From Cytauxzoon felis (Eukaryota > Apicomplexa > Aconoidasida > Piroplasmida > Theileriidae): a DNA stretch of 64,000 nt. The position numbers and the translations under genes are program-made. The stretch lies in assembly GCA_020283715.1 (NCBI GenBank), contig JAIQCW010000013.1:81425-145424 (forward strand), written 5' to 3'. The notes under the pieces were generated by a model. That model saw nothing but the letters and a program-made list of their open reading frames with translations, was not told the origin of the DNA and ran no database searches. Below are positions 1-64,000 of the stretch, one piece after another. How positions within the stretch are numbered: the stretch's first letter is position 1; every line of letters starts with the position of its first letter.

Positions 1-333
1 AGAGGAAGGTACCAAGATTGCATAGGCATTTGGTTTGTTATGATATTGCTTGATTATTTATTTTATAGAAAAATATCGGTTTTCATATTCCAATGATATC
101 ATTCGATTGGTTAATGACGTTATGTGCAAATTCTATACCCATTAAGCCATTGGTATTTATAAATTCAAATTACTAATAGGTGAATATCTACTTCTATAGG
201 GTCGGCTGTGGGATTCGTTTTTCTCTGAGGGTTGGATTGCCATATTTCGTTTCATACTCTACCGCTTGAATCAATTCCAAGGTTTAAATTCCAAAATTTA
301 CTTAAAAATTCTCATTCAGACCATCTTACAACC
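1..333. other. Left-edge non-coding stretch
   Basis: AT-rich sequence with no convincing exon. Two pyrimidine-rich tracts end in ATAG (near positions 76 and 200), so an upstream non-coding exon or the tail of a gene outside the window is possible. No module of the dispersed repeat is present. Confidence 0.4.
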
Positions 334-1186
334 ATGACAGATATCGCCGATATAATGAAAGTTATTAAATATGGCAACACCAATACACGCTGGAGCCTCA
401 TTGAATTACTACCCGGTATATCATTTAATTGGATCAAATATCTTACTCATAATTATAGGGTTTGGTAGTAGTTCGAGTAATAGGCGTCATCAGTTGATAA
501 TGGATGCTTATTCAATGAATCCAGACAATTTGACGAATGACCCGAATCAAAATTGTAATGAGTCAGATTGGTTCAATATAGTGGAAGAATCATTAAAATT
601 CAATCTCGAACCAAAACTAATACACGAATTAGAACTCAGCTACCAAAATTATGAAGCTGAAGAGCCACCATCAACAGAAAATTCTACATCAAGGATTACC
701 TCTGCTGAGGGTTGTTCACCTGAGGTAACCTACACTGTTGGTCCAACTCTCCTTCGTCCTGTAGACAGCTCTCCTAATTACCTATCTATAAAGAGTATAG
801 CCACTCCTGGAGATCGTGGCGATGTTAAAGGTAGTGATGAGACCTCAAGTAAAATACCCGTAGCTGATCTCAGGGAAGCGGAGGTAAATAAAGGAGATCC
901 ATGCAGTGGGAGAAGAGATAATACAGGAAATATCAGTGGATCACCTAGCAGAATGAGAGATGAAATAGAACAGGGACATATTGATGAACAGCAAGTTTGT
1001 AGCGATTCTCCTCCGACTATATCCAACACCGGATCTGTATTGCCGATAGAGCTGTTGAACGAGTGCGGGTATGGCGAGGTATCATTGAAGTTAATGGCGT
1101 TAATTAATGATTTTAAGGATCGTTTGAATGCAATTGGTGTATCTAAGGCATATTTATTACATTTACGTGCGTTAAATGATGAGTAG
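334..1186 (+). CDS. Hypothetical protein with exonised repeat
   Basis: Two-exon gene. The ATG at 334 opens MTDIADIMKVIKYGN. A short intron (GTATATC...TATAG, about 420-463) joins the frame that continues through MDAYSMNPDN to the stop at 1186. I do not recognise the family. The N-terminal part is acidic, and the last 45 residues look helical (LKLMALINDFKDRLNAIGV). The middle (717-918) is a decayed copy of the dispersed repeat, read as [18 protein letters not shown] and [12 protein letters not shown]. The stop lies 5 bp from the stop of the convergent kinase gene. An upstream in-frame ATG at 232 is less likely to be the start because it sits in low-quality coding sequence. Confidence 0.6.
717..918 (+). 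repeat. Dispersed modular repeat, coding copy 1
   Basis: Starts with CACCTGAGGT. It carries the GTCCTGTAGACAGCT, CTATAAAGAG and GGAGATCGTGG modules, then CTCAGGGAAGCGG. It is more degraded than most copies but still open in the host frame. Confidence 0.85.
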
Positions 1187-1191
1187 TAGAA

Positions 1192-1956
1192 TCAATTTAT
1201 AATTTTGTTTACAACTTTACATAAATCGCTCCAAACTTGCTCCATTGAATTATTCGCATCAATTATTGTACACTTATTCTTGCTCTTGAATATATTTACT
1301 ATTGGTATTGTCTCTTCTCGATATACACGTATACGATTCTCCACCACCGATATTTTATCATCAGAACGCTCTAATTATTATAGGTAGTTAATTATATCGG
1401 ATATTATTTTTCCACGGTATTTTTCAAACAAAAACTTACGTTCGCCACTTCTTTGTACTATACGATTAATAGAAGTATCATTACTACATTCAAATGTTAT
1501 AAGATGCAATGCTTCCACAGTATCATTCATTATCTCGTTCCATTGACTATAATTCTCATAATTCCTGGGATAACCATCAATCAACACAACATATCTACCC
1601 CAACCAAATCCCATTATCTTCTTCTTCAATAGACGTATAGTTATCACCGCCGGTACTATCTCACCTGTAAAAATTATATATACCCCCGAAGGGATTAGTG
1701 ACGTAGGTGATATCTACAAACCTCGATCAAGGTACCACTTGATAGTTTCTATGACGTTAGAGTTTGGGTCATTCATTTCATCACGTAGACATTGACCTGC
1801 GGATACATGTTTTAATCCTAGGTGTTCTGCGATGCGCTGTGACTGTGTGCTTTTACCGGATCCTGGCATACCGGTGATAAAAATCTGGCAAAATAGGATG
1901 ATTTGTATTTGTTATAATTGAAAACGTACGATTTTCTGTACGGGTTTGTCGTCCAT
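1192..1956 (-). CDS. UMP-CMP kinase / adenylate kinase family
   Basis: Nucleoside monophosphate kinase, transferring phosphate from ATP to UMP/CMP (or AMP). Exon 1 (1956-1930) encodes MDDKPVQKI. A 45-nt intron follows, then the P-loop exon with GMPGSGKSTQ and the NMP-binding segment HVSAGQCLRDE (1884-1722). Exon 3 starts at 1664 with the LID-side motif VLIDGYPRN (usual DGFPRN). A final GTAAGT...TTAG intron restores the signature RSDD, followed by RIRVYREETIPIV and IDA, as expected for the UMP-CMP kinase subgroup. RSDD favours UMP-CMP kinase over adenylate kinase. The stop at 1192-1194 is convergent with the upstream hypothetical gene. Confidence 0.9.
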
Positions 1957-2211
1957 CGCTTAAAAATTATATTAATACATGGGAAACTACTAATTAAATA
2001 ACAAAATTAACATTATAACATTTATTTAAAATATTACAAGTGAATGATAAATGAATCATGATAGTGATTAGAATATTCGAAATGAATTTTGATCAATTAC
2101 ATCTATGAGTATGAATGGGGACGTATTACACATTAGAAGATATTTATTTCTTATATAACATGACAAAGTGGGATTTCATAAGGTTAATTATACTGTAATT
2201 TACTTGATATA

Positions 2212-2490
2212 ATGGTAATTTGTAGAATGATGAAAATTTATGACGCCTCTACTTTTAGGTACAAAATTGTAACCAATTAAAGGAAATATATGATCAGTGC
2301 TTTATCAGCTGGTTCAAAAATGATTTCCTTAAGGGTAAACTTACAGATGAATGTAAAAATAAATTGACTGAATACAAAAAATGTGTTTATGTATGTCTAC
2401 TCTCCTTTGTGAATTAATATAATTGTATAGGATCATTTTAAACAATCTGGTAATCAGAAAATAGCAGATTTCATCAAGCGCTTCGATTAG
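2212..2490 (+). CDS. TRIAP1/Mdm35-like twin CX9C protein
   Basis: Small intermembrane-space protein family that, with PRELI-type partners, moves phosphatidic acid in mitochondria (family knowledge). Exon 2 (2259-2390) carries two CX9C motifs: CNQLKEIYDQC and CKNKLTEYKKC. Between them is the family hallmark CFISWFKNDFLKG. A 40-nt intron (2391-2430) leads to a short last exon ending IADFIKRFD at 2490. The start is uncertain. The only in-phase solution I find is an ATG at 2212 immediately followed by a GT intron, leaving an exon that is just the initiator codon. Confidence 0.8.
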
Positions 2491-2496
2491 TCGACA

Positions 2497-3186
2497 ATGG
2501 AAGATATTGATTTTCAATTACTACTCAAGCTATTTGAATCTTATTCCAACGCTTTATCATCTATCACTACGAATCTCAAAGCCATTCGTATCATACTCGA
2601 GAAGCTTCAATTATTCAATGCAGGATGCAACAAAGACTATGATATCGCTGGATATGGCGGTGTAAATGGATGTACTAATGCCAATATACATCCAGACTTT
2701 AAAACTGGTGTGGAATTCGTAGTAAATTCTCATTTATATGGAGAAGATTTCGTAACTCTATCATCCAATGAATCACATCCATATGCAGGAATTAATGGAA
2801 TTATTCAATATTCTCAGAGGACATCATCCTCCTCGTTGCTGGTTGACTTGTTGAATTTAAATTATCCTGGGATGGTGGCATTATATCTCCAACGTCAGAG
2901 TAATCGTTTATTACAGTTAATTAGTGAAATTCGTGTATCTTGCAATAGTATAAGTACGGAAAGGAATAGAAATCTCATAGAATCGTGCCGAATATTATTA
3001 AATCGCAATATTAATAGTTTAAATTATACAGTTAGTGAAGATGTTACCAATGTATCTTTGAATTTGCTCGACATAGTGGCGCGAATAGATTTAATTTATG
3101 AATTTTGTGTTAAATTGGATTCCTATCCAACTATTGATGTAAAAATCCTAAGTAATTTAGATGATTTAATTTCATCCAATATTTAA
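2497..3186 (+). CDS. Hypothetical helical protein, 229 aa
   Basis: Single-exon gene starting six bases after the preceding stop, so the two may share a transcript or lie extremely close. The protein opens MEDIDFQLLLKLFESYSNALSS and ends with long amphipathic stretches (LNLLDIVARIDLIYEFCVKLD). That pattern suggests a coiled-coil or helical-bundle subunit. There is no signal peptide or membrane segment. I cannot assign a family. It contains no repeat module. Confidence 0.65.
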   Translation: MEDIDFQLLLKLFESYSNALSSITTNLKAIRIILEKLQLFNAGCNKDYDIAGYGGVNGCTNANIHPDFKTGVEFVVNSHLYGEDFVTLSSNESHPYAGINGIIQYSQRTSSSSLLVDLLNLNYPGMVALYLQRQSNRLLQLISEIRVSCNSISTERNRNLIESCRILLNRNINSLNYTVSEDVTNVSLNLLDIVARIDLIYEFCVKLDSYPTIDVKILSNLDDLISSNI

Positions 3187-3312
3187 TTTACATTTTTATA
3201 TTTTCAATTCACATCGCGGGTTGTATCATTGCACTTCAGTGGTACTGTAAAATTTCAAATTTAATTTTACAACCAGATAATGCCAAGTTAAATTTCATAT
3301 TTCAATTCAATC

Positions 3313-6300
3313 ATGGAAGATATTAATATCGATACCAATTTGTACTCTAGACAAATTGGTGCATTTGGCATTGAGATGATGGGTAAATTACAGAAGTTGA
3401 ATGTACTAATCATAGGACTTAAATCATCAGGAATTGAAATTGGTACGCTCTTTACATATTAAATTTCAAAATTTCATTATATAGCCAAAAATTTAATGAT
3501 AATGGGAGTAGAATCTATTTGCATACAAGATGATGATATTGTACAACAGAAAGATCTAGGAACAAATTACTATCTGCATTATGACCACGTAAATAAATTT
3601 AAAGTCAGTTACGCCGTTTTAAACAAACTCAAAGATCTAAACGCCAATGTACATGTCGATGTACATGAAGGATATATTGATGAAGTAAGTTCAACGTTTC
3701 TCATCTTCTACTCTTTTCCACTCGCGTTCCACTTGAGGTCCATCTTTTCCATTGCATGGAGCTCTTCCACTTATTCCCCTCAAACTCTCATAGATTGTTC
3801 TCGGGTCTATCATAATCATCTGTCCTTTCTCACATTCTTTTTATCAGACTTTAATATTAATGTATGATGTTGTTGTATGTTGTGATCAGCCCTTAGAGCT
3901 GGTAAAGAGATTAAATAATTCATGTCGTAATAATGCTAAAAGTAAAAGGATCGGTTTTATATCATCTGATACTTTTGGTATGATTGGCGCAATCTTCGTT
4001 GATTTTGGATCGGATTTTATATGCCATGATGCTACTGGTAGAGATATAAAGACTGGTATAGTCGAAGCTGTAACAAATGTTAGACAATCCATTTAATACT
4101 TACTATTTATATATTCTCAGGAAAAAGAAGGACTCGTTACTCTTCATGTTGATAAAGCAATGGATTTTCAAACTGGAGATTATGTTAAATTTAGCGAAGT
4201 TGAAGGAATGGTAGAATTAAATTCATTAGAGCCAATTCAAATAAAGGTTGTTAGTAAAGACTCGTTTACCATCGGTGATACCACGTATTACTCAAATTAT
4301 ACAAAGTTAGTTTTCACCCACTCACAAGCCGTTGTCTAATCGAAGGTATATATCACCTGAGCCAAATCCTTACCTCCGCCACTATCTCTGGGAGTGGCTC
4401 TACTCTTTAGAGATAGGTAATTAGAAGAGCTGTCTGCGGGACAAAGAGAGGTGGATCACCTTCGGTTGAGGTAATATTCCATCATATTTGAGGGAGAACA
4501 TACGCCAGAATTGGCGGAAGTTACGGTTATTTTAATTCGTTCATATATTTACTTGTAGTGGTGGTATAGTGACAGAAGTTCGCAGGCCAAAGTATATTGC
4601 TTTTCGTAGTTTTGAGGATTGCATTTTGTCTCCCGTTGAAGGTAATGATGCGTTGATGACGATGGATTATAGTTTGATTGGAAGAGCTGAGCAATTGCAT
4701 TGGATAAGTATGGCTTACAGAATGAAAGGTGTGGATAATTCTACACTTCAATTGTGTAAGGAGCTTAATTCTAACTGTAAATCATGTAAAGTTGATGAAA
4801 TTGATGAGAAACTTTTTAATAATTTTATACATTTTGCCCATTTAAGAGTACCACCTCTGGCATCATTTGTTGGCGGCGTCGTTGCTCATGAGGTAAATTT
4901 ACCCATACCATTACATAAAATTTAATTAAATTCATCAGGTTATTAAATTTACTGGAAAATATCACCCAATATATCAATGGTTATATTGTGATTTTACACT
5001 ACCATCTGACATATTAACCGGTGATTTCACCGGTATGGGATTCGACGCCAGATATACAGATCAAATTTCAATTTGGGGAAGTGATTTACATAATCTTATT
5101 CAAAATGCCAAGATATTCATAGTATATCTTTTAAAATAATATTATCAATCATATTCATTATTCAGGTCGGATCCGGAGCACTAGGTTGTGAATTCATCAA
5201 AAATTTCGCACTATTAGGCTGCGGCTCACAAAATGGATCAATTACCATAACTGATAATGACCACATCGAATTATCAAACATCAGCAGACAATTTTTATTC
5301 CAATCAGTATGTTTATTCAAGGCTAACTTGATACTGAGCTGTTGATACTCCACCTGAGGTTACCTCTACTGTAGGTCCAACCTCTATTCCTCTTGCAGAG
5401 AGCTCTTCCAATTACCTATCTCTAAAGAGTAGAGCCACTCCCGGAGATCGTGGCGGAAGTGAAAGTGTTGAGTACATGACCTCAAGTGGAACACCCGCAG
5501 CTGATCTCAGGGAAGCGAAGGGGGAAGTAAATAAAGGAGCTGATGATAGGATTTATCTGCTCTCAATTTAATCTGATGTTAACGATTTTTTATAGCGTCA
5601 TGTCGGTTTGCCTAAATCTAAGGTCGCTGTGGAGTCTGCGTTAGAGATTAATGGTGATATGAAAATTTTACCATTGGAACTACGCGTTGGCGAAGATACA
5701 GAAGATTATTTTGATGAGCAATTTTGGTCTAATTTAACTATTGTTGTAAATGCACTTGATAATTTACAGGTAAGACGAGTGTTCAACGTAACTACTTCAT
5801 ATATTTAGGCAAGACAATATGTTGATGGTAAATGTGTATGGTATGAAAAGCCATTAATAGAAAGTGGTACATTAGGTACTATGGGTAATGTACAGGTCAT
5901 TATACCACACCTAACACAATGCTACGGTGAAAGTCAAGATCCACCAGAAACATCCATACCATTATGCACATTAAAACACTTCCCATATCAAGTCGAACAC
6001 ACAATCGAATGGGCCAAAGATCTGTTTGTAGGAATCTTCACACAATTGCCACTCGATATCAAAAATATATACAACAATCACGGTATGTCACACTCCACAC
6101 TTTCGAATTTCATGAAAGTAAAACGTTGTCCTACAGTAGGTTTTCCACTTGAGGTCCAATCCTACTCTCATTGCCACGATCTCCGGGAGTGGCTATATTC
6201 TTTAGAGATAGGTAATTGGAAGAGCTCTCTGCAAGAGAAGGAGTGGTGGATTGGACCTCATGTGGAACGAAGTGTTGAAAACAAGGAGTTTTTTATGTCC

Positions 6301-7945
6301 ATTTCGTTTTTGTTTTATATTTATCAATTTTTCTTGTAGATATTGATGATTTATCTATTGAAAGACTAAGATTGATATCAAGATTATTAAAGGTTAATAG
6401 AACTAACTGCAAATTGGAATTGTTAAAAATATCAGCTGAATTATTTAATCAATATTTTGTTAATGATATACAACAACTGTTACATACATTCCCCAAAGAT
6501 CATATCCTATCCAATGGACAACCATTCTGGTCAACACCAAAACGCACACCAACACCACTAAAATTCAATACCAGGGACACAATGACCAAATTATTCGTAA
6601 AATCAACCACATATATCTTCTCAACACTGATTGTACGTTTTTTACATCCTATAGAACACAGTGAACGAACCAATGTCACCTCTTCTCCACTCGCCGTGGA
6701 GTGGAGGTTCGACTAAGAGTCTTCATGATCCACCTGCTTAAATCCCAACTCTAATCATTAATTTATAAATTAGGGTATTGATGTTGACATATTGGAAGAG
6801 GATTATGAGAAGTTATCATTATTGAGATTTCCATCATTTAAGCCAAAGTTGGTGAAGTTATCGCAGGATAATCAGAATCTGGAGGTAGAGGAGGCAATGG
6901 ATTCTGATGATCGTTTACTACTATTGAATGATATACGTTCTAGTGGTTTATTATTGACTAGTGTTGACTTTGAGAAGGATGATGACAGTAATTATCATGT
7001 AGATTTTATATGGTCATGTTCGGTATTGAGATGTAGAAATTACACTATAAATGAATGTGATCGTATGAAGGCTAAACTTATATCCGGTAAAATAATACCG
7101 GCTATTGCGACTACAACGTCAATGATTGGTGGTCTTGTGACGTTGGAATTTATAAAGGCGTTGGCTTATAAATTATTGAAGATTGATAGTTTCCGTAATT
7201 CCTTTGCATGTCTTGCCACACCTATATGGTTACAATCGGAACCATTACCACCTACACCTAATAAGGATAAAGAATACGATCCTGTTACCTGTGGTCCTGT
7301 TAGATGCTTACCACAAAATTTTACGATTTGGGATAAATTACACGTGTTTATACCTAATGGCACCATCAAACAATTAATCGATTGGATTAAATCAAAATTT
7401 AATATAGATACCATAATATTATCTACGGGTAATTTATGCGTCTATAATTCATATTTGATCGCTCACAAGAATGATCGCTTATATAAACCCATCACAGAGG
7501 TTAGTTTTGACTATACTCATTGTCATCCTTTTCAACCTGAGGTCCAATCCTCTTCATCTCCCGCCTCATCTTCCACTCGCCATGGAGGCCTCTTCCAATT
7601 ACCTATCTCTAAAGAGTATAGCCACTCCCAGAGATCGTGGCTGAAGAGAAGGTAATGATTGGACCCAGAGTGGCGTACCTACGGTGGAAGATTATATGAG
7701 GATGACTAATGATAGTGTTGACAAGATTAAGACCGTTGGTAGACATCCTTAGTAACGATCCCATTCTAGCCTTCTGGAGAAAGCTTCAATTTCATTCCCT
7801 TACATAACAATTCATTTAGTTGTACGAGTCATTGAGTGGTAAAAGATTGAGTATAAAATCGTCGCATTTGGTGGTTGACGCTAGTTGTGTAGACAGTGAG
7901 GGTATAGACGTGGTGATACCGACGATAAAATTCGATTACAAATGA
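3313..7945 (+). CDS. UBA1: Ubiquitin-activating enzyme E1
   Basis: ATP-dependent E1 that adenylates ubiquitin and passes it to E2 enzymes. The order of the family is complete. N-terminal adenylation half: [18 protein letters not shown], then NLIMGVESI. First catalytic Cys half: ETGDYV-type region with [15 protein letters not shown]. Active adenylation half: [18 protein letters not shown] and [10 protein letters not shown]. The catalytic cysteine lies in [15 protein letters not shown], with its codon at 5965-5967. Then come [18 protein letters not shown] and a C-terminal ubiquitin-fold domain ending at 7945. There are about ten exons. At least five introns carry copies of the dispersed repeat, for example intron 5307-5595 and intron 7500-7819. 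Confidence 0.93.
3717..3809 (+). repeat. Dispersed repeat in E1 intron
   Basis: Short copy: CCACTTGAGGTCC, CCATTGCATGGAGC, and a divergent core where the stem AAC...GTT brackets TCTCATAGATT. Confidence 0.8.
4346..4473 (-). repeat. Dispersed repeat in E1 intron
   Basis: Reverse-oriented copy: GCCACTATCTCTGGGAGTGG, CTCTTTAGAG and AGCTGTCTGCGGG. The end sequences have drifted. Confidence 0.8.
5350..5546 (+). repeat. Dispersed repeat in E1 intron
   Basis: Near-complete copy inside intron 5307-5595: CCACCTGAGGT end, CTCTTGCAGAGAGC, CTCTAAAGAG, GAGATCGTGG, CCTCAAGTGGA, CTCAGGGAAGCG. Confidence 0.9.
6142..6274 (-). repeat. Dispersed repeat in E1 intron
   Basis: Contains CCACTTGAGGT, GCCACGATCTCCGGGAGTGG, CTTTAGAGATAGG and AGCTCTCTGCAAGAG. 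It ends near a CATGTGGAACG relic. Confidence 0.88.
6674..6714 (+). repeat. Repeat fragment in E1 intron
   Basis: Only the CCACTCGCCGTGG hairpin with short flanks remains, making this the smallest recognisable copy. Confidence 0.6.
7529..7686 (+). repeat. Dispersed repeat in last E1 intron
   Basis: CCTGAGGTCCAATCC, CCACTCGCCATGGAGGCC, CTCTAAAGAG, AGAGATCGTGG. It lies within the 320-nt intron 7500-7819. Confidence 0.88.
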
Positions 7946-7983
7946 AAGTTTATAAAATTAATTTATTATTTATACGCACATAA

Positions 7984-10900
7984 ATGTACGAAGAATTAGA
8001 TATTCATGAGTTTCTACCGGGGAATACATGTCAGCAGATTGTGGATTCTAATATTGACTATAGAAGGAAGGGCTTATGTGTAATTGATAATACCGTACGT
8101 GACTATATACGCAATGTCAAAAATGACGATACAATTGATATCACAATAAAACGTTTTCTAAATTTCATTAAATTAAAATTCATCGATAATCCGGATCCTA
8201 ATTCCAGGATTGGTGGCCTAATGTCTATCGCATGTGCAGGATTGGCACTCGACGTATGTAAATTTAATCATCATTGACATTTATACAGGAATATTTGGAG
8301 AGATTTAGTCATGATTTTATTAAAATTGTATTGTCTTCATTTTACGATCAGGACCATAAAGTGCGATACTATTCATGTGAAGTATGTTGATACCTACGCC
8401 ATCTTACAATTTTACCTTTAGTCATTGTATAACATCATTAAAAAGGCCAAAAGCAACTCCCTAATATTCATTGATGAAATATTCGATGGCATTTGTAAAG
8501 TACGTTAATCAATGTTCATCTCCACTTTCATCTACACTACCCGTTCCACCTGAGGTTACCTCTACCGTAGGTCAATCCTGCCGTCAGCTCTTTCATTTAC
8601 TTCCCCCTAAGCTCCCGTAGATCGCTATCGGGTAGTAAATTATATTCATCATATTCAACCTTCAGTTGTCATGTGACCCAGACGAAGATGTCAAATACGC
8701 TTCACAAATATTAAATCGACTACTATGCGATTTATTCTTACAGTGTAAAGAGCTACCCGTTGATAGAATAATTAATGTTCTATCCGATAGGATATTTGTA
8801 ATCAATCCATTCATCAGACAATTAATCGTAAATTCATCACTATTGTATAATCATAAATTTATAGGTATCATGGATTATCACTCTAAATTCAATCGCATGT
8901 TTGTCTCTTATATTATAATCATCTTCATATCCACAGCCATTAATATCATTCATCATTTACCGAAATTGTATCTAGGATTGTCAAATATGCTCATTGATGT
9001 AAACAAGTAAGAAAAAATTAAAATTATACCACAATTATCCACAGAGATGTACGTAATTCTGCCGAAACTTGTATCAATGATCTGTTGATACAAATCAAAA
9101 AAAAGTATTCAAATAACAATAACATCATCAACGAAGAACTATTCAAAGTCATGCTCCTCAATACCAAACGATCCGAAATACAAATTAAATCACACACCAT
9201 CATCTGGGCAAGAGAAATAATACACCTACAACCACTCATCATACACTTTGTACGTTTACTATAACGAATGTAGCATCCAATGGACGAAGTGAGATGTTGT
9301 CCACCTGAGGTCTTGCCACTCGCCGTGGTGGCCTCTTCCAATTACTTCCCCGTAAACGGTAGAGCCACTCCCGGAGATTGTGGCAGAAGTTTAGTGATTG
9401 TAACCTCAAGTGGACTTACTGAATATGATTTATAATTATATTTATAGAAGGGTTTTTCTTTATTATTGAGTTTTCTGATAAAGTCGATTTCTGATACTAA
9501 CTCTGGTATTATGTATAATGATGAATTTTAATTTATTAGATGTTTCAAAGATAGCTCAGGATGCCAATAAAATTTTATTCAATAATGTTTGTATTATTTT
9601 AAAAAAAAATAAATCTCAACGTCTTAGGTTAAGGATGTTTTAAAAACTGTTACATATATCGATGAGCTTGTAGTATCATTAACTGACGTTTTGGATACCT
9701 CAAATGAAGAACTTGTTATATTCTCATCATTAGAATGGATTTGTCTAATGCTAGAGATAAGGTAAAATTATTTGTGTGATGCCTATACCATCCCTTCTCA
9801 TATTATAGTCCCAATGGAATGCTTAATAAATCGCAAATGTTATCTAAATCTGTAATCGGATGCTTCAAACAATCACATTCAGAGGTAATTTCTTTTATAA
9901 ATTTCTATTCATGTAATCTCAGCAAATAACCAGTGCTATTTTACGCGTACTAGTACTCATAGTCTCACTTGGTGATGAACAATTCGAACTAGTAGCACAC
10001 GATTTACTCAACTTTCTAAAAAATGATAAAAAAATACTCGTATGTATATCTGCATGTCCGACCTACTATACTTTCGCCACGATCTCTGGGAGTGGCATCA
10101 CCCTTTAGGGATAGATAATTGGAAGAGGCCTCCACGGCGAGTGGAACACTGGTTGTAACTTCAGGTGGAGAGCTTCCTGCAACTATTTTCAGTTGAATCA
10201 AATTTGTGGATATATTTTATGTGTATAGGATGATTATGGCCGTGATATAATATTGAACGTTTGCATTAACGTTGGTTTCGAGCGTTTTTATAGGACTATA
10301 ACTAGATGTATGAATAATGAAATGGTATGAATCATTTGATTACTTAATTAATTTCAATTTTAGGATAGAGAATTTTTACAGAAGATTATTCATTCATTAA
10401 ATTGGACATTATTAACAGCTGAGGTTAGAACAATTTTTCATTCCAATTTTTATAATACAGGAAGCTGAAGAATTTAGAATAGAGCTATTAAAAAACAAGA
10501 AATCTGATATCGCAATTCAACTACAGAATACATGGTATATAATATATAGCTCAATCATGTATATATAGGATACACGGAAATTTATCATCAGCACTGTCAT
10601 TTTCACTCTGGACCGAAAATTATAAACTGGCAAATGAAATTGTCACTAAAATGTATGCAATATACAAATATATCAATTGCCAAATGATATACTCTATAAT
10701 AATCTACAACATCTTATGTCCACCATTCTTCCACCTGAGGTCTAATCCAACTCTCCTTCCACTAGCCGTGGCGCCTCTTCTATTTACCTCCCCTCGGATT
10801 CCCGTAGATCATCCTCGGTTTTTGTTAACACAGAAGAACGTGATGTAGTTAATGGACCTCAAGTGGAACCCGTAGCTGATCTCAGGGAAGCGGAGGGGAA

Positions 10901-11268
10901 GCTAAATAGAGAAGGCCACCACGGCGAGTGGAAAGAGACGACTTTGGGTGGAGCGGTGAGTGTAGAGTATGACAAGGAGATGTTCAACATTTTCTTTTAA
11001 TATATTGATATATAGATCGGAATCGGTATTAACTATGGATTTTTTGATGAACTTGGATAAGATTGTTCAATTATTGGATTCTCATATATATACTCGTATT
11101 AGATTGCATTTATTGGATCCTGGTAGATATCCGGATTTATTGAGAACATTATTAGGATTATGTATGATTTTGCCACAAAATGAAACAAATAATTGTTTGA
11201 TGAAGAGATTACAGATTATACAATTGACTATGTTACAAGAATTATTAAATAATAAACGATTTAAGTGA
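7984..11268 (+). CDS. VAC14: VAC14 homologue (Fab1/PIKfyve complex scaffold)
   Basis: Scaffold of the PI(3,5)P2-producing kinase complex, made of HEAT-like repeats. It starts 39 bp after the E1 stop. Recognisable blocks in order: RRKGLCVIDNTVRDYI, then SRIGGLMSIACAGLALD (family: SRKGGLIGLAA.IALG). Next come YYSCESLYNIIKKA and DPDEDVKYASQILNRLL. The C-terminal VAC14 block has LDWTLLTAEEAEEFRIELL, then SALSFSLWTENYKLANE, VQLLDSHIYTRIRLHLLD and LLGLCMILPQ. There are about a dozen exons, and four introns carry dispersed repeats. The stop is 21 bp from the stop of the convergent NUS1-like gene. Confidence 0.88.
8540..8633 (+). repeat. Dispersed repeat in VAC14 intron
   Basis: Short copy: CCACCTGAGGT, CTGCCGTCAGCTC, and the dyad AGC-TCCCGTAGATC-GCT. 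Confidence 0.85.
9299..9418 (+). repeat. Dispersed repeat in VAC14 intron
   Basis: Compact copy with both ends (CCACCTGAGGT ... ACCTCAAGTGG), CCACTCGCCGTGG and the CCGTAAACGG dyad. Confidence 0.9.
10070..10185 (-). repeat. Dispersed repeat in VAC14 intron
   Basis: GCCACGATCTCTGGGAGTGG, CCCTTTAGGG, CCACGGCGAGTGG, with the end ACTTCAGGTGG. Confidence 0.9.
10728..10955 (+). repeat. Dispersed repeat in VAC14 intron
   Basis: CCACCTGAGGT, CCACTAGCCGTGG, and the variant dyad GGAT-TCCCGTAGATC-ATCC. These are followed by a second half with CTCAGGGAAGCGG and CCACGGCGAGTGG. Confidence 0.9.
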
Positions 11269-11289
11269 AGGGTCAATGATATAGAATCA

Positions 11290-12495
11290 TCATTTACCGA
11301 AATTTCTTTTAGTATTCTTGAATATATTGATACAATGATGTATAGAATTTAAATTTATGCCATAAATTTGATAAATTTCTGAATCTACCAAGAATAAAGG
11401 TTGTATGCCTAATGATCCAAATGGGTGTATAATATTCATATTGAATGATAATTTATCACCAAACCACAGTAATATTAATGATAATATAATTTTTATACAA
11501 TATTTGATATTTCTAATGTTACTCAATAAATGTTTAATACTTTCTCTTAAATTACATTTAAATGATATCACTATATCCGGTAATATAAAATTGATTCCAT
11601 TGTAATTTAGAACATATTTAGTCAATTCGTTATGTAATATATCCTCATCCAATGGTATCCTATACTTTATATTATTATACATAATCCATTCCCCCGAAGA
11701 TTGTTTACATAAATTGATATCATTATCACATCTAGCTGAGACCTTTCTATTAGGCATTACACATGAGGTCTTTCCACTCGCGTTCCACTTGAGGTCTTTC
11801 CACTCGCCTCCACCTGAGGTCTTCCACTCGCCGTGGTGGCCTTCTCTATTTAGTTGTCCCTCCGCTTCCCTGAGATCAGCTGCGGGTAGTCCACTTGGGG
11901 CTACATCACTAACTTCCTGTTCTTCCGGGTTAAATTCCTGTTCTTCCTCATTACCTTCTCCACGATCTCCGGGAGTGGCTCTACCGTCTACGGGGAGGTA
12001 ATTAGAGGAGCTCTCTGCAAGAGAAGGAGAGGCGGATTGGACCTCAGATGGAGAAGAGCTGTCTGCAAGATGACCTCGGATGGAAGTGGAAGACATAGAT
12101 TCAACATCAGGTGGAACGTAGGAATGAGTTTGTGTAGTGGTAATGTAGTTTAATATTCTTTCGTGGCTGTACTTGTGGTTGATGATGCACATTAGTATAC
12201 CAAAATCAATGGAATCACCTGTATATTCAGAAAGCATTATTTTATCATTGCATTTATACACAATATACAATAGACAATCGGGGACGTTGATATCATTTCT
12301 ATCAACTTTCCTATATCTTGACATATGATTATTAAATCTACCATCAGCATTGTAGACAGTGAGATATTTGACATGTTCTTCTAGTAGTAGATTTGCGATA
12401 TGAAGTACATCATATTCTAACTTTAGAATTGGTGTACAATTGAGGATGCAGTCATTCAGTATAATAGCTACATGTGTAGGAATATTTTCATTCAT
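11290..12495 (-). CDS. NUS1: NUS1/Nogo-B-receptor-like cis-prenyltransferase subunit
   Basis: Probable non-catalytic subunit of dehydrodolichyl diphosphate synthase (dolichol synthesis, ER). The N-terminal part reads HVAIILND, then LDIANLL-type text (YDVLHIANLLLEEHVKYLTVYNADG). This matches the NUS1 pattern of a central IANL helix followed by ISVYDNQG. The C-terminal part has PDIVISF, a hydrophobic segment, and FGSLGIQPLFLVDSEIYQI. It ends NTKRNFGK, close to the RxGK tail of NUS1. A dispersed repeat of about 350 nt splits the two halves in frame, in a region where an insertion would be a surface loop. There are no introns. The identification rests on motif order and is moderately sure. Confidence 0.6.
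   Translation of the reverse strand: MNENIPTHVAIILNDCILNCTPILKLEYDVLHIANLLLEEHVKYLTVYNADGRFNNHMSRYRKVDRNDINVPDCLLYIVYKCNDKIMLSEYTGDSIDFGILMCIINHKYSHERILNYITTTQTHSYVPPDVESMSSTSIRGHLADSSSPSEVQSASPSLAESSSNYLPVDGRATPGDRGEGNEEEQEFNPEEQEVSDVAPSGLPAADLREAEGQLNREGHHGEWKTSGGGEWKDLKWNASGKTSCVMPNRKVSARCDNDINLCKQSSGEWIMYNNIKYRIPLDEDILHNELTKYVLNYNGINFILPDIVISFKCNLRESIKHLLSNIRNIKYCIKIILSLILLWFGDKLSFNMNIIHPFGSLGIQPLFLVDSEIYQIYGINLNSIHHCINIFKNTKRNFGK
11764..12117 (-). repeat. Dispersed repeat, coding copy 2
   Basis: Exonised inside the NUS1-like gene. It is read as [17 protein letters not shown] and [17 protein letters not shown] with PEEQ units between. Stems include CCGTCTACGG and CTCTTGCAGAGAG-type dyads. 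Confidence 0.9.
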
Positions 12496-12945
12496 TTCAT
12501 TTAAATAATATTGATATCACATTATTACAGACTTTTCTAGAAAAAAAATTACAAAAAATCTGGATAAGAGTATAACAAAATTTTACGTTATGGCTATCTA
12601 CATTAAATATGATTCTTCACCACATGGTTACACATTTTAAAATTATGGATCAAATATATAATTTTAGGAATATAATCACATTTATACAATATTTGTAAAG
12701 AGAAAACATCATTTATCTCCATTATATTCTCTAGAATCTGGACTTTTTTAAATAAAAAAATCCATTACAGACGATGGGTTTAGAAATTTGAATAGCGATA
12801 AGTAGAGTTTGAATGGCCGTTTAAATGACGAATCTCATTGCAATGAAGCAGTTTGTTGCTTCTTGGTAATTTTATATTATTTATAAACCATAATAATTCA
12901 TTTGTAGTGTGTACCTACCATAACCACTATTCATTATTTTAAAGT
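12496..12945. other. Divergent promoter region
   Basis: Intergenic region between two start codons (NUS1-like and TatD). It is AT-rich with A and T runs. I see no gene and no dispersed-repeat module, unlike most 3' flanks here. Confidence 0.6.
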
Positions 12946-14965
12946 ATGAAATTTAATCTCGCATTGTATTGGATACTAAACACCGGTAGTTTATACGAAA
13001 ATTTAATCTGTAAACGCACGTTAAAAAGAGGTTTAAAAATGGAATCCATCAACCCATTTAACAATGAACAAAATCTAAGGTTCATCGATATAGGAGCCAA
13101 TTTAACTGATCCAATGTATAAAGGCATCTATCATAATAGCAACAAACACAAACCAGATCTCAACAAGTATAGCACGTCGTAAATCTAACTTCCATATATT
13201 ACACATTGTAGAGTAATTGATCGAGCTAAAAGGATCGGTATGGAAAAAATTATCATCACGTCAGGATGTCTCGAAGATGTATATGAAGCACTCGATATCT
13301 GCAACGAATATGGTTAGTCATATATATTTCGAAGGAGCATAGCTACTGAAGTGTCTTCCACCTGAAGTCCAATCTTACTCTCTTTTCCATTGCATGGAAC
13401 TCTCCACTTGAGGTCAGTCCTGCCGTCAGCTCTTCCAATTACTTCCCCTTCCAGCTCCCGTAGATCGCTTCCAGGTTCCACTTGAGGTCTCAACCTGAGG
13501 TCCAATCACTACCTTCTACTCCACCTCCTTCACCGCCACGATCTCTGGGAGTGGCTATACCGTTTACTGGGAGGTAATTGGAAGAGCTGACGGCAGGACG
13601 ACCTCAGGTGTAACACCTAGTTGAAGTAGGAGGAAGATTGTGGCTTTATCATTACACCGTTTAATTCATTATAGATAAGGAATGTTGTTTTTTGTATACA
13701 ACGGTTGGCGTTCATCCAACGAGATGTAATGATTTTATCAAGAATAAATTTTCATTGGACGAAAATCAATACTTGGAGAAGATGGATGAGATAATATCGC
13801 AAAATCCGAGAAGAATTGTTGCCATAGGTGAATTAGGTCTTGATTATGATCGATTGAAATTTTGTACGAAGGATGTGCAAAAGAAGTTTGTTAAATCATA
13901 CTTCATATACAAACTTTAGATACTTTGAATTACAACTACAATTAGCTAGAAAATATAAATTACCACTCTTTTTGCACATGAGAAACGCAGAAAAAGATAC
14001 ATTTGGTACGTAAATACACTTATATATGGCCAAGACTTACTTACTCCACTAAGGTTTTATCATTCATTCTACTGTTATTCCACTTGAGGTCCTGAAGACA
14101 GCCTCTTCTATTTACTTCCCCCTCCGCTTCCCTGAGATCAGCTACGGGTCTCCACCTGAGGTTACATCACTACCTCTACCTTCTCTACTGCCACGATCTC
14201 TGGGAGTGGCATCACTCTTTAGAGATAGGTAATTGGAAGAAGCCTCCACGGCGAGTGTAACAGAAGTGGATTGGACCTCAGTTGGAACGGCGAGTGGATG
14301 AGAGGGTGTAGAGGTAGATGTATTTTAGCTTGTAGAAATTATTGAATTTGTTTCATAAATAATATGAAATTTATATTCTTTTATTATAGAAATTTTGGAT
14401 CGTAATCGTTCATTATGGTCGGAAGGAGGCGGTGTCTGCCATAGTTATACTGGTGATGTGTCGGCATTGGATTGGTTATTGCAGAATGATTTGTATATTG
14501 GCATCAACGGATGTTCATTGAAAACTCAATTTAACCTTGACACTGTTAAGAGGATACCATTGAACAGATTACTATTGGAAACTGGTAAGATTTGTAATTT
14601 GTCTATGTATAGAATATGTAGACTGTCCATGGTGTGGTATAAAGACTACACATTGTAGTAATGAATATGTAAAGACAATATTTAAGAGCATTAAAAGGCC
14701 AGAGAATATGAGAGAAGATACAATATTATATTCAAGGAATGAACCGTGTCATATATTGTATGTTTACATTACACATTATAATTTCTTCATAATAATATTC
14801 ACATTCCAGGAATGTGGCAGAAGTAGTACATAATATTTCATCACCAGAGATTAATTTTAAAGATTTTTGTGACAAGTAAGTTGATATGTGGAAATTCAAT
14901 TCTGACGTTCCAAACTCTATAGGATTTATCATAATACAATCCAATTATTTAAAGGTATCGCCTAA
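12946..14965 (+). CDS. TatD-family deoxyribonuclease
   Basis: Metal-dependent hydrolase (TIM barrel) of the TatD DNase family. Motifs in order: [15 protein letters not shown] (usual D.H/N-type first motif), [31 protein letters not shown] (metal-binding Glu and Asp), [28 protein letters not shown] and RLLLETDCPW. The start at 12946 gives a basic, uncharged-rich extension of 31 residues before a second Met (13039), which could be an organelle leader. The second Met may be the real start. Seven or so exons; two introns (13357-13621 and 14077-14310 areas) carry dispersed repeats. Confidence 0.88.
13357..13621 (-). repeat. Dispersed repeat in TatD intron
   Basis: Double copy: CCATTGCATGG and AGC-TCCCGTAGATC-GCT in the first half. 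The second half has GCCACGATCTCTGGGAGTGG and CCGTTTACTGG-type dyads. Confidence 0.9.
14077..14310 (-). repeat. Dispersed repeat in TatD intron
   Basis: CCACTTGAGGTCC, CGCTTCCCTGAGATCAGC, GCCACGATCTCTGGGAGTGG, CTCTTTAGAG, CCACGGCGAGTG, then ACCTCAGTTGG. Confidence 0.9.
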
Positions 14966-15172
14966 TATTACTCATTTTAATATTCAAAACTACTATTTTA
15001 AACTAATCGCATAATAATTTTCTAATTCTATACTTCATGTACATCATGGTGTCATCTATAGTGTGTTTTTAATTTCTTCGCTTCTCTTATAAATTATTGC
15101 CTTCATATAAAACTATATAGTATTTTAAATTATAAATGTATATAATTAATTATTTATTGCGTTATAGTCCAG

Positions 15173-17991
<2,819 letters not shown>

Positions 17992-18065
17992 TCAAATTAA
18001 TATTACATCATATTTCTAAACTTGTTATACATCTTATACATGTAATCAAAGTTAAACGAACGTAG

Positions 18066-18250
18066 TGAACGCTCCACTCGAGGTCCAGTACTACTCTTCA
18101 TCTTGCAGACAGCTTCTCCACTCGAGGTTACATCACTATCTTCCACTCGCCGTTCCACCTGAGGTCCATCTTTTCCATTGCATGGAGCTCTTCCAATTAC
18201 CTATCTCTAAAGAGTAGAGCCACTCCCAGAGATCGTGGCGGAGTGATCCG
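18066..18250 (+). repeat. Dispersed repeat in kinesin 3' flank
   Basis: About 75 bp beyond the kinesin stop. Contains CCACTCGAGGTCC, CTTGCAGACAGC, CCACTCGCCGT, CCATTGCATGGAGC, CTCTAAAGAG and GAGATCGTGG. Confidence 0.9.
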
Positions 18251-18703
18251 GAAGAACTGATACTCAACTAGGAAGAAGATAAGTGAATTCGGTAGATTAA
18301 TATATAAAATACATATTCATGTATAATAAAAATTTATTAAAAAATTAAATGTCAATTTAACATTTAAAAATATTTTATACTATTCAATTTATCTCTAGGA
18401 AATAATGAGATTGACATGTCTATACTACATTTTAAATAGGTACAAGTTCTATTCTTAAAATCTTACACTTGTACATTCATATTCATTGCACTTTTTGAAG
18501 TTGAAATCTTTCACAATTTATGAAATTAAAAGAATTTAAAAAACCTCTATACATCAACTGAAGAATAAGATGCTACTTGGTAATTTATTCAATATTAACC
18601 CATGGATATCCATATTCGTAATAAGATGAGGGATTAAAAATAAAAATTATTAAATCATGAATCTCTCAACACTTACAATTCTCCTAACATTTGCTTCTTA
18701 TCA
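18251..18703. other. AT-rich 3' flank, no gene seen
   Basis: Region between two convergent genes after the repeat. It is AT-rich with poly-A/T tracts, and I find no coding exon or RNA gene. Confidence 0.5.
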
Positions 18704-19693
18704 TTATTCTTCTTCTTCTTCCTCATCTCCACCATCGGTAACATCTTCAACAAAAAACCCTTCTTTTTCATCCCCTAATTTGTAATATGACAGACCATCT
18801 AAATAATTTTCACTGGATAATACACTCCAATTAGAACCTTTGAGTTTCTTCAATTCATCTTCAAAATCGCCCTTTGCAATTGTAGTAAATTTATTTTCAC
18901 CTTCCATCTTATAATAAAACAGATAAGTCCTTTCTTCATCTCTTACGACTAATATGGCTAAAACTGGTGATAGGTCTGAATAATATACTTTGACATTATA
19001 ACATCCATATACGTCTGGCTTCTTTTCCCAAATAGTAACACTTCCAGATTTGACTTTGTAAATAATAGTTTTATTATCGACGGTATATATTCGTGTATCT
19101 ACTCCGTCTTCTTTAATACTTACCCTTGTTACTGAAGTTATATTTGATTCCTCGAGTAATTTAGCGGAGAAATTAATTGTAATACAATGCTTGCCAATTT
19201 CATTAAGATGCAAATAATACTTATCTATTACAGTATCCTTATCAAATTGAATACCTTTTGTCATTTTATTAGTGAGATATAAAAATAATAGAGAACTCAT
19301 CATACTCCATCCCTCTTTATAGTTGAAATAATAGTGCCCTGAAGTACCAAAACATGGTCCATCTGCGTAATTTAATACTACAATAATGGACTCATCAGTA
19401 GCTCTAGGGCACATAACTTCAAGGTGTTTATATTTCTCACCATCTTTTGGCTCATAAATTATGATACCACCATCTGTAAAGGCTTCAATTTTAGCTTTAT
19501 TCTTTGGTTCAATCTTATATATTACCATCTTCTTCAGCTTTCGATTGGTTACTTTAACCTTAGCTGTAGATTCTCTAGTATTAATATCTAAGCATATAGG
19601 TGTACTATCATCATCTTTACCCTTAAAACAATTAAAACCTTTTATTAGTGTATATTGACAGAATATAATGATGATAAACGGAAGAATATGCAT
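18704..19693 (-). CDS. Secreted protein, possible FAINT-like repeats
   Basis: Single-exon gene of 329 aa. A signal peptide (MHILPFIIIIFCQYTLIKG) leads into the mature protein. Two related stretches contain a Y-rich beta pattern (VIYKIEPKNKAKIEAFTD and FYYKMEGENKFTTIAKGD). These remind me of the short secreted modules amplified in Theileria (FAINT/DUF529), but the match is only by eye. The C-terminus is a run of acidic residues, with no membrane anchor. The first six residues equal those of the alpha/beta hydrolase at 43.3-44.9 kb, suggesting a shared leader. Confidence 0.7.
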   Translation of the reverse strand: MHILPFIIIIFCQYTLIKGFNCFKGKDDDSTPICLDINTRESTAKVKVTNRKLKKMVIYKIEPKNKAKIEAFTDGGIIIYEPKDGEKYKHLEVMCPRATDESIIVVLNYADGPCFGTSGHYYFNYKEGWSMMSSLLFLYLTNKMTKGIQFDKDTVIDKYYLHLNEIGKHCITINFSAKLLEESNITSVTRVSIKEDGVDTRIYTVDNKTIIYKVKSGSVTIWEKKPDVYGCYNVKVYYSDLSPVLAILVVRDEERTYLFYYKMEGENKFTTIAKGDFEDELKKLKGSNWSVLSSENYLDGLSYYKLGDEKEGFFVEDVTDGGDEEEEEE

Positions 19694-20164
19694 GTTGCAA
19701 ATGCGATGATATACGACTGCAATATTTCATATAGTTATAGATACATAGTCATGTTAAAAATAAATTATCGATTAATTTAAATGCCTTTGATAATGGCATA
19801 TACAAAGGTAGAAATACACATACAATATATTACATATAATATTAAGTATTACCAAATAATGTGGCATATTTATAAATAAATCTAGGTTGTATAAGTCAAC
19901 CAACCGTCATAATTTATGTATATTATGCGATTTATGAAAGATATCACATCCTAAAATCTCAACATCAATAATGGGGTATTTAATGTACACATTACTGAGG
20001 ACTATTTCCAAGGATAAAAATAGAATTGAACCATAGATGACAGATATTTGTAATCAATAACAAGAGGAATTCTACTCGGAAGAATAGAAAATTACCATAT
20101 GTCCAAATATATTATCACTTAAGTAGATTTCACAGAGTGATCTTCATCCAACGGAGATATGTCT
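19694..20164. other. Upstream region of secreted gene
   Basis: AT-rich 5' flank without exons or repeat modules. The only notable point is that the next repeat begins well away from this start and close to the stop of PUM3. Confidence 0.5.
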
Positions 20165-20615
20165 TTTCACATTGCATGGAACTCTCCACCTTAGGTCTTC
20201 CCACTAGGCGTGGTGCCTTCTCTATTTAGTTGTCCCTCCGCTTCCCTGAGATCGGCTACGGGTTTTCCAGTTGAGGTTACACCCAACACATCCTTAGCAC
20301 CATCTTCCATCATTCCCATGATGGATGATCCATCACTACCTTCTACTCTTCCACTAGGCGTGGTGCCTTCTCTATTTACTTCTCCCTCCGCTTCCCTGAG
20401 ATCAGCTACGGGTTCCACTCGAGGTCCAATCACTAACTTCCTGTTCTTCCGGGTTAACATCTTTTGTTCCTCCGGGTAGAATTCCTGTTCTTAGGGGTTG
20501 AAATATCTTGTTCCTCCGAGTAGACATACCGAGGATGATCTACGGGAATCCGAGGGGAGGTAAATAGAAGATGCCACCACGGCGAGTGGAACAGTGGTTA
20601 TAACTTCAGGTGGAA
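20165..20615 (-). repeat. Dispersed repeat in PUM3 3' flank
   Basis: Long mosaic copy ending about 70 bp from the PUM3 stop. It has three CCACTAGGCGTGG-type hairpins, two CTTCCCTGAGATC cores and PEEQ-type CCGGGTTAACATC units. It also carries the rare CCCATGATGGATGATCC module and a GGAT...ATCC dyad. Confidence 0.9.
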
Positions 20616-20683
20616 TGGACTTGGTGTGGAAAAGATATTGTATCTTTCGTTGAAGTAGGTAGATATAGTTATATTTATATATT

Positions 20684-23166
20684 TTATTGATTTAATAATT
20701 TTGACAGTAGATTTAATCCGATGGTTTTTTCATCATCTGATATGGATATGATTGAGTTATTATTAAACATACTATTTTCTAATTGTAATATGCATTGATT
20801 GATATAATTATGATTGATGGTAGATTTGATATCATTAACAATATTGAATTCATTATATTTAATTGAAGATTCATATAGATTGATGATAAGAAAGATACCA
20901 CGATTGAGTAATAAATTATTAATAGATGATTTAATAATGATCCATATTTTATAATTAATATTAATATTATTAGATTTTATTAATAATTGTATAAATTTCA
21001 TAATATATCTATAAATATAAATATAAATAATAAATAAATAAATTACATATTAAATTCTTTATTAATAATATCATTATTAAATATATTTAATACTTGTTCT
21101 AATAATTTATTATCATTTGTTAATTTAATTGTATATAATAATATATTATTAGAATATTTATTTATAATAATATCTTTTAAATTTAATTTATAAAATAATT
21201 GTAATAATTTTGGTATTATAGATAATTGTAATTCATTATTTCTAATATTATAATCTTTTATACTATAATAATATAATATTAATAATAATAATTATTAATA
21301 CAAACCTATTTGGTGTATCTATTGGTATTTTTGGATTTAATATTGAATATAATAAATAATGTGCATATTTATGTATAATTATTTCATTAAAATTATCATA
21401 ATGTGGTATAATTAAATATTTTATAGATATTTTTGTATCATCTGTACAATTTAATATTCTATTTATTAATTTTATAGTTATTTTATTATAAATAGCATCA
21501 GGAAATTCTATTTTTAATCTTTTTATTATATATTTTCTAATTTTATTATTAGCATAACCATATAATTTACACATTATATCTATACCACTACTAGTTGTCA
21601 TCAATTGATCAAATATCTTATATATACGATCCATCAAATCTACCATATCATCTACCAATTCCATATATATATATAATAAATCATGAGATAATGATGATAA
21701 TAACATCTCCTTATCAATCAATTTATATAATACCAATGATAACTTATCTATAATAATATTATTTAACAATTTATCATCATACACACGAAGTCCAATCCAA
21801 CTCTCTTCCTCTTGCAGAGAGCTATTCACCTGAGGTCTTTCCTGCCGTCAGCTTCTCTATTTACTTCCCCTTCCAGCTCCCGTAGATCGCTTCCAGGTTC
21901 CACTTGAGGTCCAATCACTACATCCGCCACGATCTCCGGGAGTGGCTCTACCCTTCAGGGATAGGTAATTAGAAGAGCTGTCTGCAAGACCAACGGTGGT
22001 TGTAACCTCAGGTGGAGGACGAAGAGAGTAGGATTGGACTTCAGGTGTAGATGTTATATATCTATTGGTATTTATGGTGATTTATCGTACCTTTGCATGT
22101 ATTTTTATGTATGGATGATTGGATGATGTTGATGAATTGTTTGATATTATTACAAGAATTTAAGATTTTGATAGAGTTATTATCGATAATGAATTGATTA
22201 GAGATTGAATATAATTTGAGTATATGAATTTGTTCATATGATTTAGAATTTATATAAATTGTATCCAAGATATCAGAACCATATCTATTGAATATTAAAT
22301 TTTTATTTTTTTCATTAAAGAATGATTCTTTTAGATATTTTTTAACATCAACATTACAATAATTATATAATTTAATTAGAAATTTACAATAATGTACATT
22401 TAAATTTGATATATTAAAATTATCTTTAACACGTATAAATATAAAATTTTTTATATCAACATCACCATATTTTAAACATGCTTGTAATATTCTGGATATA
22501 TTTCTTTTTCTTGATGTCTATATTATTCTTATTATTTATTATAAATAATTTATTTACCACACAATAATTATCATTTAATTCTTTTAATAAACTTTCTATT
22601 GTCTTTTTACATTCAATAGGATTTTTATAAACTAATAATAAATTACTATAAAGTTTCTATATTTGAATATTAATTATATATATCTATCTATCGTTCAAAC
22701 TTACATTCAACCTTTTCTTTTCATCCAATCTAGATTCACTTTTGGGTTTTGAGGAGGTATCAGGCTTCGAGGAAGTGTTGATGTGTTTTGAGGAGGCTTT
22801 AATGTGATTCGAAGAAGTGTTGATATGCTTTGAGGAAGTTTTTACATGATTCGAAGAAGTCATAGTGTTCGGCTTTGACGACTTGTTTACATGCTTCGAG
22901 GAAGCTTCAGGCCTCTTTAAAGTCTTTTGTAGTTTCGAAAAACTGTTTACATGCTTCGAGGAGGTATCAGTCTTTGGATCTATATTATTTATCCTTGTAG
23001 TATTATCTCTTCGCTTCAAATCTCTAGTATTCTTAACATTTGCCTTGATAACCTCTTTTTTACCTCCACCTTTAATTCTTCTCCTTTTACTTCGATTACC
23101 TCGTTCATTAGTATCCTTTTTCTTTTTTCTATAGACTTCTCGGCTTTTTTTAATTTTAGACTTCAT
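20684..23166 (-). CDS. PUM3: PUM3/Puf6-family RNA-binding protein
   Basis: Nucleolar Pumilio-like protein needed for large ribosomal subunit assembly (family role). The N-terminal exon is very basic (MKSKIKKSREVYRKKKKD) and runs into tandem SSKHVN/SSNHIK repeats. Later exons carry ARM-like Puf repeats: TSRKRNISRILQACLKYGD, then SGIDIMCKLYGYANNKIRKYIIKRL and LINRILNCTDDTKISIKYLII. The last matches the PUM3 block with VVDDT. The C-terminal exons are extremely AT-rich (Asn/Ile/Leu). Seven or so exons; one intron (about 21785-22085) carries a dispersed repeat. The start at 23166 faces the Orc1/Cdc6 start across 126 bp. Confidence 0.78.
21787..22052 (-). repeat. Dispersed repeat in PUM3 intron
   Basis: CTCTTGCAGAGAGC, CCTGCCGTCAGC, AGC-TCCCGTAGATC-GCT, GCCACGATCTCCGGGAGTGG, CCCTTCAGGG, AGCTGTCTGCAAG, CCTCAGGTGGA. 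Confidence 0.92.
22735..22985 (-). repeat. Tandem SSKHVN-type coding repeats in PUM3
   Basis: About eight imperfect units of 24-36 nt encode SSKHVN, SSKHIN, SSNHIK or SSKPDT variants in the N-terminal exon. The repeat is unrelated to the dispersed family. Confidence 0.8.
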
Positions 23167-23292
23167 TTTAGTATAGATGGAATATAAATTAAGAGAGACA
23201 TGTGTGGTAGCGCTTGGTTTGTGTAGTGTGTTGTAATTAAGATGAAGTATGGAATTGTATAAATTATAAGATGTAATTTTCTATATAAAAAA

Positions 23293-25583
23293 ATGTCATG
23301 TGATGAATATAAAGAAAGACATAAATTAGCTATTGAATTGTTGAAGATATCAGACAATAGATATTTAGGATCACGTGATAATGAATTATCGCAATTGATG
23401 GAGTTTTTAAATTGGTAAATTAAATATATATAAATATTATTAATTAAAATTTTAGTTCAATAGAGAATAATATGGGTAAAAGTATATTTGTATTTGGTTT
23501 AAGTGGTACCGGTAAAACAACAACAGTACAACATGCAGTAAATGAATGTATTATAAAATATAAAAATATTAAATCAATTTATTTATCTGGAAGTAGTTAT
23601 GATAATTGTAAAGAATTTATTCTAGATTTATTTAATAAATTACTTGGTTATTCTAAAGATAAATCATATAAACTTCTTAAAATGGCATTTAATGAACGCA
23701 CATTAGATTATAGAAAATTATGTATACTCTTAACATCATTATTTAAAACCGTAAATGGATTTCAGTAAGTTTTATATCATTTTATATATTTCATACATAT
23801 CAATAGTGTATGTCTAATTGATGAAGTCGATTATATGAGATATTTCACTATCATTGGTACCATTAAAAATGACTCCAATTGGTTCTTACAAGCTATTTTT
23901 AAAGCCGCCAACTCCAAAAATAGTAGAGTTGTTATCATCGCAATCTCCAATCATCTAGAATTAGCAACCAAATTAACCACCAATAATTGTATAAGATTAT
24001 TATTCAAACCATATACTGCAGAACAAATCGTAAATATCGTCATGGAGAAACTTAAAGATCTAAATACCACAGATAATACTATACTCAATAAAACAGCACT
24101 ACTTTTATTAGCAAGACGTATAGCAAACACATCAGGTGATTGCAGAGTTTGTCTCGATACATTTATGTACGTTTAATAATATCAATATATATATCCATCA
24201 TAGAAGAGCTATCTCACAATCACTCACCACACTAGATCAAGACATTTATAATACACCAGATAGAAATATAGGTATGCCATATTAATAACATGAACAGATT
24301 TTAAACATCAATACACACGATGTACAATATACCTCTACTCCACTTGAGGTCCAATCCAACTCATCTTCCACTCGCCTCCACCGTTGGTCCTGCCGTCAGC
24401 TCTTCTAATTGCCTATCTCTAAAGAGTAGAGCCACTCCCAGAGATCGTGGCGAGGTTAGTGATTGGACCTCAAGTGGAATACCCGCAGCTGATCTCAGGG
24501 AAGCGGAGGGGGAAGTAAATAGAGGAGCTGTCTGCAAGACGACGAAAGTTGGAGAAGACATCAAGTGGAGTAGATAATAGCTTGTTTATTGTATTTTTGG
24601 TTATGTGGTTATTATTTATTAAATATAGATTTGGAAAAATATGTGATTGGTCATCGTGAAATAACTTCAATTACTCCTACATTATCATTAACAAAACGTG
24701 ATCAATTAGAAGAACAATTATCAAATTTCCCTGTTATGCAACTACTTTTATTATTGTCTACATGTAAAGCATTTATTATCTCCGATCAAACTTTACAACT
24801 CACCACACCCATTAGTATCAAAGTACGTTTTACTCCAGAAGATTTACTACATTTAAACTCTTGATGATAACTCTCCACCTGAGGTTACAACACTGTCTTC
24901 ACCTTTCCCACTCGGCGTAGAGCCTTCTTATTTACTTCCCCCTTCGCTTCCCTGAGATCAGCTGCGGGTAGTCCACTTGAGGTCCAATGACTATACTTCC
25001 GCCACGATCTCTGGGAGTGGATCTACCCTTCAGGGATAGGTAATTAGAGGAGGCCTCCACGGCGAGTGGAAGAAAAGTTGGATTGGACCTCAGGTGGAGG
25101 GCTGACAGCAGGATGAAAAGAGGAGGTTGTAACATCGTGTTGATTAATTCTATTATATTTATTAATATTTTTTTATGTAGAAATGTTTTTTGGAACTTGG
25201 TGAGATTTTATTGCTGGACTCTAGGGATATTGAATCATTCTGCAATGCTGAATATGATACTTCAATCGATACATTTTGCCAAATGGCACTCATCACCATC
25301 GATGGTAAATATCATCCGTAAGCGATCGATGAGATCAGCTACGGTTTATTGTAATATTCATAATTTTTCAGATGAGAAGGTTGTTAGTTTCAAAACGGAT
25401 GCTGTACAATTAGCACATATAATTTTAGATATTTCACCCGCATTTACTGGATTAGATTTCCATGATGATATTGAATCTGCCGAATCATTACTCACCAAAC
25501 GATACGGTCATTTATCTAAAAGCTTCAATATCCACCAAAATAATAAAAAAATCAAACGAAAAAAAATTTTCTGGATCAAATAG
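23293..25583 (+). CDS. Orc1/Cdc6-type AAA+ ATPase
   Basis: Replication-origin licensing ATPase. Walker A FGLSGTGKTTTVQ follows a short first exon (MSCDEYKERHKL). Walker B is VCLIDEVDYM, sensor 1 is IIAISNHLELA, and arginine-finger/sensor 2 region sequence GDCRVCLDT is also seen. The C-terminal winged-helix exon ends QNNKKIKRKKIFWIK. No BAH domain or long N-terminal extension is present, so it is a compact Orc1 or Cdc6. I cannot separate the two. Two long introns hold dispersed repeats; the others are 35-60 nt. Confidence 0.85.
24331..24570 (+). repeat. Dispersed repeat in Orc1/Cdc6 intron
   Basis: Complete copy: CCACTTGAGGTCC, CTGCCGTCAGC, CTCTAAAGAG, AGAGATCGTGG, ACCTCAAGTGG, CTCAGGGAAGCGG, AGCTGTCTGCAAG. 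Confidence 0.92.
24870..25130 (-). repeat. Dispersed repeat in Orc1/Cdc6 intron
   Basis: CCACCTGAGGT, CCACTCGGCGTAG, CGCTTCCCTGAGATCAGC, GCCACGATCTCTGGGAGTGG, CCCTTCAGGG, CCACGGCGAGTGG, ACCTCAGGTGG. Confidence 0.92.
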
Positions 25584-25624
25584 AAATTAACCTTTATTTG
25601 TCTCAGAAGATTACTATTCACATT

Positions 25625-26025
25625 CTATTCCACTTTTACCTGAGGTTACAATCATACTCTTCATTATACTACCCCTTCTCTTCGTCTTGCAGACAGCTTC
25701 CTATATTTACTTCCCCTCGGATTCCCGTAGATCATCCTCGGTATTTTGTTAACCCGGAAGAACAGACCTCCACCTGATGTCTAATCACTACCTTCACCTC
25801 TTCCACTCGCCGTGGATGCCTCTTCCAATCATCTCCCCGTAGACGGTAAAGCCACTCCCGGAGATCGTGGCGGAAGTATAGTCATTGGACCTCAAGTGGA
25901 CTACCCGCAGCTGATCTCAGGGAAGCGAAGGGGGAAGTAAATAGAGGAGCTGTCTGCAGGACGACCTCAAGTGGAGAAGCTGTCTGCAAGACCTACAGTG
26001 GAGGTAACTTCAGGTGGAGAAGGTG
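25625..26025 (+). repeat. Dispersed repeat between convergent stops
   Basis: Begins about 40 bp after the Orc1/Cdc6 stop. Long mosaic with GGAT-TCCCGTAGATC-ATCC, CCGTAGACGG, GAGATCGTGG, CTCAGGGAAGCG and two CTGTCTGCA modules. Confidence 0.92.
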
Positions 26026-26174
26026 AAGAGGATTGTTTATTTGGTATAATATGTATTATTCGTGTGGAATAAATTGTTATATTAGATTTTAAAGTATAGA
26101 TATAATGTTTAAAATGATATATTATCATACTGTAATATTTTTTTATTTTACAAATTTGAGTAGTTGATTTATAA

Positions 26175-27039
26175 TTATTGTGTTAAGAGTTTATTATCTT
26201 CTTGTATATGTTGTAATATTTCAAGTGATTTTTGATCGAGTTGTTTGAATGGTAACTGTACAAATTTATTTTCATTTATATTTATTGGTTCATCATAGAT
26301 TTCATCTATTGATATTGTAGGTGTGAATAAATTTTGTTCAAAATCTTCTCTTATCATAGCTTCAATTTCCTGTTGTATTTAATTGGCTGGAAAAAAAAGT
26401 AAACGTAACCTTATTTCCTGTATTCATAATATCATTTGGATCTTTCTTCATTAATGATAATCTTAAATCTATCCTTCTCTGTCTATTCAACCTATGGAAT
26501 GAAAATTGATGAACAAATGCATTTTGAATCGAGCATTGAAACCTTTTAATTTAAACTTACTTGAATGCCGTCTGCCATATCAGTTTAATAAAATTCTGCC
26601 ATTGCTGTATTGGAGGTTCACATGCAATGTCCTCAAGTTCAAAGTAAGAATTTATTAAATTCTATAGTCAAAATATAATTACATTTAGAAAAATTCATTT
26701 ATACCTGATTGATTCTTATAATTGATGGATGAATTAATGAATTCTTCATCTCTTCAAGTACTAAATATGCCTTTATAATAATTAATGACTAATGAGATAC
26801 TATAAATATACATTTTCACTTGCTACATTTGGATCCATTATAAAATAATGTGCCTTGAGTGTATAAATTACTTCATCCGGTCTTATTCCTCTTTGTCTAT
26901 AGCCATTTATATTAATTAATAACAACACTCACCTAGATGTTCTCAAAATCTCATTAAACTCTGACCAATTCTTTGATGTCAATGAATTCCATAACTTGTG
27001 ATAATAAATTTGTTTCAATTTCCAAATCGATCTTGCCAT
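26175..27039 (-). CDS. PPR-like protein, probably mitochondrial
   Basis: Six or so short exons joined by 35-60 nt introns. The protein starts MARSIWKLKQIYYHKLWNSL, a basic leader-like N-terminus. It continues with text in the style of pentatricopeptide repeats: RGIRPDEVIYTLKAHYFIM and AYLVLEEMKNSLIHPSIIRI. Then come Trp-rich helices and the C-terminal KQLDQKSLEILQHIQEDNKLL. Small PPR-like proteins of this kind often belong to the apicomplexan mitoribosome, but that role is an inference. The gene is divergent from IspE, with about 200 bp between. Confidence 0.6.
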
Positions 27040-27239
27040 TTGAAAAGGTGAAGGTAGAGGAATGAAGACCAAAGACACAAAGGGTAAGGAATTGTATATC
27101 AAGAGGAGAGAATATATATATTACAATACATTGTACCTTCACTCTATAGTGTATGACAAGGTGTAAAAATTTGTAAAGTACTTCTGTAGTGATTTCATCT
27201 CCCTACATGTATTCAATGTGTAAGATTCCATGATGAATA

Positions 27240-28768
27240 ATGAATTATAAGAGATGTTTATTTTATGTCGGTGTATTAAATAATGTCATTAAAGATGAAA
27301 TAGAGGTATATAATAAACTTAATGAAAATTTAACCCATACAGGTATATTCATATTATTTTTCTTACACATTTCATCTTTAGCATCAGAAAATTATGAAAA
27401 TTTCTGGGATTCTATAAAGTTATCATTTTCTAAAATCAATTTAACATTAAATATTGATTTAAATTCCAATATAAATGATAAATATCTTAATTTATGCTCA
27501 TTAATACAAAAAATAGCATGGGGAAATGAACTTTACATCAAAAAAATAACTAAAGATGAAGTAGATATTGTTTCTAAGCATTATTTACCAACAGAAAATG
27601 GTGATTTCTTACTACTTAATGATCAAACTCCTCCTGGTAAGTTACTTTATCATTGTCTAACGTCATTCTCATATCTCACTCACACTTTAGAAAATGATAG
27701 ATTATTCGACAATTATCCATTCGATTCATCTAATTTACTCTCCATAGTCTTGAATGATGTTCGTGGATCCGATTCAAATTACATCATCTCAACCAAGAAA
27801 ATGATACCAATAGGAACAGGATTAGGCGGAGGTTCAGCAGATACAGCAACATTACTTAATACACTAAATGATACAATCATATATAAACCAGAAAATACCA
27901 TAAAATATGGATCAGATGTACCATTCCTAGTCTCAAAATGTACGTTTACACAACAAACAAGAAAGTATACAATGACGGATCCATCTGAAGTTACAGTCCT
28001 ACTCTCCATTCCACTAGGCGTCCCACCTGAGGTCCTTCCACTCGCCGTGGTGGCCTCTTCTATTTACTTCCCCCTACGCTTCCCTGAGATCAGCTTCGGG
28101 TTCCACTCGAGGTCCAGTACTAACTCCACTTGAGGTCATATCCATACCTTCTCTCCGCCACGATCTCTGGGAGTGGCATCACCCTTCAGGGATAGGTAAA
28201 TAGAAGAGCTCCATGCAATGGGAAGAGAGGTGGATTGTACCTTGAGTGAAGAAGCGTGTGGAAGACAAGGTTGTAACCTCGGGTGGATGTAAAGGATCTT
28301 CTATTATATAATCATCATGTATTTATAGATTCTGTAGCATTAGTTTATGGTAATGGTGATCAAATGGTTGGTATAAATCAGCATTTATTTAATGGTCCGA
28401 TATATTTATTTATACCTAATGTATGTACAATGACATCGAGTGTATTTAAGAAAGCACGTCAAGTATTTGAGAATGGTGGTTTCCCTGGTGTTGATAAAGA
28501 TATGGTTACATTTAGATTATATAACGACTTGGAAAAATGTATTATCGATGATGATGTAAAAGAATTATATGAAATATTAAAAGAGGAATATGATGAAAAA
28601 TCGTTTGGAATGACAGGAAGTGGTTGTGCATTTTTCTTAATGGCAACTGACGACTATGGAAATGAAGATGAAATTTTAAAATTAAGAAATTATTATAAAA
28701 AACCACTCTCTATTATCAAAACCAGATTTAAAACCAATAAAAATCAACACAATTTCAAATATCTATGA
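27240..28768 (+). CDS. ispE: 4-diphosphocytidyl-2-C-methyl-D-erythritol kinase
   Basis: GHMP kinase of the apicoplast MEP isoprenoid pathway, phosphorylating CDP-ME. Motifs: substrate region SFSKINLTLNI, the ATP loop IPIGTGLGGGSADTATLLN, YGSDVPFL, and the third GHMP motif GMTGSGCAFFL. The hydrophobic stretch TGIFILFFLHISSLA before the domain fits a signal peptide of a bipartite apicoplast leader, although the exact first exon is uncertain. One long intron (within about 27950-28300) contains a dispersed repeat; it falls between YGSDVPFL and the C-terminal domain. Confidence 0.85.
27975..28295 (-). repeat. Dispersed repeat in IspE intron
   Basis: CCACTAGGCGT, CCACTCGCCGTGG, CGCTTCCCTGAGATCAGC, GCCACGATCTCTGGGAGTGG, CCCTTCAGGG, CCATGCAATGG, CTCGGGTGGA. 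Confidence 0.92.
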
Positions 28769-28876
28769 GATACCAACAGGTACATCTTCTAAAACTTCCT
28801 GATCCTCTTTAATCACCTTCCTACAATTAAATTATTATTTACTCATACTATACAACTATTTATACTTTCCACCAAA

Positions 28877-29145
28877 CTCTACCTGAAGTCCAATCCTACT
28901 CTCTTCGTCTTGCAGACAGCTTCCTCTAGTTACTTCCCCCTCAAGTTCCCGTAGATCACTTTCGGGTATTTCACTTCCACTTGAGGTCTTGTTCTTAGGG
29001 TTTGTACATCTTCGTTCTTCCGGGTTAACATATCTTGTTCCTCCGGGTAGACATTATGCCGAGGATGATCTACGGGAATCCGAGGGGAAGTAATTAAAAG
29101 AGCTGACGGCAGGACCAAGAGAGTTGGATTAGACTTCAGGTGGAG
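28877..29145 (-). repeat. Dispersed repeat overlapping bL28 stop
   Basis: Lies between convergent IspE and bL28. It carries AAGT-TCCCGTAGATC-ACTT, CCGGGTTAACATA-type units and GGAT...ATCC. Its right end supplies the TGA stop codon of bL28. Confidence 0.92.
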
Positions 29146-30233
29146 ATCTCAACTTCGATTGAGTAGATACAATCCTTAGGGTCAACATACTGTTCTTTAG
29201 GTATAGCATATCCAGCAAATAATTTAGGATGATTTATATTGAGATTAAATCTTTTTGCGGCTTCTTCTATACCTAATCGTTTTATAGTTTTAAGTCCTTT
29301 CATTGATAATCTTAGTCTTATAAAACATTTTTTTATTGGATTCCAAACTTTCTTCCACTGCAAATTCACTCTCTGTACCCTATGAGACCGTTTGCCAGAA
29401 TGACTTATTTGCATCGCCTTTGTATTGTCCATCTTACCCAGTAACATACATCTATACATACATGAATATAAACTTCACTAAAGATAGATATCTACACGAG
29501 GTCCAATCAACCTCTGATCCCACTAGGCGTGGAGCCTCTCCCAATTACCTATCTCTAAAGAGTAGAGCCACTCCCAGAGATCGTGGCGGTTATGTAGTTA
29601 GTACAGGACCTCAGGTGGAGACCTCAAGTGGACTACCCGTAGCTGATCTCAGGGAAGCGGAGGGAGAAGTAAATGGAAGAGGCACCACGCCTAGTGGAAA
29701 GATGGACATCAACTGGAGAGCTGACGGCAGAATGAAGAGAAGTTAATTAGATTTCAGGTGGTACGAGACGAATGAAGGATCTATTGGTAGACACCTTGCA
29801 CATTCGACATTAGTACACATACCTTCTGGCGGGTAATTCGATAGGTCTTGTTGGTGATTTGGTAATTTTTCCTAGTCTTGGTAGACCACCACCTCTGCCT
29901 ACTATTCTATGATGTCTTTTTTGACTTGAGGTGCCGACATTTTTAAATTTTCTGCCCTGAAAAAATAAATAAATGCAATTATACGACTTCAAATTGATAA
30001 AAACGTACTAATAATGCTTCTTTGTGTCTTTTTTCCGATAAGAGAATGAAGTTGCGATAGCCTAACGGTGTATTTATGGTAAGTATGCATTGGACAAACT
30101 TGATAAATCTTTAAAATTGTAAACGTAAGATGACTGTTAGACAAATTCATTAATGACTTGAATAATGAAAACATACCATTTGGTAACATGAGATGCTTGA
30201 TATAATTAGAAATAGACCATGGATATGAACCAT
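29136..30233 (-). CDS. Organellar ribosomal protein bL28, probably apicoplast
   Basis: Large-subunit ribosomal protein. The last exon carries the bL28 hallmark CMLLGKMDNTKAMQISHSGKR. It continues VNLQWKKVWNPIKKCFIRLRLSMKGLKTI. Upstream exons give GRKFKNVGTSSQKRHHRIVG and a first exon beginning MVHIHGLFLIISSISCY. That is a short hydrophobic leader, as expected for apicoplast import. Three introns; the one between LPARR and CMLLG contains a dispersed repeat. The TGA stop is inside the inverted end of the neighbouring repeat. The first two exon joins are the least certain. Confidence 0.8.
29495..29765 (+). repeat. Dispersed repeat in bL28 intron
   Basis: Oriented opposite to its host gene: CACGAGGTCC, CCACTAGGCGTGG, CTCTAAAGAG, AGAGATCGTGG, CTCAGGGAAGCGG, CCACGCCTAGTGG, TTCAGGTGG. 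Confidence 0.9.
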
Positions 30234-30661
30234 TTATCAAGAGAAGGGCTCCAGGTATGATGAGATGTAATTTGATATCATTAGAAATTTTTATGAAAAT
30301 TATAATTGAAAATTGTAGAAGTAAATATTTATTTAATTATTTCAAGATTTTTCATGGAGAAATAAATGAAATTAGTGGAGGAATGCGAAGATCATCCATG
30401 AAGTTAGAAAGGGTAAGAGATTAGATCCACATGACTTAAACTAAATATCTATTATGAATTGTTGTAGAATTTTATGATTATGATTGTCTAGATTGATGGT
30501 CAGATAATATTTATGCTCAAGTTCTCTGCATATTTACATTCGTGTTGGGGGTTGAAAACACTTATGAGTATAGAATTATAATTAATTAACTACCATTATC
30601 CAAGAGCAATTTATTATCGCCGTGAAATATATTCTTCTGAACCATTCTTCACTGATTAAAA

Positions 30662-31529
30662 ATGACATCTTCAGTGCCATTGAGGGTAAGTTTACATCAA
30701 ATTAATGGATTAAATAATTCATAGCAATCTCATTTTACAAAACATTTGAAGTTAGATGAATTATCACCGAAATATTTACTCATATTATTAACAATTGCTG
30801 ATGTTTGCTTATTATTAGCCTCATTTGTTGGCTATGCTGTAGTTAGACGTATGTTCAGTACAGGCTCTGTTAAAGAAATTGTTTCATTAATATTACAAAC
30901 TATACTACCTACAAGAAATAGATCGTTATTTTATACAGTCAAACTCAAACTCAACAAAGTCTCTACCTTCTCCGTTTGGACTGTTTTCGTATTCTACGCA
31001 TTACTATTTGCCTGTACAGTTTTCGTCAATCTGTAAGTTTATACAAGCTTACTTATTAATTATTTGCATCCCACTCAAAGTCCAATCACTTTCTACAACT
31101 CCTCTTCTGCTATGTACACCTGAGGTTACAGTCCTACTCTTCATTCCACTCGCCGTGGCGGCCTCTCTATTTACCTCACCTCGGATTCCCGTAGATCATC
31201 CTCGGTACGTATACCCGGAGGAACAAAGAGTGTCTACTCCTAAGAACAAGACCTCGAGTGGACTACCCGCAGCTGATCTCAGGGAAGCGGAGGGGGAAGT
31301 AAATAGAGAAGGCACCACGCCTAGTGGAACAGTGGTTGTAACCTCGAGTGGAGAAGCTGTCTGCAAGACAAGGGTAGGACTTCAAGTGGGATGCAAATAA
31401 TTAGACATATTTATGGTTGATGGAGTATTTGGAGTTTGTTTATGTTATGAATTTGATGATTAATTATATAGGAAGTTCTACTTTTTGATATGGAGTAAGG
31501 TTCGTGTAAAACGTAGAAAGGATAATTAG
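30662..31529 (+). CDS. Small membrane protein, about 128 aa
   Basis: Three exons. Exon 1 is MTSSVPLR and ends at GTAAGT; exon 2 begins QSHFTKHLKLDELSPK. Two membrane spans are evident: LLILLTIADVCLLLASFVG, and VWTVFVFYALLFACTVFVN. A long intron with a dispersed repeat precedes the tiny last exon KFYFLIWSKVRVKRRKDN. The basic tail could be a cytosolic retention signal. The family is unknown. The stop is 19 bp from the convergent eIF2-beta stop. Confidence 0.75.
31070..31400 (+). repeat. Dispersed repeat in membrane-protein intron
   Basis: CACCTGAGGT, CCACTCGCCGTGG, GGAT-TCCCGTAGATC-ATCC, CCCGGAGGAAC unit, CTCAGGGAAGCGG, CCACGCCTAGTGG, AGCTGTCTGCAAG. Confidence 0.92.
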
Positions 31530-31548
31530 ATTGATGATTTTATTTATA

Positions 31549-33098
31549 TTATACTTTTGATTTACGTCTTTCACCTCTACCTAATGCATGAAAGCCATTT
31601 TTAATCGGATTTACAGATCTATTTGCACCACATGCTTCACAATGTTGTGTAAATAATCTCGCACGGCAATCTCGTTCCATAGTTGTATTAGGACTCTTAC
31701 ACATTGAACATGTAACATATTCAGCTATTTAAATTTATTATAATCTACATTTATTAACTTACTTATATACTTTCTTAATAAACTCTCTATATTCTTTGGA
31801 CCATATTTACCTTTTAATACCAATTGCCCATCACCTGCTATAGAACCTTCCGTACCCAATTCCGCCAATACAAATTGATGAACATGATCCATACTCCTAC
31901 CCATTCTATAAATATATATAGTAATCAAGCGAAGATTTCCACCTAAGGTTACAACCTTGTCTTCCACTAGGCGTGGCGGCCTTCCTTATTTACTTCCCCC
32001 TCCGCTTCCCTGAGATCAGCTGCGGGTATTCCACTTGAGGTTACATTAATATCATACCTTCTCGTTCTTAGGAGTAGACACTCTTTGTTCTTCCGGGTTA
32101 AAATTTTTTGTTCCTCCGGGTAGACATACCGAGGATGATCTATGGGAATCCGAGGGGAAGTAAATAGAAGAGCTGTCGGCAGGACCAAGAGAGTTGGATT
32201 AGACTTCAGGTATATTGGGATATCAATCACAGGATAATTGGGTGGTAAATTATAAGAACTTACATTCCACAGATATCTCTAAAATTAATCCATGCGACTT
32301 TTTTAGAACCAACACGTACAACTTGTGGTGGTTTAATAGTATATCTTTTACTTCCACTTAAATCAGGATTGTTAGCGTTGATTAATGATTGTATCCTAGC
32401 CAATAACTAAATTATATATATTAAATAAGCTACTTCAATCCAAACTAACCTCATCATAGGGATATACATGACCCTTTACAAATACCTTTCCAGTTCCATC
32501 TATAATCTCAACTTTTGGCGATGCTATAATATTATATATATCAAACAAAACAGTGTAGTCCACTCCAGCTGAGGTCCAAACACTACACTTCCGCCACGAT
32601 CTCCGGGAGTGGCTTTACTCTTTAGAGATAGGTAATTGGAAGAGCCTCCACGGCGAGTGGAAGATAAGGTTGTAACCTCAGGTGGATAAAATTTCAAATG
32701 TTATGTATATTTTGGTAAACAAACCTGCGGTACCATCGACGGGTTTCTTTTTCTTTTTTTCACCGAAATTAAACTTTGGTGCATCGGTTGTATCATCGGC
32801 TATGGTATGGTTATATATAGTGGAGTTTGAAAGTACCTTTTGGCGTAACATTTAGATTTGATAATTTATCATTTATATCATCATTAATTGATTGATTTGA
32901 CGATTTATTGTTATTAAATTCTTGTAATTTTATATTTTCACCTTCGGATGATGTTTTTAATTCACTTGATGAACGTTCATCATCGGTTTTTGTGGTATCC
33001 GTAACAGGTTGAGTACTCTGTAAGAGATTTTATATAAATAAATGTATAAAAATTAAATATAAACTCACTTCATAAACTTCACCTACTAATTTACCCAT
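31549..33098 (-). CDS. EIF2S2: Translation initiation factor eIF2 beta subunit
   Basis: Part of the eIF2 GTP/Met-tRNA complex. The short first exon MGKLVGEVYE is followed by an acidic/Ser linker and a lysine block (FGEKKKKKP). The conserved core comes next: RYTIKPPQVVRVGSKKVAWINF, then FVLAELGTEGSIAGDGQLVLKG. The C4 zinc ribbon has CSMCKSPNT and CEACGANRSV. The end GRGERRKSKV is at 31549. About seven exons; two introns contain dispersed repeats. The lysine blocks typical of the N-terminus are reduced compared with animal eIF2-beta. Confidence 0.9.
31935..32215 (-). repeat. Dispersed repeat in eIF2-beta intron
   Basis: CCACCTAAGGT, CCACTAGGCGTGG, CGCTTCCCTGAGATCAGC, CCTCCGGGTAGACA units, GGGAATCCGAGGGG (ATCC/GGAT dyad), AGCTGTCGGCAGG. 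Confidence 0.92.
32560..32690 (-). repeat. Dispersed repeat in eIF2-beta intron
   Basis: Compact copy: GCTGAGGTCC, GCCACGATCTCCGGGAGTGG, CTCTTTAGAG, CCACGGCGAGTGG, ACCTCAGGTGG. Confidence 0.9.
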
Positions 33099-33194
33099 AA
33101 TTTATATTTACTGATTTGCGACTATATATTAATGGGGGATTAACACGTGTATAAATAGAAATATAAATTAAAGATTAAATTTATGCGATTTTTA

Positions 33195-34804
33195 TTATAG
33201 TGAAAGTTTATGTAATTCGATGTTATTAATATCCTGAAGATAATTTCAATATAATTTGATGATTATAAAACTTACAACAGTCATTGTACCATTTATATTA
33301 TTAGCAGCCTCTATAATCACCTGATTCTCCTTAATGATATCATCTATATCTATATCATCATCATAATCTAAATCATCCGCTGCTCCTTCATCATCCATAA
33401 ACAAATTCGGATTGAATGTAAATAAATCTTTCCCTGTCAATTGTTCTGTACCCTTCATAACCTTTTCTTTCAATTCCACCAATCTATTTTCTTCACATTT
33501 AGCACGCCATTCAGCAAATGATTCTGCAGTAACCAATTCACCATCAGGTGGTAGTTCTCTCCTCTAATGAAAATTTATAATATATGTCATCTAAGCTCAC
33601 CTGACGTTCAATCTTCTCTTCAAGAGTCTCCTCCTCTTCATCAATATCTTTTGGTATATCACTCTTTAATACGTAACCTAAAAATATATTATGTATCTAC
33701 ATCAATATGAAGTTTTATGCCTCCATCGTCAAGGTCACATCACCTTGTCTTCCACAGGCGTTCCACCTGAGGTCTATAGTGCCGTCAGCTCTCCACTTGA
33801 TGTTACAACCTTATCTTCGTCTTGCAGACGGCTTCTCTATTTACATCCCCCTTCGCTTCCCTGAGATCAGCTGCGGGTAGTCCACTTGAGGTTCAATCTA
33901 CTACACCTCTGCCACGATCTCCGGGAGTGGCTATACTTTTTAGAGATAGTTAAATAGAGAAGCTGACGGCAGGACGAAAAGAGGTGGATTGGATCTCGAG
34001 TGGAGCATTTAATGTGTTTGTTTGGTTAACATACCGGGTGGTAGACAGTGTCTGTATTTGCATTCATCTCCTCCATTAGGGCAGACCCAGAACCATCCGT
34101 ATTTCTGAAATTCATTGAATGATTATTATTCAACATACTTTTGATTCTACAGCATCTAAAAAGTATTTACAAATGATATCTGTGGTACAGCTGTTCGTCT
34201 GCTTCTCTCTAATGACACCTTCAAGTGTATTTAAATCCCAATTTGACATGTTCTCATCTGAAGTGTGAGGATAATTACTGGTTGCCAACTGTACCTTCTT
34301 TAGCTCTTTGTATACGTTGATCACAATAAATATCAATTTTTTGCTCTAATTTCGACTGTTTAGGTTCATATAATTTCTCTTGAGATTCTTGACTGGCCTT
34401 TTTCACAGTCTCGGTAGCTACAAGTTGTTATAATTAGTGAAAAGGATATGACTTCATTAGTAAATAGCAATACCTAATAATAACAACACTTAAATCAACA
34501 TACTTTTAAATAATGAAGCAATAAGTGCCTTTTGTTGTAATAATTTATTCTTTTCCTCCTTTTCTTTTTGTTGTTGAGCTATAAATTTATCACTGGACTT
34601 TGGTGGTTGACCAGTAACTTGTTGTTGTATACTTTTTATATATCTGAATTCATTATATGAAAAAAATATAAGATAAACCAACTTTTGTACTGATTTACTC
34701 TTTTTATTTTTAAGTCCGAATGTTTTATCTTCTATAATCTTTTGTTTCTGCTTCTCCAACGCCTTCTGTTGAGCTTTCTGTTGCTTAGCATTACCGCCAC
34801 TCAT
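33195..34804 (-). CDS. ZC3H15: ZC3H15/DFRP1 (Tma46) homologue lacking first zinc finger
   Basis: Ribosome-associated partner of DRG GTPases. The N-terminus [20 protein letters not shown] is the family signature. Next are [14 protein letters not shown] and IASLFK, then [42 protein letters not shown] (second CCCH finger) and LPPGYVLK. The C-terminal [15 protein letters not shown] and acidic tail also fit. Between ASLFK and IDIYCDQR, where relatives carry CAFFKxGxC...CKFSH, I see only [19 protein letters not shown], so the first CCCH finger is missing. Several introns; one (33730-34010) has a dispersed repeat. Confidence 0.88.
33730..34010 (-). repeat. Dispersed repeat in ZC3H15 intron
   Basis: CCACCTGAGGT, CTTGCAGACGGC, CGCTTCCCTGAGATCAGC, GCCACGATCTCCGGGAGTGG, AGCTGACGGCAGG, ATCTCGAGTGG. 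Confidence 0.92.
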
Positions 34805-35029
34805 CTCTATACACCAATTTTAACATATACATTAACAGCATCCATCTATAATTATACATGGGGACATGAAATCATCCAAATGATCCCAATTCAAAATACA
34901 ATTCCATAAAAATCAAAAATTATTATTCATTTAAAATTAATAATTTATGTAATATACTATTTGTATTTTAAAAAAACACCCAAATGAATCTTTTCACAAT
35001 TGCCACATTACTACCACGAAGGAACATCG

Positions 35030-35350
35030 CATCTGAGGTGTTGTACATACCCTCGAGGTCCAATCTACTACATCTTCTCTTCCACTAGGCGTTCCACCTG
35101 AGGTTACAACCTCGCATTCTCCTGCAGAGAGCTTTTCCAATTACCTCCCCTCGGATTCCCGTAGATCATCCTCGGTATAATGTCAACCCCTAAGAGCAGA
35201 CAAATTCAACCCGGAAGAACAGGAAGTTAGTAATGTAACCTCAAGTGGAAGTGGACTACCCGAAGCTGATCTCAGGGAAGCGGATGAAGAGCTAAATAGA
35301 GAAGGCCTCCACGGCGAGTGGAATGACCTACGGTGGTTGTAACCTCAGGC
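35030..35350 (+). repeat. Dispersed repeat in PARN 3' flank
   Basis: Ends about 90 bp from the PARN stop. Contains CCACTAGGCGT, CCTGCAGAGAGC, GGAT-TCCCGTAGATC-ATCC, CCCTAAGAGC and CCCGGAAGAAC units, CTCAGGGAAGCGG and CCACGGCGAGTGG. Confidence 0.92.
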
Positions 35351-35439
35351 TTAAAGAAAGGTCGTATGGTAACCTTCGATGTACAATACTTAAGTAGTTA
35401 TATTCTATAGGGTATTAATGTATAGATTTAGTGAGTAGA

Positions 35440-38123
35440 TTATACTTGGTTAATATGTTGTTTATATTGTTGATAATTATAGAGTGTGAATTGTGGATTT
35501 TTCATCATTTTATAAATGAGATTGAGATTTCTTATATCATCATCATTTTTAACAGTAATCCAGCATGAATTATCATCGATGGAATTTATATTTATCCATA
35601 GTGGTGACCATATTTTCATAATTTCATATTTCTTCCATGAATTTGGATAACCAAACATATAAAAATGTCTTGCCATATCATTTTCATTACTACTGGATAA
35701 ATTAATTACATTTGGTTGTGATTTTACTAATTTTATACAATTTTTCAAATCATTCAATACATTTAATAAATTTTGTCTCATATGACCATTTTTAAATAAT
35801 TTATTATCCTTCAATCTCTTACCACATACTTTTGATCTATACAATGAATTAAATTGTAATATAAATACAATACTCGTCATGAAACTATCATAACCTGCAT
35901 CATGTATCATCGATAACTCCACATCATCCAAATCATCTATCAAATTACTAAAACATCTATCCTCATTCAATCCACCCGATGACCATACTTTGTCTACTAT
36001 ATCTTCTCCTCGTCTTGCCATTTCACTTGAGGTATTTCCACTAGGCGTTCCACATGAGGTCATCGTCATCCACTCGCCGTGGTGGCCTTCCTTATTTAGT
36101 TGTCCCTCCGCTTCCCTGAGATCAGCTACGGGTTTTCCACTTGAGGTCTGTTCTTCGGGGTTAAACTTTTTTTGTTCCTCCGGGTTGACATCTTCTGTTC
36201 CTCCGGGTAGAATTCCTGTTCTTAGGGGTTGAACATTTTCGTTCTTAGGGGTTGACATTTCCTGTTCTTCCGGGTATAAATCGCCACGATCTCCGGGAGT
36301 GGCTTTACTCTTTAGAGATAGGTAATTGGAAGAAGCCTCCACGGCAGTGGGAACAGAGTTGGAAGGACGAAGAGAGTTGGATTTGGTCTCAAGTGGAGAG
36401 CAATCTGTAGTGTAAGAAGATGTAGAGTCATTGCTTTTGATATTTATGATTTTATTGATTAGTGGATGTAGATTTGATGGTATATTCCAATGTGTATTTG
36501 GTAATGTGTAGATATTGAAAGATGTAGGATTATCTAGATTGGTATCGGTTGTGCATAGATGATCGAAGAGACCTTTGAGTGTAGTATTGTTATTACTAGA
36601 ATTTATGAATTCAGAGATATATTTTGTATCGAATGTTATTGGAAACATATTTATCCATTGATTTTTAAAATCTTGTATATTCTCAGGTAAATCATTATAG
36701 AAAGTATGAAAGATATGTAAAATATCATAAAAACAATTATGACCAACAATAATTTTTTTTCTTTTATAATTTCATCAAATAATAAACGTAATCCAACATC
36801 TTTTTTTAATATTAAAAGATCATTTTCCAATAATAATTTCTGTTGTTTATATAATTCTAATTGTGATCTATAAATGCACAATAATTTCATATCACCCTTT
36901 CTTGATGAATGACTATATATATTTGGATATTGCTGATTTATTATAGTATGCATTAACAATCTTTGAAATGCACTCTCCATCACAATCTCCAACGGTTTAA
37001 TATCATTCGATAATATCCATTCATCTATCTTTCTCATTACATCCTCTATAGCAACTCTATCATTTATATCCGGTATCGTATTCAAATCAAATTTTGATGA
37101 ATTATTATCAATACCAGCAGTCTCATTTATAGATGAAGTTCCATCTGAAGTCATCTTGAAGACAGCTTCTCCACCTGAGGTTACATTCCTGCCGTCAGCT
37201 CTTCCTTTTACTTCCCCCTCCAGCTCCCGTAGATCGCTTCCAGGTCTCACTTGAGGTCCATTAACTATATCACGTTCTTCCGGGTAGACATTCTTTGTTC
37301 CTCCGGGTAGATTTCCTGTTCTTAGGGGTTGAACATCGCCACGATCTCCGGGAGTGGCTTTACTCTTTAGAGATAGATAATTAGAAGAGCTGTCTGCAAG
37401 ACCTACAGTGGAGGTAACCTCAGGTGGAACAGAGTTGGATTGTACATTGGATGAAGAAAAATCTGCATGATTATCACTACATTGTGTATATATTTCACTT
37501 GTAGATGTTTCGTTATATATTTGTTCTTTCGTATCTTTGAGATCGGTTACGGGTGTCAACCCGGAAGAACATGATTGATCAGGACTTATATTCATGATAA
37601 TTCGATTAACTTCATCGATTTGCGATACTATGATGGATTTTTTTTCATCTTCTTCGATTGGTTTTAGATGTTTTATACCATTTTTGATCCATTGGTTGAA
37701 ATCAAATCCATTTTCATTTAAAAAGGATAAAGTACTTGTATTGACTTTAAATATTTTATTATCCGATGGTATAGTATATATAGATGTTGGTATAATTTTC
37801 CAGTTACCACATTTTAAATACTTTGCCATAGTCAATCCTATCTGACATGGTATAAAATCTTTGGTACCTATTAAATGACCTTCATATGATTTATCTATAC
37901 CGATATAACGCTCATCATTTAAATGTAAACCTGTATATTCAATGTCTATAGCTACAAAATCACATTCTCTAATGGATTTTAATATTATCTCACTATGTTC
38001 ATCCCATGTCAATTTTGATGTTACATTTGTACTAGAAAATCTATAGAATCCTATAATACTATTATTTCTACCCGCATATTTTATTCCCTTGTATGGGTTT
38101 AAATAACGTATTAATGACTGCAT
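35440..38123 (-). CDS. PARN: PARN poly(A)-specific ribonuclease, frame-split
   Basis: DEDD-family 3' exonuclease that shortens mRNA poly(A) tails. The upstream part (490 aa) has the first two catalytic acids in DFVAIDIEYTG, then PCQIGL and FLNENGFDFNQWIKNGI. The downstream part (402 aa) has FDTKYISEF and the last catalytic Asp in HDAGYDSFMT. The link GHNCFYDILHIFH, holding the third Asp, can be read only after a -1 shift at an A8 run (36753-36760 on the + strand). Both halves contain an in-frame dispersed repeat. No intron fits the join. The cause could be an indel in the source DNA, a sequencing error, or ribosomal slippage on A AAA AAA. The R3H/RRM parts of animal PARN are not evident. Confidence 0.82.
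35995..36400 (-). repeat. Dispersed repeat, coding copy 4
   Basis: In the C-terminal half of PARN. Read as [17 protein letters not shown], then PEEQ/TPKN/PGGT units, [17 protein letters not shown]. Confidence 0.92.
37135..37445 (-). repeat. Dispersed repeat, coding copy 5
   Basis: In the N-terminal half of [34 protein letters not shown] unit, [19 protein letters not shown]. Just upstream in the protein, 37480-37580 looks like an older, decayed copy (SSGLTPVTDLKDTKEQIYNE). Confidence 0.9.
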
Positions 38124-38489
38124 TAACTCTAATGAAAGTAATTACTCTCTTATGAACGTAATATACTATTCTTTAAACATCAATCGTCATTACACTCATA
38201 ACTACATTCATCAGTTAAATATGATATACTTCGTTTGGTAAATGGCTGTAGTAAAAGTTGTAAATGATGGCATGTCTCGTAATGAGGGCCGCACAAGACC
38301 ATTGCTATAATTTATGGGTAAATTTAAAAAAATTGGAAATTTAAATGGAAATTATTATATTAAATTTGATGATAATAATCTTGTTGTAAATTAAATTAAA
38401 ATGTGTAGTAAAGTTTTATATAAATTAAATGTAAAAAATTTTAATCATAAAATTTCAAATTAAATGTAGTACTTTTAACCCTTAAAAAT
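38124..38489. other. Divergent promoter region PARN/GCP4
   Basis: About 365 bp between two start codons. AT-rich, with no exon and no dispersed repeat. Confidence 0.6.
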
Positions 38490-41400
38490 ATGTTGTACGA
38501 TATATTGTTGGCCTTAACTGGCCATAATGGTGATGTTATTATACAAGACGGTAATAGCTATAAAGTTGGTACATCAGTTAACATCACATACTCTGATCTG
38601 GACATGGTGAATTCTATAACAAAATTAGGATATCAATACTCAAATATACGTAAATTCTGTGATGATATACAACAAAGACGATATAATAGTATTGTTGATG
38701 ATATAATCAATGGTTCCAAATATAAAAAATCATTAAACAATCGTTCAAATAACAATTATATACTAGCATCTACACATGCTATCGAAAAATACCTACAAAA
38801 TTATCTAGAAAATATCATTAATATACAATCTCTAATCAAAGCCAATCCCAATCTATCACTTGCCACTCTACTACTTCAAATCCAAAATCAAAAAGATATC
38901 ATCAATACCATCACGAAAATCATCAATGAAGTTTGTTTAATCAAACATAACAAATCCACTCGAGGTCCAATCCAATTCTTTCCCACTAGCCGCTCCACCT
39001 GAGGTTACAACCATCGTAGGTCTTGCAGACAGCTTCTCCACTTGAGGTCTTTCCACTAGGCGTGGTGCCTTCTTTATTTACCTCACCCTTCGCTTCCCTG
39101 AGATCAGCTACGGGTAATCCACTTGAGGTCCATTAACTATATCATGTTCTTCCGGGTTAACACTCTTTGTTCCTCCGGGTAGATTTCCTGTTCTTAGGGG
39201 TAGAATTCCTGTTCTTAGGGGTTGAACATCGCCACGATCTCTGGGAGTGGCTATACTCTTTAGAGATGACTAAATTGAAGAAGCCTCCACGGCGAGTGGA
39301 AGAGGTGAAGGTAGTGATTGGATCTCAAGTGGAGTCTAGTGTAATTGTACATTATATTATTTATTACATTAGTTGTTTTTATAATAATATATTAAAATAT
39401 AGGTATTGAAGAATGATGACATTGGATTATTATTGAATGGAGATGGTAATATATTGCGTAGTAATATAAGTAATGATATATTTATGTCATGTATGGATGT
39501 ATTTATATTGAGATTACGTTTATGGTTAGGTTATGGACAATTATATGATGATAATGAAGATTTTATAATATTAAAGAGGGATTTATTAAATAATGATGAT
39601 AGATATTCATTTGGTTTATTATCATCATATGATAGTTTATATAATGAATTGAATTCTAATAATTATGAATATGAATGGAATTATAATTTTTATATAAATA
39701 AAAATGATATATTTTATAATATATTAGGTGATAAATTATGTAATGATATATTATTTATTGGTAAAGTTATAAGAATATTATTAAGATGTAATAATAATAA
39801 TAATAAATTTAATATTATAGTAAATGAATATATTTTTAATAATTTAATTAAAGATAATAAAATTATATCAAATTTGAAATTATTTATTGAAAAATATAGG
39901 AAATTTATATCAAAATTATTTTGGGATTATATTAATAATCATTATAATATTCTTAATGAATTATCTTTAATCAATGGTCTATATCTTTTAAATTATGATC
40001 ATATCATTATAGAATTTTTAAATAAATCTTGGTTTCAATTACTTAAATCTGATTCAATAACATTTAATCATATCAAATATAATTCATGGTATAAAACAAC
40101 TAATTATATTCATATCAATCTTATAAACAATAATAAACCTTCTACAAAAATCATTTCAACATCTACAAAAAAAGCTACATCCACATCTATTCGTCTTTCA
40201 GTCAACTCATCAATTGAAGTATATTCTAATATCAACTCTTCACACGATGTACAATCCAACTCAACTTCACCCGAGGTCCAATCCAACTCTTTTCCACTCG
40301 CCGTGGAGGCCTCTTCTAATTTGTTATCCCTGAAGGGTGGAGCCACTCCCAGAGATCGTGGCGATGTTCAACCCCTAAGAACAGGAAATCTACCCCTAAG
40401 AACAGGAAATCTACCCGGAGGAACAAAGAGTGTTAACCCGGAAGAACATACCTCGGGTCTAGTAGATGTAACCTCAAGTGGATTACCCGTAGCTGATCTC
40501 AGGGAAGCGAAGGGTGAGGTAAATAGAGAAGCTCCATGCAATGGCAAAATAAGGACCTCAAGTGGAGGAGCTGACGGCAGGACGACGAAAGATGGTGATT
40601 GGACCTCAGGTGTAAGCAGAAAGGAGTGTATGATTGTAACCTCAAGTGGATTACCCGTAGCTGATCTCAGGGAAGCGAAGGGTGAGGTAAATAGAGAAGC
40701 TCCATGCAATGGCAAAATAAGGACCTCAAGTGGAGGAGCTGACGGCAGGATGACCTCGAGTGGAGGACATGTATTTAATGATAGAGTAATGATTGATGTA
40801 GGAGATAATGATTATTTTAAAATATGGGATGGTATGAATGAGGAAAATTGTATAGATATGAATTCAACTATAACATCATTGAGTAGTAGTAATATTAGTG
40901 ATGATAATAAAAGTAGTGTATTATTAAGTTCATTATTTGAATTACGTCATGTAATAAAAAATTTCAATATAAAATCTAATTTTATAAAATATGGAAAGTA
41001 AGTTTATTAAATATAATTTATTATATTAATATTAGTTTAAATTCTATTGGTGGTTTATGGTATGATGGATTATTATCATTATTAAATGGATTTGATATGA
41101 ATTTAGATTTAAATTTAAAATTTAATGATAAATTTACATTTTCATTAATATTACAATCACAAATACATCCAAATATTTTGAAAGATTTATTTAATTATTA
41201 TAATAAATCACCACAATTAAATGATTATCTTTCTATAAATTTCAAATTTATTAAATTATCAAATCATATTAATATTATTATTAATATTATATCAGATTCT
41301 AAAAGTATAGAAAATAATTTTTATAAATTCAAATCAAATAATATTAATATCAATAGTAATACCAATAATTTCAATTTAAATGATACAAAATTTAAAATTA

Positions 41401-42915
41401 ATATCAAATTAACTAATCATACCATCAATGTTAAACTCAATACCATTCATAATATACTCTCACTCAATACCAAATCAATCAATACCAAATTTATTACCAC
41501 ACTCAATCATACCGATACATTCATCGGTATCATCACACACGATGTACAATCCAATCCACCTGAGGTCCAATCCAACTCTGTCCCACTCGGCGTGGAGCCT
41601 TCTTCCAATTACCTATCCCTAAAGGGTGATGCCACTCCCGGAGATCGTGGCGAAGTTAATGAGGAGGAACAAAATTTGTCTACCCGGAAGAACGAAAATG
41701 TTCAACCCCTAAGAACAGGAATTCTACCCGGAGGAACGGACCTCCACCTGAAGTTACAACCTTATTTTCCACTCGCCGTGGAGGCTTCTTCCAATCATCT
41801 CCCCGTAAACGGTAAAGCCACTCCCGGAGATCGTGGCGATAAACCTGGAAGCGATCTACGGGAGCTGGAAGGGGGATTAAATAGAGAAGCTGTCTGCAAG
41901 ACAAGGGAAGAAAATGCAGATATAAAGCATCAACCCGGAGGAACAAAGAATGTCAACCCGGAAGAACAGGAAGGTAATGAGGATATTGATGTAACCTCAA
42001 GTGGAATGAAGTGTAGTACTGGACCTCAAGTGGAACCCGCAGCTGATCTCAGGGAAGCTAAGGGGGAAGTAAATAGAGAAGGCTGTCTGCAAGACGAAGA
42101 CGAGGTATATCGGACCTCAAGTGGAGAAGCTGTCTGCAAGACGACTTCAGGTGTATACAATGGAAAACAGGGTGGTAATGTTGATATTGAGATATTGTTA
42201 TGGGATGTATGTATATTACCATCTAATTTATCGATATTACCTGATATTGGTATGGATGAGAGTATATTATATAATTTGAAATTATGTTATAAACATACAT
42301 GGCCATTAACAATGATAATATCTACAGATGTATATAATAATATATTTCAATATTTATTTATATTAAGGTAAATTTTTTTTTATTAATAAAAAATGAAATG
42401 ATTATAATAATAGATATTGTTTATATGGTCTTGAAGAATATTGTCGTATAAATTTATATATTAGAAATAATATTAATAATAAACAAAATAATTATTTATA
42501 TGAATTATTTTGTACAAAATATATTTTATATTTTATATTAAAATCTTTATATCATCATTATCAATTTAATATTATTGGTTTATCTACAAAAAATTTAGAA
42601 AATTTAATTAAAAATACAAATGATTTCCAATTAATTAAATCATTACATAATAAACATTTAAAATATATATTAAGGTTTGTAAATTATATAATCTTATTAT
42701 ATTAATTATAATTTCACATCTATAGATCATTAAAAATTCATAATATCAAATTATTATTACAATTCTTTAATACTTGTATTCAATTCACACAAATCACACA
42801 TGATGCTTTACAAAATCATATTCAACCAATTAATTTTCAATACTTCATATCACATACAAAAAATACTATCAATCATACACAAATACTCTTACGTAAAATT
42901 AATGTTATACAATAA
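38490..42915 (+). CDS. GCP4: Gamma-tubulin complex component GCP4
   Basis: Subunit of the gamma-tubulin ring complex for microtubule nucleation. The start MLYDILLALTGHNGDVI matches GCP4 (M.HELLLALSGYPG). Later GRIP1 blocks: IFMSCMDVFILRLRLWLGYGQ, then DILFIGKVIRILLR, FWDYINNHYNILNELS and YLLNYDHIIIEFLNKSW. GRIP2 blocks include LKLCYKHTWPLTMIIS and IFQYLFILRYCLYGLEEY. The last exons end KINVIQ at 42915. About six exons. Two very large repeat insertions are read in frame (40255-40770 and 41545-42160), and one intron carries another copy. Elsewhere coding is extremely Asn/Ile-rich. Confidence 0.85.
38950..39330 (-). repeat. Dispersed repeat in GCP4 intron
   Basis: CCACTCGAGGTCC, CTTGCAGACAGC, CCACTAGGCGTGG, CGCTTCCCTGAGATCAGC, CCGGGTTAACAC units, GCCACGATCTCTGGGAGTGG, CTCTTTAGAG, CCACGGCGAGTGG. 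Confidence 0.92.
40255..40770 (+). repeat. Dispersed repeat, coding copy 6, internally duplicated
   Basis: In GCP4. After SSNLLSLKGGATPRDRG and PLRTGNLP/PGGT units, a block of about 112 nt ([20 protein letters not shown] ... GGADGR) occurs twice, at about 40469-40581 and 40637-40750, almost unchanged. Confidence 0.93.
41545..42160 (+). repeat. Dispersed repeat, coding copy 7 (double)
   Basis: Longest copy, in GCP4. Two complete left halves ([17 protein letters not shown] and SSNHLPVNGKATPGDRG) and two right halves ([17 protein letters not shown] and [17 protein letters not shown]). Confidence 0.93.
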
Positions 42916-42947
42916 ATTCAAAATCTATACCAACAACTTATCTAACT

Positions 42948-43155
42948 CCACCTGAGGTTACAACCAGTATTCCACTCGCCGTGGAGGCTCTTCCAATTAC
43001 CTATCTCTAAAGAGTAGAGCCACTCCCAGAGATCGTGGCGGAAGTATTGACTATGTAACCTCAAGTGGAACCCGTAGCTGATCTCTGGGAAGCGAAGGGG
43101 GAAGTAAATAGAAGAGCTGACGGCAGGACCTCAAGTGGAATACGAGGTCGAGGTA
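42948..43155 (+). repeat. Dispersed repeat between convergent stops
   Basis: Starts 33 bp after the GCP4 stop: CCACCTGAGGT, CCACTCGCCGTGG, CTCTAAAGAG, AGAGATCGTGG, CTCTGGGAAGCG, AGCTGACGGCAGG, CTCAAGTGG. Confidence 0.92.
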
Positions 43156-43266
43156 CTATAAGGTGTGAATAAAAACATATAAAGAGTTAAAATTATACTA
43201 TATTTAAAATTACATGTGTGTTTCATATAGGAAATAGTCCTATTGTGACAAATTTATGATACAAAG

Positions 43267-44929
43267 CTACATTTTATCTAGTGAATTAAACCATTCTTCA
43301 AGTATTATTTTAATTAATGGTAAATGTGATAACATTGTAACAATATGTGATTTACCATTCAACTCGACTAACTTTACAACATCGCTTTCTTTAAAATATG
43401 TATTCATGTATTCTCTTGGACCCTGAAGAAAAGAGTGTAATATATAAAGTATCTACAACTTACATCTATACTACAGATACGATCATCTTCAGAGTGTATG
43501 AATAGAGTTGGTAAATCTTTAGGGTAATTATGCATATTATTTCTTAAGTCGTAAATTGAATTATATATGGATATTAAAGTCCATGATGACAATCTCTTAG
43601 AGTAGTATAATGGATCCTGAAGAAGAAATATGAAGTTGAATTAATGTAATGAGTGATACACTAGAGGTCCAGTCCTACCTTTCATTCCACTCGGCGTGAT
43701 GCCTCTTCTAATTACCTCTCCCTCCGCTTCCCTGAGATCAGCTACGGGTTCCACTTCCACTCGAGGTCTAGTACTATTCACCTTAGCACCATCTTTCATC
43801 ATTCCCATGATGGATGATCCATCACTACCTTCACCACGATCTCTGGGAGTGGTTTTACCGTTTACGGGGAAATAAATAGAGGAGCTGTCTGCAGGACCTA
43901 CGGTGGAACGCCTAGTGGAATGGAGAATGAGATTGGACATGGGGAGGAGGGACTAGTAATCTTGGGTTTGTATCAACTTACAAAATAACTCATGAACATT
44001 CGAAATCCTTTACCACTTCCACTTAGAATTTCAATAGGTATTTTACTTCTTGGTGCTACAAATGAGTATAACCATAGAAGTGGGTACAGAAGTCTATTGC
44101 AACGTGTACCTAGAAGGTCAATATTAAGCATAGAACTCATAGATACTATGCTATCAATGAATTGACCCTGTCGCTTGGTATTCAAATCAAATAAAAGTTG
44201 TGACTTCAATACGATATTACCACCCATTGATAATCCAATGAGATAATATGGGAGATTATCATGACGTTGATCACTGAAGACAACTTGTTCATCCCATACT
44301 TCCATTTTATTATCAAAACTGCCCCTCTTTACGATACTGACGAATTGCATGACATCATATACATAGTCATCAAAATCATCAACATAACATCTTTGTTTAC
44401 ATACACCACCAGATAATCCATGGGATTGTAAATCCAAACCATATACGGAATATCCTAATTTATTGATTACATGTAGAAAACTTCTTTCATATAAAAATCT
44501 GGGTGCTCTATCAAATGCATTTATACCATTTAATGAATCATTATTCACTGCTCCATCTTTCTTTAATGATTTTAAATCAGGGAATATATCCTCTAGTTCT
44601 TTATCAAATACAATTCGTCCACTTGAATCTACAAAATCTCCAACATATTTTTCATACCACTCAAAATCGTACCTACAGAATGAAGATCTAAAATGTGTTC
44701 CGAATCCATGTATCAGTATTATATGTCCCTTTGGATTATCTACTCTTGAAGCATAAGTTCTAATCCTAATCCCTTTTTTACTAAGGAAACTACTCATAAC
44801 AAGTTTACCTTTATTATCTTCATCGTCTTCAGCAGTATTAATAATAGAATACGAAACTTCTTTAACACCTCCACCCGCGATGGATGTGTACCGATACAAT
44901 GCGATTAAAATGAATGGAAGGATATGCAT
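43267..44929 (-). CDS. Secreted alpha/beta hydrolase (lysophospholipase-like)
   Basis: A signal peptide (MHILPFILIALYRYTSIAGG) is followed by an alpha/beta-hydrolase fold: HIILIHGFGTHFRSS (oxyanion loop), YGLDLQSHGLSGG, and the nucleophile elbow YYLIGLSMGGNIV. Later exons give LFIHSEDDRICSID (acid Asp) and LNGKSHIVTML (catalytic His), so a complete Ser-Asp-His triad is predicted. This resembles monoglyceride lipase/lysophospholipase families expanded in Plasmodium (PST-A type). Three or four exons; one intron carries a dispersed repeat. Its leader shares MHILPF with the secreted protein at 18.7 kb. Confidence 0.82.
43655..43950 (-). repeat. Dispersed repeat in hydrolase intron
   Basis: CACTAGAGGTCC, CCACTCGGCGTGA, CGCTTCCCTGAGATCAGC, the rare CCCATGATGGATGATCC module, CCACGATCTCTGGGAGTGG, CCGTTTACGG, AGCTGTCTGCAGG. 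Confidence 0.92.
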
Positions 44930-46235
44930 TCTTTAAGAAATAATAACAAGCAATGTGCCCATCTATTCATTCACGCATGTGTAGCCATATTGATATAAAC
45001 AAAGCCGAACAGTCAACTTATTACAACCACTTCAATAATGGGGATAAATAACTCACAATATCATAAATTGAGCACAAATATCATTATAACATACATTATA
45101 CATAATATAATTAACTTACATAATACAAATTAACAATTTTAACATTCAATTAATTTATTTCAACTCACAAAAATTGAATTACTGGGGCAAATTATCGTCA
45201 CAGCATTCGAATCCGTTGCACAAACTGCATCCCTACAGGTTTGCTTATACACAAACTACTACAGTGAATATACACCCGATGTTACATTCCCACTCTTTTC
45301 CACTAGCCATGGAGCTCTTTTTATTTAGCTCCCCTTCCAGCTCCCGTATATCACTTACAGTTAAATCTCATATATAATACACTAATTACCGAGATTAACA
45401 CTAGAATTAGCTTAGTACTAGTTCATTTGTTTTCCATAGGTCATTGGTTGAATGTTAAAAAACACCATATGTAGGGTTGTAGGGGTAAAAAACACCATTT
45501 CCACTACAATTTCATGTCTATTGATGATTGAGAAGTAAATATAATATATACTAATAAATTAATACAATTGAAGGATGATGTATAGTTCTAGGAAGTTATA
45601 CATGTATTAATATAAATAATTATTATAATATATATACTATTTAACTACTAACATGATCTGAAGTATACTACCTATATAAGTTAGTAATAGATATATATAA
45701 ATAATTACATTTCATAAAATTATTATAATATTATACGATGTATGTAAACGGTTAAAAGAAGATAATTATTGTAGTTATTATTAAATTAATTAACTTCATT
45801 TAAGCTCGACATTTACACGACTAGAATTCCCCCTCTATTGGAAGTGGTACTAACATTACTAACGTATAATGCGAGATTAGTTTTAATAACTACTTTAACA
45901 ATTCAACGTTAACAATATAATAATGATACTTAATAAAATGAATTTGAATAGCGTTACAAGACAACCTCTGAATTTATCACCACCTTTAACAAAAGGTTTA
46001 TTACAATTAGTTTCATCACCTTCTTCAGGTTATGATTTTGGAACAATTTTGCATTAAAGATGGTAAAATAGCTGATATTTACTCTTGATAATTAAAACCA
46101 TCCTTTAAGAATACATGTCTCTTAATACGTGTATACGATATGGATCTATATAAACGAGACGCAATTCTATATTCGTAATTTTAAACAATCTCTACCATAT
46201 TATACATCTCTGGACAATTTAGTGTCATATTAAGG
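44930..46235. other. Large divergent intergenic region
   Basis: The longest gap between genes, separating two divergent secreted-protein genes. It is AT-rich and I find no convincing exon. It holds one decayed repeat fragment (45270-45370). The motif AAAAAACACCAT occurs twice within about 30 bp near 45460-45500. It may hold promoters of both genes. Confidence 0.55.
45270..45370 (+). repeat. Decayed repeat fragment
   Basis: CACCCGATGT, CCACTAGCCATGGAGC and CCAGCTCCCGTATATCACTT are recognisable but altered. The stem of the core no longer pairs well, fitting an old copy. Confidence 0.7.
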
Positions 46236-48782
46236 ATGTATTTCTATATATTATTGTTTTTAACCTCTATATATCTGGTTTATACCAAGCCATTTCAGAT
46301 TTCTCCGGGTTCGGTTATTATAAATAAATACATCGGAAATAACCCAAAATTGGGTCAATACTATGAAAAATGTGCGGATCACAAAGAATTTGTCCATTAC
46401 GAGATTGATTTATATCAATATGAGAAATTACAGATACAATGTCCGATGTTAACATCGGATTTGGATACTTCGCTGAAACCTATAGAAGATGGTAAATATT
46501 ACAATAAAAGTAGATATACCATGAGCATGGAGCAAAGAACTGATGGATCACTGGATAGGGAGACTACACTGATTGAAAAAACAGTACCATCGTTGAAGAT
46601 TACAAAGAGCAATCGTTTATATACTATAGATTACAATGGTGAAAAACAGCCTATGAGTATAGTTCAGATGTATTTTGATTGTAATAGTATAAGTCGTACA
46701 GGTGAATTAACTCATTTGTCTACAGTTCAAGTAAATATAATGCCAAAAAGTGGTGGCGTATTAAGAAGGGATTCAACTATAGAATTTGATAAATATCGTT
46801 GGGCTCCTATAACATCTGATGGTTTGACTTATGTAAAATCTTTAAGGCTTGGTACTAAATTCACTTTTTATTGTAAAGCATCTGTCAAAGGCACAACGAG
46901 TGTAATACTACGTTCAATAACACCAACCGAATATGTACATAATGGCATTTTAAAATATACTGATCATTCTCAGGTATATAACACTAGAAACCTTGATGTT
47001 AATAGGCATGAATTAAAATTTGAGAATGAGAATGATATGATATTGAATCCTGATGAATGTTTGAAGAAATTTTGGTGTGATGGTTATGATAGTCGTAAAT
47101 TTATATTGGTTTATACAGATTACACGAAATATAATGGATTACATACAAAAACACCGAATATGAAAATAAAAACGGGTCATAATAGAATGAAATTGGCGGG
47201 TAAAGTTGATACTGATGAGCATCCAGTAATATCAGTTCATGCTCCTATAACTGATAATCATATTAGTCCTATAAATTGTTTAGAGGAGATGTTTATTGAT
47301 GAATATACTAAAGTGAAGGTTAGTGAATATTTTAAATGTTCAAAGTTGATTAAAATTACAAGTTCATTGAGAATATTGGATTTATCGGAATGTGATGTAT
47401 ATAAGAATATGACATTATTTTGTAAAATTAGTCAATCATTTTCTTTTTCTTCTCATAATACTTATACATTTGATATGAATATAAGATCTAAATGTGATTT
47501 AAATGATAGTAAAGATGTGGATATTGATGGAGTATGTAATGTTATGATGAGTACTGGTGATAAATTGAATATAACATTAAAGGATAAGCATATAAATTTA
47601 TATGAGAAGGCATTGATTAGGAAAGATGATCCAGATAGTAAATGTAAAGATTGTTATTATGATGAATATACTACGAATCGTAAGAATATGAGTTTTATAT
47701 TTAGGAATAATAACAATGGTAAATATGAATTGACTACATCTACTACAGGTTATAGTAAGAATGATCCAGTTTATATAATAAATAATATGAAAGATAGGAA
47801 TTATAAGGGTATAATAAAACCTACTGAAATTATAAGGGTATATTTATATGATAAACAAGTTGGTATAAATGATAATGGTCAAGTTCGTATAGAAGAAAAG
47901 GATAAATTATCAGATGATACAATAATTTATTCTATATCAATGAATGGTCGTAATTATTTAAGATTAAAATGTTCAGATTTTATTAAAAATGGTGGTGATT
48001 TATATCCAAAAGGTAAAAATACTATATTTAATAATTATGATCAACATAAAGATCTTAAAGATGCAGTTACTGTACAATTAGAAGATGTAATAGGTATTAA
48101 AGGATTATCGATAATAAAAAAAATAGAGAATCCAAAAAGTGGTCATGATTTAGAGATACGTTTAGAGAATGATAATTATATTAATAGTGAAAATATTAAA
48201 CCATTATATTTTATATGTAAACCTCATTCAGGAAATGTATATAAACCATTAGCTATTATATCTATAGATTTAGGTTATAATAATTATAAACCATTAAATG
48301 GTTGTGGTTTAAAATCAGAATTATTTTTAGATGAACATGATAAACAATCTAAAAATAATAATTCTTGTCAATTTAATTTAAATAATAATACAATTGGTTT
48401 TCATTGTCCTTCATATATACCTGAACAATTTTTATCTGATAATCAAGATTCTATAAAACCATTATCAAATCATAAAGATACTAAAAATCCTTATAAATTA
48501 CTTATTAAATGTTATGATCGATCTACTATAATACAAAAATTCATTAAACCTCTTAATGATCTCGAAATCTTCAAACAACCAAATGATTTAACACAAGTAC
48601 AATCACTCTGGATCTTCAATAAATCAATGTTCAAAATCGGCGATTATAAAGCGACAACCATTACATGTGTATGCTATAATAAAAAAGGCGATGCTATATC
48701 ATCCATCATCGTCAATGACTCATTTACAATCCAAACATATAAACTCATCACCTTACTACTAATCACCATATTAATCTACTAG
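46236..48782 (+). CDS. 6-Cys-like surface protein, 848 aa
   Basis: Single-exon secreted protein. A signal peptide (MYFYILLFLTSIYLVYT) and a hydrophobic C-terminus (YKLITLLLITILIY) suggest GPI anchoring. Spaced cysteines recur in beta-rich blocks. Typical pieces are LQIQCPML, FTFYCKASVKG, MTLFCKIS, FICKPHSGNVYKPLA, IGFHCPSYI and TTITCVCYNKKGDAIS. The last resembles the closing strand of the s48/45 6-Cys domain. Piroplasms have a 6-Cys family expressed on sexual and blood stages. The family call is by eye. A 26-nt stretch (47496-47521) is identical to the pro-region of the HAD genes at 62 and 63.6 kb. Confidence 0.7.
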   Translation: MYFYILLFLTSIYLVYTKPFQISPGSVIINKYIGNNPKLGQYYEKCADHKEFVHYEIDLYQYEKLQIQCPMLTSDLDTSLKPIEDGKYYNKSRYTMSMEQRTDGSLDRETTLIEKTVPSLKITKSNRLYTIDYNGEKQPMSIVQMYFDCNSISRTGELTHLSTVQVNIMPKSGGVLRRDSTIEFDKYRWAPITSDGLTYVKSLRLGTKFTFYCKASVKGTTSVILRSITPTEYVHNGILKYTDHSQVYNTRNLDVNRHELKFENENDMILNPDECLKKFWCDGYDSRKFILVYTDYTKYNGLHTKTPNMKIKTGHNRMKLAGKVDTDEHPVISVHAPITDNHISPINCLEEMFIDEYTKVKVSEYFKCSKLIKITSSLRILDLSECDVYKNMTLFCKISQSFSFSSHNTYTFDMNIRSKCDLNDSKDVDIDGVCNVMMSTGDKLNITLKDKHINLYEKALIRKDDPDSKCKDCYYDEYTTNRKNMSFIFRNNNNGKYELTTSTTGYSKNDPVYIINNMKDRNYKGIIKPTEIIRVYLYDKQVGINDNGQVRIEEKDKLSDDTIIYSISMNGRNYLRLKCSDFIKNGGDLYPKGKNTIFNNYDQHKDLKDAVTVQLEDVIGIKGLSIIKKIENPKSGHDLEIRLENDNYINSENIKPLYFICKPHSGNVYKPLAIISIDLGYNNYKPLNGCGLKSELFLDEHDKQSKNNNSCQFNLNNNTIGFHCPSYIPEQFLSDNQDSIKPLSNHKDTKNPYKLLIKCYDRSTIIQKFIKPLNDLEIFKQPNDLTQVQSLWIFNKSMFKIGDYKATTITCVCYNKKGDAISSIIVNDSFTIQTYKLITLLLITILIY

Positions 48783-48834
48783 AATAATCGAAAAATACTT
48801 GAACCCAAATCCAATACATCTATTTTCATCTTGT

Positions 48835-49065
48835 AGACAGATCTCCACATGATGTCCAATCCTACTCTCCTTTCCACTCGCCGTGGTGGCCTCTCTATTT
48901 ACTTCCCCTCGACTCCCATGGATCGTCTCGGATTCTTCGCCGCGATCTCCGGGAGTGGCATTACCGTTTACGGGGAGGTAAATAGAGAAGCTGACGGCAG
49001 GACGACCTCAAGTGGAGAGCTCTCTGCAAGAGGAATAGAGGTTGTAACCTCAGGTGGATAAGACG
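48835..49065 (+). repeat. Dispersed repeat in 6-Cys-like gene 3' flank
   Basis: About 55 bp after the stop: CCACATGATGTCC, CCACTCGCCGTGG, GAC-TCCCATGGATC-GTC, CCGCGATCTCCGGGAGTGG, CCGTTTACGG, CTCTGCAAGAG, CCTCAGGTGG. Confidence 0.92.
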
Positions 49066-49214
49066 GAATTAAATTCGATTATGTTTTAGGTTGTATATTT
49101 AATATATAAGCGTGAATGAAAAGATTAAACATTACAAGTGAGACGTTATTTGAATATTACTACATTACATTTTAAAAAAAAAAACAAAACTGTTATCCAT
49201 CACACCCAAGATCC

Positions 49215-49530
49215 TTTCCTTCTCTTCCATTAGGCGTTCCACCTGAGGTCAATCTTTTCCATTGCATGGAGCTATCCACCTTTACTTCGTCTTGCAGACA
49301 GCTTCCTTTATTTACTTCCCCCTCAAACTCCCGTAGATCGTTCTCGGGTATTCCACTCGAGGTTACATCAACACATCCTTAGCACCATCTTCCATCATTC
49401 CCATGATGGATGATCCATCACTACCCTCTCCACGATCTCTGGGAGTGGCTTTACTCTTTAGAGATAGGTAATTGGAAGAAGCCTCCACGGCGAGTGGAAG
49501 AAGAGTTGGATTGGACTTCAGGTGGAAGAC
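49215..49530 (-). repeat. Dispersed repeat in ApiAT 3' flank
   Basis: Ends about 40 bp from the stop of the first ApiAT gene. Contains CCATTGCATGGAGC, CTTGCAGACAGC, AAC-TCCCGTAGATC-GTT, the CCCATGATGGATGATCC module, CCACGATCTCTGGGAGTGG and CCACGGCGAGTGG. Confidence 0.92.
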
Positions 49531-49571
49531 AATGTGGTATAAGATGGTGTGAGGGTATGATTGTGGTTAGA

Positions 49572-51110
49572 TTATTTACCATCCTTATTATTTTCGTTGC
49601 ATTTCTTTTCTTGTTGTAGGTAGAGAATGATGAGTGGTATTGTGATTGAGAATCTGAGAATGACGAGTATGACATGTATAAGTCGTTCACAATTATGTGT
49701 TTCAACAAGTTTATTAATGATAAGATTGAGTAGTATAGTGAGTCCTATAATGGTAGTAAAATATCCTTTGACACTACCGGAATAAGTGATTGGTACGGTT
49801 TTATCAAGATACATATAATATTGTGTAATAAATAGACTATAACCGATAGACATTGTTAAGCTTATAATAACACTAACACAAAAATGATTACTGAAAATAT
49901 TTAAATGTGCCATTACACTAAAAATATTTATAAAGATTATAATTGTTATAACTTTAATATACTTTAATATAACCATAAAAATTAATGAGAATATAAATGA
50001 TAATGGTATTAATATAGAATTTATTAATATAGCTTTAGAATTACCTGCGAATATTAATGGGAAGCTCTCTTGGGCAAATGTAAAGGATACAAAATTTATA
50101 ATCGCTGCAAATTCTAATATAATTACATCATACTTTACACATATTGATATAAATTCACCAAATTTCCACTGGTCCTTGTTCTTAAATACACATGATACAC
50201 CCGTGCTCGCGGAAGGAGGAGACGACGACTGAGGTGACGGAGGAGACGGAGACGAAGGAGTGGAGGATGAGGATGACGAGGAAGGGGTAGAAGGAGTGGA
50301 TGATGATTCAAGTGCTTTAAGTTCAGTACATCCATTATCTCCATTTCTTCCACTTTCAACACTTCTCTTCACTTGTTTCTTTTCCTCCCTTTTAGAACTG
50401 TTTCCACAATTCTCAACATCTGCCTTCTCCTCCTTCTTCTTCCCTCCATTGGTGATACCATTGAGTTGTAAATCTAGAGTTAGATCCATGGGGACGATAA
50501 AGGCGGTGAGTATGAGCATGGGTACATGTGTAAGTAATAGTTTTAAATAGACAAGTGTGATCATGGATACATCGGGTAGATATTCTCTTACAAGATTGAA
50601 AATGAACATATAAAAGGTAGCGATAGAGAGTGCGACAGAGATTAGACACATACTGATATAATAATTATCCTCATTATATTGTGCAAGTGTATACATTGGG
50701 AAAACTATAGCATTACAAGACATACCAGCAAGTATAGCACATATAATCATTATATCACTAAATTTTGTATGAATAACCATTAACATCCATGAAAGAATAC
50801 GTAATATTATACCCAAAATTATAGTAATTTTAGGTCCGTATTTATCCATAAATATACCCCAAAGTACACTTGATACAAATTCAGATACCCTATAATATGT
50901 CAATAAACGACCAATCATATACCCCTGTGATTCACATTTAAATACACCAGGTGTTGTATTCTTTGATATCTCATCTACAGTACAACCACCTACATATACA
51001 TTCTCATTTATAAAATATTGTGTTGTAGATGACCATCCATCATAATATGCCGATAATATTAATATAACAGAACAATATAACAACGTCCTTAATACATAAT
51101 TCAACTTCAT
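49572..51110 (-). CDS. ApiAT-type MFS transporter 1
   Basis: Polytopic protein (about 12 membrane spans) of the apicomplexan amino-acid-transporter-like MFS family. The N-terminal span is followed by YDGWSSTTQYFINENVY and the MFS loop signature GIFMDKYGPKITIILGI. The central cytosolic loop is low-complexity: basic/acidic, then Ser/Pro-rich (SSTPSSPSPPSPQSSSPPS). Its DNA (about 50190-50300) is markedly GC-richer than its surroundings. It has no dispersed repeat. First of three tandem paralogues on the same strand. The substrate is unknown. Confidence 0.85.
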   Translation of the reverse strand: MKLNYVLRTLLYCSVILILSAYYDGWSSTTQYFINENVYVGGCTVDEISKNTTPGVFKCESQGYMIGRLLTYYRVSEFVSSVLWGIFMDKYGPKITIILGIILRILSWMLMVIHTKFSDIMIICAILAGMSCNAIVFPMYTLAQYNEDNYYISMCLISVALSIATFYMFIFNLVREYLPDVSMITLVYLKLLLTHVPMLILTAFIVPMDLTLDLQLNGITNGGKKKEEKADVENCGNSSKREEKKQVKRSVESGRNGDNGCTELKALESSSTPSTPSSSSSSSTPSSPSPPSPQSSSPPSASTGVSCVFKNKDQWKFGEFISICVKYDVIILEFAAIINFVSFTFAQESFPLIFAGNSKAILINSILIPLSFIFSLIFMVILKYIKVITIIIFINIFSVMAHLNIFSNHFCVSVIISLTMSIGYSLFITQYYMYLDKTVPITYSGSVKGYFTTIIGLTILLNLIINKLVETHNCERLIHVILVILRFSITIPLIILYLQQEKKCNENNKDGK

Positions 51111-51444
51111 TTTTTTTACTTACATCTATATCTAATGATCTAATTTTATTTATACCTCCCCATCAATGATCTATACTTTATATCTATTTATACAATCCAA
51201 CCAATAAATAATCTAATCATTTAAATCTAATCATATGTATTATACTAATTTATTAAATATCCATCAAATGTGTAAATCATATCAATCTTATATCCATTAA
51301 TCAACTAACCAATCCCAAGAATTTGTGGACAATTGCTTCTATCAAGCTCTACAATACTACACATCATATCCATTACCAATCTTATATAAATATCATCACT
51401 AAATTTAAATCCTACTATATCCTTCCATCAATTATTATACCTCA

Positions 51445-51960
51445 TCATCTACACCTGAGGTCGTATCCTTGTCTTGCAGACGGCTCTCCACTTGAGGTCC
51501 AATACGACTGTCTTCGTCTTGCAGACAGCTTCTTCTATTTACCTCCCCCTTCGCTTCCCTGAGATCAGCTACGGGTTCCACTTGAGGTCCAATCACTACC
51601 TTCCTGTTCTTCCGGGTAGATTTCCTGTTCTTAGGGGTGGACACTTTATATCTATATCTTCTTCATTTGTCTTGCAGACAGCTTCTCTATTTAGTTCCCC
51701 TCGGATTCCCGTAGATCATCCTCGGTATGTCTACCCGGAAGAACGAAGATCTTCAACCCCTAAGAACAGGAATTCTACCCGGAGGAACAAAAAAGGTTCT
51801 ACCCGGAAGAACAGACCTCAAGTGGAACCCGCAGCTGATCTATGGGAAGCGGAGGGGGAGGTAAATAGAAGAAGCTCTCTGCAAGAGGAAAGAAAGGCTG
51901 TAACCTCATGTGGAACGTCGAGTTGAATGTGGAGTAGGATAGGACCTCGAGTGGACTATG
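51445..51960 (-). repeat. Dispersed repeat in ApiAT2 3' flank
   Basis: Ends about 20 bp from the second ApiAT stop. It has several cassettes: CTTGCAGACGGC, CGCTTCCCTGAGATCAGC, CCGGGTAGATTTCC and CTTAGGGG units, GGAT-TCCCGTAGATC-ATCC, CTCTGCAAGAG, CCTCGAGTGG. Confidence 0.92.
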
Positions 51961-51980
51961 TAAATGAAATAGAAATAAAT

Positions 51981-53390
51981 TTATGAGATTAAAATTTTAT
52001 TACTTGTATGATTATATAAATGTGTGAGTGTGATGGTGAATAATATTCTAATAGTTATGAATAGATAGTGTATATAATTGATGATATTATATTGTTCTAC
52101 AAGATTGATGAGTATAAAATTGAATACGAGTGTAATACCACATATGGTATTAATAAAACCAACAAGGCTACCAAAATATTTATGATTATATATAGTTTGT
52201 ATATATATATTCATTTGTGAAAATAATACAGATCCAACTATATTATGTGTAATAGATACAAATATACCAGCTATTTTTGTTGGATATAATGCGATAAAAT
52301 GACATATTAATCCTATTATATTAAAATATATTATTATTGTTAATGGTTGTATATAATTATATAAAAATCCTATTATTAATGTTAATATAAAACTAAACAT
52401 AGTTAAATATTCATTTAATATTAAATTATCTTTATATATTCCATACATTGTTGTATATAACAAATGTATAAACATAAAACTTAATAAATTCATTACAAAA
52501 TATATACATATTATTATATATCTCATCTCTATTAATAATCTTATAAATTCATTCTTATCCCAATATTCTTTAATATTATTATTCTTCTCTATATCTTCAT
52601 CTTTAATATCATTACCCAATATTTCTAATTCTAATGGGGTTGTTGGGTGATTAGAATTGATAGAATTTTTGTTATTATTATTAGATGATGATGTTATATT
52701 AAAATTATTAGATATATATTTAGGAAATATAATAGAACCTATAATAAAACATGGTATATGTGTAGATAATAATGAAATAAAAGTAGTAATATAAGGATTA
52801 AAATTAAAATAACCTATACAACGTTCTAATAACATAATATAAATACTACAAGTAGTAACACCAATACCCATAATAGTAGTAGATAATTCTTTATAATAAT
52901 TTGTATGTAAATATAAAGTTAATGTAGGATATACTAAAGCATTCCTAGATATACCTAATAATATAACACTTAATATAATAAAATAATTATTAATATTTGG
53001 TATACTAAATATTAACCATGATATAATACGTAATATAATACCAATTATAAATGTCAATTTAGGTCCAAATTTATCCATAAATATACCAAATAATAAACCA
53101 GCAGAAAATGAAAATATATTACATATAGTACCTAATCTAGCTATCATATAACCCTGCTTTATACATCTAAATTCATTTGTAGATGGACCTATACGTTCCT
53201 CTATACTACATTCACTACTATAAACATCTATACGACATAAATACTTCTCAGTAGATGTCCAATTACCAAAATATGGTCCAACAAATAGTAATAATATATA
53301 ATATATTACTAATCTTAACCAAAATTTATAATTCTCATATTTATAAAATCTACCACCATCAATATCCATCACCATCTTAGCATCCATCAA
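51981..53390 (-). CDS. ApiAT-type MFS transporter 2
   Basis: Paralogue of its neighbours, 469 aa. FGNWTSTEKYLCRIDVYSSE follows the first span, then GIFMDKFGPKLTFIIGI. About 12 spans, with a short Asn-rich central loop (SSSNNNNKNSINSNHP). No introns and no repeat insertion. The WTSTEKYL block is shared with copy 3 more closely than with copy 1, suggesting 2 and 3 split later. Confidence 0.85.
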   Translation of the reverse strand: MMDAKMVMDIDGGRFYKYENYKFWLRLVIYYILLLFVGPYFGNWTSTEKYLCRIDVYSSECSIEERIGPSTNEFRCIKQGYMIARLGTICNIFSFSAGLLFGIFMDKFGPKLTFIIGIILRIISWLIFSIPNINNYFIILSVILLGISRNALVYPTLTLYLHTNYYKELSTTIMGIGVTTCSIYIMLLERCIGYFNFNPYITTFISLLSTHIPCFIIGSIIFPKYISNNFNITSSSNNNNKNSINSNHPTTPLELEILGNDIKDEDIEKNNNIKEYWDKNEFIRLLIEMRYIIICIYFVMNLLSFMFIHLLYTTMYGIYKDNLILNEYLTMFSFILTLIIGFLYNYIQPLTIIIYFNIIGLICHFIALYPTKIAGIFVSITHNIVGSVLFSQMNIYIQTIYNHKYFGSLVGFINTICGITLVFNFILINLVEQYNIINYIHYLFITIRILFTITLTHLYNHTSNKILIS

Positions 53391-53734
53391 ATTATCATAA
53401 TTTAAACAATTTATCCATTATTTTCAACCATATTTATATTAAAATTATTCATTTTTATATATATTCCATAAAATATCCAAATAACATCACTTACTCCAGA
53501 TATAGTGGGTAATAAATGTTACACATTACCGAGGTGCTAATCAAAATCTCATATAATAAAAACAAAATTAAATCACCTTCTACAAAATTATAATCTATAT
53601 AAACATAATAAACTAATTGAATTAAATATTATCATCAAATAATTATTATAAACCTCTTGACAAAATATTCACGAAGACAACATTGAAAATAACACACCAT
53701 CCCAACATCAATTATTATTCCATCATTAGTCTTC
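53391..53734. other. 5' flank of ApiAT 2, no gene seen
   Basis: AT-rich upstream region without exon or repeat module. The next repeat sits nearer the stop of ApiAT 3. Confidence 0.5.
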
Positions 53735-54095
53735 CACTACACTCGAGGTCCTCTACTACCTTCTATTCTACTAGCCGTTCCACCTGATGTTACAACTACT
53801 GTTCCCATTGCATGGAGCTCTTCTAATTTGTTATCCCTGAAGGGTGGAGCCACTCCCGGAGATCGTGGCGATGTCTACCCCTAAGAACAGGAAATTATAC
53901 CCGGAGGAACAAAGAATATTAACCCGGAGGAACAGGAATGTAATGTTGATGGACCTCAAGTTGAACCCGCAGCTGATCTCAGGGAAGCGGAGGGACAACT
54001 AAATAGAAGAGGCTCCACGCCTAGTGGGAAGACCTCGGGTGGACACGAGTGGAAAGAGAAGGTGGTGGAGAAGATAGAGGATTGGACCTCAGGTG
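53735..54095 (+). repeat. Dispersed repeat in ApiAT3 3' flank
   Basis: Ends about 70 bp from the third ApiAT stop. Contains CACTCGAGGTCC, CCATTGCATGGAGC, CCCTGAAGGG, GAGATCGTGG, CCTAAGAAC and CCGGAGGAAC units, CTCAGGGAAGCGG, CCACGCCTAGTGG and CCTCAGGTGG. Confidence 0.92.
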
Positions 54096-54162
54096 GAATA
54101 TCTTGTATTGACTGATGTTAATTATATCTAGGATGATATGAAATGTGTATATAATCACAAGA

Positions 54163-56139
54163 TTATTTTTTAACTTGTTGTTTAAATGTGTTTAGAGTAT
54201 GTTTGATTTGTGTATTAAACATGAGATAGAAGAAAATGATTAAGAAAATGATTCTAACAATGAGTAGATAAATATAGATATTGACGATTGAATTGAAATC
54301 TATTTCAGGTTTGATTATGAAGAGGTTAATTAAAATACTGATACCTCCTATTGTATTAATAAATCCTATAACACTTCCATAATAAATTTTATTAAATTTA
54401 TCTTCTAGATAGATATATACTTGTGTATTATATACACTATATGTTATATTCATAAACAATGAAAATATAATACCAGCTAATGTAGTATTATAAAATGCTG
54501 ATACATTTGCTACTATACCAAAAAATGATAATATTATTAATACAGATAATGGTGATAATATTTTATATACAAATGTAAAAATAATACAAATAACAAATGA
54601 TAATGGTGTTAAATATTCATTTAATGTTAATAACATACTATTATCTACATATACTATATTAAATGCTTGCTGAAAATATGTTAATCCTACTACATTATAT
54701 GCATAATATAAACATGATACAATTATTTCAAATTTTTTAAGATTACAAATAAATCCACTAAATGTCCATTCATCCTCTAATGTTAATTTATTTGTCATAC
54801 CACTTTGAGATATTGTAAATTGCCTTGGAGTATCACTTACCATTTCAGCAGATGATGTCTCATCATAAACACCAACCACTCCATATTTAACATGATTATA
54901 TTCATCCAAAGATAATACTTCAGATAAAGTCCTTTCTTTCCACTCGTGTCCACCCGAGGTCGTCTTGCAGACAGCCTCTCCACTTGAGGTTACATTCCTG
55001 CCGTCAGCTCTTCCTTTTACTTCCCCCTCAAGCTCCCGTAGATCGCTCTCGGGTTTTCCACCTGAGGTTACATCACTAACTTTCTGTTCTTCCGGGTTGA
55101 CATTCTTTGTTCCTCCGGGTAGATTTCCTGTTCTTAGGGGATGATTATCTTCGTTCTTCCGGGTTAAAATCTTCTGTTCCTCCTCATTACCTTCGCCACG
55201 ATCTCTGGGAGTGGCATCACCCTTTAGGGATAGGTAATTGGAAGAAGCCTCCACGGCGAGTGGAACAGTGGTTGTAATATCGAGTGGAGATCCATCTGCA
55301 AGACCTACGGTGGAGCGCCTAGTGGAAGGGGAGTTGGGTTGTACCTCGGTGGAGGCGAGTGGTGAGGATAGCGATTGTATTTCATGTGGAGATTTTACAG
55401 GTTGAATATTATCTTCTTTGATATCGATTTCGATATGTTCATAATTGTCATTGATGAGATCATCTATATTACCATTTTTTAGATCATCGGAGAGTTTATT
55501 GGGGTAGAAAATTAAAGAAATAAAAAAACATGGTAATAAACAAGAGATAACAAAATAAATAGATAATCTCTTGTGACCAATATCAGTATTTAGTAAAATT
55601 TGTTCTAATATTTTAATAACAAAACATGTGAATGAACTACTCATAGCAACAATAATAGTTGTTTGATATTTATATTTCCTATTATATTGTTCAATAGTTA
55701 AAGCAGGAAATAAGGTAGAATTAGTACAAACACCCATTAAAATGAATGCTAGTTTAATTAATACATCATAAGATGAAAATAAACCTAATAATAACCATGA
55801 TATAACAGCTAATATAACACCCATACATGATACTATCCTAGGACCTAATCTATCCATACATATACCTATAATAACACTTGATAAATATTCAGGTAGTCTA
55901 CCATAAGGTAATAATTGACTTATCCATAATTGCTGCTTATTACATCTAGGCTTATCTGTAGGTTTTACTACATCAACTACATTTATACCCTCTTCTTTAC
56001 ATAAATCTGAATAACAATCACTCAAATATAAATATTTTTCCGTAGACGTCCAGTTATCAAAATATGGACCCGCAATAGTAGCCACCAAAAAATACAAAAA
56101 TAGACGCAACACCCAATGTACCTTCATTTTATTATACAA
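54163..56139 (-). CDS. ApiAT-type MFS transporter 3 with repeat in central loop
   Basis: 658 aa, longer than its paralogues because a dispersed repeat (54940-55390) is translated in the central cytosolic loop. FDNWTSTEKYLYLSDCYSD and GICMDRLGPRIVSCMGV are conserved. The six C-terminal spans resume after the loop (FSGFICNLKKFEIIVSCLYYA). The insertion avoids every membrane span, so the fold can probably tolerate it. No introns. Confidence 0.85.
   Translation of the reverse strand: MYNKMKVHWVLRLFLYFLVATIAGPYFDNWTSTEKYLYLSDCYSDLCKEEGINVVDVVKPTDKPRCNKQQLWISQLLPYGRLPEYLSSVIIGICMDRLGPRIVSCMGVILAVISWLLLGLFSSYDVLIKLAFILMGVCTNSTLFPALTIEQYNRKYKYQTTIIVAMSSSFTCFVIKILEQILLNTDIGHKRLSIYFVISCLLPCFFISLIFYPNKLSDDLKNGNIDDLINDNYEHIEIDIKEDNIQPVKSPHEIQSLSSPLASTEVQPNSPSTRRSTVGLADGSPLDITTTVPLAVEASSNYLSLKGDATPRDRGEGNEEEQKILTRKNEDNHPLRTGNLPGGTKNVNPEEQKVSDVTSGGKPESDLRELEGEVKGRADGRNVTSSGEAVCKTTSGGHEWKERTLSEVLSLDEYNHVKYGVVGVYDETSSAEMVSDTPRQFTISQSGMTNKLTLEDEWTFSGFICNLKKFEIIVSCLYYAYNVVGLTYFQQAFNIVYVDNSMLLTLNEYLTPLSFVICIIFTFVYKILSPLSVLIILSFFGIVANVSAFYNTTLAGIIFSLFMNITYSVYNTQVYIYLEDKFNKIYYGSVIGFINTIGGISILINLFIIKPEIDFNSIVNIYIYLLIVRIIFLIIFFYLMFNTQIKHTLNTFKQQVKK
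54940..55390 (-). repeat. Dispersed repeat, coding copy 8
   Basis: In ApiAT 3: [17 protein letters not shown], then EEQK/TRKN/PGGT/PEEQ units, [20 protein letters not shown]. Confidence 0.93.
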
Positions 56140-56314
56140 ATTATACTATATTATTATACATTTATGTAAAGAATCATTTTAATGCCTACATTCATTAATT
56201 CTCCACAACAGCATCGCGTGACCACACATACACATCGGGAAGGACATCATTACTCAATCGAATATTTAACGAAATCATACCATCCAAATACTAATCTAGA
56301 ATTTTCGTTTTTTA

Positions 56315-56790
56315 CAGTTCCACTTGAGGTCCAATCCTCTATCTTCTTCACCGCCTTCTCCTTCCACTCGCCGTGGAGGCTTCTTCTAATTACCCATCTC
56401 TAAAGAGTAGAGCCACTCCCAGAGATCGTATCATTTAACCCGGAAGAATGAATAAATATTCAACCCCTAAGAACAGGAATTCTACCCGGAGGAACAGACC
56501 TCCACCCGAGGTCGTCTTGCAGACAGCTCTTCTATTTACCTCCCCCTCCGCTTCCCTGAGATCAGCTGCGGGTTCCACCTGAGGTTACATCCATTACAAC
56601 TTCATCATCGCCACGATCTCCGGGAGTGGCATTACCGTTTACGGATAGGTAATTGGAAGAGGCCTCCACGGCGAGTGGAAGATAAGGTTGTAACTTCAGG
56701 TGGAGAGGCTCTATGCAATGGGAAAGAGAGTTGGATTGGACCTCAGGTGGACCTAGACCTAACGGTTGTCGGATGGACTTCGAGTGGAGT
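56315..56790 (-). repeat. Dispersed repeat in PX-WD40 3' flank
   Basis: Ends about 40 bp from the PX-WD40 stop. Contains CCACTTGAGGTCC, CCACTCGCCGTGG, CTCTAAAGAG, CCCTAAGAAC units, CTTGCAGACAGC, CGCTTCCCTGAGATCAGC, GCCACGATCTCCGGGAGTGG, and CCACGGCGAGTGG. Confidence 0.92.
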
Positions 56791-56828
56791 TGCAAGTGAA
56801 TGTGATATTGTATAACATTCGATGTATG

Positions 56829-58650
56829 TCATTTTGTATTATCCTCCCATAGTACGAGTTCATTGCTATTGGGTAGTTTCCATATTTTGATTGTACCATC
56901 GGATCCTCCTGTTATTAGTGTATCATCATTGATTAATTTCAAGACATGAATTTGCTACATTTTGATGATGTATTGGAATGAATAATAAAAATATACCTCA
57001 TTTTTATGAGCTATCCATGAATATAACATTTTTCCTGTACATTTACACCAAATTGCTACACATTCCTATAAGATTTATAAATTATTAAATAATAAATTTA
57101 TACTAACGTCATAAGATGCGATAATTTGTTTAAGTTTATTACTTGTAACGAGATTATAAACATTGATATTAGAAAAAATGCTATTTGTATTATTTATTGA
57201 GAATTGTGCACTTCTAATTGTAGAAGGTATATTTATAATTTTATTATTACCATTTATACATGATAATTCTATATTTTCATTATCATTGATATGTGATGAT
57301 GTTATATTCTTATCATCATTGATACGCATCAATTTATTATTATCATTATCAAAATTTCTCCTTGTTATTAAATGACGTGAAGTATAATTAACATCTTGAT
57401 TATCTAGATTCCTTTTGGTTAATAAATGACATGATATACAATTTCCATGTAATATAAATATATTTTTAGATTGTATAATTATATTCCTTATAGTACAAGG
57501 ATATTGTATTGGTATACATGTTATATAAATTGGTGGATTATTATTCATATTATATACATATAAATTATTATTATTAGTACCAATCAACATAATTTCATCA
57601 TTTATTATATTTGAAACCATTAATTTATCACCATTTAATCTCTTGGTCAATTTACCACCACTTATAATATTATTATTATTACAATCTATACAACGTATAC
57701 TACTATCATATCCAGATGTATATAAACGTCCATTACTTAATGTTATAGATAATATAGCACCATCATGTAATGCAATTTCATCTATATATTCTAAAGTATA
57801 CTCATCAATATTCAATTTAAAACGTTGTAATATACCATTACCCATTCCAACATATACTATATTTAAATCTATATTATATGCTAGACATCTAATCTTAACA
57901 ATAAAATTCTCTTCATACTTTATTATAAAATCATCATCTATTACCTCTAATGAATACAAAATTTTCTTTCTTCAGACATACCATATATACGTATACAACC
58001 AATAACATCCGGCTCTATAATAGACCATAGTCTACCTAATTTACTTAATACAGTCTTCTCCTACAAAATTAGTCAATTATTATAATACATTACATCACCT
58101 CATAAGATACAATAAATAATGAACATGATTCAATATAAATCAAATCTGATACAGCCAACGAATATTCATCTGTACCACGCAGATATTCAGACTATAGTTT
58201 AAAAATATATCATCACCTCAATATACCTCTATAGGCTTAGGTATATAATCCAGATGTTGTACAAGATCAACAAATGTCAATAAATGTGTAGTATTTCTAG
58301 TATCCGGACGTTTAAATAGTTCCTAAATATATAAGATAATTTAAATAAACATAACTTACCCTCAAAAATTCATCAAGTATATCAACAGTATTCTGGACAT
58401 TGTCTAGTATGGAATATTCAGAATAATAATCAATCTCTGGTAATAATGGTACATCATTTATATTATTTAGAATAAACAAATGCTGTAATTCTTCAAAATC
58501 ATTATACGTTTTATACTCTAAATGTAATTTTATACTTACACATCTATACTTACTTGTCCAATGCCTATCCTTATATCGCATGTGTATTGCATAATGAAAT
58601 TGATCCACCGTACTACATTTTACCTTCACCGATAATGAACTCAAATCCAT
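56829..58650 (-). CDS. PX domain plus WD40 protein
   Basis: The N-terminal exon reads like a phosphoinositide-binding PX domain: YKTYNDFEELQHLFILNN, PLLPEIDYYSEYS and VDILDEFLRELFKRPDT. The long exon and the last two exons are WD40-like blades (CIRIYGM, DGAILSITLSNGRLYTSGYDSSIRCID, SNIFSNINVYNLV, LINDDTLITGGSDGTIKIWKL). Such a combination suggests an endosomal or trafficking adaptor (inference). About seven exons with short introns and no repeat inside. The start faces the RRB1 start across 278 bp. The PX call is moderate. Confidence 0.7.
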
Positions 58651-58928
58651 TTTTTACATTTTCAATATATTCAAGGAATCATCCGCCAACACCATAACCC
58701 ATATAGTAATTATATAGTACACGGATGATCCACATATCTCCTGTGACATATATAGAATTTATCTATATTTAGTTTATAAAGATAAATTTTATTATATATC
58801 AATAATGTAACTTAGAATGATTTGAATTATAGTGGATTGTTAATACATAGTCGTCGGTTAATGAATACGTTTCATGAATAATTGACGACACTTTTGACGC
58901 GCGTCAATAATCGCAGGGAATTATAAAA

Positions 58929-60623
58929 ATGGATGAGGATGATGATATTGAAGTTGAAACGAATATATGGAGGAACGATATTCGTCCATTGAAAGAAGGT
59001 ATTGTTATTTATAAACCTCAATAATTATTAATATATAGACGAAGTACTAGAAGTATCACCAGGATGTTATGAAATGCTATATAAAATTACGTTGGATTGG
59101 TCATGTCTATCGTTTGATATTATTAAAGATAATTTAGGTGGATGTAGAATAGAATATCCACACGAATGTTACGTAGTAGCTGGTACACAACCAAGTACAA
59201 AACCAGATGATGAATCACTCATACATGTCATGAAATGGTCAAATCTAATGGAAAACGGTGGTGAAGAAGAAGAGGAAGAAGATGAAGATGGAAGCATCGA
59301 TGATGTTGAATTCAAATTCAATAGCATTAAACATAATGGCCTTATCAACTCTGTTAAAATATGCCCACAAAGCACAAGACTAATATGCACAATGTCAGCC
59401 ACATCCAATGTCTACATCTGGGATATCAACGATGAATATAATAATCTAATCAATGGTTAGTGATCCAATAACATCAAAGGTTATCCAGTCTATCGTTCTA
59501 TTCCACGCATTTCATTGTCTTGCAGACAGCTCTCCACCTGAGGTTACATTCCTGCCGTCAGCTCTTCTATTTACTTCCCCCTCCGCTTCCCTGAGATCAG
59601 CTACGGGTTTTCCACTTGAGGTCTGTTCTTCGGGGCTGAAATTTTCACGTTTTTCCGGGTATAACTTCCTGTTCTTCCGGGTAGACATATTTTCGTTCCT
59701 CCGGGTAGAATTTTTCTGTTCTTAGGGGTAGACATCGCCACGATCTATGGGAGTGGCTATACTCTTTAGAGATAGGTAATTAGGAGAGCTCTCTGCAAGA
59801 GGAAGAGAGTTGGATTGGACATCAGTTGGAATTTACAATTACTGTTACATTTTGTTTAATATTAATTTTATAGGTTCATCTGGTAATACATCATGTAGGG
59901 CTCCATTATTTATAAATAGTAGGCATGATGTAGAGGGTTATGCAGTATCATGGAATCCTTATACATTGGGTATATTAGTATCTGGTGATTGTAATGGTGA
60001 GATATATTTATGGTCTCCTATCCATGGTGGATGGGAATTGAATAGATTTTATAAGACAAATGCTTCGATTGAAGATGTTAAATGGCAAGATTCAAATATA
60101 TTTTCATCATCATCAACTGATGGTATAATAAGGTTTATTTGAAAATTAAATTATTTTATATAATAATTTATTTTATAGATTATTTGATCTTAGATGTAAA
60201 GGTGTAACATGTGAATTCAAAGTATCTAATGTTGATGTAAATTCATTATCATGGAATCCTATAGAAAAAAATATTTTATTATGTGGTGATGATGAAGGAA
60301 TAGGGAAAATATATGATATTAGACATGTAGATAATAATTTAGCAGAAATAACATGGCATAATAATTCTATTATATCATTAGATTGGCATCCAAATGAATC
60401 ATCAGTATTAGCATTATGTTCTAGAGATGATTCAATTTCTATATGGGATACATCAATTGAAGCACAAGATATTACAAATAATCCAAATATACCACAACAA
60501 TTAATGTTCCTACATATGGGACAAACAGATATCACACAAGTCATGTTCCATCAACAAATACCAGGAGTTATCATCTCTACCGCACTAGACGGACTCAACG
60601 TCTTCAAACCTATCAATATCTAA
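58929..60623 (+). CDS. RRB1: RRB1/GRWD1 WD40 ribosome-assembly chaperone
   Basis: Chaperone of ribosomal protein uL3. The N-terminal helix motif is MLYKITLDWSCLSFDI, then CYVVAGTQPSTKPDD and an acidic block EEEEEEDEDGSIDD. WD blades: GYAVSWNPYTLGILVSGDCNGEIYLW, SIEDVKWQDSNIFSSSSTDGIIR and SLDWHPNESSVLALCSRDDSISIWD. The C-terminus is LMFLHMGQTDITQVMFH, as in this family (HQG...IKE.HWH). Four exons; one intron carries a dispersed repeat. Confidence 0.88.
59505..59830 (-). repeat. Dispersed repeat in RRB1 intron
   Basis: CTTGCAGACAGC, CTGCCGTCAGC, CGCTTCCCTGAGATCAGC, CCGGGTATAACTTCC and CTTAGGGG units, GCCACGATCTATGGGAGTGG, CTCTTTAGAG, CTCTGCAAGAG. Confidence 0.92.
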
Positions 60624-60667
60624 AATATACATACATATTATATATTATCGCAATCATGCTAAACATG

Positions 60668-60910
60668 GATTCCACCTCAAGTACAACCCCTGTCTTCTAC
60701 TCCTCCTTTCGTTCCACCTGAGGTCCGTCTTTTCCATTGCATGGAGCTCTTCTATTTATCTATCTCTAAAGAGTATAGCCACTCCCGGAGATCGTGGCAG
60801 AGGTGTAGTCATTGGACCTCAAGTGGAAGTGAAACCCGCAGCTGATCTACGTGAAGCGAAGGGAGAGGTAAATAAAGGAGCTGTCTGCAAGACGACCTTA
60901 GGTGGACTAA
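60668..60910 (+). repeat. Dispersed repeat between convergent stops
   Basis: 45 bp after the RRB1 stop: CCACCTCAAGT, CCATTGCATGGAGC, CTCTAAAGAG, GAGATCGTGG, GCT-GATCTACGTGA-AGC, AGCTGTCTGCAAG, CTTAGGTGG. Confidence 0.92.
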
Positions 60911-60994
60911 CAACATATTACTAATTATATTAGAGTATGTATAAAATTTTATATTATATTAGACCAGTGTTTGCAATTATTGCAATTATAGATA

Positions 60995-61999
60995 TTACAG
61001 TGTGATACCATATACCTGTTGAAGAGTGTATGCAACAGCGGCTTCATCATTAGTTAAGTTCACATAATATTTAGCCTCTCCTTTAACGAAATCATCTGCA
61101 TTATCAACGGCAAATGATAAGTTTGAAAATTTCATAATCTCGATATCATTTTCACCATCTCCAATAAACGCACATGATGGTGGATCTTCTCCAAAGTGTT
61201 CCATTAATATCTTTAAACCTTCTGTTTTACTACAACCTGCTGGTAAGTAATCATAAATACCATTTGGATACGGTTTCACAATAAAATCTTCACCATTCTT
61301 CAATCCCGGTATATCAATGTTCGTTAAATCCTCATTGGAGTAAATGGTCACAGTTATAATAGATTCTTTCAACAAATCCTCATAACTTATCAGTACAGGT
61401 TTTGGATAATTATCCTCTTGACATATCTTTTCTAACTCATCTACTAATTCTACACATTTTAACGAGGCTGAAAGTGAGTAGAAAATTGTTGATGATAATA
61501 GTCCCTTCTCCTTTAAATAATTATAAAATGATCTCAATACATCAACAGTAAATACATTTGAATGAATTACACTTCCATCGTTACCATACACTACATATCC
61601 ATTGACATATATACCGGGGTAACCGTTGTAACCAGTTTCCTTCTCAAGATTATCAAATAAATATAAAGCTGAATGATATGTACGTCCTGAATGTCGTAGA
61701 TTAATATGATCATTCAACATACCAGTACAGAAGAATGGTGTATAACCAAGTTTAATTACTTCTTTTAATGCCTTTATATTTTTATTCATGGCTTCTTCAT
61801 TATTTGTATAGAATGTACCATCTAAATCTAGTGCAAAGTATTTGGGAGGATTCTGTGGTTTAATGAATTCATCTCTAGTACTAGTGCTCACAATTCGTAC
61901 ATCTGCTTCCACATCTTTACTATCATTTAAATCTGTACGTCCACATTCAATAGTATAAAACAAATGCGATATAATAAAGTATACTATTAGCTTCATCAT
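60995..61999 (-). CDS. Secreted HAD-superfamily (Cof-type) phosphatase 1
   Basis: The signal peptide (MMKLIVYFIISHLFYTIECG) leads into a Cof/type-IIB haloacid dehalogenase domain. Motif I is FALDLDGTFYTN (nucleophile D58, acid/base D60). Motif II is FFCTGM, motif III Lys is in GCSKTEGLKIL, and motif IV is FIGDGENDIEIMK. All catalytic residues are present, so activity on small phosphorylated substrates is plausible. The gene has no introns. It is tandem with the paralogue at 62620-63630; the 5' ends of the two genes are nearly identical. Confidence 0.9.
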   Translation of the reverse strand: MMKLIVYFIISHLFYTIECGRTDLNDSKDVEADVRIVSTSTRDEFIKPQNPPKYFALDLDGTFYTNNEEAMNKNIKALKEVIKLGYTPFFCTGMLNDHINLRHSGRTYHSALYLFDNLEKETGYNGYPGIYVNGYVVYGNDGSVIHSNVFTVDVLRSFYNYLKEKGLLSSTIFYSLSASLKCVELVDELEKICQEDNYPKPVLISYEDLLKESIITVTIYSNEDLTNIDIPGLKNGEDFIVKPYPNGIYDYLPAGCSKTEGLKILMEHFGEDPPSCAFIGDGENDIEIMKFSNLSFAVDNADDFVKGEAKYYVNLTNDEAAVAYTLQQVYGITL

Positions 62000-62264
62000 C
62001 TATCGAGGATGTAGAAGCGACAATGTAATTAGAATATTCCTTCTAGTGATGTCATCGGTACTAATGAAACATCTGTTATTTAAAATAAATAAACAAATGA
62101 TAAATACAATAGTTACAAAAATACATCTTCTAATTTAAATTAAAATATTAATAAATTATTGATATTTATAATTAAATAAATTTTATATCTGATGTGTATG
62201 TTTCACCTGCACTCTACTTACTACCGATTGGTCTAGGAAATATCCACCTTTTTTTCTTCACTAT

Positions 62265-62520
62265 GAATTCCACCGAGGTACTTTCACTCCTTCACCTTTC
62301 CTTCCACTCGAGGTCCTGCCGTCAGCTCTTCTGATTACTTCCCCGTAAACGGTATACCCACTCCCAGAGATCGTGGCAGAAGTGTAGTGATTTGACCTCA
62401 AGTGGAATACCTGGAAGCGATCTACGGGAGCTGGAAGGGGAAATAAATGGAAGAGCTCCATGAATGGAAAAGATGGACCTCAGGTGGAGAGCTGTCCGCA
62501 AGACGAAGGAGAGGTTGGAA
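62265..62520 (-). repeat. Dispersed repeat in HAD2 3' flank
   Basis: About 100 bp from the HAD2 stop. Contains CCACTCGAGGTCC, CTGCCGTCAGC, CCGTAAACGG, AGAGATCGTGG, AGC-GATCTACGGGA-GCT, AGCTGTCCGCAAG. It occupies the position equivalent to the repeat beyond HAD1. Confidence 0.92.
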
Positions 62521-62619
62521 AAGAAATGTGGACCAGACAACACATTACTAATTATATTCGAGTATGTATAAAATTTTAAACTACATTAGACAAGTGACTG
62601 CAATTTTTAGCAAGATATT

Positions 62620-63630
62620 TTACGGAGTGATTCCATAAACCTGTTGTAAAGTGTATGCAACAGCTGCTTCATAGTTTGACAATTTAACAACATATTTAGC
62701 TTCTTCTTTAACATATTCATTTGCGTTATTCACAGCAAATGATAAGTTTGATAGTCTCATTGCTTCAACATCATTTTCACCATCTCCAATATAACCACAT
62801 GATGACGGTTCTTCACCCAGATGTTCCATGAGCACTTTTAAACCTTCAGCTTTATTACTGCCAGGAGGTGTAATTTCATATTTGTTATTGGATGCTTTTA
62901 CAATATTGTAATCTATACCTATGGTTAAACCTGTTATACTCATATTCTTCAAATCATCACGAGTATATACTACGAATATTACAATATTTTCCTTCAATAA
63001 TTTTTCTTCTGTTATTAATTCGACCGGTGCACGTCTGGTAGATTTGAATTTTTCCTCCAACTCATTTGTTAATTTCGTACATTTCAATGATCTCGAAGAT
63101 GAAAAGAAGACCGTTGATGATAACAATCCCTTCTCCTTCAAATAGTCATAAATTATCTTCAATGTCTCTTCCTTAAATTGAATTGATCTAATTATCCTCC
63201 CATCTTTATCATAAACTACAGAACCACAAGCATAAACACCAGGATAACCATTATAGCCAGATCTTTCCTTGAGATTATTTAACAAATATAAAGCTGAATA
63301 ATATGTACGTCCTGAATGATGTCGTAGATTGATATGATCCTTCAACATACCAGTACAGAAGAATGGTGTATAACCAAGTTTAATGAGTCCTTGAAGTGCC
63401 CTCAGATTTTTATTCATAGCTTCCTCATTATCTGTATAAAAGGTACCATTTAAATCCATACCGAAATATTTTGGTGGATTCTGTGGTTTAATGAATTCAT
63501 CTCCAGTACTAGTGCTTACAATTTTTATAACATTAGCCTCCACATCTTTACTATCATTTAAATCTGTACGTCCACATTCAATAGTATAAAACAAATGCGA
63601 TATAATAAAGTATACTATCAGCTTCATCAT
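62620..63630 (-). CDS. Secreted HAD-superfamily paralogue 2, motif I altered
   Basis: Tandem paralogue of the previous gene, with the same signal peptide and pro-region. Motif I is FGMDLNGTFYTD: the second Asp of DxD is Asn (codon AAT at 63448-63450). The general acid/base is therefore missing. Motifs II (FFCTGM), III (GSNKAEGLKVL) and IV (YIGDGENDVEAMR) are kept. It may be a non-catalytic or binding version, or have changed chemistry. No introns. Confidence 0.9.
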   Translation of the reverse strand: MMKLIVYFIISHLFYTIECGRTDLNDSKDVEANVIKIVSTSTGDEFIKPQNPPKYFGMDLNGTFYTDNEEAMNKNLRALQGLIKLGYTPFFCTGMLKDHINLRHHSGRTYYSALYLLNNLKERSGYNGYPGVYACGSVVYDKDGRIIRSIQFKEETLKIIYDYLKEKGLLSSTVFFSSSRSLKCTKLTNELEEKFKSTRRAPVELITEEKLLKENIVIFVVYTRDDLKNMSITGLTIGIDYNIVKASNNKYEITPPGSNKAEGLKVLMEHLGEEPSSCGYIGDGENDVEAMRLSNLSFAVNNANEYVKEEAKYVVKLSNYEAAVAYTLQQVYGITP

Positions 63631-63929
63631 CTATCGAGGATGTAGAAGCGACAATGTAATTAGAATACAATACATACTATTATAATCATTAACAAAGATC
63701 ATAAATTTATCAACTATTCACTTCGGTTAATGGGGATGGATATTACTATAAATTTAAATATTTATTATTACTATAAGACATTATTAACATTTTAAAACAC
63801 TATAATATCATTAAACTATACTTTGTACTAAGAAATAATAAATGAAATATTTTATCAAATTTACTACGATGAAGGACCGAACTAAATGAAACACTTCTAT
63901 CCCATAAATTATTATAATATATATTCTTT
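63631..63929. other. 5' flank of HAD paralogue 2
   Basis: AT-rich upstream region. The first 38 bp or so match the upstream sequence of paralogue 1 exactly. No gene seen. Confidence 0.5.
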
Positions 63930-64000
63930 CCACCTGAAATCCACATTTCTTTTCCAACCTCTCCTTCGTCTTGCAGACAGCTCCTCCACTTGAGGTTAAA
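63930..64000 (+). repeat. Dispersed repeat cut by window edge
   Basis: CCACCTGAAATCC, CTTGCAGACAGC and CCACTTGAGGT at the right edge. The copy continues outside. Confidence 0.85.

Follow-up and report, generated by a model that had tools for sequence, protein, structure and literature searches.

The REP and BIME elements of bacteria consist of hairpins that share a conserved recognition sequence, and they go with a RAYT (Y1) transposase. In Rickettsia, the palindromic elements known as RPE are short palindromic repeats located between genes and also in frame inside unrelated protein-coding genes, where a conserved peptide is encoded, as described in the available part of PMC10969869. In the mitochondria of Nematomorpha, perfect hairpin-forming inverted repeats occur within organelle genes, in coding sequence that is conserved (PMC6649704, in excerpt), and the PARCELs are palindromic coding repeats shuffled in genomes, eukaryotic microbes included, with tandem 25-residue amphipathic repeats (PMC2996958, in excerpt). 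For the piroplasms, a survey of 64 apicomplexan genomes, as excerpted, detected transposable elements in none of C. felis, T. parva, T. annulata, and T. orientalis; nor does it report any DNA transposon genes, and its authors removed candidate MITEs as likely false positives (PMC9141347).

By comparison with these systems, the nuclear DNA of the piroplasm C. felis contains thousands of short elements built from small hairpins, distributed genome-wide. In a 64,000-nucleotide stretch of contig JAIQCW010000013.1 (the window), 90 sites matched the core GATCTNNGGGA with at most one mismatch, against 12.8 expected (sd 3.06, maximum 23), and none of 100 shuffles reached 90. The 8.62-Mb assembly held 7,145 exact sites versus 14 for the reversed-pattern control, and about one seventh (~14%) of a 264-kb sample was element sequence. 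Most cores lay in divergent pairs, usually formed by an A arm (GCCAC..GTGGC) and a non-A arm with stem GCT..AGC, AGC..GCT, GAT..ATC, or a rarer one. Further hairpins and the module J (ACCTCARGTGGA) were also present, and in the window and four loci the usual module order was <J <P <h <A (<q)n J> B> P> J>, with ragged element ends because the outer P and J modules differ in number. A typical complete element, recognised by sequence and module order, is located at 42947..43139 and comprises J', P', h', the A' core (43024..43034, minus strand, stem GCCAC..GTGGC), J, the B core (43080..43090, plus strand, stem GCT..AGC), P2, and J. The q array at 36147..36275 (plus strand), made of tandem units of ~23 nt (GTTCYTNNGGGTW), is central in an element. 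Among 114 divergent pairs, 97 joined an A and a non-A arm, 17 joined two non-A arms, and none joined two A arms. The elements are like MITEs and foldback elements in being short and non-autonomous, with inverted arms and high copy number, but their arms are consistently dissimilar and it is the hairpins within each arm that covary, not a long inverted repeat. A long foldback as the covarying unit was ruled out since the arms differ; NN was identical in both arms in 6 of the 114 pairs.

An enlarged sample from the window and the fetched loci contained 286 cores with at most one mismatch. Stem type was assigned by closest match, imperfect stems included, and one-mismatch cores fitting no stem type were left out. 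On this basis, 117 cores were A (CCAC..GTGG), 111 B (GCT..AGC), 40 C (AGC..GCT), 9 D (GGAT..ATCC), and 9 other. An earlier note on this DNA had assigned most copies to GCT..AGC, which these counts correct. All the stem variants cited there were found: AGC..GCT at 13456, 37225, and 41853, GGAT..ATCC at 10800 and 31187, AAGT..ACTT, AAC..GTT, GAC..GTC, and, in the A arms, CCAC..GTGG. On the minus strand are the C-type core at 13456..13466, with outer CCT..AGG, the D-type core at 10800..10810, and the cores with stems AAGT..ACTT (28947..28957), AAC..GTT (49329..49339), and GAC..GTC (48914..48924), this last being GATCCATGGGA, with one mismatch, and lying outside the 286-core sample.

The earlier note had also held that the bases around the core undergo compensatory changes. 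Stem covariation holds, mainly among a few stem alleles: the two sides are linked and stay complementary across several alleles, but independent changes are few and the A arms hardly vary. The inner three pairs were fully complementary in 153 of 169 non-A arms, and the inner four in 108 of 117 A arms. The non-A inner stems were GCT/AGC (102), AGC/GCT (36), GAT/ATC (9), AAC/GTT (4), and AGT/ACT (2), and the remaining 16 of the 169 were not fully complementary; these five commonest types are all complementary. Genome-wide, 3,345 of 3,400 exact B- or C-flanked cores had matched sides and 55 were hybrids (32 and 23), where by our own arithmetic ~1,400 hybrids would be expected if the sides were free. 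Other hairpins of these elements, absent from the earlier note, likewise stay complementary, both h (CTC/GAG, CCG/CGG, CCC/GGG) and TGCAR (GTC/GAC, CCA/TGG, CTC/GAG).

The covariation test suggested in the earlier note was carried out with our own tree-based null modelled on R-scape (200 simulations). When all column pairs were ranked, the inner ones took places 1, 2, and 3, and they exceeded their own null in 199-200 of the 200 simulations, but their all-pairs E-values were 0.36, 1.13, and 1.35, none passing correction, and the result is not significant. Under the refuting condition set in the earlier note, covariation as stated there is therefore not upheld by this test. Under the same null no A-arm pair stood out, the A-arm stems being nearly invariant. 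The non-A arms showed ~8 compensatory doubles across the three inner pairs and another 3 at the pair -7/+7, with no non-complementary double at these four pairs, at which pair-breaking singles (14) were slightly commoner than compensatory doubles (11). Five pairs of the A arms gave one compensatory double and three other doubles. Of 7 folded strings, 6 gave a predicted core hairpin that agreed with the model; the RNA folding z-scores, from -0.4 to -1.7, were weak, and a different fold was obtained for the longer A-arm string.

Linkage is stronger evidence for stem covariation than the tree-null test. Among common alleles, with rare-allele rows omitted (all 7 dropped h rows were unpaired), V between the two sides of one hairpin was 0.98 for the inner stem, 0.92 for the outer stem, and 1.00 for h, and between modules of one element it was 0.09-0.31. 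Considering that the modules are almost unlinked and the hairpin sides almost fully linked, shared ancestry is a poor explanation. As the modules assort almost freely, they also provide a natural experiment on how base pairs covary, one less troubled by phylogenetic confounding than usual. Left and right P modules were independent (V 0.16, p 0.74, n=76). One fold had suggested that the A core pairs with the h hairpin; this was rejected, NN and h type being unlinked (V 0.17, p 0.2, n=109).

Residence in a long ORF was defined as a frame open 200 nt beyond both cores. By this measure 22 of 97 oriented elements were embedded, all 22 in the orientation A' then B and in one codon phase, and one further long-ORF element had the other orientation. 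The core-to-core length was a multiple of three in 22 of 22 embedded elements versus 35 of 75 others (Fisher p 1.1e-6), length and openness being partly linked, since a length other than 3n shifts one arm into another, usually closed, frame. The same frame, which is mostly left open by the element's own sequence, was open 60 nt past both cores in 45 of the 97, against 10 openings across the other five frames together. Judging from the open frames, the embedded elements would be translated, and recurrent peptides with variants were seen by eye in the 22 translations. Residence in frame within genes is absent from the earlier note.

Three of these ORFs are located at 371..1186 (plus strand, cores 805-876), 11290..12495 (minus strand, cores 11867-11974), and 41097..42371 (plus strand, counted pair 41822-41863, further cores 41636 and 42045). 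In the ORF at 16522..17991 (plus strand), which completes a kinesin motor domain (PF00225), the frame runs through the element (cores 17046-17138, extra B arm 17212). The PARN-like ORF at 36651..38123 (minus strand) has its element (cores 37225-37353) inside the CAF1 match (PF04857, residues 39-460), and a second CAF1/PARN-like ORF (PF04857) at 35440..36648 (minus strand) carries another in frame (cores 36113-36298). One CAF1 match spans an insertion that is flanked by PARN homology, weak on the second side. An in-frame element (cores 40347-40505, further B arm 40663) is also found in the ORF at 39406..41001 (plus strand) with a GCP N-terminal domain (PF17681), and in the MFS transporter ORF at 54163..56139 (minus strand) one lies between the two halves (cores 55034-55210). 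Related MFS ORFs at 49572-51110 and 51981-53390 had no core, the element being present in one of the three. The MFS ORF, searched against genome_contigs, gave no relative. With the 848-aa ORF as query, nothing was returned by a protein search at E 0.001.

Taking these results together, we read the elements as working, within a eukaryotic nucleus, in the manner of the palindromic elements of Rickettsia. Residence in frame in unrelated protein-coding genes (CAF1, MFS, kinesin, and GCP ORFs), as read from open frames, and an apparently conserved peptide in the inserted frame are common to both. Unlike the RPE, the present elements reside in the nuclear genome of a piroplasm with FAINT domains, and they have thousands of copies, a two-arm modular build, and stem alleles assorting between copies; the two families are set side by side by description, not by sequence. 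Hairpin-forming inverted repeats are kept in genes as in the coding palindromes described for Nematomorpha, here as open frames, but the present elements are interspersed and nuclear. They resemble the PARCELs, as far as the excerpt describes them and by description rather than sequence, in being palindromic coding repeats, and differ in being interspersed two-arm elements. The REP and BIME elements are similar in being built of hairpins that bear a conserved recognition sequence, but a Y1_Tnp search gave no match in this genome, 5 of 14 control genomes being positive. The RVT_1 search of the genome found only the telomerase gene and not the partner LINE reverse transcriptase of a SINE or retroposon. 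The Y1_Tnp and RVT_1 searches yielded no mobilising enzyme, a point against the selfish-element reading.

We consider it fairly probable that this is a very high-copy, non-autonomous, selfish palindromic element family tolerant of coding sequence in a piroplasm nuclear genome. Most elements have two divergent arms, in which the loops and linkers of the small hairpin modules are conserved and the stems are of a few alternative, self-complementary kinds. They would spread as selfish DNA. Copies in exons would be tolerated because one frame is stop-free and, by eye, seemingly hydrophilic. The hairpins would have to form in single-stranded DNA or in a transcript, where a factor may read hairpin shape and loop rather than stem sequence; the core loop would be of the UNNG type, closed by C-G above tandem G.A. 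Gene conversion or template switching would carry stem alleles from copy to copy as entire hairpins, and half-exchanged stems would be lost. More tentatively, the hairpin might be the unit of inheritance, a small deck of self-complementary alleles at thousands of loci being swapped as whole cassettes near linkage equilibrium, in a selfish nuclear element with one evolved gene-compatible frame. We know of no repeat family that combines hairpin-cassette exchange, near linkage equilibrium, and a gene-compatible frame.

The stems would also remain paired if the hairpins benefited the host as RNA, acting in transcripts (3′ ends, introns, mRNA stability) under selection at the RNA level, and the 75 non-embedded oriented elements (13 between convergent, 2 between divergent, and 40 between same-strand ORFs, 20 with one flank unassigned) are placed as expected near 3′ ends. 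We regard this as unlikely, because the arms are oppositely directed and only one is in sense in any transcript, and because copies lie in frame within long ORFs. Selection for a hairpin in RNA, which the earlier note had suggested alongside one in single-stranded DNA, is not borne out by the stem mismatches, among which G.T (20) was no commoner than C.A (21; other 35). Rfam gave no match above the gathering score in the window, and a known RNA family was rejected as the identity of the elements. Slightly less likely again is templated repair within the hairpin (quasi-palindrome correction), which would yield complementary changes without structural selection and agrees with the lack of non-complementary doubles at the non-A inner pairs and -7/+7. 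Such self-correction predicts many idiosyncratic stems, but most stems seen belong to a few alleles common to many copies, a sign of exchange or descent; there are also hybrids that have stayed unrepaired, and the A arms hold three non-complementary doubles.

That only subfamily structure is involved, a few founders having had different complementary stems by chance under no present constraint, appears improbable. The scarcity of independent stem changes and the corrected tree-null result are consistent with it, but near-free module assortment shows behaviour unlike that of clonal subfamilies, and all five of the commonest non-A inner stems are complementary. The linkage values already suggest an excess of linkage between paired sides, which would also speak against it. 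Very improbable, in our opinion, are introner-like elements that carry or create introns, although three window elements are apparently intronic by our reading by eye. Among them is an opposite-orientation element at 28081..28172 between two ORFs of what is probably an IspE gene, in what looks like an intron, with a GHMP N-terminal domain upstream and no Pfam match in the downstream ORF; another, at 15483..15555, also in opposite orientation, lies by our reading upstream of the kinesin exons, in what appears to be an intron. Against an introner, the 22 embedded elements keep a long frame open at length 3n, and the apparent introns, read by eye, reach past the element on both sides.

If the selfish-element explanation is true, the family would be a nuclear eukaryotic counterpart of the Rickettsia palindromic elements in a tick-borne parasite. 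It is one element family, with in-frame copies in ORFs whose domains are ordinary cellular ones, in a genome for which the available text of PMC9141347 reported no transposable elements. Gene models of the C. felis genome may include element-derived peptide. By our reading, an element with alleles P4/h-CTC/B/P3 lies at 60783..60854, 3′ of a HAD gene; the HAD ORF, searched against viral_contigs, gave no relative. The related gene 62620-63630 has an element in the equivalent position next to it, at 62362..62429, with alleles P2/h-CCG/C/P4-like. In one gene pair the orientation of the element is opposite at the two sites, so corresponding places need not hold the same insertion.

The core GATCTNNGGGA, which lies inside a hairpin arm, was found at 90 sites in the window (contig C9, bases 81,425-145,424) with up to one mismatch, compared with 12.8 expected, and in the assembly counted for genome-wide figures (8.62 Mb in 181 contigs) its exact form occurred 7,145 times versus 14 for the reversed pattern. 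Every stem variant cited as an example in the earlier note was located in the window. To the window we added three short loci and 19 fetched regions of 10 kb, giving a working sample of 263,780 bases (31.3% G+C, 286 cores). Regions L001-L008, located in contig C1 as is L009, and L029, which overlaps L028, were excluded, and so were the one-mismatch cores fitting no stem type, that at 48914 included. The elements occupied 13.9% of the sample.

Four stem types were distinguished, A (GCCAC..GTGGC), B (GCT..AGC), C (AGC..GCT) and D (GGAT..ATCC). There were 114 divergent pairs holding 228 of the 286 cores; 97 joined an A arm to a non-A arm, 17 had two non-A arms and none had two A arms, while 58 cores were unpaired, some of them at fragment ends. 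In the window and four loci listed, the usual order of modules was <J <P <h <A, 0-6 q units, J> B> P> J>, or its reverse complement, with modules at times absent, doubled or merged with an adjoining element. The P module takes one of several hairpin forms: CCAC-GGCGA-GTGG and its relatives, GCTGACGGCAGG, or NNN-TGCAR-NNN, whose stems were GTC/GAC (97), CCA/TGG (21) and CTC/GAG (16); complementarity was full in 138 of 184 TGCAR sites near a core, a denominator that includes chance sites. The h hairpin, with stems CTC/GAG, CCG/CGG or CCC/GGG, was complementary in 110/117. Tandem q units of about 23 nt form arrays at the element centre, as at 36147-36275, 55082-55183 and 59622-59735 of the window; they exist mainly in three versions, TTCCTCCGGG, TTCTTCCGGG and TTCTTAGGGG, in variable copy number.

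It had been proposed earlier that the bases flanking a fixed core change as complementary pairs, indicating selection for a dyad or hairpin. Covariation was evaluated in the 169 non-A arms on a FastTree tree, against a null that redistributes the substitutions of each column over the tree (200 simulations). Among all column pairs, -2/+2 ranked first, -1/+1 second, -3/+3 third and -7/+7 fifth; with G.T included these were 96-98% paired, and they exceeded their own null in 199, 199, 200 and 196 of the 200 runs, respectively. Under correction for all pairs, none was significant (E-values 0.36, 1.13, 1.35 and 3.36). At these four positions we counted 5, 2, 1 and 3 compensatory double changes, no noncomplementary doubles and 14 single changes that break the pair. 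The stem of the 117 A arms was nearly invariant, with the inner four pairs 97-100% paired and the fifth 87%; its best pair ranked only 19th, and the five pairs showed 1 compensatory double versus 3 other doubles.

Considering that the modules recombine, a tree is a poor assumption for the arms, and linkage was measured directly. Cramer's V between the two sides of one stem was 0.98 for the inner stem (n = 149), 0.92 for the outer (n = 152) and 1.00 for h (n = 110). These values are somewhat flattering, since only common alleles were kept (dropping 20/169, 17/169 and 7/117 rows) and all 7 of the h rows removed were unpaired. With no rows dropped, non-A arms were fully Watson-Crick in 153/169 inner and 150/169 outer stems. 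Under the same common-allele filter, V between modules was 0.09-0.11 for stem and P (p 0.8-0.9), 0.16 for h and P, 0.17 for the loop bases NN and h, 0.28 for the outer stem and its adjoining tail, and 0.10-0.24 across arms. Intermediate values were obtained for tail and P (0.31, p 0.01), for h and the triplet before it (0.41) and for NN and the inner stem (0.60), and the inner and outer stems of one hairpin gave 0.86-0.88. Genome-wide, exact B or C flanks, a pattern that does not count single-base variants, were matched in 2,382 + 963 cases and hybrid in 32 + 23, when simple arithmetic gives about 1,400 hybrids under free association of sides. Taking into account this tight linkage between sides and its weakness between modules, the hairpin is largely inherited as a unit, and neighbouring hairpins are shuffled.

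The predicted fold of the five non-A strings runs from an outer stem through an internal loop (3x3 or 2x2) and the variable stem to GA/GA and C(UNNG)G; in our interpretation, the core is a UNNG loop with tandem G.A beneath it. The short A string gave a 5-bp stem and the longer one folded differently. Folding z-scores of -0.4 to -1.7 mean that thermodynamics alone would not flag the hairpin, and stem mismatches (G.T 20, C.A 21, other 35) had no strand bias; for these reasons no RNA function is claimed. B arms of the sample usually had CA at NN, and C arms usually had AC. There was no G at NN among 264 exact cores, and one GT copy was seen elsewhere in the genome.

Two related HAD genes each have a downstream element, equivalent in position and orientation. 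By reading, the two elements differ in both P modules (left and right), in h, in NN and in the right stem, with pairing kept; one P has an altered loop. Two further copies of the gene, in L024, carry C-type arms at that place, with no recognisable A arm. At a duplicated hydrolase locus, elements at corresponding places (43729 and 43024 of the window, spanning 43024-43848; 3127 and 3936 of L021, spanning 3127-4005) lie in opposite orientations relative to the gene. This may reflect inversion between the arms or independent or repeated insertion there, so that a corresponding place is no proof of a single shared insertion.

Elements also lie within open reading frames. Requiring a stop-free frame of at least 200 nt past both cores, 22 of the 97 oriented elements (A arm plus non-A arm) were embedded in orientation F (A' preceding B), every one of them in the GAT CTN NGG codon phase, and 1 in the opposite orientation; lowering the limit to 150 nt gave 25 and 1. 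This is the phase most often kept open by the elements: 60 nt past both cores, phase 0 of F was open in 45/97, and the other five frames together gave 10 openings. Core-to-core length was a multiple of three in 22/22 embedded versus 35/75 other elements (p 1.1e-6). Such in-frame copies are probably translated. A PARN-like ORF has a single CAF1 match (E 3.1e-31) at residues 39-460, which therefore crosses its in-frame element; human PARN 15-141 aligns to residues 47-160 (i-Evalue 4.8e-5) and 162-226 to 338-404, the latter weak alone (i-Evalue 1.1). Among three related MFS-like ORFs, the third of which, at 49572, falls slightly below the Pfam cut-off, one has an element, between its halves. Other element-bearing ORFs have a kinesin or a GCP domain. 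The sole opposite-orientation element in a long open frame, L020:4354-4476, lies in frame 2, which stays open for 471 and 321 nt past the element's cores. In the open frame, CA at NN reads CTC AGG and AC reads CTA CGG, both Leu-Arg.

Most likely, the element is selfish palindromic DNA that gets copied; it would be tolerated in intergenic DNA and, when in the open phase, in exons, and apparently in introns as well. The hairpin would be required at some step of propagation, and exchange of hairpins with loss of half-exchanged hybrids would keep the stem sides matched. Flanking ORFs, from which alone gene strands were taken, were convergent in 13, divergent in 2 and same-strand in 40 of 75 nonembedded oriented elements, which suggests that promoters shared by two genes may be avoided. 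The one RVT_1 gene found in the genome was that of telomerase reverse transcriptase (Telomerase_RBD + RVT_1; C56:73693-74436, L028). The nearest analogue is the Rickettsia palindromic elements, RPEs (PMC10969869). In the literature on Theileria/Cytauxzoon repeats and on palindromic, introner and hairpin elements, this family was undescribed in the titles and abstract openings of the matches listed, most subscription journals lying outside their scope. An Apicomplexa survey (PMC9141347) reports transposable elements as absent from C. felis and three Theileria species, and MITE candidates as discarded as likely false positives; these could have included elements of this kind.

A FAINT domain is present in one ORF of the window, with 145 matches genome-wide, which identifies the DNA as that of a piroplasm. 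It was also possible to see 300 bp at 97% identity common to L016:9704-9999, near the end of contig C7, and L017:131-430, near the start of C8, which may be a repeat or an overlap left in the assembly.
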